Virus record (IMG/VR): IMGVR_UViG_3300029914_001571
Span: 1 to 26,368 of that record
Reading direction: 5' to 3' (one strand)
DNA from: a virus
Length of the DNA: 26,368 nucleotides
Shown here: positions 1 to 26,368 of the stretch, piece after piece
Numbering within the stretch: position 1 is the stretch's first letter
Layout: each line of letters opens with the position of its first letter
Program-made: the position numbers and the translations under genes
The notes under the pieces: model-generated
What the model was told of the DNA's origin: nothing
Database searches by the model: none
Seen by the model: only the letters and a program-made list of their open reading frames with translations

Positions 1-1236
1 ATGAAAAATCTAAAAGTATTTCCGTTTCAAAATAAAGTAAAAGCAAATTCAAAGAACGAAGCACCAGTTTATATAAGAATCATCGTCGGGACAACCAGAA
101 AGGAATTCAGCACTGGTTTTAAAGTTAATGTTGACCGTTGGAATGATACAGACGGTTTAAGCAAGTCCAAAATCCGATATACCGATAATGAGATTAAAAT
201 AAGAACTGAAATCAATGATAAGATTGCAAAGTTTACCAAGTATGCTGAATTAAAGGAAATGGAAGGTGAAGGTTATACTGCTGAAATGGTCTATAATCAT
301 TCCGACAATCCAAACCCACATAAGAACAAAACCCTGCTTCAGGCAATAGAACTTCATAAGGTGGATTATTACAATTACATCCTTAGAGGTGAAAAAGTTG
401 AAAAGAGTTATGAATTTTATGCTTCAATGAAAAATTATCTGGTTGCATACCTGAAGCAATCAAACCAAAATGATATTCTTCTTTCACTGGTGAATGATAA
501 CTTCCAAAAGCTGTTTCACAACTACCTGTTTACAAAGGTTTGTGCAAACAGTGCAAACAAGATGATTGTTTACCTACGTTGTATTATATCCTTTGCAAAG
601 CTAAACGGCTATTGTAAGCACGAATTGACAAAGTATGAACTGACATTCCAAAAGGTTAAGAAGATAGCTTTAAACCGTTCAGAATTGCAAAAGGTGGTGG
701 ATTATGAAGCACCAACACCAACACTTCAGGTTACAAAGGATATGTTCTTGTTTAATGTGGTTACAGGATATTCATTCATTGACTTCATACAATTGACTTA
801 TGATAACATTGTTGAACACGAAGATGGATATTACATCGAAACAGACAGGCAAAAGACAGGTGAAGAAGAATATGTTCCATTGACAGATGAAGCAATTGAA
901 CTTATAAATAAATACCGTTCACATCCTGAATGTATGGCTTCAGGAAAGATATTTCCTTTTAGAAGTGATACTGTTTACTTCCTGAACCTGCAAAAGATTA
1001 AAAAGGATATTGGACTTGAAAAACCACTTTCTTCAAAGATTGCCCGTAACACGTTTGTAACACTTGGAATGAATATGAGAATGAACATCAAGGTTCTTTC
1101 AGTTACAACAGGACATTCAAACATTAAGCAGACTGAAGAATATGGTTCAACTTATCTATCAAGTCAGTTTGAAGAAATGAAAAAGATGGACGGTGTTCTT
1201 AACCTGAAGAAGGAATCAAACTTAAAAGTGGCTTAA
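1..1236 (+). CDS. Tyrosine recombinase / phage integrase (Bacteroidetes type)
   Basis: Site-specific recombinase of 411 aa, expected to integrate and excise the element by strand exchange through a 3'-phosphotyrosine intermediate. The N-terminal arm-binding part spans about residues 1-100, the SAM-like core-binding domain about 110-215, and the catalytic domain about 235-395. Visible catalytic residues are Lys285 (QKT), Arg349 (in SSKIAR), His372 (TGHS) and Tyr381 (TEEYG). Two positions are unusual: the box I arginine is absent (TGYSF, Ser258 where TGLR is usual), and the first histidine of HxxR is Lys346. I recall that IntDOT of CTnDOT also has Ser in place of Arg I, so this need not be inactivating. 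The gene starts at base 1 of the window, so an upstream extension cannot be excluded. An intrinsic terminator follows about 50 bp after the stop. Confidence 0.95.
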   Translation: MKNLKVFPFQNKVKANSKNEAPVYIRIIVGTTRKEFSTGFKVNVDRWNDTDGLSKSKIRYTDNEIKIRTEINDKIAKFTKYAELKEMEGEGYTAEMVYNHSDNPNPHKNKTLLQAIELHKVDYYNYILRGEKVEKSYEFYASMKNYLVAYLKQSNQNDILLSLVNDNFQKLFHNYLFTKVCANSANKMIVYLRCIISFAKLNGYCKHELTKYELTFQKVKKIALNRSELQKVVDYEAPTPTLQVTKDMFLFNVVTGYSFIDFIQLTYDNIVEHEDGYYIETDRQKTGEEEYVPLTDEAIELINKYRSHPECMASGKIFPFRSDTVYFLNLQKIKKDIGLEKPLSSKIARNTFVTLGMNMRMNIKVLSVTTGHSNIKQTEEYGSTYLSSQFEEMKKMDGVLNLKKESNLKVA

Positions 1237-1283
1237 ATCGAAAAGATTTATTTGTAAAATTTGTATAAGTAAATCAATACTGA

Positions 1284-1320
1284 ATCCCTTGCTAATATTA
1301 AATAGCAGGGGATTTTTTTT
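1284..1320 (+). terminator. Intrinsic terminator of the integrase gene
   Basis: An 11-bp stem (left arm 1284-1294, right arm 1303-1313, one T-G wobble) with an 8-nt loop is followed by eight T residues. It lies 48 nt after the integrase stop codon and separates the gene from the next transcription unit. Confidence 0.88.
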
Positions 1321-1370
1321 GTAGTCCATTAAAATAGTTGTGTTCCACTGGTCAAAATTCTGTAACAAAA

Positions 1371-1387
1371 AACGGGTGTTTCCCGTT
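1371..1387. repeat. Short hairpin upstream of the excisionase-like gene
   Basis: A perfect 6-bp inverted repeat AACGGG / CCCGTT with a 5-nt spacer lies in the leader between the integrase terminator and the next gene. It could be an operator, a recombinase or excisionase site, or chance. There is no T tract, so it is not a terminator. Confidence 0.4.
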
Positions 1388-1411
1388 ATCCAACCGACTT
1401 TCAAATTTGAA

Positions 1412-1419
1412 CTATTTAA
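1412..1419 (+). promoter_or_regulatory. CTATTTAA motif (early-type), 11 nt before a start
   Basis: One of eight CTATTTAW sites in the window that lie just upstream of start codons. The 11-nt gap to the ATG at 1431 is the same as at two other sites (22135 and the reverse-strand site at 21972). Proposed promoter element; no experimental support is visible. Confidence 0.5.
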
Positions 1420-1430
1420 AAAATAAAAAG

Positions 1431-1703
1431 ATGAATGATGAAGAAATAAAAAAGTATTTGGACGGATTGTTGACCGAATTCAAAACTGAACTAAAGCAAG
1501 TGAAGGAATTGATTGCAAAGGAAAAGAATGTTACTTCAGATGAATGTAATTGGTTTAACACTGAACAAGTGTTGCAATGTTATCCTATCAGTAAGAACAC
1601 ATTGATAAAGGAACGCAAAGCAGGGAACATAATTGCAAAAAGACTTTCAAATGGAGTTTATATGTATCCAAAGTCTCAATTCGTTTATAGAGAGAAAAAA
1701 TAA
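1431..1703 (+). CDS. Helix-turn-helix DNA-binding protein, excisionase-like
   Basis: A 90-aa protein with two parts: a charged helical N-terminus (about 1-38) and a C-terminal winged-helix segment of the excisionase/MerR-like HTH_17 type (about 41-86). The latter shows the order W-F-N-T-E-x-V, then P-I-S-K-N-T-L, then a wing with N-G-V-Y-x-Y-P. Such proteins next to a tyrosine integrase in Bacteroidetes elements usually act as excisionases or direct recombination; that role is inferred here from family and position. The ATG at 1431 is preferred over a longer reading from 1338 because the extra 31 residues run through a hairpin and the CTATTTAA motif and look non-coding. It might instead be a transcriptional regulator. 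Confidence 0.75.
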   Translation: MNDEEIKKYLDGLLTEFKTELKQVKELIAKEKNVTSDECNWFNTEQVLQCYPISKNTLIKERKAGNIIAKRLSNGVYMYPKSQFVYREKK

Positions 1704-1712
1704 ATTTTCAAC

Positions 1713-1720
1713 CTATTTAT
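1713..1720 (+). promoter_or_regulatory. CTATTTAT motif (early-type), 24 nt before a start
   Basis: A member of the CTATTTAW set, downstream of the stop of the HTH gene and 24 nt before the ATG at 1745. The base context (TTTTCAAC before the motif) resembles the pyrimidine-rich leader at 2764, 22125 and 24708. Confidence 0.4.
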
Positions 1721-1744
1721 TGATGAACAAAAAAATAAAAGCTA

Positions 1745-2098
1745 ATGAAAAGAACAATACAAATCAAAGACCCTTCAGGAAAAGTATATACAAAAACAGT
1801 GGAGGTAACACCAAATCCATTTAAAACACTTCCTTCAGAAAAACCAATCATAGATTCAGTAAAATGTTTTCTTGAAAAAGAAATTAAGTCAGGAAGGAAG
1901 TTAATTCACTTTACAGAAATAGAATATGAATTTGAAAATGAAAAACGTGTATGCAATCCAATTTTTCAGAATAAAATTCCAAGTGACCAATTAATTTGGA
2001 AGTATATGAATCATACTTATAAATATGATTTTGGTTTTCTCTATGATGAAACAATGGACAAAAAAAGAAAAGTGTTTGTGTTAGATAATATAAAATAA
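1745..2098 (+). CDS. Hypothetical protein, early region
   Basis: A 117-aa soluble protein that I do not recognise. The N-terminus (residues 1-22) alternates charged and hydrophobic residues and is probably a beta hairpin. The remainder is rich in charged and aromatic residues, including Y-E-F-E, W-K-Y-M and Y-K-Y-D-F-G-F-L-Y. It has no signal peptide or membrane span. It sits between the excisionase-like gene and the first sigma gene, with its own CTATTTAT motif upstream and a strong terminator 24 nt after the stop, so it may be a single-gene unit. No function is proposed. Confidence 0.7.
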   Translation: MKRTIQIKDPSGKVYTKTVEVTPNPFKTLPSEKPIIDSVKCFLEKEIKSGRKLIHFTEIEYEFENEKRVCNPIFQNKIPSDQLIWKYMNHTYKYDFGFLYDETMDKKRKVFVLDNIK

Positions 2099-2121
2099 TA
2101 TGCCGTGTAATATTGTGAGTG

Positions 2122-2150
2122 CCGTTCCCGAAAGGGAGCGGTTTTTTTTT
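2122..2150 (+). terminator. Intrinsic terminator with GAAA tetraloop
   Basis: An 8-bp stem (2122-2129 with 2134-2141, one T-G pair) closes a GAAA loop and is followed by nine T residues. It lies directly upstream of the sigma gene, showing that the sigma gene needs its own promoter. It also excludes the upstream GTG at 2119 as a start. Confidence 0.92.
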
Positions 2151-2154
2151 GCCC

Positions 2155-2168
2155 CTATTTATATATAT
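2155..2168 (+). promoter_or_regulatory. Composite CTATTTAT / ATATATAT element before sigma gene 1
   Basis: CTATTTAT (2155-2162) runs directly into ATATATAT (2161-2168), so both recurring motifs overlap at one site. It lies between a terminator and the ATG at 2173. It is the only site seen where the two motif classes merge, which would suit a regulator transcribed in both stages. Confidence 0.55.
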
Positions 2169-2172
2169 CAAT

Positions 2173-2760
2173 ATGGAAGTGGTAAAGAAATATCAAAAGT
2201 TAGAACGGGTGAACCAAGAATTGATTCATTTGGCGCAATTAGGGGACGTTACAGCCCTTAATAAGCTATTGGTTAACAACAAGCCTGTAATAAGAAATTT
2301 CTTGTCTGGTAAGCTATTTAATGACAAATCTGATTTGGATGATTTGGTTCAGGAATCAATGATAAAACTTGCCACTGGTTTACACGGTTACGACCATACA
2401 CGACCATTTATAAGATACGTGTTCCAATTAAGCAACCAAGTCTTTATTGACTATCTCAGAGATATTAGAGCAAGTCAACCAATCGAAGGTGAACCAGACA
2501 GTGAAAGTTTATTATCAAGTTGTTTAGATGATGATTTCATTCAGGAAGAATTTATTTATAACCTGAAGGAAAAAGTTAAGGTTGCTATATCTGAATTCAA
2601 GAATGATGAAATGAAGAAGGTTATGATGATGAACATTTTTGAACAATTGACCTATACAGAAATTGTTGAACAAACTGGTTTATCAATGTCATATGTAAAG
2701 GCTAATTTAAGCAGGGGAAAAAAGATTTTGAAAAATAATTTGGCTTTAACTGGAAAATAA
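2173..2760 (+). CDS. Sigma-70 family RNA polymerase sigma factor (ECF-like)
   Basis: A 195-aa protein with the two-domain layout of a short sigma factor. Region 2 spans about residues 19-98 (L-D-D-L-V-Q-E-S-M-I-K-L helix, then F-I-D-Y-L-R-D-I-R). After a linker, region 4 spans about 135-190 with a clear helix-turn-helix (L-T-Y-T-E-I-V-E-Q-T-G-L-S-M-S-Y-V-K). It should bind host core polymerase and redirect it to phage or element promoters. The ATG at 2173 is chosen because the GTG at 2119 lies before the terminator hairpin. It is a good candidate to read one of the two motif classes in this window; that link is inferred. A host-derived ECF role cannot be excluded. Confidence 0.88.
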   Translation: MEVVKKYQKLERVNQELIHLAQLGDVTALNKLLVNNKPVIRNFLSGKLFNDKSDLDDLVQESMIKLATGLHGYDHTRPFIRYVFQLSNQVFIDYLRDIRASQPIEGEPDSESLLSSCLDDDFIQEEFIYNLKEKVKVAISEFKNDEMKKVMMMNIFEQLTYTEIVEQTGLSMSYVKANLSRGKKILKNNLALTGK

Positions 2761-2771
2761 ATTTTTCCCGA

Positions 2772-2779
2772 CTATTTAT
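2772..2779 (+). promoter_or_regulatory. CTATTTAT motif (early-type), 15 nt before a start
   Basis: Lies in a pyrimidine-rich context (TTTTTCCCGA before it), 15 nt upstream of the ATG at 2795. Its flank is very similar to the site at 24721, which also has a 15-nt gap. Confidence 0.55.
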
Positions 2780-2794
2780 TTTAAAACAACAATT

Positions 2795-2914
2795 ATGACT
2801 CCTAATTACATAAACGCAAATAGCCCCAAAACGGTAAGGGAATTCTTACAAGCAACTGAACCTAATCTTTTGCAAAAGTTAAAATCAGTATTGAAGAAAT
2901 TATTAAAAAAATGA
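2795..2914 (+). CDS. Small ORF (39 aa), translationally coupled to the next gene
   Basis: A 39-aa ORF beginning MTPNYINANS, with a lysine- and leucine-rich C-terminal amphipathic helix. Its stop overlaps the next gene's start as ATGA (2911-2914), the classic arrangement for translational coupling, and the CTATTTAT element is placed for this start rather than for the downstream gene. These two facts support real translation. The function is unknown; it may be a regulatory leader peptide or a small early protein. Confidence 0.6.
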   Translation: MTPNYINANSPKTVREFLQATEPNLLQKLKSVLKKLLKK

Positions 2915-3315
2915 GAACTGAAGAACCAATGAAGAAGATAAATGAATCTGTTGTAAAACTATTTGAAGATTGGTTGATGTTCGCTATTAGCCAAGTGGAA
3001 AAAGAACTAAAGGTTAATGAATCGGATTCACTTCAGTTGCATATTGCACTTGGATATGTAAAGACCTATATCAATAATCAAATCTTCAGGGATACGTTCC
3101 AGACAGATAAAAGGATTGCATTCATTGCAGATAAGAGTAAAGCAGTTATTGACGGGGTGGAATTTAAGAATGAAACTTTGCAGATTAAATTAAGGGGTGC
3201 AATTAAATGTGGTCTTCTTCTTTGTCTGGAACATTCTAAAGCTGAAGAATATTTTGAAACTGCATCAAACATAAAGAAGCTAATGATAGGTATGGAATTG
3301 ATAAAAGAAGAATGA
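2911..3315 (+). CDS. Hypothetical helical early protein
   Basis: A 134-aa protein predicted by eye to be almost wholly alpha-helical, with no membrane span. Charged and amphipathic segments such as L-F-E-D-W-L-M-F-A-I and H-I-A-L-G-Y-V-K suggest a compact helical fold. An internal Met at residue 7 is an alternative start, but the ATGA overlap with the 39-aa ORF favours 2911. It sits in an apparent three-gene early operon (2795-3460) that ends in a strong terminator. I do not recognise the family. Confidence 0.72.
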   Translation: MRTEEPMKKINESVVKLFEDWLMFAISQVEKELKVNESDSLQLHIALGYVKTYINNQIFRDTFQTDKRIAFIADKSKAVIDGVEFKNETLQIKLRGAIKCGLLLCLEHSKAEEYFETASNIKKLMIGMELIKEE

Positions 3316-3316
3316 A

Positions 3317-3460
3317 ATGAAAATAAAAGAAGATGATACAGATTTTAGAAAAATTATGTCAGTATATGATATAAATACAATTCCTAAACGTTACATACTT
3401 GAAGTATTTAAAAGTATCGAAGAATATAAAGCGTACTTAATAAAAGAAAGAATAGGATAA
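3317..3460 (+). CDS. Small ORF (47 aa) closing the early operon
   Basis: A 47-aa ORF starting one base after the stop of the preceding gene and ending 27 nt before a strong terminator. The peptide is charged and helical (starts MKIKEDDTDF, ends KERIG), and its codon use matches the neighbours. The tight spacing supports it as the last gene of the operon. Function unknown. Confidence 0.58.
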   Translation: MKIKEDDTDFRKIMSVYDINTIPKRYILEVFKSIEEYKAYLIKERIG

Positions 3461-3487
3461 AATTTGACCTTGTGTTTGTTTGTATTT

Positions 3488-3521
3488 ATCCCCTTGCAAT
3501 ATCGTAAGGGGATTTTTTTTT
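3488..3521 (+). terminator. Intrinsic terminator between early and structural blocks
   Basis: An 8-bp stem (3488-3495 with 3506-3513), extendable by two pairs, is followed by nine T residues. It marks the boundary between the early block and the virion genes, and it rules out the long TTG reading from 3480 for the next gene. Confidence 0.9.
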
Positions 3522-3528
3522 GCTACTC

Positions 3529-3536
3529 ATATATAT
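3529..3536 (+). promoter_or_regulatory. ATATATAT motif (late-type), first virion gene
   Basis: Lies directly after the terminator at 3488-3521 and 18 nt before the ATG at 3555. The same 18-nt gap occurs at 7595 and 10719. It should start transcription of the structural block if the motif is a promoter. Confidence 0.6.
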
Positions 3537-3554
3537 GTTATAAGCAAAAGAAAA

Positions 3555-4181
3555 ATGCAGCAAGTAAACTATATAAACCTTATTGACCTGTTTCAATACT
3601 TCACCAATAACCACCTTCAGTTACAAAGATACGGGAACGGGACACGACCAGAATTAGAAAGAATGATTGCAACCAGTCCAAGTTTTCCTTTAATGTGGTC
3701 TTATCTGGTTGACATTACTTATCCATACGACAATGTAAAGGTGTTCAATTTCACTATTATGGTTATGGAAATTATGGATAATTCACAGGTAAATGAAGCT
3801 GACATCTGGAATGATTCAGTTATGATATTGGAAGACTTTATAAAGTTCCTTCAATGGAATAGTTCAACTTATTACCGTGTTGAATTTGGTGGTCAATTAC
3901 AAATATCGCCTTTCACTGAACGTTTTACTGAATATTGTGCGGGTGCATCTTTACAAATAAAGATTGAAGTTGACTTTGACGGAATGAATAATTGTGGAAT
4001 TGCAGGTATTGAATTTCCGTTCACACTTCCAACAATCAATTACACCAGTGATGAACCGACTGAAGATAATTTACCATTGGAAGGAAATTATATTTCTGGT
4101 GGAAATGATATTGTATTTGATGAAGAACAATTAAGTGGAATATTCAATTATCTGTCAGCAGGATTTGACATCGTAGAATAA
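3555..4181 (+). CDS. Bacteroidetes-phage structural protein, neck or tail-terminator candidate
   Basis: A 208-aa soluble protein. The central part (about residues 35-110) contains a proline/tryptophan segment (S-F-P-L-M-W-S-Y), followed by a region around E-I-M-D-N-S and a helix I-W-N-D-S-V-M-I-L-E-D-F. It is followed by P-F-T-E-R-F, a segment with C-A-G-A-S, and an acidic C-terminal tail. I recall this pattern from conserved proteins upstream of tail genes in Bacteroidetes phages, where a head-tail joining or tail-terminator role is likely; this is a family-level impression. It is the first gene of the tail block and is followed within 9 nt by the chaperone-like gene. The ATG at 3555 fits the motif spacing. 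Confidence 0.65.
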   Translation: MQQVNYINLIDLFQYFTNNHLQLQRYGNGTRPELERMIATSPSFPLMWSYLVDITYPYDNVKVFNFTIMVMEIMDNSQVNEADIWNDSVMILEDFIKFLQWNSSTYYRVEFGGQLQISPFTERFTEYCAGASLQIKIEVDFDGMNNCGIAGIEFPFTLPTINYTSDEPTEDNLPLEGNYISGGNDIVFDEEQLSGIFNYLSAGFDIVE

Positions 4182-4190
4182 AATTAAATT

Positions 4191-4823
4191 ATGAATATGA
4201 AAACAATAACAGGATGGAAGGATATATCAACCAAACAATACATTCAGCTTTACAACTTAAAAGAAGATGATGATTTTGAAATGATTTTAAAACAAATCGG
4301 TATCATCTATGAAATGTCACAAGATGAAGTTGAAAATATTCCTTTGTCAGAATTCAACCAGATAAAAAATGATATTGCTTTTATGGCATATCAACCTGAA
4401 CAATATAATCTGAAGAAGGAAATTGTTGTTGAAGGTAAAAAATATCTTCTTCAGGATTTGGATAAACTTACATTAGGTGAATGGGCGGACTTGGAATCAT
4501 ATAATGGTGATTGCATCAATAACCTTCATTCAATTATGGCTGTGTTATACAGAAAGGAAGGTATAACAAAATATATTCCATCTGAAGTGGATGATGCAGC
4601 GCAATTATTTTTGGACAAAGTTGATATTGAAACCACATTGGCAGCTTTTTTTTTGTTTTATCTTTTCGGACTGAACTTTATTCAGTCAGATATAAAGGAT
4701 TGTTCTATGTTCCAGAAGGTGGAAATGGAGATGAAGAAGAAGGAAGTGAAGAAGCTAATAACGAAAGGAAAACAATTGCTGAACAAAGACAGGAAGACCA
4801 AGAAAAAGCTGCACAAAGTTTAG
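4191..4823 (+). CDS. Tail assembly chaperone-like protein (zero-frame product)
   Basis: A 210-aa ORF lying between a neck-like gene and an HK97-gp10-like gene, the usual place of phage tail assembly chaperones (lambda G/GT-type). The N-terminus (W-K-D-I-S-T-K-Q-Y-I-Q-L) and the central segment K-L-T-L-G-E-W-A-D-L-E fit the acidic, helical chaperones I associate with Bacteroidetes phages. After a run of nine T residues at 4646-4654 the -1 frame stays open to 4981. Near the end of this ORF (from about 4710) the -1 frame has the typical GNN/A-T-ending codons of the genome, while the zero frame becomes rich in codons ending in G. The true C-terminus may therefore lie in the other frame, by programmed frameshift, mutation or sequencing error. 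Confidence 0.7.
   Translation: MNMKTITGWKDISTKQYIQLYNLKEDDDFEMILKQIGIIYEMSQDEVENIPLSEFNQIKNDIAFMAYQPEQYNLKKEIVVEGKKYLLQDLDKLTLGEWADLESYNGDCINNLHSIMAVLYRKEGITKYIPSEVDDAAQLFLDKVDIETTLAAFFLFYLFGLNFIQSDIKDCSMFQKVEMEMKKKEVKKLITKGKQLLNKDRKTKKKLHKV
4646..4654 (+). other. T9 slippery tract, candidate -1 frameshift site
   Basis: Nine consecutive T residues, read in the zero frame as GCT TTT TTT TTG, contain the heptamer T TTT TTT at 4646-4652. Slippage of -1 here joins residues 1-154 of the chaperone-like ORF to 109 further codons. A second, lambda- or dnaX-like candidate is G AAA AAG at 4802-4808, four codons before the zero-frame stop. An extra T in the true sequence would have the same effect. Confidence 0.5.
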
Positions 4824-4981
4824 TCTGGTTGAACATCATTGATACCTTATCACAAGGTGATGTTTTAAAACAAAACGCTGTAACTGAATTGCCCCTTATC
4901 CAGTGCTTTAATAAGCTTGTGTTGGATAAATCTTTACCGAATAGTTACAACAATCAATTGCTATCAAAACAATTTTCATAA
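4652..4981 (+). CDS. -1 frame extension of the tail chaperone (GT-like) or separate gene
   Basis: An open -1 frame overlaps the end of the chaperone-like gene and continues about 160 nt past it. Its sequence has an acidic stretch (G-D-E-E-E-G-S-E-E) followed by a well-formed segment, W-L-N-I-I-D-T-L-S-Q-G-D-V-L, and P-L-I-Q-C-F-N-K-L. The codon pattern from about 4710 looks clearly coding. If joined by -1 slippage at the T9 tract the fusion would be 263 aa, parallel to lambda gpGT, which bridges tube subunits and tape measure. Without a shift the only early start is TTG at 4700. The stop is 15 nt before the next gene. Confidence 0.6.
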   Translation, partial: FVLSFRTELYSVRYKGLFYVPEGGNGDEEEGSEEANNERKTIAEQRQEDQEKAAQSLVWLNIIDTLSQGDVLKQNAVTELPLIQCFNKLVLDKSLPNSYNNQLLSKQFS

Positions 4982-4985
4982 GGAC

Positions 4986-4993
4986 ATATATAT
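4986..4993 (+). promoter_or_regulatory. ATATATAT motif (late-type), 3 nt before a start
   Basis: The motif ends three bases before the ATG at 4997. If it is a -10-like element, the transcript would start at or inside the start codon, so either this mRNA is leaderless or the motif has a different role here. Confidence 0.45.
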
Positions 4994-4996
4994 GAT

Positions 4997-5455
4997 ATGG
5001 ACTTAAAGAAATTAGATGAAGTAATAAATAAGTTTGGTGAAGCTTTTATCAATAAGATGAAAGATGAATTGGACGCAAATGGAAGTATTGCAACAGGTAC
5101 ATTAAAAGAATCATTGAACTATCAATTTGAAACAGATGTTGACCAGATAGTAATGAGATTTTTATCTGAAGATTATGGTCAATGGGTCGAGCAAGGTCGC
5201 AAATCTGGAACGTTCCCTAATGGTTATAATATACAAGCGTGGTGCGCAGTGAAAGGACTTCCTGAACGTGCTGCATTTCCGATAGCAAAGAACATATTTA
5301 AGTTTGGCATTCAACCTAAACCCTTTTTATTTCAGGACTTTGATTCTGTTAAGCAGGATTTTATTATTGCTCTAATGGCTGTTTATGGAAGTCTTGTGAA
5401 GATTGAAGTAAATGATATGATGAAAGAAATGTTACCAAGCAAAATTGAGATTTAA
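4997..5455 (+). CDS. HK97 gp10-like tail component / tail completion protein
   Basis: A 152-aa protein resembling the HK97-gp10/minor tail family, which helps join or terminate the tail tube. Typical signatures are the helical N-terminus (about 1-40) ending T-G-T-L-K-E-S-L, then Y-G-Q-W-V-E-Q-G-R-K-S-G (60-71), and the later A-K-N-I-F-K-F-G-I-Q-P-K-P-F-L motif (97-111). That order (Y..WV..G, then I...GI.P.PFL) is the family pattern. It lies just after the tail chaperone-like gene in a compact operon. The ATG at 4997 is used; another ATG at 4992 is in a different frame. Confidence 0.75.
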   Translation: MDLKKLDEVINKFGEAFINKMKDELDANGSIATGTLKESLNYQFETDVDQIVMRFLSEDYGQWVEQGRKSGTFPNGYNIQAWCAVKGLPERAAFPIAKNIFKFGIQPKPFLFQDFDSVKQDFIIALMAVYGSLVKIEVNDMMKEMLPSKIEI

Positions 5456-5456
5456 A

Positions 5457-5472
5457 ATATAGATAAGAAAGA
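5457..5472 (+). promoter_or_regulatory. Degenerate late-type motif (AATATAGATAAGAAAG)
   Basis: A weak variant of the ATATATATAAGAAAG extended motif seen in full at 16666, 18972 and 21213. It lies four bases before the ATG at 5476. It is listed because the shared AAGAAA tail is recognisable, but it lacks a full ATATATAT core. Confidence 0.3.
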
Positions 5473-5475
5473 AAA

Positions 5476-7572
5476 ATGAACAACCCAACTATAACATATT
5501 TCCCGTTTTCAGCTTATACCGTTCCTGTATATCCAGTGTACAATGACCAGACTATTCTTGTTACATCATCAACCAGTTCAAGATATTCTTATAAGCTGTT
5601 ATCAGACGTGTATATAAACGGGCAAGATGTAGCAACCTTAAAGAACTATCCTTTCAATGGAGTAATAGAAGTGAATCCGCAAAACATAACAATGAATTAT
5701 TTGCTTCACGACTTCAATTATTCGGCTTCACCAATAAATGATAATTATGATTCGGTTAAAAGTGTTTATACAGTATTAGGCGAAGAATATTCAAGAACAA
5801 TATCATTTTCTTCTATCACCAGTTTCTTTGGTTATGCTGTATTAAATTTAACCATACCGACAATAGCGCAAACCTATGATATGGTTCAGGTAAATATTGG
5901 AACACAATCTATCATTGGTGAAGTATCAATTGCATCTTCAACAGGTATATTAACCAATATTCCCTATTCAATGTTTACTTCAACAGGAAGTGGAACAACA
6001 GTTGAAGGGGCGCAATACTTTGATTATGATTATAACGGATTCCATACGACAAACCCACACAATTTCAATGTAGGTGATACGGTATTATTACAAATGAATA
6101 GTTGGTCAACAGGTACAATTGTTGCAACAGGTGGAACATCTGGAAGTATCACACAAGTTAGCATTGGTGGAACAAACTTATTATCAAGTTCAGTGCCCTT
6201 TGATACAAACCTTGCAACAACTATGTTGAATTTGGCTAATGCTATTTCATTGAACTATTCAACAACAGGTGGTTATTCTGCTTATGTTGATTCTGGTTCT
6301 GAAATTATGCACGTTTATTCATCAATGTTTAATGGTGCTGCAACAAACGGTTTATCTATTGTCATTACATCAACAGGAAGTTTAGCTTTTTCAGTTACAC
6401 CTTCTATGTATATCAATGCAGGATATGATTCAAACGGGCAAGGTTGGAATCCACAATTGAGCGGACAATATACTATTGCAACCGTTCCAACATCAACATC
6501 ATTTACCACTGTTGAACCTATCACTGAATATTACAGCAATCAAACAGGTTCAGAGCGTGGAATGTGGTATGATTTGAACAACTATGTATTTACAAATCTT
6601 GTCACTGGTGGAACATACTATGTAATGAACAACGGTAATTATTATTTATATCCTGATTATGCTACAACGGTTGAACAACATACTTTTGAAGAACAACTTA
6701 TTTCAAATCAACCAAAAGGATTATTTCTAACAAATAAGCCAAGAACAAGTTTTGAATTCTATTCAAACAATGATATTGAAACGGTGGATTTGCTTTGGGA
6801 AGTAAATTATAACGGTGGTACTTATAACAGTGGAAACCAACAAGGCTTTTATTTAAGAGTATATACTGGAACAAGTTCATCTTATAGCTTATACTTTATT
6901 GACATAGCACACGTAACATCTGGATTCACAGGTTCAGATATTTGGAAAAGATTTTCATTCGGTGTTGGGGCGTGGAACTTAAATAATATACCACATCAAT
7001 ATATTACACCGACCCCTTCAGGTGATTTAATTAATAACAACGTATATCAATATCAAATAGCTTGTAACAATGGTTTGTTTCAAGGAAATTATTCTGAACT
7101 ATTAACGTTCAATAAGCAGTGTTCAAACTATGACTACTATCAGTTAATCTTCCTGAACAAGTGGGGTGCTTTTGATTATTTCCCACTGAACGCAAACTTT
7201 GAAAATGATTTGACCGTATCAAGAACACAATACGACCGTAAACGTGAATCAATATTTAGTCCTACACAATATGGCGTTCGTGTTCCAGACAGGGGAAAAA
7301 CAGACTTCTATATTAATTCTGATATGCAGGTTAAACTTTATTCTGATTGGTTGACCTTAGATGAATCAAATTGGTTAATGGAAGTGTATGAATCACCACA
7401 AGTTTATTTGTATTGTCCTAATGATGCAAGTTCAGATTCAATAGACTTTACTTGCTTATATCCAATCAACATAATTGATACAGAAATAAGACAGTTCAAC
7501 CAACGTTCCAGAATGAAACAAATGGTGTTCACTGCATTGGTATCAAATCAAAGAATTAATCAAAAGAATTAA
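5476..7572 (+). CDS. Large tail / baseplate structural protein (698 aa)
   Basis: A 698-aa protein rich in Ser, Thr, Tyr, Asn and Gly and predicted to be mainly beta-structured, with no signal peptide, as expected for a virion protein. The last ~180 residues (from about 515) have the segment F-L-N-K-W-G-A-F-D-Y-F, then R-K-R-E-S and L-T-L-D-E-S-N-W-L-M-E-V-Y-E-S-P-Q-V-Y-L. I recall this block from distal-tail or baseplate-like proteins of Bacteroidetes phages. The N-terminal half looks like repeated beta domains, with S-T-G-x-G turns and a Val/Gly-rich centre at about 170-340. It precedes a second giant tail protein. Exact role unknown; a receptor-contacting tail tip is possible. Confidence 0.72.
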   Translation: MNNPTITYFPFSAYTVPVYPVYNDQTILVTSSTSSRYSYKLLSDVYINGQDVATLKNYPFNGVIEVNPQNITMNYLLHDFNYSASPINDNYDSVKSVYTVLGEEYSRTISFSSITSFFGYAVLNLTIPTIAQTYDMVQVNIGTQSIIGEVSIASSTGILTNIPYSMFTSTGSGTTVEGAQYFDYDYNGFHTTNPHNFNVGDTVLLQMNSWSTGTIVATGGTSGSITQVSIGGTNLLSSSVPFDTNLATTMLNLANAISLNYSTTGGYSAYVDSGSEIMHVYSSMFNGAATNGLSIVITSTGSLAFSVTPSMYINAGYDSNGQGWNPQLSGQYTIATVPTSTSFTTVEPITEYYSNQTGSERGMWYDLNNYVFTNLVTGGTYYVMNNGNYYLYPDYATTVEQHTFEEQLISNQPKGLFLTNKPRTSFEFYSNNDIETVDLLWEVNYNGGTYNSGNQQGFYLRVYTGTSSSYSLYFIDIAHVTSGFTGSDIWKRFSFGVGAWNLNNIPHQYITPTPSGDLINNNVYQYQIACNNGLFQGNYSELLTFNKQCSNYDYYQLIFLNKWGAFDYFPLNANFENDLTVSRTQYDRKRESIFSPTQYGVRVPDRGKTDFYINSDMQVKLYSDWLTLDESNWLMEVYESPQVYLYCPNDASSDSIDFTCLYPINIIDTEIRQFNQRSRMKQMVFTALVSNQRINQKN

Positions 7573-7594
7573 GGGAGACTTTTTTTCTGGATTC

Positions 7595-7602
7595 ATATAT
7601 AT
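7595..7602 (+). promoter_or_regulatory. ATATATAT motif (late-type), 18 nt before a start
   Basis: Lies in the 48-nt gap between the two giant tail genes, 18 nt before the ATG at 7621. It is preceded by a T-rich run (7580-7587) without a convincing hairpin. Confidence 0.55.
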
Positions 7603-7620
7603 CTACAATAAGGATAGAAA

Positions 7621-10497
7621 ATGAATACAGAAATAATTTTAACCGACCAGAATACAGGCACACAGTTCAATTTAGACTTAACTGAAGATACCGATATTCT
7701 ATTAACCTTTCAATGTGGTGATGTAAGACAAGTTTTAAGTTCAAAATCTTCATATTCTAAGACTGTATCTATAATGGGTACATCAAATAATAACCAAGCG
7801 TTCAGCAATCTATTTGACATAAGGAACTATTCAGACTTCAACCCGAATAAGAAGGCTTCAGTGGTCGTAAAAAGCGGTGGTGTAAGTATATTTGAAGGTT
7901 ATTTGAAGGTGGATTCTATCAAGATAAACAATAGGAATCTTATTACTTATGAATGTTCAATGTATAACAATGTTGCAGACCTATTTACTGAACTGTCAAC
8001 ACTTAGATTAAACCAACTTTCATTTCAGGAATATAACCACGTTTACAGCAAGTCGGCTGTTACAGGTAGTTGGAATACATTTATTGTCTACAACGGGCAA
8101 GAAACGTCTGCAAAAGCAGGATTCGGCTATGTTTACCCTTATGTTGATTTAGCAACAGATACTTCTTTGACAAATATCAAATACACAGAGTTTTTTAAAC
8201 CTCACTTTTACGCTAAAACTATTTTGGACAAGGTATTTGCACAAACCAACTATTCATATAAATCTGACTTCCTGAATTCAGACTATTTCAAAAGTTTAAT
8301 TGTTACTCCATCACCAGATTCATTTACACTATGTGCGCAAACGGTAACAAATTCGCAGCTTTGGGCAAGTCAAGAAATTGATGATTCAGATTATGAACAA
8401 ACATTGTTATCCAGATTTGAAAGTTTCACCCAAACACCTGCAACAAATGTTCCTTCTTCTTCACCAGTAAGATGTGAATCATTATCGCCACATATTTATG
8501 ACAGGGGATTATTTGGATTCTTGAATGTACCTAATACAACTGTTGGTGGTCGTTATGACTATGGACATAACTTAAATCTAACAAATTTCACCTATACAGT
8601 TCCAGTTACAGGATATTATGATATTGTTGCAAACTTCAATCTTGACTTTGCAATAAGCAATAATAATTATGGTTCGTATGCTGTAATCCCAGGTCTTCAT
8701 ATTCTATCTGAATATGGTTATGTATGTGCCATTGAAGTTACAGGTGCTACATTAAACCAATTCGGTTATCATCCTATTTATGATTTGGTGGTTCAAACAT
8801 TAAGTGGAACATATGATTCAGTATTTTATGCTAATGACCAGATGCAGGGAGCAATGAATAATGGTGGTGTTTCACCAAACTTCAACTTCAATTCAGGTAT
8901 TCCTTACTTCTTTAGTCAGGGGGATATGATAAACGTTAGTGTTTTTGTGGATTATAAATTAAATGACATAGAAGAATTTTGTGATAAAGACTTTTATGAT
9001 TTTATACCAAGAATAGATTTTTGGGAAATAACACCTTCAGATTTGAAAATACAGTTAATGGATAATCAGATGCACGAAGGAATGCCGTGGAATTTCTTAA
9101 ACTACATTTCCAGTGACCAGTGCGATGATTATATTCTTACACTTGCTAAGATGTTCAACCTATATTTTGAATTTGATTCCACACAAGACAACACTTTAAT
9201 TATTGAACCATTTAATTCATTCTATAACGGAAATGTTATTGATTGGACTTATAAATTAGATAGAAGTAATGAAATAGAAATCATTCCTATGTCTGACATC
9301 ACCAATGAAAGGTTGCATTTCCTTTATAGAAATGATTCTGACTACTGGAACAATAAATATCAAACTGAAAACATAAGCAAAAACAAATTTTCCTTACTAT
9401 CTCAGTTAACATATGGTGAATACACTTGGTATTTTGATAATGATTTCATAGACCAAGCTTCAGAGGACAAAATTGATTTGATTTTTGCCCCTACTCCCCT
9501 TGTTCAAGACTTCTATTATACTAATGCAATATCAGGTGGAACATATTCTTCATCAACAAAGATAATTTCAACCGCATATCAGGAAGCCTTTGATAATACA
9601 ACTGGAAATATTACCAAATCACCATTGAATTCATTTGCACCCCGTATTTTGTTCTATAATGGTCTTATACCTTGTGATAGTTGGGGAATGTATGATTATA
9701 ACCTTTCGGTTAATAAAAGTCTTTATGTTGCCTTTATTGACGAATATTCAGCTAACACGTCAATGTATTCTGGATTTACGGATTTTCCACACAATACATT
9801 GAATGTTTATCCTTATGCAGGTCACTTAGATAATCCATATACACCAAATCAAGATTTGAATTTCAATTTTCCTGCTGAATATTTTTATTCCCGTACAGCA
9901 GTGACCACAAACAACCTTTTTAATCAATACTGGTTTGATGCAGTTCAGCAAATGGACGACCCTTCAGCTAAATTAATGACTGCATACTTCTATTTGACCA
10001 CTGTTGATATACAAAGTTTATCATTCAGGAACATAATTTATTTGGACGGGTCTTATTGGATAATAAATCAGATAATGGATTATTCACCTTTAGATGATGG
10101 ACTTACTCAGGTGGAATTACTGAAGTTGATAAACTATAATCAAACAAAAAATGATGTTACTGCAAAACAACAAACAATAAACGTCCAAGCAAATTCAAAA
10201 CGTTATAAAAGTTTGGGTGGAAATAGTCATAATGATTCAATTATTGGTGCAATAAATACGGCTGCATTACAACCACCGACCAGAAATATTATTACTGGAA
10301 CATTCAATAGTATAGACCCTTCTTCTAATGGAAATATTATTGTTGGAGACGTGAATTATATTCAACCGAATACAAAGAATGCACTTATAGTAGGGAGCGG
10401 TTCAGGACTTGATTCAAATACAGTAATTCAATCTGGTGGAATCAATTCACGTAACGTAAATATGATTGGTTCTACTGGTGTAATATCTCACAATTGA
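7621..10497 (+). CDS. Giant tail / baseplate protein (958 aa to an in-frame TGA)
   Basis: A 958-aa protein. The N-terminus has the pattern V-L-S-S-K-S-S-Y-S-K-T-V-S-I followed by N-N-x-Q-A-F-S-N-L-F-D-I (about 40-67), which I associate with conserved tail or baseplate proteins of Bacteroidetes phages. The middle is beta-rich and aromatic; residues ~450-600 include Y-I-S-S-D-Q-C-D-D-Y-I-L-T-L-A-K-M-F-N-L-Y-F. From about 860 on there is a Gly/Asn/Ile-rich stretch, N-I-I-T-G-T-F-N-S-I and related turns, like a beta-helical stalk. The ORF ends at TGA 10495-10497, but the same frame continues for 73 coherent codons to a TAA at 10717. The apparent C-terminus is therefore suspect. Confidence 0.78.
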   Translation: MNTEIILTDQNTGTQFNLDLTEDTDILLTFQCGDVRQVLSSKSSYSKTVSIMGTSNNNQAFSNLFDIRNYSDFNPNKKASVVVKSGGVSIFEGYLKVDSIKINNRNLITYECSMYNNVADLFTELSTLRLNQLSFQEYNHVYSKSAVTGSWNTFIVYNGQETSAKAGFGYVYPYVDLATDTSLTNIKYTEFFKPHFYAKTILDKVFAQTNYSYKSDFLNSDYFKSLIVTPSPDSFTLCAQTVTNSQLWASQEIDDSDYEQTLLSRFESFTQTPATNVPSSSPVRCESLSPHIYDRGLFGFLNVPNTTVGGRYDYGHNLNLTNFTYTVPVTGYYDIVANFNLDFAISNNNYGSYAVIPGLHILSEYGYVCAIEVTGATLNQFGYHPIYDLVVQTLSGTYDSVFYANDQMQGAMNNGGVSPNFNFNSGIPYFFSQGDMINVSVFVDYKLNDIEEFCDKDFYDFIPRIDFWEITPSDLKIQLMDNQMHEGMPWNFLNYISSDQCDDYILTLAKMFNLYFEFDSTQDNTLIIEPFNSFYNGNVIDWTYKLDRSNEIEIIPMSDITNERLHFLYRNDSDYWNNKYQTENISKNKFSLLSQLTYGEYTWYFDNDFIDQASEDKIDLIFAPTPLVQDFYYTNAISGGTYSSSTKIISTAYQEAFDNTTGNITKSPLNSFAPRILFYNGLIPCDSWGMYDYNLSVNKSLYVAFIDEYSANTSMYSGFTDFPHNTLNVYPYAGHLDNPYTPNQDLNFNFPAEYFYSRTAVTTNNLFNQYWFDAVQQMDDPSAKLMTAYFYLTTVDIQSLSFRNIIYLDGSYWIINQIMDYSPLDDGLTQVELLKLINYNQTKNDVTAKQQTINVQANSKRYKSLGGNSHNDSIIGAINTAALQPPTRNIITGTFNSIDPSSNGNIIVGDVNYIQPNTKNALIVGSGSGLDSNTVIQSGGINSRNVNMIGSTGVISHN

Positions 10498-10719
10498 AAA
10501 GAACTAATCACTTTCAATAATGGTAATGTAAATATTGCAGGAACAACCATACAGGCAATAAATGAAGTTCAGGCGGGTGTAAACGAAGTAATGAGTGAAT
10601 TTCCTGAAGCCACATTGATAAATTTCATTTCAGCAGGGAACGATAAAGTAAGGGGTGTTGGTTCATCTACTCTTATAAACATAATTTCAGCAGGGAGCGA
10701 TAATATTTTATCTAGTTAA
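10498..10719 (+). other. In-frame continuation of the giant tail gene beyond TGA
   Basis: Directly after the TGA, the same frame stays open for 73 codons (beginning KELITFNNGN, ending DNILSS) and then meets TAA. The segment has the composition of the preceding stalk, includes an internal near-repeat (TLIN-x-ISAG-x-D twice, 22 residues apart), and has no alternative gene start of its own. The next gene begins only after an ATATATAT motif that overlaps this second stop. This fits a recent nonsense change (for example GGA, CGA or TGG to TGA), stop readthrough or a base-call error. Confidence 0.7.
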
Positions 10720-10726
10720 TATATAT
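10719..10726 (+). promoter_or_regulatory. ATATATAT motif (late-type), 18 nt before a start
   Basis: Overlaps the TAA that ends the continuation frame (10717-10719) and lies 18 nt before the ATG at 10745. The placement argues that the upstream gene originally ended at 10719. Confidence 0.55.
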
Positions 10727-10744
10727 CTCTAAACAAAATAACCT

Positions 10745-12238
10745 ATGAGTTTAATAACACAATACAGCAGAATATCACATCACACAATTTCACCTTCAGG
10801 AACAACATTTACAGTTCCAAGTCAGGAAGATTTTACATCAACAAGTTCGCCGTGGTCAATAACCGATTTGGCATTATCTGAATTTGGTGTTAATCAATCC
10901 GACAATAAACTTTATGTCCGTATCGGTTCAAACATCAATGAAGTTGGTTTGAATATTAGTGGTGGAACTGGTGGGACATTGACAGGAACACCAAACCAAG
11001 TTGTTTATTTTGACCAAAACGGAAATCCAACATCTGATTCAGGATTTACACATTCATTTACAGGCGGGACAATGTTCTATGTTTCACCTGTTGATGCTAT
11101 TCAATACGGTTTATCAAATGGTCAATTGTTTGCAGACACTGGAACTACTGGTTCAGCATTATTTTATAATGATTCAACAGATGGAAATAACTATTCAAAT
11201 TTTGTTGCATCATTGGAAAGTATTGATTTAGGAAGTTCATTTAAAAATATTTCTGCATTAGGTTGGCAAGACCAAGGAATAAGTCAAAATCAATCACTTG
11301 TTTTAGTATCACATTTTAGTGGTTCACCAATGATTGTAATGCAATCACAACAATATACCGATACTGGATATACTACAACATATGGTGGTTTTGCTGAATT
11401 GTTTTCTGGTGGTTCACAATTCGGTTATCAATCTGGAAATACATTTGCAGGAATTCAAGTTGATAATTTGGAGGGTGTATTTATTGAGTCAACAGATAGA
11501 ATAAATATTATTTCGGCTGATATAAGTTTACTATGTTCAGGTGCTACCATAGGAAGTGGATTTACATATTCTAATTATACAGGCACAACTATATCAAATA
11601 ATCCAGATGCAGGTTCAACATTTGAACTTGTTGTTGGTGGTGAAATAGGAAATAATTCTGGAAGTGTAGCTGCTTTAAGTTATAATGACACTGTAAATAA
11701 TTATCAAAACATCATTGGTGTATTTTCAGGTAATTCAACTGGTGATGTGGGACTTCATACAAGTTTAATGGGATTTGCTAATAATAATACTGGTGATGGT
11801 GCTTTTGTTATTGCTTCAAATAACAATGGGACACCAACAGTATATTTACAAACTTCAAATCTTAGTGGTGGAACTATATCAACAATTGGTATTACTGAAG
11901 ACCAAGAAATAATAAATGTATCAAATGGAAATTATACGGGTTCGTTTGATATTGCTACTTCAGGAACATCATTAGAATTTCAACTTACATCTGGTGGAAC
12001 AACTTCAGGCTTTTATGCAATAGGTTCAACAGATAATATAAATACAGTTGCACAAATTCAATCATCTGGAACAACTTGGACGTGGGCAAATGTTGACGGT
12101 GCTTCAGGTTCAATACTTACAACCAATGGTTCAGGTCAATTATCATTTACACCCCCTGCAACAGGTCTTACAGGCTCTTATACAGTCGGGACTAATACAC
12201 TTACACTTGTGAACGGTTTAATCACTGCAATAGCTTAA
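10745..12238 (+). CDS. Tail fibre-like / adhesin protein
   Basis: A 497-aa protein dominated by Gly, Ser, Thr and Asn. The N-terminal segment (about 35-65: W-S-I-T-D-L-A-L-S-E-F-G-V-N, then N-K-L-Y-V-R-I-G) matches the start of many phage fibre proteins that describe a grid of displayed data (E-x-G-x-N ... K-L-Y-x-R). After it come many short beta strands separated by S-G-G-T and T-G-x turns, then a terminal strand (G-L-I-T-A-I-A). No enzymatic motif or auto-cleaving chaperone domain is apparent. It probably binds the host surface. It is the last gene before the reverse-strand membrane gene, and its stop shares the palindrome TTAA with that gene's stop. Confidence 0.7.
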   Translation: MSLITQYSRISHHTISPSGTTFTVPSQEDFTSTSSPWSITDLALSEFGVNQSDNKLYVRIGSNINEVGLNISGGTGGTLTGTPNQVVYFDQNGNPTSDSGFTHSFTGGTMFYVSPVDAIQYGLSNGQLFADTGTTGSALFYNDSTDGNNYSNFVASLESIDLGSSFKNISALGWQDQGISQNQSLVLVSHFSGSPMIVMQSQQYTDTGYTTTYGGFAELFSGGSQFGYQSGNTFAGIQVDNLEGVFIESTDRINIISADISLLCSGATIGSGFTYSNYTGTTISNNPDAGSTFELVVGGEIGNNSGSVAALSYNDTVNNYQNIIGVFSGNSTGDVGLHTSLMGFANNNTGDGAFVIASNNNGTPTVYLQTSNLSGGTISTIGITEDQEIINVSNGNYTGSFDIATSGTSLEFQLTSGGTTSGFYAIGSTDNINTVAQIQSSGTTWTWANVDGASGSILTTNGSGQLSFTPPATGLTGSYTVGTNTLTLVNGLITAIA

Positions 12239-13107
12239 TACCCATCATTCACAGTCCATATAATAGCTGCATCTATACATCTTTTTGGAACTTGAGTCAC
12301 TGAAGTAGCATTGCTATCAGTAAATATATAGTAACTATCCTGTGTTTCTTTAACTAGATAAAGTTTTTTTGTAGTTATAGATTGATTAGTATCAAGTGGC
12401 ATTAAAATTCCAAAAATTGTTGTGTTCCTATACGCTTTGGGTAAAATTAACTTTATTATTAATGGTTCTCCACCTGCAATATTTGCTGGCAAAAATTTAT
12501 ATACAGTGTTAGTATAAGTCATTGTTACGAAAGAAATACACATTATCCAAAATACTGCTTTAAATCCGTTTCTAAACAAAGATGAAGGCATTATTTCTTC
12601 TCTGAGAGCAAGAACATTATTTGGTAATAATAGAAACATTCTGTTTGTTCCATTGGTGAGAAATCCAATAACTGTATTAATTATTATAAGATAAACAAAG
12701 CCTTTTAAAGGCTCAGGATGTCTTTTACCATCCCCAAATAAATTATTAAGCAAAACAAATAGTATTAAGCAAAATACAATCCAAGCACAAACAAACATTA
12801 AGACTTCTAAAATTACCTTTTGAAGGAATTTATGTCTTTTTAAACTCAACCGATTTCGTAAGTTCTTTATTACTAACTGTTGTTTAATTACCAAAAACGG
12901 CAAAGAGCTTAAAAAGATAATTATAGAAAACATTCCGCCAGTCAATATATATTGAGGGTAGAGAAAGTCGAAGACAAAAATTCCTTTTGAAAAATAAAAT
13001 TCCAAGGTTATTATTAAACCTAATGTATAGAGTATCCCGCCAATATAAATGATATACTTTAAAATCTCTTTTGCATCATATTCTTCTTTATTAGTTTTTA
13101 ATTCCAT
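12235..13107 (-). CDS. Multi-pass membrane protein of unknown function (moron candidate)
   Basis: A 290-aa integral membrane protein on the strand opposite to all the virion genes around it. Hydrophobic spans lie at about 18-38, 53-75, 99-122, 136-153 and 183-200, separated by basic loops (e.g. K-N-L-R-N-R-L-S-L-K-R-H-K at 81-93). The last ~75 residues (212-290) look like a soluble domain with L-Y-L-V-K-E-T-Q-D-S-Y-Y-I-F. It interrupts the fibre-to-tape-measure gene order, shares 4 bp with the fibre gene's stop and has its own upstream region with TATATATTAA on its strand. This is typical of morons expressed from the prophage for lysogenic conversion or superinfection exclusion. That role is inferred; I do not recognise the family. 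Confidence 0.75.
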   Translation of the reverse strand: MELKTNKEEYDAKEILKYIIYIGGILYTLGLIITLEFYFSKGIFVFDFLYPQYILTGGMFSIIIFLSSLPFLVIKQQLVIKNLRNRLSLKRHKFLQKVILEVLMFVCAWIVFCLILFVLLNNLFGDGKRHPEPLKGFVYLIIINTVIGFLTNGTNRMFLLLPNNVLALREEIMPSSLFRNGFKAVFWIMCISFVTMTYTNTVYKFLPANIAGGEPLIIKLILPKAYRNTTIFGILMPLDTNQSITTKKLYLVKETQDSYYIFTDSNATSVTQVPKRCIDAAIIWTVNDGY

Positions 13108-13166
13108 AGTCAGTATTAATATATAGCAATATACGAAATAAGTGTCACGATTAAAATCACCAGTGG

Positions 13167-13174
13167 ATATATAT
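13167..13174 (+). promoter_or_regulatory. ATATATAT motif inside GGATAT...ATATCC palindrome
   Basis: Here the motif forms the left part of a wider inverted repeat, GGATAT (13165-13170) and ATATCC (13181-13186), placed just before the tape measure ATG at 13188. The arrangement might serve as an operator. The divergent reverse gene begins 60 bp to the left. Confidence 0.5.
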
Positions 13175-13187
13175 CATAAAATATCCA

Positions 13188-15701
13188 ATGGCAGATAATG
13201 TAAATATAGAGTTAGTCATAAAGGCTGGTCAAAGCGCACAAACATTAGGTGAAATAAAGCAGTCTATAAAAGACGTTACACAAGCTTTAAAAGATACCAA
13301 AGTTGGAACTGAAGAATTCAACAAACTAAAAGAAGTATTTCAACAGAATAGGGCTAACGTTAAAGCTATGCGTCAGGAATTCGCAGACCTGAAGCAAGTT
13401 GAAACAGTCGGTAAAACATTAACTGCATCATTTGCCCTTGCATCTGGTGCAATCGGTGCGTTCACAGGAAATAGTGAAAAAGCAGAAAAAGCAGTAAGGC
13501 AGTTAGAAGGTGCTTTTGTAATGATGGAATCAGTTCAAAAGTTAGCCCGTGCGTTCCGTGAAGCTGCAATTGCAAATGAGACATTCAATAAATCACTTTT
13601 AACTAATCCTTATGTAATGGTTGCTACTGCTATTGCAGGTATTGCATTAGCTATATACGCTTTTGCAAATAGTAGTGATGATGCAGCCGAAGCAACAAAG
13701 AAATTGAATGAATCCAGTTTGAAAAATCTTCAGGATTCATTGAAAGATTTGAATGATGAACAGGAAGAAAGTAATAAAGACCTTCAACATAATATTGATT
13801 TATTAAAAGAGAAAAAAGCTACTGAAGGTGAAATATATGCAGCCACAAAGAAACAATTAGCTGAACAAAAAGACGGCGTTAAAGAACAACTTTCTTCTTT
13901 CAATGAGTTCCAGAATGCACAAATAGAAGATTATCAAAAGTCACTCGATAGACAGAAAGAATTATTGGACGGTATCAAAGAACAAGGTGCTATCTACAAG
14001 CAAAACAATGATGCTAAAGAAAAAGGTTATCAATTTGATAAGGATGCTTTGGAACAATCTGAAAGATTCATTAAGCAAGACCAAGAAGAACTTGATAAAG
14101 AACAAAAGAAAGTTGAAGAAGGGAAAAAATTATTTGAGCAAAAGCAGTTGTTATTAAACAAGCTGAAGGAAATACAACGTGTTGAAGAAAGTGCCGACAC
14201 ATCACACGTTGAAATTGGTATTGAAGAAAGAAGGAAAGAAATATTGGATGGAATAATTGAAAGAATCAAAGCAGAAAAAAAAGCTGAAGATGATTATCAA
14301 TCTTCTTTAGAACACGGTTTAGAAATGCTTAAAGCAATGGGTGGTTCAGAGAAAGAACAATTCGATTTCAAACTTGCAATGTTGGGTGAAGAACTATCAA
14401 GTGAATCCAAGTTAGAAGAAAAACAAAAGCAAAGATTTGATAAGGCTGCATCTGAACTAAAAAAGTATGGAGATAAGACCAGTGAACAATATAAGGCTGC
14501 AAAGGCTATCTATGATGCAGAAAAAGAAGCCTATGATGAGATTGCAAAGAAGGAACAAGATTTAATCAATAAGAAGCAAGTTGAAATTGAAATCAATAAG
14601 CAATTAGCACTTCACGCTAAACAAGATGCAGCCCTTAAATCTATTGAAGAAATGGATAGGGCTTATGACAGGCAAGTTGCAGCCCTGAAGAACATTACCG
14701 ATGTGATGAAGGCAAAAGGAATTGATGATGATAAAATTAATAAGCAAGAAATAAGCAACAATCAAACACTTATTTCTTCATTGATGCAACAGGAAAAAGC
14801 GGTTCAAGATAGTGTTGCAACCGATGAAGAAAAGAAAAAAGTAACCGATGAAATCAGTAAGAAAATACAAGAACTTATTGATAGGATAAATGTATTACAG
14901 GCAACAGCAAAGAAAATTGACCTCACTTCAATATTTGGCAAGGCTACCAAAGAAGTTGAAAAACTAACATCTGAAATTGGAAAAATTGCACAGGTTGTAA
15001 GCAAGGTTGAATCATTAGCTACTCAGATAGTAGCGCAAAATGTTCAAAGAAGAATTGCTTTATACGAACATCAAAACCAGATGTATGTAAAAGGCTTGGA
15101 CAATGCTTTACAGGAAGGTTTTTTAAGTCAGCAACAGTATAATCAAAAGGTTGCAGCAGCAGAGGCAGAACTAAAGAAAAAGAAACGTGAAGAAGAACAC
15201 AAAGAGTTTGTTGCAAAAAAAGCCACTGGTATAATTAACGCCACTATCCAGACAGCTTTAGCAGTGATGCAAGCTTTATCATCAACACCACCACCTGCAT
15301 CTTATGCAATGGCTGCAATAGCGGGTGTTTTGGGAGCGGTTCAGATTGCGGAAATAGCAGCCCAAAAAGAACCTGCATCTTATGCAACTGGTGGTTTAAT
15401 TGAAGGTGCGGGAACTGGAACATCTGATTCAATACTTGCCAAAGTTTCTAATGGTGAAAGTGTGGTTAATGCCAAATCAACAAAGATGTTTGCACCTCTT
15501 ATCAGTGCAATCAATCAAGTGGGTGGTGGTGTTGCTCTGAGAGGTCAACAACCTTTATCTAAATCACCTACTGGTGTTGTTCCTAATAGTTCATCAAAAG
15601 ATTCATCTGGTGGTGGACATCAAAAGGTCTATGTGAGTGAACACGACATAAGCAAAACACAAAGGAAGGTTAAGGTTATCCAGAATAGAAGCACACATTG
15701 A
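13188..15701 (+). CDS. Tail tape measure protein
   Basis: An 837-aa protein that should set tail length and pass through the tube. After the N-terminal helices, a hydrophobic segment lies at about 143-160 (V-M-V-A-T-A-I-A-G-I-A-L-A-I-Y-A-F), followed by a long, highly charged region (about 165-650) rich in Glu, Lys and Gln with coiled-coil character. A second Ala-rich hydrophobic part spans about 680-730. The C-terminal segment at about 731-765 has the tape-measure signature G-G-L-I-E-G-A-G-T-G-T-S-D-S-I followed by S-N-G-E-S-V-V-N. The 837-residue length suggests a tail longer than about 100 nm if the usual proportion holds. It lies between the moron candidate and the head genes, away from the tail chaperone-like gene. 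Confidence 0.92.
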   Translation: MADNVNIELVIKAGQSAQTLGEIKQSIKDVTQALKDTKVGTEEFNKLKEVFQQNRANVKAMRQEFADLKQVETVGKTLTASFALASGAIGAFTGNSEKAEKAVRQLEGAFVMMESVQKLARAFREAAIANETFNKSLLTNPYVMVATAIAGIALAIYAFANSSDDAAEATKKLNESSLKNLQDSLKDLNDEQEESNKDLQHNIDLLKEKKATEGEIYAATKKQLAEQKDGVKEQLSSFNEFQNAQIEDYQKSLDRQKELLDGIKEQGAIYKQNNDAKEKGYQFDKDALEQSERFIKQDQEELDKEQKKVEEGKKLFEQKQLLLNKLKEIQRVEESADTSHVEIGIEERRKEILDGIIERIKAEKKAEDDYQSSLEHGLEMLKAMGGSEKEQFDFKLAMLGEELSSESKLEEKQKQRFDKAASELKKYGDKTSEQYKAAKAIYDAEKEAYDEIAKKEQDLINKKQVEIEINKQLALHAKQDAALKSIEEMDRAYDRQVAALKNITDVMKAKGIDDDKINKQEISNNQTLISSLMQQEKAVQDSVATDEEKKKVTDEISKKIQELIDRINVLQATAKKIDLTSIFGKATKEVEKLTSEIGKIAQVVSKVESLATQIVAQNVQRRIALYEHQNQMYVKGLDNALQEGFLSQQQYNQKVAAAEAELKKKKREEEHKEFVAKKATGIINATIQTALAVMQALSSTPPPASYAMAAIAGVLGAVQIAEIAAQKEPASYATGGLIEGAGTGTSDSILAKVSNGESVVNAKSTKMFAPLISAINQVGGGVALRGQQPLSKSPTGVVPNSSSKDSSGGGHQKVYVSEHDISKTQRKVKVIQNRSTH

Positions 15702-15720
15702 TAAAATTCTATCTGGTTAA

Positions 15721-15728
15721 ATATATAT
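15721..15728 (+). promoter_or_regulatory. ATATATAT motif (late-type), 6 nt before a start
   Basis: Lies in the 33-nt gap between the tape measure and the prohead protease gene, six bases before the ATG at 15735. The short distance would imply a nearly leaderless transcript if it is a promoter. Confidence 0.48.
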
Positions 15729-15734
15729 AGGTAT

Positions 15735-16658
15735 ATGAACAAACAATTACCTATATACAAACTGGTTATTTCTTCAGATGATGATGTATCTGGTGTTAGT
15801 GCTATTGCATTGGTTGAACAACCTGCTATAGAAATAGACTTTTTTGCGTTTAAGGCTGAATCTAAAGCACAATTCCAGTTCAAAGCTATATCAACCGACA
15901 AACAACTATTGGCAGGTTATTTAATGATTCCTGACAAATTAATCTTCAGAGTTCAGGACGGGAACGAATACTATGTAACATTTGATAATAATACAATAGC
16001 AATGATTGCAGAAAAATTCAACAAGAATAAGCTGCAATCAAATTTCAACACTGAACATTCAGCAGCTAATGCACTTCAAAATGTGTTTGTCAAAGAAAAC
16101 TGGATTATAGAAAGTGCTGAATTCGATAAATCAAAAATGTATGGGTTTGAACCGATTGTTGGGGCTTGGTTTGGAATAATTAAAGTTGATGATGCAAACA
16201 TCTGGAATGAATATGTAAAGACTGGTGAAGTAAAAGGATTCAGTGTTGAAGGTAATTTTGAAATGGTCTATGACAAGATGTTTGTTGACCAGTTTAAAGC
16301 TATCCACAAGCCTATTAAGGTAGGTTTTGACTTCGATAATACATTATCTCTTATACGTGGTCAGGAACTCGCTAAAGAAGAATTAGCAAAGGGAAATGAA
16401 GTGTATATAATCACTTCAAAGGATAAGCACAAATCAAAAAATGTTTACCGTGTCGCTGCAAAATTAGGAATACCAACTTCTAATGTTCGATTCACCTATA
16501 AGGATAGAATAGTTGATGCAGTTAAAGGTTTAGGTCTATCAAAATGGTATGACAATGACCAGACACAACTTGATTTCATCAAAGCAAATTCTGGTGTTCA
16601 GGCTATCAAGTTTGAATCAATGAATCCGTTCACAAACTTCTATTACCAAAAATCATAA
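15735..16658 (+). CDS. XkdF-like prohead protease fused to a HAD-like phosphatase domain
   Basis: A 307-aa two-domain protein. The N-terminal part (about 1-190) matches the XkdF-type phage serine protease: start I-Y-K-L-V-I, then V-S-A-I-A-L-V-E-Q-P-A-I (21-32), candidate catalytic His108 (N-T-E-H-S), N-W-I-I-E-S (122-127), G-A-W-F-G-I-I-K-V and Ser170 in G-F-S-V-E-G. It should cleave the scaffold and capsid delta region during head maturation. The C-terminal part (about 193-290) is HAD-like: G-F-D-F-D-N-T-L (motif I; Asp199, Asp201), I-I-T-S (motif II; Ser228), Lys256 or Lys264 (motif III) and Y-D-N-D (motif IV; Asp273, Asp275). The fusion to a phosphatase is unusual and its target is unknown. 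It sits directly before the scaffold-like and capsid genes, in line with the protease role. Confidence 0.82.
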   Translation: MNKQLPIYKLVISSDDDVSGVSAIALVEQPAIEIDFFAFKAESKAQFQFKAISTDKQLLAGYLMIPDKLIFRVQDGNEYYVTFDNNTIAMIAEKFNKNKLQSNFNTEHSAANALQNVFVKENWIIESAEFDKSKMYGFEPIVGAWFGIIKVDDANIWNEYVKTGEVKGFSVEGNFEMVYDKMFVDQFKAIHKPIKVGFDFDNTLSLIRGQELAKEELAKGNEVYIITSKDKHKSKNVYRVAAKLGIPTSNVRFTYKDRIVDAVKGLGLSKWYDNDQTQLDFIKANSGVQAIKFESMNPFTNFYYQKS

Positions 16659-16665
16659 GCCAATA

Positions 16666-16673
16666 ATATATAT
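16666..16673 (+). promoter_or_regulatory. ATATATAT motif with AAGAAAG tail (late-type)
   Basis: The extended form of the motif (ATATATATAAGAAAG) begins eight bases after the protease stop and lies 23 nt before the ATG at 16697. The same tail recurs at 18972 and 21213. Confidence 0.55.
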
Positions 16674-16696
16674 AAGAAAGAAAATAAAAATCATCT

Positions 16697-17236
16697 ATGA
16701 AATTAAACTTTAACATAACAACAGTCCTATCAGACGGAACACCAGTATCACTTACAAAATATGATGTTGGTGGAATTATATCAACCGTTAATTCAGACGG
16801 TTCAACAGCAGTAGCACCAGACGGGGATTATCAATTTGAAGATGGAAGTATTGCAACACAGACGGACGGTTTAATTACCGCTATTGCACCCGCACCAGAT
16901 TCAGATTCTACTTCACCTGCTTCAGACGCAAGTGATATGTCAGCACCCGCACCAGATGCACCAACTGAAGATGCACCTGCAACCGATACAGATTCAACAT
17001 CTGATTCTGATTTATCAGAGCAAATACAAGCCTTAACAGCAGCTATTTCTCAATTAACTGACTTGCTTACTTCATCAACTACTGATATGAAAAAAGAAAT
17101 AGCAACTGTCAATGATAAGTTCAATGCAGTTACAACAAAATCAATTCTTGAAACTGGTAAAGCTGAAAATAAAACTGAAACATACAATGATAAAATAAAA
17201 GACAGATTGAAATTTTTGAACGGATTCACCAACTAA
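16697..17236 (+). CDS. Capsid scaffold-like protein
   Basis: A 179-aa acidic protein in the classic scaffold position between protease and major capsid protein. The N-terminal 64 residues have a beta-rich fold with repeated turn motifs (L-S-D-G-T-P-V, A-P-D-G-D-Y-Q-F-E-D-G and T-D-G-L-I-T-A-I-A). A low-complexity Asp/Ser/Ala/Pro/Thr linker follows (65-106), then a coiled coil (about 107-145) and a basic, helical C-terminus (159-179) that ends L-K-F-L-N-G-F. Such a C-terminal helix often contacts the capsid protein in scaffolds. No enzymatic motif. Position and shape support a scaffold role, but a decoration protein remains possible. Confidence 0.65.
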   Translation: MKLNFNITTVLSDGTPVSLTKYDVGGIISTVNSDGSTAVAPDGDYQFEDGSIATQTDGLITAIAPAPDSDSTSPASDASDMSAPAPDAPTEDAPATDTDSTSDSDLSEQIQALTAAISQLTDLLTSSTTDMKKEIATVNDKFNAVTTKSILETGKAENKTETYNDKIKDRLKFLNGFTN

Positions 17237-17270
17237 TAAATAAGAACCTTCCAAATATTTCTTCATCAAA

Positions 17271-17278
17271 ATATATAT
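17271..17278 (+). promoter_or_regulatory. ATATATAT motif before the major capsid gene
   Basis: The motif lies 35 nt before the capsid ATG at 17314. Two bases after it comes a four-codon frame (ATG AAA AAA CTA TAA, 17281-17295) that could act as a short leader peptide. This leader is longer than at the other late-type sites with a close ATG. Confidence 0.55.
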
Positions 17279-17313
17279 AAATGAAAAAACTATAAAACAA
17301 AAAGAACATCCCT

Positions 17314-18297
17314 ATGAAATCAACATCAAAAAAGAATTTACTAAACTTCAACTTTACCATTGCCGACAATACAACTTGGGTTGGTGAAGACCTTTTGGAC
17401 TTTTACGCGAATGCACTTTTGACTTTTCCAACAGCGAAAAATGTAACTGTACAACCTAACGTTAAGTCAATCATAAAACTTCCTTCTTACAACTTAGGTT
17501 CAATCTTGCAATCTGATACAGTTGCAGGTGCTACATCTTGGAATAACTCAGGTGAAGGAACACTTGCTGAAAAATCATTCAGCGTATCACCAATCAAAGT
17601 ACAATTGGAATTTCCAAAAGTTGTATTTGAAAATGACTTCTTATCTCAGTATATGAAAGCAGGTTCTAATACAGACGAAGCAGTTCCACAATTATTTGAA
17701 AGATTTATTACTCAACAAGTAATGAAACAAGTTGGTAATGACTTAGAACAAATAGCTTGGCAAGGTACTTCATTATCAGGTTCATCTTATCCATTGGAAC
17801 TTGCAACAGGTTTGATAAAAACTATGTCAGCAGATTCAACAGTTATAAAAGTTAGTTCAGTTACAGCAGTAACTTCTTCAAACGTTATAGCACTTGTTCA
17901 ATCTGCATACAATGCAATTCCATCAACTGTATTCTTGAATTATTTCAGTGACCTTAAAATGTATGTTAGCTCACAAATAGCGAGAGCTTACAGATTAGCA
18001 CAAGCTCAAACTGGTGCAGGACAAGGTTACAACTGGGCATCAAAAGATATTGATTTGAATTTCTTAAACATAGAAATGGTAGAGTGCCCAGGATTAGGAT
18101 TCAATCAAATTGTAATAGCATCTGAACAAAATATGTTATTGCTTACTGACTTAGCTGAAGATTTTGAAAAAGATACTTCACTTGCAATAATTGACCTTTG
18201 GAAAACATTAGGTATTGCATCATTAAGAATAGCATTAAGATTTAAAATCGGATTCGGTTATAAGGTAGGACAGGAAATTGTTTTGTGTGGTAACTAA
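17314..18297 (+). CDS. Major capsid protein
   Basis: A 327-aa protein, in the normal size range for HK97-fold major capsid proteins. It has an N-arm, then segments typical of the fold, including Q-P-N-V-K-S-I-I-K-L-P-S and the strand I-K-V-Q-L-E-F-P-K-V-V-F-E-N-D. A spine-like long helix follows (E-R-F-I-T-Q-Q-V-M-K-Q-V-G-N-D-L-E-Q), with the P-domain and A-domain core to the end (F-K-I-G-F-G-Y-K-V-G-Q-E-I-V-L). The ATG at 17314 follows a leader of about 35 nt after an ATATATAT motif. It comes directly after protease and scaffold-like genes and is followed by a strong hairpin, in line with high expression as a single gene. Confidence 0.9.
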   Translation: MKSTSKKNLLNFNFTIADNTTWVGEDLLDFYANALLTFPTAKNVTVQPNVKSIIKLPSYNLGSILQSDTVAGATSWNNSGEGTLAEKSFSVSPIKVQLEFPKVVFENDFLSQYMKAGSNTDEAVPQLFERFITQQVMKQVGNDLEQIAWQGTSLSGSSYPLELATGLIKTMSADSTVIKVSSVTAVTSSNVIALVQSAYNAIPSTVFLNYFSDLKMYVSSQIARAYRLAQAQTGAGQGYNWASKDIDLNFLNIEMVECPGLGFNQIVIASEQNMLLLTDLAEDFEKDTSLAIIDLWKTLGIASLRIALRFKIGFGYKVGQEIVLCGN

Positions 18298-18315
18298 TAA
18301 TAAATAGAAAACGTG

Positions 18316-18347
18316 AAGAAGGGAGTTTGAAAAGACTTCCTTCTTTT
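18316..18347 (+). terminator. 13-bp GAAA-tetraloop hairpin after the capsid gene
   Basis: A 13-bp stem (18316-18328 with 18333-18345, two G-T pairs) closes a GAAA loop and ends with only a short T-rich tail. It could be a weak terminator, or a stable hairpin protecting the capsid transcript from 3' decay. No late-type motif lies between it and the tail tube gene, so readthrough must be sufficient for that gene unless another promoter exists. Confidence 0.75.
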
Positions 18348-18381
18348 GAATAAAAAAGAACTTAAATAAATAATAAAAACA

Positions 18382-18903
18382 ATGGCTTGTAATCAACTTA
18401 GCGCAATAACATTTACTTGTTTGGATAACACTGGTGGACTTAGTTCTATCTATGTAACCAACTTTTCAAATGTTGCATCTTATACAACAAATAGCATTGG
18501 AACTATAACAGGTTTAACAATGCAGACTGGAACATCATTTGTTCAACTACAATCAACAAGGGACACTTCAACATTCACTGAAGATGAGACTATCTCTATT
18601 GAAAACGGAACAAACTTCTTCACTCAAAAGGTTGAAATATACATTCCACGTAGAGACGCTGCAAAACGTAATTCTGTATTCTTGTTATCATCTGGTCAAC
18701 CACAATTAATTGTTATTGTTACCGACCTTAACGGCAATAGTTGGTTACTTGGATTAACACAAGGTGCTTATCTAATGTCAAACAAAGGTGGAACTGGAAA
18801 GAAAAAAGCAGATGCAAACGGTTATACACTTGAAATAGAAGCTGAAGAACCAAGTCCAGCACCAGTTGTTGACCCTTCAGTAATATCAACACTTAATATC
18901 TAA
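18382..18903 (+). CDS. Tail tube protein
   Basis: A 173-aa beta-rich protein. The central part has I-Y-I-P-R-R-D-A-A-K-R-N-S-V (87-100), and the stretch from about 113 on has T-D-L-N-G-N-S-W-L-L-G-L-T-Q-G-A, followed by G-G-T-G-K-K-K-A-D-A-N-G-Y-T-L-E-I-E-A-E-E. The D-x-N-G-x-x-W-L-L-G ... tG ... D-x-N-G-Y-T-L pattern is what I know from major tail tube proteins of Bacteroidetes phages. Immediate neighbours are head and neck genes rather than tail genes. It follows the major capsid gene after the hairpin without an ATATATAT motif of its own. Confidence 0.7.
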   Translation: MACNQLSAITFTCLDNTGGLSSIYVTNFSNVASYTTNSIGTITGLTMQTGTSFVQLQSTRDTSTFTEDETISIENGTNFFTQKVEIYIPRRDAAKRNSVFLLSSGQPQLIVIVTDLNGNSWLLGLTQGAYLMSNKGGTGKKKADANGYTLEIEAEEPSPAPVVDPSVISTLNI

Positions 18904-18932
18904 TAATAATTAACATCATTATCCAATAATTG

Positions 18933-18964
18933 AATCCTTATCAAACCGATAAGGATTTTTTTTT
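18933..18964 (+). terminator. Intrinsic terminator after the tail tube gene
   Basis: A 10-bp perfect stem (18933-18942 with 18948-18957) with a 5-nt loop is followed by a run of T residues ending at 18964. It closes the capsid / tail tube unit. Confidence 0.92.
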
Positions 18965-18971
18965 GTCAGGG

Positions 18972-18979
18972 ATATATAT
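18972..18979 (+). promoter_or_regulatory. ATATATAT motif with AAGAAA tail, straight after a terminator
   Basis: Lies eight bases after the tail tube terminator and 14 nt before the ATG at 18994. Because a strong terminator precedes it, a new transcription start is needed here, which supports the promoter reading of the motif. Confidence 0.62.
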
Positions 18980-18993
18980 AAGAAACGAATTCG

Positions 18994-19311
18994 ATGATAA
19001 CATTCTATCAAGGCAATACAGGCAATACATTTGCAACAACATTTTCTGAACGTTTGAACTTATACAACATTCAATATATCACTGGTGCAACTTTTTATTT
19101 TAAACTGGTTAATGATATGACCAGACAGAATTATTTTTTCAGCGCAACAGATGAAAGTGTTGCGCCCTTCAGATATAATCAGTTTATTGTTGATGAAACA
19201 ACATTGAATTTATCCAATGGTCAATACACCTATTACGGATATGCAGATTCGGCATATACACAAAGCTTAGAAGTAGGAAGGCTTTTAGTTAGCGGGGCAT
19301 CTTCAAACTAA
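18994..19311 (+). CDS. Small virion or neck protein candidate (105 aa)
   Basis: A 105-aa soluble protein predicted to be a small beta sandwich. It has the ordered pattern T-F-A-T-T-F-S-E-R, then T-G-A-T-F-Y-F-K-L-V-N-D and, near the end, L-S-N-G-Q-Y-T-Y-Y-G-Y-A-D ending G-R-L-L-V-S-G. A comparable small G-Q-Y-x-Y protein occurs next to structural genes in several Bacteroidetes phages, as I recall. It is located between the tail tube and portal genes, so a head-tail joining or decoration role is possible. Not otherwise recognised. Confidence 0.6.
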   Translation: MITFYQGNTGNTFATTFSERLNLYNIQYITGATFYFKLVNDMTRQNYFFSATDESVAPFRYNQFIVDETTLNLSNGQYTYYGYADSAYTQSLEVGRLLVSGASSN

Positions 19312-19327
19312 TATTTACTCTTAAATA

Positions 19328-19335
19328 ATATATAT
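19328..19335 (+). promoter_or_regulatory. ATATATAT motif before the portal gene
   Basis: The motif lies 26 nt before the ATG at 19362 and runs directly into a perfect palindrome (GGTTATAACC at 19336-19345), so it might be paired with an operator. Confidence 0.55.
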
Positions 19336-19360
19336 GGTTATAACCTTAATGATTATAACC
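19336..19360. repeat. GGTTATAACC palindrome and GATTATAACC direct copy
   Basis: A perfect 10-bp palindrome GGTTATAACC (19336-19345) is followed after 5 nt by GATTATAACC (19351-19360), one base different. Two half-symmetric copies 15 bp apart between motif and start look like a protein-binding site, though the portal ATG follows at once, so a role in translation is also possible. Confidence 0.45.
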
Positions 19361-19361
19361 A

Positions 19362-20588
19362 ATGAAAATATTCGGAATGAATTTCGGTTCAACACAAAAA
19401 GTTGAACAACCAATAACACCAACACATAAAGCTGTATTAGATAATGGCTGGCAAAAGGTGATGGACACAGTAAATTTTGCTTTGCAAAATGAATATATAC
19501 CACCTACTGCATCATATATAGTTGGTGCAAATGGAATGGTTAAGTGGGGACACGATAACTTATTTCCGCTCCAATTAGCCGACTTACTTAATAGTTCACC
19601 AATGCACCAGTCCATCATAAAAATGAAATCTGATTTGGTCACTGGTTCAGGAATACAATTCAAAAATTATTCTGGTCTTACACCTGAACAACAAACTGAA
19701 CTTACAAAGTTTGTGAATGTTGCAGACGGTTGTGATAAGTCATTAAGTGATGTAGCAAGTGAACTATCCTTAGACTTTCAAATATTCGGTGCAATGGCAT
19801 TAGAAGTTATTTGGGACTTAACGTTTACCAAGATTATAAAGATTAATAGAATACCAATGGTTAACCTTCGTATGCACGAAGAAAATGCTATTGGTAAAAT
19901 TGAAAAGTTCTACTTCAATAAAAATTGGACACGACCTAATCAATACGGGACATATGAAATACCCGCATTCAATATTAGTGATAGAACAAACACCAATCAA
20001 TTATTGTACATAAAGAATCCTTCAGTTGATGGAAGATATTACGGTGTTCCTGCTTATTCAAGTGGTTTAAATTGGGTTGCAGCAGATGCAGCCATAAGCA
20101 AGTTCCACTTATCAAATATCAGTCACGGTATGGCTCCAAGTTTGAAAATACAGTTTTATAAAACTTATGATTCACCTGAACAAAGGGATGAAATAGTTAG
20201 AGGTATAGAAAGACAATACGCTTCACAACATAATGCAGGACGTGCAATGATATTTTTCAGTGATGGAAAAGATTATGCACCTTCTATTGAACCTATTCAA
20301 GTAAACAATATTGATAAGCAATTTGTGACCATAGCAAACCAAATAGTTCAGCAAATACTTCGTGCTCACAGGGGTGTTAGTGGTGTTCTATTCGGTATAT
20401 CTACATCAAATAATAAACTGTCATTACAAGGTGAATATGAAAATGCGTTCAAAATATTCACACAAATAGTTGTTGCACCCGATAGAAAGATTTTGGAAAA
20501 TGTATTGAACAAGGTTCTTAAACTAAATGGTATTGATGCAGGATTATATTTTGACCAGATTCAAATATTCAATGGAGCAATAGGATAA
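19362..20588 (+). CDS. Portal protein
   Basis: A 408-aa protein of portal size, forming the DNA channel and head-tail connector at one capsid vertex. It has features expected of phage portal proteins of the PBSX/HK97 group: an early segment with P-L-Q-L-A-D-L-L-N-S-S-P (about 67-80), S-I-I-K-M-K-S-D-L-V-T-G-S-G (84-97), and a wing-region F-Q-I-F-G-A-M-A-L-E-V-I-W. These are followed by the acidic and aromatic core with W-V-A-A-D-A-A-I-S-K-F-H and the C-terminal G-V-S-G-V-L-F-G-I-S and F-K-I-F-T-Q-I-V-V-A-P. Its location downstream of the major capsid gene is unlike the common portal-protease-capsid order. Confidence 0.85.
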   Translation: MKIFGMNFGSTQKVEQPITPTHKAVLDNGWQKVMDTVNFALQNEYIPPTASYIVGANGMVKWGHDNLFPLQLADLLNSSPMHQSIIKMKSDLVTGSGIQFKNYSGLTPEQQTELTKFVNVADGCDKSLSDVASELSLDFQIFGAMALEVIWDLTFTKIIKINRIPMVNLRMHEENAIGKIEKFYFNKNWTRPNQYGTYEIPAFNISDRTNTNQLLYIKNPSVDGRYYGVPAYSSGLNWVAADAAISKFHLSNISHGMAPSLKIQFYKTYDSPEQRDEIVRGIERQYASQHNAGRAMIFFSDGKDYAPSIEPIQVNNIDKQFVTIANQIVQQILRAHRGVSGVLFGISTSNNKLSLQGEYENAFKIFTQIVVAPDRKILENVLNKVLKLNGIDAGLYFDQIQIFNGAIG

Positions 20589-20606
20589 TAATTAAATTAA
20601 ATAACA

Positions 20607-21203
20607 ATGGCAATAGCACTATTCATAAACGAACAATATATTAAAGACAATACACCACTTCCTTATAATTTGGATGCCAAGTTTATTGCACCAAATGTTG
20701 TATTTGCACAGGATACTTACATTCAAAATATGTTGGGTTCAGCTTTATATAACACATTACAACTTCATTATTCGGCGCAAACGTGCAATAGTTATGAAAC
20801 TGAACTTGTGAACTTAATTCAACCTGCATTAGCTTATAGAGCAAGTGAAGCAGCACTTCCATTTATACACGTTCAATTAAGAAATTCAGGAACGGTTAAA
20901 CTAAATGCAGATAACCAAACAGTACAATCATCACAAGCTGAAATGGAATACTTAAAAGATATTCTTTGTGGTCGTGCTGAATTTTACGAAAAGCAGGTTG
21001 TGAACTATTTGATTTTTTCAGGAATGAATTTCCCCGACTATATACAACCAGACGTTACAGGTATTTTGCCAAGTCAGAAATCAACAACCACTTGTGATTT
21101 ATATTTTAGGTCGTGGGGTGCAAACAGTTCTATGTTGGGAAAAATTGCCTTTTGTGGTTGCGGAAATCCTTACTGTATGGGTGGTTGCGGGTTTTACAAT
21201 TAA
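20607..21203 (+). CDS. Head-tail connector-like protein with Cys-rich C-terminus
   Basis: A 198-aa mainly helical protein in the slot after portal. Its N-terminal half has F-I-N-E-Q-Y-I-K-D-N-T-P-L, then Y-I-Q-N-M-L-G-S-A-L-Y-N-T-L and I-Q-P-A-L-A-Y-R-A-S-E-A-A. This order (aQ..yi...lG..ly..l ... i.p.la..a) fits the small connector or adaptor proteins (DUF6712-like as I recall) found next to portal genes in Bacteroidetes phages. The last ~18 residues hold four cysteines in C-G-C-G-N-P-Y-C-M-G-G-C, which might bind metal. The connector interpretation is inferred. It has no ATATATAT motif of its own and is probably transcribed with the portal gene. Confidence 0.65.
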   Translation: MAIALFINEQYIKDNTPLPYNLDAKFIAPNVVFAQDTYIQNMLGSALYNTLQLHYSAQTCNSYETELVNLIQPALAYRASEAALPFIHVQLRNSGTVKLNADNQTVQSSQAEMEYLKDILCGRAEFYEKQVVNYLIFSGMNFPDYIQPDVTGILPSQKSTTTCDLYFRSWGANSSMLGKIAFCGCGNPYCMGGCGFYN

Positions 21204-21212
21204 CACAGTTTA

Positions 21213-21223
21213 ATATATATATA
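21213..21223 (+). promoter_or_regulatory. Extended ATATATATATA motif with AGAAA tail before the holin
   Basis: The longest alternating run in the window (11 bases), ending four bases before the holin ATG at 21228. It shares the AAGAAA tail with the sites at 16666 and 18972. Confidence 0.5.
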
Positions 21224-21227
21224 AGAA

Positions 21228-21668
21228 ATGAAATCGAATATGAACATCCTTACTTTCTTCAAATATTTAGCTGTAACTTTTTTTGCCTTTACGATGCCAA
21301 TACACACACTTGTTTATTGTGTGGTTGCTCTTATAGGTTTAGATACTATAACGGGCGTATATAAAGCCTATAAGCAAAAAGACGCTATCACAAGTAAGAA
21401 GTTCGGACAAGTGATTTCAAAATTGCTTTTATATAATCTTGCAATACTATCTGGATTTATTGTTGAAGTAATGATTGGATTGTCTGCATTCCATTTAGCG
21501 CAAATTATAGCAGTAGCAATTTCACTTACTGAATTGAAATCTGTTTTGGAAAATACAAATGCAATAACAGGGGTTGACCTTTGGCAGGTTGTTTCAAATT
21601 ATCTAAAGAGAAATCAGAATGAAATCACAAAGGATATTGCACCAATGGTTGATTCAGATAAGAAATAA
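21228..21668 (+). CDS. Phage holin (holin_4 / Cph1 family)
   Basis: A 146-aa membrane protein with predicted spans at about 11-31, 30-45 and 68-104, expected to form the lysis lesion that releases the endolysin. The family signature D-T-I-T-G-V-Y-K-A-Y (39-48) followed by I-T-S-K-K (54-58) is clear, and the later S-L-T-E-L-K-S-V-L-E-N (99-109) also fits this holin family. An internal ATG at 21240 could give a second, shorter form, as many holins do. The GH25 lysozyme of the same element lies about 3.9 kb downstream instead of next to it. It ends 1 nt before the stop codon of a reverse-strand gene. Confidence 0.85.
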   Translation: MKSNMNILTFFKYLAVTFFAFTMPIHTLVYCVVALIGLDTITGVYKAYKQKDAITSKKFGQVISKLLLYNLAILSGFIVEVMIGLSAFHLAQIIAVAISLTELKSVLENTNAITGVDLWQVVSNYLKRNQNEITKDIAPMVDSDKK

Positions 21669-21669
21669 T

Positions 21670-21960
21670 TTATTTGCTGTACTTATCCCAGTGTTCTAAT
21701 GTATCAAGTTCAGCTTGGTTATCTCTAAGACTTTTCATTATACCAATCTGAATTTGCGTATAAGCATCACCAGTTGAATCTTTATACTTATTATAACGTT
21801 CTTCATCATCACTAATTGATTTCTTTACTATCTTAATCAAAGGTAGGTTCAAACCTGCAATACGTTTTTCTTCTTTCTTTTTATCCAGATATTGTTTACC
21901 GAAATACCCACCACCGATAATAAGTATAAGCGCAAATAGTATGATTGAAATTTTCTTCAT
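21670..21960 (-). CDS. Small membrane-anchored protein, possible spanin-like or lysis-associated
   Basis: A 96-aa reverse-strand protein with an N-terminal membrane span (I-S-I-I-L-F-A-L-I-L-I-I-G-G-G-Y-F) directly followed by a basic stretch (K-K-K-E-E-K-R), and then a charged soluble part. This topology resembles an inner-membrane spanin, but strand and lack of a partner make that weak. The ATG at 21960 is preferred over 21993 because a CTATTTAA motif lies 11 nt upstream on the reverse strand, a spacing repeated at other sites. It is convergent with the holin, with a 1-nt gap. Confidence 0.6.
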   Translation of the reverse strand: MKKISIILFALILIIGGGYFGKQYLDKKKEEKRIAGLNLPLIKIVKKSISDDEERYNKYKDSTGDAYTQIQIGIMKSLRDNQAELDTLEHWDKYSK

Positions 21961-21971
21961 TGTATTTCTAT

Positions 21972-21979
21972 TTAAATAG
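21972..21979 (-). promoter_or_regulatory. CTATTTAA motif on the reverse strand, 11 nt before a start
   Basis: On the minus strand the sequence reads CTATTTAA, 11 nt before the ATG at 21960. This is the only member of the early-type set on the reverse strand, and its gap equals that of the sites at 1412 and 22135. Confidence 0.5.
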
Positions 21980-22056
21980 TTTAAGATTTTCATTAATCCA
22001 AAAATAGGGAATCCGGGCCAGGACCGGAAATTTATCTATGTAGGTAGAATCCTAAC

Positions 22057-22095
22057 AAAAAAAGTTTGTTCCCGCTCTTGACAAAACTTTTTTTT
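22057..22095 (+). terminator. A/T-rich terminator-like hairpin
   Basis: Seven A residues and GTTTGT (22057-22069) pair with ACAAAAC and the following T run (22081-22095), with one bulged A and an 11-nt loop. It has the A-tract, stem and T-tract of an intrinsic terminator and would isolate the downstream unit at 22135. Confidence 0.7.
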
Positions 22096-22134
22096 GAACT
22101 AAGATTGATATAACGGAAAAAGAATTTTTTCCTA

Positions 22135-22142
22135 CTATTTAA
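22135..22142 (+). promoter_or_regulatory. CTATTTAA motif (early-type) in TTTTTTCCTA context
   Basis: Preceded by TTTTTTCCTA like the site at 24721, and placed 11 nt before a GTG that opens a 28-codon frame. It follows a terminator-like hairpin, so a new transcript is expected here. Confidence 0.5.
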
Positions 22143-22153
22143 AAAAGGTAGCT

Positions 22154-22240
22154 GTGATAGCTATACTATTATATCAGTCAAAAAGACATCTGGAAGCAGT
22201 GGTTGATTACATCAACAAAGGAGAACAAAAGGAGTAAAGC
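22154..22240 (+). CDS. Small ORF (28 aa) with GTG start, tentative
   Basis: A 28-codon ORF opening with GTG (peptide M-I-A-I-L-L-Y-Q-S ... I-N-K-G-E-Q-K-E) and ending inside the left part of a strong hairpin. The gap of 11 nt to the CTATTTAA motif is the same as for two larger genes, which is the main support. It may be a leader peptide, a small membrane-active peptide, or chance; the transcript could equally be a small RNA. Confidence 0.35.
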
Positions 22241-22265
22241 CCGATAGGTTTCTCCTTTGTCTTTT
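22215..22265 (+). terminator. Hairpin with short T-rich tail after the small ORF
   Basis: ACAAAGGAGAAC (22215-22226) pairs with GTTTCTCCTTTGT (22248-22260), with one bulged base, followed by CTTTT. The stem is about 12 bp with a long loop of about 21 nt. It would end a short transcript started at 22135-22154, about 100 nt long. Confidence 0.6.
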
Positions 22266-22295
22266 ATCCAGTTCTTTACTATTTTCAAATGATAT

Positions 22296-22424
22296 GCACC
22301 CAAACTGCCCGAAGCAAGGTATGAACCAAATATTTGAACGTGTGTTCAAATGGCTTTGTATGCTACCAGTGAGCAATCCTAAATTAGCCAATTAGGAATT
22401 TTAAAATAGTTTGTGGGTGGGTGC
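22296..22424 (+). ncRNA. Candidate structured RNA element (unassigned)
   Basis: Several nested inverted repeats fold into a closed, branched structure. The closing stem pairs CACCCAAACT (22297-22306) with AGTTT and GGGTG (22408-22419), with a 2-nt bulge. Inside lie a short stem (22314-22319 with 22354-22359), a perfect 8-bp hairpin ATTTGAAC-GTGT-GTTCAAAT (22332-22351) and an 8-bp bulged hairpin TCCTAAATT-AGCC-AATTAGGA (22377-22397). The element matches no riboswitch or RNA class that I recognise. A 33-codon frame also crosses it (22294-22395), so the coding alternative is open. Strand is assumed. Confidence 0.4.
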
Positions 22425-22688
22425 GAAATTTTATAAGCGTAATATTCAATTTCCTTCCTGAATGTTCATCAATATTTTTTACTGAATTGTATTCTTTTAT
22501 TTATTCCTGTATTTGAATTTGAAATTATGCAAACGTAGTGCGCAGTTTTTATTTAATAATAAATCTAAACGCTCGGAGAGCAAACACTATATCTATCATT
22601 TGTCCTACGGACGTTTGATTTTATCCTTCACTTAATTATTATAAATACATTTTTTCTTTTCTGAATTTGGAATATTATTTTTTTCTAT

Positions 22689-22696
22689 CTATTTAA
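22689..22696 (+). promoter_or_regulatory. CTATTTAA motif (early-type), 15 nt before a start
   Basis: Preceded by a T-rich tract (TTTTTTTTCTAT) and placed 15 nt before the ATG at 22712, the same gap as at 2772 and 24721. Confidence 0.55.
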
Positions 22697-22711
22697 ATTA
22701 AACCTGAATAG

Positions 22712-23200
22712 ATGAAAACGAATTTGACCGCCGAAACTTTAACCAGAACATTCCAAGAAAATGAACTTCAATTCTTGAATTTATTATTTCCTAATTCAGG
22801 ATATACTATTACTGAACAATTCAGCCGACAAGATGCAATTCATAATAAGTATAAACTAATCATTGAAGTTAAGGTTAGAGAGTTCAGTCAAGAATATTTT
22901 GATGATAAATTCAATGGTGAATTTTTAATAGAGAAAGAAAAGTATGATGAACTAATACTTGCTTCAAAAAAGTTAAACTATACACCACTTTACATATTCG
23001 GGTTCAAACCAAAATATTCACATAAGATAGAAGGATATTCAGCAATTAATTTTAATAAGCTGTCTTTATCTGGTCTATCTATTCAAAAAAGAATGTGTCC
23101 AAAATCACAATGGAATAAAACACTGGTTGAAAAAGACTGCTATATAATTCCCAACAAGCTTTTAAATAAGGAAAACCAACTAACAAGAATCTTCAGATAA
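22712..23200 (+). CDS. PD-(D/E)XK-like nuclease
   Basis: A 162-aa protein. The N-terminal helix (about 8-26) is followed by a beta-hairpin with Asp41 and the strand L-I-I-E-V-K-V-R-E (49-57), giving the D...E-x-K signature (Asp41, Glu52, Lys54) of the PD-(D/E)XK nuclease fold. Other conserved-looking residues are Q36 and R39 before the Asp. It could act as a Holliday junction resolvase or an endonuclease in DNA processing, but the substrate cannot be told from the sequence. The gene has its own CTATTTAA motif, and its stop codon overlaps the late-type motif of the following sigma-like gene. Confidence 0.68.
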   Translation: MKTNLTAETLTRTFQENELQFLNLLFPNSGYTITEQFSRQDAIHNKYKLIIEVKVREFSQEYFDDKFNGEFLIEKEKYDELILASKKLNYTPLYIFGFKPKYSHKIEGYSAINFNKLSLSGLSIQKRMCPKSQWNKTLVEKDCYIIPNKLLNKENQLTRIFR

Positions 23201-23207
23201 TATATAT
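23200..23207 (+). promoter_or_regulatory. ATATATAT motif overlapping the nuclease stop codon
   Basis: The motif uses the last base of the nuclease stop (TAA, 23198-23200) and ends inside the first possible ATG of the next gene (23206). The second ATG at 23212 lies four bases after it, matching the short gaps at 15721, 21213 and 25543. Confidence 0.5.
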
Positions 23208-23874
23208 GAGTATGATATTAGCTGAAATGATGGATAAAGGATTATCCTATGATGAATTCATTAATGAATACTTTGCTTCACACTATCAAGAATTGTGGAC
23301 TATAGCAAGTAAAAGTTGTAAGAATACAAACTTTGATTTATGTGACCTTGTTTCTGAATTATACATCTACTTAATAGATAATGAAGAAAAGATTCTTGGA
23401 CTGAAGAAAATAAAGAACAAGGATAGAACTTTAACCAGATTTTGCGGGACGTGGTGTTATAAACAAATAAGATATTATAAGGCAAATTCAGGTGATTCCA
23501 ACTTTAAAGGCAAGTTTCAAATTATCAGTGATAAAAAATCAATAACGAAAAAAGAGAAACAACATAAAGAAAGTGAAAACTGCCAAGTAACCGATATGTA
23601 TAAACCACACAAAGAAGGTTCAGAAGATAAATTATTTGATGATGTATTTCCTGAAGTTGATTTATATAGACCAATACTTGATTATGTAATACAACACGAA
23701 TTAAACGACCAAGAAAAAATATTGTATAAGCTGCATATCACCGAGGGAATGAATATGAAAAAGATAAAGGAACATATAGGTGGTAATTCTTCAGATTATA
23801 TCCTTTATGAAGCTTTACACCAGATGAAAGAAAAAATTAAAACAAAATGCAATGAACGAAGAAGAACCAATTGA
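23206..23874 (+). CDS. Second, divergent sigma-like factor
   Basis: A 222-aa protein (220 aa if translation starts at ATG 23212). Residues about 23-95 resemble sigma region 2 (E-L-W-T-I-A-S-K-S-C, then L-C-D-L-V-S-E-L-Y-I-Y-L, then F-C-G-T-W-C-Y-K-Q-I-R-Y-Y). Residues about 157-212 resemble region 4 (L-N-D-Q-E-K-I-L-Y-K-L-H, then I-K-E-H-I-G-G-N-S-S-D-Y-I-L-Y-E-A-L-H). The linker is Lys/Glu-rich. It is more divergent than the sigma factor at 2173 and could be the late-stage factor, similar in role to T4 gp55; this is a hypothesis. Its gene overlaps the next one by 23 nt. It might instead be another helix-turn-helix regulator. Confidence 0.6.
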   Translation: MSMILAEMMDKGLSYDEFINEYFASHYQELWTIASKSCKNTNFDLCDLVSELYIYLIDNEEKILGLKKIKNKDRTLTRFCGTWCYKQIRYYKANSGDSNFKGKFQIISDKKSITKKEKQHKESENCQVTDMYKPHKEGSEDKLFDDVFPEVDLYRPILDYVIQHELNDQEKILYKLHITEGMNMKKIKEHIGGNSSDYILYEALHQMKEKIKTKCNERRRTN

Positions 23875-24166
23875 ATACATACCAGATTATGATGAAGATG
23901 ATAATGAACTGATATTGGACATTAACCGAAAAGAAGAAGGATATGATGATTCCAATTCTCAGATGTCAATCTTGTTAGATAATATGATAAAGTATTTCAC
24001 CTTCAGGAATCCTGAACAAGAAGAAGGTGAAAAATGGAAATCATTGATGAATGATAATCTTATTCCTGAACAAATCCATAAGTTAATTATAAGACAGTTT
24101 TCAAACAAGCTGAAGTGTATGATTAAGAAAGATAAAATCATTCTCAAAAGGCTATCTAATGATTAA
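23852..24166 (+). CDS. Hypothetical acidic protein
   Basis: A 104-aa protein with a very acidic N-terminal third (Asp/Glu-rich residues 2-32), a helical middle and a basic C-terminus (K-C-M-I-K-K-D-K-I-I-L-K-R). The charge polarity is unusual and fits a binding partner or anti-factor of a nucleic acid-binding protein, but there is no recognisable domain. It overlaps the sigma-like gene by 23 nt and the next gene by 8 nt, so these three genes are probably translated from one message. An anti-sigma role is possible only by position. Confidence 0.65.
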   Translation: MNEEEPIEYIPDYDEDDNELILDINRKEEGYDDSNSQMSILLDNMIKYFTFRNPEQEEGEKWKSLMNDNLIPEQIHKLIIRQFSNKLKCMIKKDKIILKRLSND

Positions 24167-24437
24167 TTCAAGCCTGTTTTTTCTTATCATAGGTTTATCA
24201 TCTGTTGGATATACTTGGAACACCAGTTCACCAACAAATTATTTCCGCTCCAAATTATCCAGATTGATAAAATGGAACACGTTTAATCAATTATTGGATT
24301 GTCTTCAGTGTTCAACCTTTTGGATTGCCTTTATTGGTCTAATACTGTTTAGCTATCCTATATCAATATCATTTATCGGTGGTTGCCTATCTTCTTTTTT
24401 AATCACCTTTCTATCATCATTTATAAAATTCCGTTAA
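24159..24437 (+). CDS. Small membrane protein with C-x-x-C-x-x-F-W motif
   Basis: A 92-aa protein with predicted membrane spans at about 4-20, 51-66 and 66-90 and a motif L-L-D-C-L-Q-C-S-T-F-W (45-55). The C-x-x-C ... F-W motif next to a membrane span occurs in a family of small phage and bacterial membrane proteins of unknown function (DUF1360-like as I recall). It overlaps the preceding acidic protein by 8 nt and is separated from the following gene by 3 nt. It might change host membrane properties during infection; there is no evidence for a specific role. Confidence 0.65.
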   Translation: MINSSLFFLIIGLSSVGYTWNTSSPTNYFRSKLSRLIKWNTFNQLLDCLQCSTFWIAFIGLILFSYPISISFIGGCLSSFLITFLSSFIKFR

Positions 24438-24440
24438 CCA

Positions 24441-24695
24441 GTGGAACACTTGCCTAAAATATACCAAGAATTTATTCAATACAGCCTGTATAAGGAAGAA
24501 ATAACCAATAAGGAAGTAGATATACTATTTGCCCTACATAATAACTTCCTGAACGTTTCTAATCCAGAATATAATAAAGGCTGCGCACTATGTGTTAAAC
24601 GCTGTTGGGACAAAGTGAAAAGTATGTTCCCGAAAGTTGAACCACCAGTTGAAGAAGAAACTGAATTTGGTGATGATGAAAATATTTTTTTATAA
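24441..24695 (+). CDS. Small hypothetical protein with C-x-x-C motif
   Basis: An 84-aa protein starting with GTG at 24441, three bases after the previous stop; no ATG lies in a useful position. The first 45 residues are helical and charged, followed by G-C-A-L-C-V-K-R-C-W-D-K-V (47-59) with three cysteines, and a Glu/Asp-rich tail. A cysteine motif of this kind next to an N-P-x-Y-x-K-G recurs in small Bacteroidetes phage proteins as I recall, but no function is known to me. It closes the cluster from the sigma-like gene and is followed by the CTATTTAT element at 24721. Confidence 0.62.
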   Translation: MEHLPKIYQEFIQYSLYKEEITNKEVDILFALHNNFLNVSNPEYNKGCALCVKRCWDKVKSMFPKVEPPVEEETEFGDDENIFL

Positions 24696-24720
24696 AAGTG
24701 CGGGTTTAGTTTTTTCCTAA

Positions 24721-24728
24721 CTATTTAT
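24721..24728 (+). promoter_or_regulatory. CTATTTAT motif (early-type), 15 nt before a start
   Basis: The flanks (TTTTTTCCTAA before, TTTAAAT after) closely match those of the site at 2772, and the gap to the ATG at 24744 is also 15 nt. This pair gives the best-preserved form of the element. Confidence 0.58.
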
Positions 24729-24743
24729 TTTAAATAATATAAA

Positions 24744-24836
24744 ATGACAATATTAAGTCAAGAACTAATCGCATTAGCAATTTTATCAATTGGAACTATT
24801 ATAGCTATTTTTTATAGTAGACGGAAAAACAAATAA
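24744..24836 (+). CDS. 30-aa single-span membrane micropeptide
   Basis: A 30-codon ORF encoding MTILSQ, a hydrophobic span of about 18 residues (E-L-I-A-L-A-I-L-S-I-G-T-I-I-A-I-F-Y) and a basic end (S-R-R-K-N-K). The form of a tiny membrane peptide with a positive tail, a well-placed CTATTTAT element 15 nt upstream and a 3-nt gap to the following ATG all support real translation. It resembles small holin-like or stress peptides in form only; function unknown. Confidence 0.6.
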   Translation: MTILSQELIALAILSIGTIIAIFYSRRKNK

Positions 24837-24839
24837 CCT

Positions 24840-25085
24840 ATGAAAACAAATACACTTTTATTAAAGACAATCCAAATGTTGATTAATGCTGAATTAAGGA
24901 AATCAGAAAATAAAACTGAAAGAATATTTTCAGAAGGAAGTCTTCTTATTAAACAACGTAAAAAGGTCTTAGAAAAGAAGAAAAGAATAAGTAAAATAAA
25001 ACAGCTTACTAAAAAAGGATTTAATGTAAAACAAATACATACGCTTACTGGTTACTCAATTCCACTAATCGTAAAAACAATTTAA
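24840..25085 (+). CDS. Small basic protein with helix-turn-helix-like C-terminus
   Basis: An 81-aa very basic protein. A helical N-terminus (1-20) is followed by a Lys/Arg-rich part (35-58) and a segment (52-81) with the form of a resolvase/Hin-type helix-turn-helix: L-T-K-K-G-F-N-V-K-Q-I-H-T-L-T-G-Y-S-I-P-L-I-V-K. It is likely a DNA-binding protein of the accessory region, perhaps a regulator of the motif sites. The gene begins three bases after the micropeptide stop and is followed by the next gene after 3 nt. Confidence 0.62.
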   Translation: MKTNTLLLKTIQMLINAELRKSENKTERIFSEGSLLIKQRKKVLEKKKRISKIKQLTKKGFNVKQIHTLTGYSIPLIVKTI

Positions 25086-25088
25086 CCT

Positions 25089-25526
25089 ATGAATGAAGAA
25101 ATAGAAGTTGTGGATTTTACACACGGTGAATATCCTTACGACCTGAACAAATGGTTTTGTAATTGTCCTGAAAATGCAATCAGATATTTCAAAGATGATG
25201 GAATAAGTTCAACTTATGGATTCGTTCAGATAGATGAAAATGGTGATTGGTTTAATATCAATAATGATGATGTTGCAATAATTGATAAAGGTGTCAAAGC
25301 TGTATATATTCATCTAAAAGAAAGTGACATTTTAAGGCAACTATACTTCATTGAAGAAAATTGTTCAGTAGAATTTAATCTTCTAAAAGGAAAAGAAGGT
25401 AAACCCAAATATTTTAAGATAGAAGATAAGTTGTATGATATATGTGATATTGAATCAACAAGAAAATACGGTAAAATTTATTCGTTAATAAACCACTACC
25501 AATTGAATAAAAATAATCCATTATAA
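25089..25526 (+). CDS. Hypothetical acidic protein before the endolysin
   Basis: A 145-aa protein that I do not recognise. It is acidic, with mixed alpha/beta character and aromatic-rich strands (W-F-C-N-C-P near 22-27, Y-G-F-V-Q-I near 43-48, V-Y-I-H-L-K near 72-77). No membrane span or signal peptide is present. The cysteines at 24, 26 and 91 do not form a clear metal site. It is the last gene of the accessory operon that starts at 24721. No function is proposed. Confidence 0.65.
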   Translation: MNEEIEVVDFTHGEYPYDLNKWFCNCPENAIRYFKDDGISSTYGFVQIDENGDWFNINNDDVAIIDKGVKAVYIHLKESDILRQLYFIEENCSVEFNLLKGKEGKPKYFKIEDKLYDICDIESTRKYGKIYSLINHYQLNKNNPL

Positions 25527-25542
25527 ACTTTTCCAACAGATA

Positions 25543-25550
25543 ATATATAT
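25543..25550 (+). promoter_or_regulatory. ATATATAT motif inside CAGAT...ATCTG palindrome before the endolysin
   Basis: The motif lies four bases before the ATG at 25555 and forms the centre of an inverted repeat (CAGAT at 25537-25541 and ATCTG at 25549-25553). As with the tape measure site, an inverted repeat wraps the motif. Confidence 0.55.
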
Positions 25551-25554
25551 CTGT

Positions 25555-26160
25555 ATGGAAACAATAAAAGGAATCGACACATCATATTGGCAAGGAAATA
25601 ATATTAATTGGACTTCAGTATCTAATGCAGGTATACAATTTGCTTATATAAAGTCCACTGAAGGGAAATCAAGAATAGAACCTAACGCACAATCACAATC
25701 TTCAGGCGCAAAGAATGCAGGTCTATCAATCGGATATTATCATTTTGCACATCCTGAATCTGATTCAGCAACAGATGAAGCAAATTTCTTTGATGCAGCA
25801 CTAAAGAATTTACCACAAGCTGACTTAATACCAGTTCTTGATATAGAAATAAACAAATCAAACTTATCATCTGAACAAATGACTAATTGGATGGAAGGTT
25901 TTGTTTCACAAATGAAAATCCTTGGCTATTCAAACGTTATGATTTATTCATACACCCCTTTCTTAAACCAGTATCTTCTTCCTTCAGAGATATTAGCACC
26001 AACAAAATTATGGATTGCACAATATACAACAGCACCACAACCGACAATTCCACACGGCTATTCAGCTTATGATGTATGGCAATACAGTAATAGCGGAAAT
26101 ATATCTGGCATACAAGGTAATGTTGATGTAAATGTTTGTTCAGTCCTACCTACTGCATAA
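25555..26160 (+). CDS. GH25 lysozyme (endolysin)
   Basis: A 201-aa glycoside hydrolase family 25 enzyme expected to cut the beta-1,4 bond between N-acetylmuramic acid and N-acetylglucosamine in peptidoglycan. The fold signatures are complete: G-I-D-T-S-Y-W-Q-G with Asp8 at the start, G-Y-Y-H-F-A (60-65), the catalytic pair in P-V-L-D-I-E (Asp96, Glu98) and the C-terminal W-Q-Y-S. The length fits a single catalytic domain without cell-wall binding repeats, and there is no signal peptide, so release should depend on the holin. It lies about 3.9 kb from the holin, after the accessory genes, and ends before a strong terminator. Confidence 0.95.
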   Translation: METIKGIDTSYWQGNNINWTSVSNAGIQFAYIKSTEGKSRIEPNAQSQSSGAKNAGLSIGYYHFAHPESDSATDEANFFDAALKNLPQADLIPVLDIEINKSNLSSEQMTNWMEGFVSQMKILGYSNVMIYSYTPFLNQYLLPSEILAPTKLWIAQYTTAPQPTIPHGYSAYDVWQYSNSGNISGIQGNVDVNVCSVLPTA

Positions 26161-26161
26161 A

Positions 26162-26187
26162 AAAAGGATTCATTTCTGAACCCTTTC
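26162..26187. terminator. Bidirectional intrinsic terminator
   Basis: A 10-bp inverted repeat (26163-26186) lies between the lysozyme and a reverse-strand gene. On the minus strand it has a GAAA loop, one G-T pair and seven following T residues, so it should stop the reverse gene efficiently. For the plus strand the stem has one A-C mismatch and a weaker T run. Confidence 0.8.
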
Positions 26188-26209
26188 TAACAAATAACAA
26201 ACAATGATT

Positions 26210-26368
26210 TTATTTTTCTGGCTCAAATAAACTATCAACAAAGTTTTGAAGCGTTATTTCATCTTTAGAACTATTACCTGCTAATATAGTAGCAATACTT
26301 TTTAGCTGTTTAATATCAAGGTTTAGTTCTTCGCGCAAATACTTCAGAGCAAGATTTTCTTTTGGCAT
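26210..26368 (-). CDS. Short reverse-strand protein at the right edge (possibly partial)
   Basis: A 52-aa helical, charged protein (starts MPKENLALKY, ends SLFEPEK) read on the minus strand. The ATG is exactly at the last base of the window, so the gene may begin further right with this Met internal. The peptide resembles helical parts of phage regulators, but no HTH can be asserted from what is visible. Its direction, toward the terminator at 26162, opposite to the late genes, would suit a lysogeny function; this is a guess by position. Confidence 0.5.
   Translation of the reverse strand: MPKENLALKYLREELNLDIKQLKSIATILAGNSSKDEITLQNFVDSLFEPEK

Follow-up and report, generated by a model that had tools for sequence, protein, structure and literature searches.

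Why does the 8-mer ATATATAT recur before so many genes of this phage, and what would read it? A sequence-only reading of the window (the whole stretch analysed, 26,368 nt) had proposed a -10-only late promoter, similar in concept to that of T4 and read by one of two sigma-like proteins. We consider it likely that ATATATAT is the -10-like core of ~13 late promoters (Table 1), which are specific to the lineage and are read by a phage sigma.

Copies of ATATATAT in the window

Exact copies are present at all 14 positions listed in the sequence-only reading. The whole window contains 16 matches in 15 runs; the matches at 21213 and 21215 form a single run of five AT units. The 15th run, at 12945, was absent from that list and lies within a minus-strand ORF (12235-13107). 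By eye, this ORF is hydrophobic. Fourteen of the 15 runs are directly upstream of gene starts, and the copies at 10719 and 23200 overlap an ORF by 1 and 3 bases, respectively. In agreement with the sequence-only reading, which noticed no exact copy inside a virion gene, none is within any ORF counted as virion. The reported AAGAAA tail is found at 16666, 18972, and 21213.

Dinucleotide shuffles of the whole window give an expectation of 1.8 matches versus the 16 observed, and none of 100 shuffles reaches 16. Intergenic DNA alone (1,999 b, 27.5% GC, with a coding mask that uses a small frame at 2794-2913, one base off the 39-codon ORF at 2795-2914) contains 14 runs versus 0.49, 2.1, and 1.9 expected under Markov order 1, 2, and 3; the maxima in 2,000 simulations per order are 5, 9, and 9. 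Related phages provide an empirical null: 13 of 29 window genes have ATATATAT upstream, compared with 22 of 764 in the 20 low-GC records of relatives (p=9e-12). The gene-upstream 8-mer comparison covers the 22 records with <46% GC (out of 28) and omits the sister record for the pairs G000/G001 and G023/G029 only. The enrichment passes the composition and kin nulls, including the A/T-matched comparison suggested earlier. It is hardly credible that ATATATAT represents functionless low-complexity AT repeats or module-boundary sequence. It is a simple dinucleotide repeat in an AT-rich genome, but both kinds of null argue against this explanation, as do conservation in the relative G001 and the boxes other than (AT)n before the same genes in other lineages.

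The copies at 3529 and 18972 do follow terminator-like stems, which end 15 and 13 bases before them, and a third such stem ends 18 bases before 2161. As a class, such sites have no clear excess over the scanned positions 1-19999 (13 versus 8.7 expected, sd 3.7).

ATATATAT is a perfect palindrome, so its direction rests on weak flanks. A search of 20 late sites, drawn from the window and G001 (a set that omits 2161 and 12945), found no -35 word. A T-rich block 10-15 nt upstream gives the late sites a polarity: T occupies 66 of 120 positions from -15 to -10 (p=5e-11), or 48 of 102 once three sites with T runs are removed (p=9e-6). The TAnnTTTG -7 box of Bacteroidetes host sigma-A promoters, which are similarly positioned before genes, occurs at 0 of 21 sites. 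AAC-type -35 and CGT-type -10 boxes were not seen at the window sites and were seen in P12024S, a cultured Nonlabens phage. The "-10-only" description agrees with the missing -35 word at 20 sites; it does not account for the T-rich block or for the AAACAA or TAGAAAAA box of some relatives.

A perfect palindrome may also serve as an operator, bound by a regulator that represses or activates the late genes, and a small HTH-like ORF at 1431 has a homolog in G001. We regard this as unlikely, as no separate promoter is visible alongside ATATATAT, sigma70-type sites number 89 versus 94.7 expected (positions 1-19999), and there is no TAnnTTTG near ATATATAT.

Position, enrichment, conservation in G001, and box replacement at the same genes point to late promoters. 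The exception is the site at 2161, which fits an early class better than the late one and probably belongs to a second class of promoter, TTTTT..CTATTTA. Upstream of the sigma gene in G001, the CTATTTA box occurs alone.

Table 1. Candidate promoter elements and sigma-like genes of the window
Feature	Position	Strand	Remarks
ATATATAT fused to CTATTTA box	2161..2168	+	before ECF sigma gene 2173; probably early rather than late
ECF-type sigma factor gene	2173..2760	+	43% identical to G001 counterpart
Second motif class	2762..2778	+	16 nt before 39-codon ORF at 2795
Putative late promoter -10-like element	3529..3536	+	before 3555 gene; after terminator-like stem 3488-3513
Putative late element	4986..4993	+	before 4997 gene, gap 3; no exact copy at G001 ortholog, ATATAAATATG near this place
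Degenerate candidate ATATAGATAAGAAAG	5457..5464	+	before 5476 gene; by eye, outside all counts; G001 ortholog has AATATAGATGG
Putative late element	7595..7602	+	before 7621 gene; no copy at G001 ortholog
Putative late element	10719..10726	+	before 10745 gene
Extra copy	12945..12952	.	palindrome inside ORF 12235-13107; on minus strand, 11 nt before in-frame internal ATG
Putative late element	13167..13174	+	before tape measure gene 13188; also in G001
Putative late element	15721..15728	+	before protease 15735; also in G001; other boxes here in cluster B and P12024S
Putative late element	16666..16673	+	before scaffold-position gene 16697; also in G001; other box here in cluster B
Putative late element	17271..17278	+	before major capsid candidate 17314, gap 35; also in G001
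Putative late element	18972..18979	+	before 18994; after terminator-like stem 18932-18958; also in G001
Putative late element	19328..19335	+	before portal 19362; also in G001
Putative late element, (AT)5	21213..21222	+	before holin 21228; no copy at G001 ortholog
Second motif class	22125..22141	+	inside 22.0-22.7 kb region; no ORF of 30 codons within 150 nt
Second motif class	22678..22695	+	16 nt before 22712 gene, upstream of 23206
Element at start of second sigma-like gene	23200..23207	+	possible autoregulation
Diverged sigma-like gene	23206..23874	+	candidate ortholog of the phage family's sigma
Second motif class	24710..24727	+	16 nt before 30-codon ORF at 24744
Putative late element	25543..25550	+	before GH25 endolysin 25555, gap 4; no copy at G001 ortholog

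Boxes before the same genes in relatives

The portal of G001 is 58% identical to that of the window. G001 has seven ATATATAT copies, on both strands and all before late genes (7/7), and six of the seven marked genes are orthologs of marked window genes, at the same junctions. Its terminase gene is marked. With ortholog pairs listed by hand, the shared-junction test gives modest evidence (6 of 6 among the 11 marked of 18-20 pairs, p=0.025-0.012). Taken alone, G001 gives p=1.3e-4, which is not significant when corrected over its 8-mers (0.22). Five orthologs marked in the window have no exact copy in G001 (2173, 4997, 7621, holin, and endolysin), and genes 4191, 18382, and 20607 have none in either phage. 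The motif search in related phages, suggested earlier, thus succeeded at six junctions of G001 and failed in distant relatives, where ATATATAT is not repeated before genes (L092 has one copy). Among the loci examined, the exact 8-mer is repeated before genes in the window, the near-identical fragment L002, and G001. The close-relative search of genome contigs found none, and a search of phage records with the window capsid found none either.

Some lineages place a different box before these genes or similar ones: AAACAA-N12-TATATTTATAAA in eight records and TAGAAAAA-N12-CTATTATA in two. Cluster B (8 records) has 31 sites of the form ACAA-N12-WATATWTATAAA, with an ATG 2-16 nt downstream in 30 of them; the exception is at a record end, and one further site occurs in G011. 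These sites precede the protease, the scaffold-position gene, the w4191 homolog, and a gene of ~55 aa. Positions 1-20000 of G026 contain three cluster B boxes versus 0.00 expected. The 31-site count uses the two-box pattern and a simpler rule than an earlier count, which placed 18 of its 44 matches (overlapping registers included) away from any called start. Those 18 are partly sigma-region copies and partly due to gene calling. Autoregulation of the cluster B sigma was also considered and dropped, because the copies upstream of sigma sit inside the preceding reading frame.

P12024S has five copies of AAACAA-N14/15-CGTTAATA (0.03 expected), in every case exactly 4 nt upstream of an annotated ATG start, and a box variant ahead of the protease homolog keeps this gap. 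G013 repeats TATAAATA before 8 of 33 genes. The boxes of some relatives look like two-box, ECF-type promoters.

Copies that are always near starts, and the gap fixed at 4 nt in P12024S, may alternatively indicate a post-transcriptional or translational leader element, an unstructured AU-rich ribosome landing site. Bacteroidetes are described as lacking Shine-Dalgarno sequences (PMC6847099). We find such an element quite improbable, given that ATATATAT in the window ends anywhere from 3 to 35 nt before the start, the regulatory and small genes of the window are unmarked apart from 2161 and 23200, three sites come after terminator-like stems, and the two-box signals of some relatives have an upstream box 12-15 nt further up.

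The candidate reader

The protein encoded at 2173 matches Pfam r2 and r4_2 and TIGR02937 above cut-off, and has regions 2 and 4 only, which makes it an ECF-type sigma factor. The match of 23206 to TIGR02937 is below cut-off (E=1.8e-4), with no sigma match in Pfam or PHROG. A family sigma HMM built from 17 records gives E=7e-8 for 23206 and E=0.09 for 2173, so 23206 best fits the family's sigma by sequence. Of the 30 records searched, 27 gave a sigma-like match, among them the window and G001 (the search includes G006 and G021, both outside the 28-record set); P12024S, outside this count, is also positive. ORF 22712 precedes 23206, as a VRR-NUC ORF precedes sigma in P12024S; it is left unnamed because it has no family match. 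Searches with 2173 and 23206 found no relatives among viral contigs, and 23206 found none among phage records. For 2173, tblastn found relatives at 21-29% identity in six further phage records, of which two are crAss-like. No homolog of 23206 was found on the G001 contig, which begins at the 24441 homolog and so leaves out the region that might encode one. Predicted structures of both candidates are poor (pLDDT 55 and 46).

It is plausible that one of the two sigma-like proteins reads ATATATAT, as had been proposed, and 23206 is the better candidate. The reader may instead be the ECF sigma 2173, or host RNA polymerase with a phage activator, which we rate as possible but doubtful. The 2173 sigma is the only one common to the window and G001, the two ATATATAT phages. 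However, its gene has the other motif class upstream in both, and an HMM of the 2173 pair, run on the other 26 records, gave no match below E=0.04, despite the tblastn relatives in six phages. Also against this choice, ATATATAT marks the start of 23206 itself, and 23206 groups with the sigma from those relatives in which boxes precede the same genes. The link between sigma and motif is incomplete: many relatives that encode a sigma-like protein have no private upstream 8-mer, and none of the six high-GC relatives exceeds the maximum of its own 12 simulated sets.

With 23206 as the preferred reader, the TTTTT..CTATTTA class would drive the early genes, among them the ECF sigma gene 2173 and the 22712-23206 pair. 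A phage sigma, most likely the 23206 product and less likely 2173, would then steer host core RNA polymerase to ATATATAT before virion, terminase (as seen in G001), and lysis genes. Boxes that end 3-7 nt before the ATG would give leaderless or nearly leaderless mRNA, and other sites would give leaders of roughly 8-30 nt. Promoter activity, timing, sigma pairing, and start points are what we infer here. For the Bacteroidetes tailed phage clade as a whole, we give about even chances to a core ECF-like sigma, late promoters that vary by lineage before the same genes, and many leaderless late mRNAs with starts at the AUG or beside it.

Comparison with known promoters

T4 late promoters have an 8-bp TATA box (consensus TATAAATA), about one helical turn before the transcription start and with no conserved -35 element, that is read by gp55 with gp33 and the clamp gp45. 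The window lineage is similar in its 8-bp AT-only box, repeated before late genes, and in the phage-encoded specificity factor proposed here, and its 20 searched sites gave no -35 word; G013 repeats the T4 consensus itself. In contrast to T4, the two candidate readers of the window are similar to ECF sigmas (TIGR02937), and a -35-like box occurs in other lineages of the family. The likeness is a functional analogy only, because of the upstream T-rich block and the AAACAA or TAGAAAAA box of some relatives.

ECF promoters have an AAC-type -35 box. Flavobacteria ECF sigma promoters of the SM6 class have CGT in the -10 region (PMC9723704). The P12024S boxes are similar, and the sigma-like genes fall in the sigma70-ECF model, whereas the window boxes have no CGT or clear -35 and the sigma is phage-encoded.

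In the open-access literature, we found no description of late promoters or a core sigma for this Bacteroidetes phage clade. If the proposed pairing is true, these phages would offer naturally occurring pairs of sigma and promoter that have diverged at homologous genes, and the evolution of promoter specificity would become testable. The Nonlabens (Persicivirga) phages P12024S/L (Inhavirus) encode related portal, protease, and w18382 proteins, and P12024S also has a sigma-like gene and repeated boxes. It differs from the window in its box, and has no (AT)4 run and no annotated integrase. Cultured P12024S and its flavobacterial host may provide a bench system, including for leaderless late mRNA in bacteria without Shine-Dalgarno sequences. 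The sigma genes of crAss-like cr7_1 and cr124_1, annotated as sigma-W factor, are ~29% and 28% identical to 2173, although these phages have large genomes (~100 kb).

The AT-only box in the window and in a relative

The viral record (26,368 bases) encodes an integrase with Arm-DNA-bind_5 and Phage_int_SAM_5 domains, an ECF sigma, an S78-type head protease, a portal, a tape measure, a holin and a GH25 endolysin. It is a temperate phage of Bacteroidetes type, and a host of that group is predicted from the integrase domains and kin.

All 14 places where the sequence-only reading had listed ATATATAT carry the 8-mer. We found 15 separate runs, the one at 12945 being absent from that list, and 14 of them end from 2 bases inside to 35 bases ahead of a start codon. 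The enrichment was borne out: whole-window shuffles give 1.8 expected matches and intergenic Markov nulls 0.5 to 2.1 runs, with 14 reached in none of 3x2,000 simulations. With related phages as an empirical null, ATATATAT lies upstream of 13/29 window genes, against 22/764 across 20 further low-GC records (p=9e-12). Terminator-like stems occur 13 to 18 bases before three sites (scan of 1-19999). The minus-strand ORF 12235-13107, among the tail genes, appears hydrophobic by eye; its search against G001, a related phage, gave no clear homolog (best E 0.066). A mini-ORF (ATG AAA AAA CTA TAA, 17281-17295) lies in the stretch from the motif to the start of the capsid gene, and an inverted repeat at 19335-19361, terminator-like in the minus-strand listing, occupies the leader from the motif to the portal start codon.

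G001 (IMGVR 3300002307_000190, 27,365 bases; amino acid identity 58% for portal, 65% for protease, 50% for capsid) holds seven ATATATAT copies, all 11-29 bases upstream of a late-gene ATG. Six of the marked genes are orthologs of marked window genes; the seventh, before the large terminase, has no match in the window, nor does the G001 large terminase itself. Of the 18 to 20 ortholog pairs, which were listed by hand, 11 have the window gene marked; 6/6 shared junctions then have a probability of 0.025 to 0.012, which carries modest weight. Exact ATATATAT is absent in G001 at five window-marked orthologs (2173, 4997, 7621, holin, and endolysin). By comparison across phages, the proposal that ATATATAT may act as a late promoter is well supported.

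Locations of the repeated elements in the window and G001
Feature	Location	Strand	Remark
ATATATAT, window	12945, in ORF 12235-13107	ORF minus	sole copy inside an ORF
ATATATAT, G001	ahead of gene preceding large terminase	one strand	8 bases if GTG is the start
ATATATAT, G001	before portal, homolog of window gene w18994, capsid, scaffold, protease, tape measure	other strand	
TTTTT-N2..7-CTATTTA, window	2143-2161, 2762-2778, 22125-22141, 22678-22695, 24710-24727		common to G001

A second element and the sigma genes

The window carries TTTTT-N2..7-CTATTTA at five places, with 12 overlapping matches against an expectation of 0.26, and bases 1-20000 of G001 carry it at seven, with 13 matches against 0.23. 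The element lies mostly 10-48 bases ahead of ORFs, many of them small and, in the window, mostly in the early region; two of the seven G001 copies stand ahead of a gene judged by eye to be methyltransferase-like and of a small gene in the structural region. The ECF sigma gene is preceded by this element in both phages. We placed the 2161 site in the early class because CTATTTA runs into ATATATAT there and the G001 sigma gene has CTATTTA only. No gene was called across some 700 bases (21994-22711); this stretch includes one CTATTTA element and is a possible noncoding RNA or regulatory region.

The sigma70-ECF model matches 27/30 records, including G001 and the window (two matches), only four of them above the family cut-off. 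A family sigma HMM built from 17 records and run on 28 matched 26 at E below 1e-4, nine outside the building set, and missed G007 and G001. In the window it picked the second, diverged sigma-like gene at 23206 (E=7e-8) and not the ECF sigma at 2173 (E=0.09). Window gene 24441, which lies a few genes beyond 23206, has its homolog at the very start of the G001 contig. We infer that one of the two window sigma-like proteins, more likely the 23206 product, may read the ATATATAT box. The 2173-2760 ECF sigma has relatives of 21-29% identity in six human-faeces phage records, two of them crAss-like.

Boxes in other relatives and likeness to known promoters

Records other than the window and G001 contain few (AT)4 runs, and most of these are not ahead of a start. 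An eight-record cluster has 31 ACAA-N12-WATATWTATAAA sites, 30 with an ATG 2-16 bases downstream; these close kin give sites dependent between records, with up to four different genes per record. The genes marked are the protease, the scaffold-position gene, the w4191 homolog and a ~55 amino acid gene; the protease and scaffold-position junctions carry ATATATAT in the window. Two other records repeat TAGAAAAA-N12-CTATTATA, including before homologs of w4191 and w10745 (3/9 sites lack a called gene), and G013 has TATAAATA before 8/33 genes (p=3e-6), portal and sigma among these. Several records have no private 8-mer before genes. G004 (L107/L108) has CCAGAAAA, a further private motif, ahead of 7/37 genes versus 1/791 elsewhere, and AATGACTT and GAAAAA..CTTAATATA repeat before genes in the relatives L059 (G023) and L021 (G014).

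At 20 late sites, columns -15 to -10 are T-rich (66/120, p=5e-11; 48/102, p=9e-6 after dropping three T-run sites) and position -17 is A in 16. No -35 word stands out at these sites, and the host TAnnTTTG is found at 0/21 sites. Since ATATATAT is palindromic, direction, if any, would come from the weak flanks. T4 late promoters are described, in a portion of PMC2988020, as an 8-bp TATA box with -35 conservation absent. As an analogy, the suggested T4 parallel fits the window lineage, with its 8-bp AT box and no -35 word standing out. It does not extend to all of the family; in part of it the boxes look nearer to ECF-type two-box promoters.

The cultured Nonlabens phage P12024S has proteins related to the window portal, protease and w18382, and one gene annotated Sigma-70 region 2. 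It contains five AAACAA-N14/15-CGTTAATA sites (0.03 expected); these sites, together with a variant one upstream of the protease homolog, all end exactly 4 bases ahead of an annotated start. The marked genes are mostly annotated hypothetical and by homology include the protease and a w20607 homolog; one, at 3031, directly precedes the portal gene. Given usual promoter geometry, transcription from this box would start at or adjoining the AUG. Gaps of 3-7 bases at 4986, 15721, 21213 and 25543 in the window, and 23200, which overlaps one ATG with the next 4 bases on, suggest the same there. Leaderless mRNAs are put at only 5.5% in Flavobacterium psychrophilum in the relevant part of PMC9723704, so on that figure leaderless late mRNA in these phages would be unusual.

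Follow-up and report, generated by a model that had tools for sequence, protein, structure and literature searches.

The window, i.e., the whole 26,368-base IMG/VR virus sequence analyzed here, encodes a 307-amino-acid protein in which an XkdF-type head maturation protease is joined, in one uninterrupted frame, to a C-terminal HAD domain. Such XkdF-HAD fusions are not confined to the window: at least 13 further viral contigs have one, and four domain orders are represented. With moderate confidence, we favor the reading that the protein combines a protease with a nucleotidase/AphA-like HAD phosphomonoesterase that is carried into the procapsid.

The fusion gene lies in a block of late genes ordered as tape-measure-like protein, XkdF-HAD, scaffold-like protein, major capsid protein (MCP), two small genes, and portal:

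13188–15701, plus strand: tape-measure-like protein (several PHROG tape measure families, best 5.3e-13)
15735–16658, plus strand: XkdF-HAD fusion protein, 307 aa (open frame, XkdF profile, HAD profile, AlphaFold2 model)
16697–17236, plus strand: scaffold-like protein, 179 aa (by-eye likeness to the XkdF C-terminal domain in contigs L265 and L284)
17314–18297, plus strand: major capsid protein (SU10_MCP, weak; phrog_1623 virion structural protein, 1.9e-11)
19362–20588, plus strand: portal protein (phrog_33693 portal, 1e-30)

This order is matched in contigs L186, L207, L218, and L221 as far as these extend, and the window MCP is 44% identical to the L186 protein in the equivalent position. A partial match is found in Nonlabens phage P12024L, where gene 1 is an unannotated XkdF protease. 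No terminase was recognized within the 26,368-base window. Judged from its relatives, the virus probably infects a member of the Bacteroidota. The left end of the window carries an integrase-like gene (1–1236; phrog_1, 8.7e-28) followed by a sigma-factor-like gene (2119–2760; phrog_1740, 1.5e-18), which suggests that the phage is temperate and controls its own transcription. Inside the late block, a 290-aa open reading frame with several apparent transmembrane stretches runs on the minus strand (12235–13107); searches against Pfam and PHROG returned no match for it. A minus-strand open reading frame is likewise present in contigs L221 and L207, there between tape measure and protease, but it encodes a different protein. 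The capsid segment of a further 5-kb contig (L259, IMGVR_UViG_3300031524_000246) is 100% identical to that of the window over the matched part; this contig begins within the capsid gene and hence offers no protease for comparison.

Within the fusion protein, the following parts can be delimited:

15735–16268, plus strand: XkdF-type (PF14550, Peptidase_S78_2) protease domain, residues 1–178 (Pfam and PHROG profiles)
16056–16058, plus strand: candidate catalytic His108 (invariant, 176/176 XkdF relatives)
16242–16250, plus strand: candidate catalytic Ser170 with Glu172 in an S-x-E motif (Ser 176/176, Glu 175/176)
16275–16304, plus strand: linker helix, residues 181–190 (AlphaFold2/DSSP, H181–190)
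16317–16610, plus strand: HAD domain without cap (C0 type), residues 195–292 (AlphaFold2 order, family profile)
16329–16343, plus strand: HAD motif I, DFDNT, residues 199–203 (both Asp 176/176)
16413–16421, plus strand: HAD motif II, Thr227-Ser228-Lys229 (Thr or Ser 176/176)
16497–16511, plus strand: HAD motif III region, YKDRI, residues 255–259 (Lys column occupied by Ile259)
16548–16559, plus strand: HAD motif IV, YDND, residues 272–275 (Asp273 conserved 174/174)

The Pfam match to PF14550 covers residues 50–174 (E 3.4e-12, 46.9 bits versus a cut-off of 24), and residues 6–183 match phrog_24921 at 7.8e-41; phrog_3017, a head maturation protease, matches at 9.4e-7. His108 and Ser170, the catalytic candidates of the initial annotation, never vary among the 176 distinct relatives over which XkdF residues were counted and are therefore well supported in that role. 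Proteolytic activity would follow from the family to which this half belongs. The profile match above cut-off, the invariant His and Ser, and the location of the gene just ahead of scaffold-like and major capsid genes are all shared with XkdF-type head maturation proteases. The window protein differs from these at its C-terminus: it carries the HAD there, where its nearest relatives have a scaffold-like domain and further XkdFs end in a short helix or in a small module that we term SDYP.

A HAD fold for the tail, on which the initial annotation depended, is predicted by AlphaFold2 (56-row alignment; mean pLDDT 88.8, with 92–97 in most HAD blocks). The strands (E) and helices (H) of the model follow the order E195–198, H207–218, E222–227, H235–244, E251–253, H256–266, E270–273, H276–286, and E289–292, which is that of a cap-less HAD of the Rossmann-like α/β type. 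With the window protein left out of the family profile, its residues 194–290 score E 2.9e-28 (Z 100,000). A chance match of short motifs was rejected, as none of 1000 shuffled versions of the protein scored against this profile. Taken with the PF14550 match in the same frame, these data confirm the proposed union of a protease with a HAD-fold domain.

Searched alone, the HAD tail matches nothing in Pfam or NCBIfam, and profile-based annotation would therefore miss the domain; phmmer against the PDB gave chance hits only. By tblastn, the tail matches an uncultured 735-kb phage (6e-7) and, in Flavobacterium elemoviruses, free-standing genes annotated ‘HAD family hydrolase’ (35%, 4e-5). The latter (e.g., MT497068, ~34–35% identical to the tail) differ in being separate 117-aa genes, near which no terminase large subunit (TerL), portal, XkdF, or MCP was recognized with the profiles used. 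Iterative gathering of relatives yielded a family of ~100-residue HADs, whose profile finds AphA class B acid phosphatases as its five best matches, and thus best solved relatives, in the PDB (best 1.5e-4). PF06189 (5′-nucleotidase) is matched by 24 of 37 family members at E ≤ 0.01 (best 1e-6), with no hit to the window protein itself. Other members match AphA and HAD-IIB NCBIfam models, or nucleotidase or polynucleotide kinase PHROGs (polynucleotide kinase in two members), while the two main PHROGs of the family are annotated ‘unknown function’. Motifs I, II, and IV are shared with AphA and with the cytosolic 5′-nucleotidases of PF06189; compared to both, the HADs are only ~100 aa long and have no cap, and the window copy further differs in having neither an in-register motif III Lys nor a Pfam hit. 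Motif counts refer to 176 family members, with the columns of motifs III and IV readable in 174. Nucleophile and metal-binding Asp are conserved: neither Asp199 nor Asp201, the residues on whose retention in homologues the initial annotation had staked its assignment, is lost in any of the 176.

A whole-protein search of viral contigs found no relatives of the fusion; alignment-based scans did find them. A one-off fusion, as it appeared from a first XkdF scan in which none of 80 relatives carried a HAD, was overturned by HAD-based scans. In the simplest order, X-HAD (with X for XkdF), the fusion is present on ten contigs (L207, L213, L214, L218, L221, L226, L326, L340, L341, and L347), with apparent frameshifts in L340 and L226 that are possibly sequencing errors. 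The other orders are X-SDYP-HAD (L360) and, on one contig each, X-HAD-SDYP (L186) and X[HAD-SDYP]X (L228), in which HAD and SDYP interrupt XkdF behind its N-terminal segment. Further single contigs show the HAD fused ahead of an HK97-type (S78) prohead protease (L222; PF04586, 1.1e-19) or behind a portal (L144; phrog_33693, 1.2e-41). On a Bacteroidetes MAG contig (L248), XkdF and HAD are separate genes that overlap by 8 bases and lie ahead of the capsid genes. Three XkdF- or MCP-led scans gave HAD fusion frequencies of 0/80, 2/67, and 8/80. The fusion is a minority state among XkdFs, and the HAD is thus not essential for XkdF function.

Several small modules accompany these proteins. SDYP, a name coined here, denotes a ~95-aa module (YNDYPxAxxNNAKR...CGTxxGKxRAxQLA...WGGxxG) that has no Pfam match and corresponds to phrog_2859 in L115. 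Many XkdF proteases have it as their sole C-terminal tail; in others it is inserted, and it is also fused to or adjoins terminase-linked HADs (examples in L007, L016, L022, L186 8291–8966, L180 4398–5153, L115 5552–6001, and L360). At the termini of several head/packaging proteins (L180 4407–4540, L190 7869–8000, L222 4371–4510, L186 8800–8966, and L093 6345–6460), we find recurring small modules that contain cysteine (MPVIKCxNGKWRIGxGxCIYDTxEKA; ESxxEFxxRCI...AVCYAKW) and may be shared tags. In Tenacibaculum phage pT24, a like HAD follows a GP30.3 domain (gp061, L005 4536–5414; PF08010, 5.8e-45).

How often the HAD was gained was addressed with trees of both halves. On the XkdF tree, the HAD-bearing rows require four changes. 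A topology with all HAD-bearing rows in one clade was rejected (p-AU 3.9e-5), and with it one ancient XkdF-HAD fusion, so the HAD was gained on XkdF at least twice, besides the S78 and portal fusions. A clade of the window, L186, and L228 XkdFs was not rejected (p-AU 0.26), and these three could share one origin. The HAD tree, which has few columns and is weakly resolved, is consistent with this history. The nearest XkdF relatives of the window protein are found in L265 and L284, with 50% identity at best. In both (L265 2165–3253 and L284 6166–7308), as in P12024L (L002 179–1228), the protease continues into the scaffold-like domain that is a separate gene in the window.

Unfused HADs are most often located just upstream of the TerL gene. 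In scans biased toward HAD relatives, we counted 69 same-strand pairs with the HAD upstream of TerL (median gap 907 bp, 68 within 3 kb), which span 13 groups of dissimilar TerLs. A more distant HAD branch with a DDD-type motif IV occurs mostly on contigs without recognized TerL or head context. Because of its fusions to XkdF, S78, and portal and its siting upstream of TerL, we regard the HAD family as part of the head/packaging block, and the domain is probably a genuine component of the head or of packaging. The initial suggestion of such a role is thereby strengthened, with two protease families and a portal now among the fusion partners.

For the window protein, we propose that the fusion most likely serves to carry the HAD into the procapsid, which XkdF would enter together with the scaffold. 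Since sister XkdFs bear a scaffold-like domain at the position of the HAD, we infer that the latter lies on the scaffold side, inside the procapsid. At this site or at the portal vertex, it would act during maturation or packaging, taking phosphate off a nucleotide or off the terminus of a nucleic acid, and part of the copies may stay in the head. Self-cleavage may occur between XkdF and HAD. The last Met before the HAD is M182; an internal start that would give a separate HAD product is conceivable but not supported.

A phosphatase tied to a capsid maturation protease had been considered to lack an obvious standard role, yet enzyme domains on head proteins have precedent. Iyer et al. 2022 (PMC9503650) report phage proteins in which a Nudix domain is fused to MuF, to portal, or to a capsid-processing serine peptidase. 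Iyer et al. 2017 (PMC5512222) describe 2H domains linked to MuF or portal, as well as a portal with a pyrophosphatase domain. The Nudix fusions share with our case a phosphate-ester enzyme domain placed on head proteins including a capsid protease; they differ in enzyme fold, to which the HAD is unrelated, and may differ in the family of the protease. In the literature searched, which was limited in extent, we found no description of a HAD on a capsid protease. Polyvalent or MuF-type head-packaged effectors likewise have an enzyme domain on a head protein (here XkdF, S78, or portal); a MuF domain was not detected in the window protein (Pfam, E up to 1).

This parallel raises the question of whether the HAD is instead an injected or head-borne effector, possibly cleaved off XkdF, that acts in the host on targets such as nucleotide immune signals or their breakdown products, as a counterpart to the MuF- or portal-fused enzymes of polyvalent systems. 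The published nucleotide-targeting enzymes on head proteins (PMC5512222, PMC9503650) argue for such an effector, as do the nucleotidase-like affinities of the family, the shuffling of the HAD with SDYP and other small modules, and a report of the prohead protease as a CBASS activation determinant (cited in PMC12072042). Against it stands that most family members are unfused, separate small genes beside the terminase, and we consider an effector role unlikely.

The motifs of the window copy bear on whether its HAD is still an enzyme. Of the four HAD motifs recognized initially, I, II, and IV are confirmed, and the Lys of motif III is not in register: 173 of the 174 HADs readable at this column have the Lys, and the sole exception is the window protein with Ile259 (FTYKDRIV versus FTNGKDKW). 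The alignment around motif III is ungapped and in register, so that in sequence terms the Lys-to-Ile change is no alignment slip. Two residues past the motif II Thr, 175 of 176 members have Arg, and the window protein alone has Lys (Lys229). Phosphatase activity of this copy is therefore uncertain. Lys256 and Arg258 lie beside Ile259 and either could reach the site after a one-residue loop shift; the copy may accordingly be weakened or use Arg258 or Lys256 instead. Alternatively, the domain might be a structural or targeting module in this phage, its catalysis lost or incidental. That two residues, the Lys of motif III and the Arg that follows motif II, are missing in the window copy alone, and that this copy sits on a long branch (0.86), would fit such a module. 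The retention of Asp199, Asp201, Thr227, and Asp273 and the strict conservation of catalytic positions across the family count against it, and we judge such a structural or targeting role unlikely.

The siting beside TerL invites another reading, in which the HAD is a packaging-coupled nucleic-acid end phosphatase that works with the terminase and is set at the packaging vertex by the fusion. Apart from this tight placement just upstream of TerL, the portal fusion in L144 and the two members that match a polynucleotide kinase PHROG are consistent with an end phosphatase. However, no nucleic-acid-binding region was recognized, and the closest profile matches are nucleotidases and acid phosphatases. 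Terminase products already have 3′-OH and 5′-phosphate ends, so the need for such an enzyme is unclear, and we regard this assignment as improbable. Finally, a chance fusion without consequence, in which the stop between XkdF and a downstream HAD gene was lost, could start from adjoining, overlapping genes as in L248 but is very hard to reconcile with repeated independent fusions (at least twice on XkdF, and on S78 and portal) and conserved catalytic residues.

The separate genes of L248, the fusions of the window and L221, and the insertion in L228 form a natural series that lends itself to comparison. More broadly, and only tentatively, the mini-HAD nucleotidases may constitute a widespread head-associated phage family that performs a conserved, undescribed step of head maturation or packaging or acts as a first-line counter-defense against nucleotide signals. 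If the latter were true, a counter-defense HAD would ride on the very protease able to trigger nucleotide-based immunity of the host. The recurrence of the HAD at the terminase, on two head proteases, and on the portal points to a testable phosphatase step, which would belong to phage head assembly or delivery.
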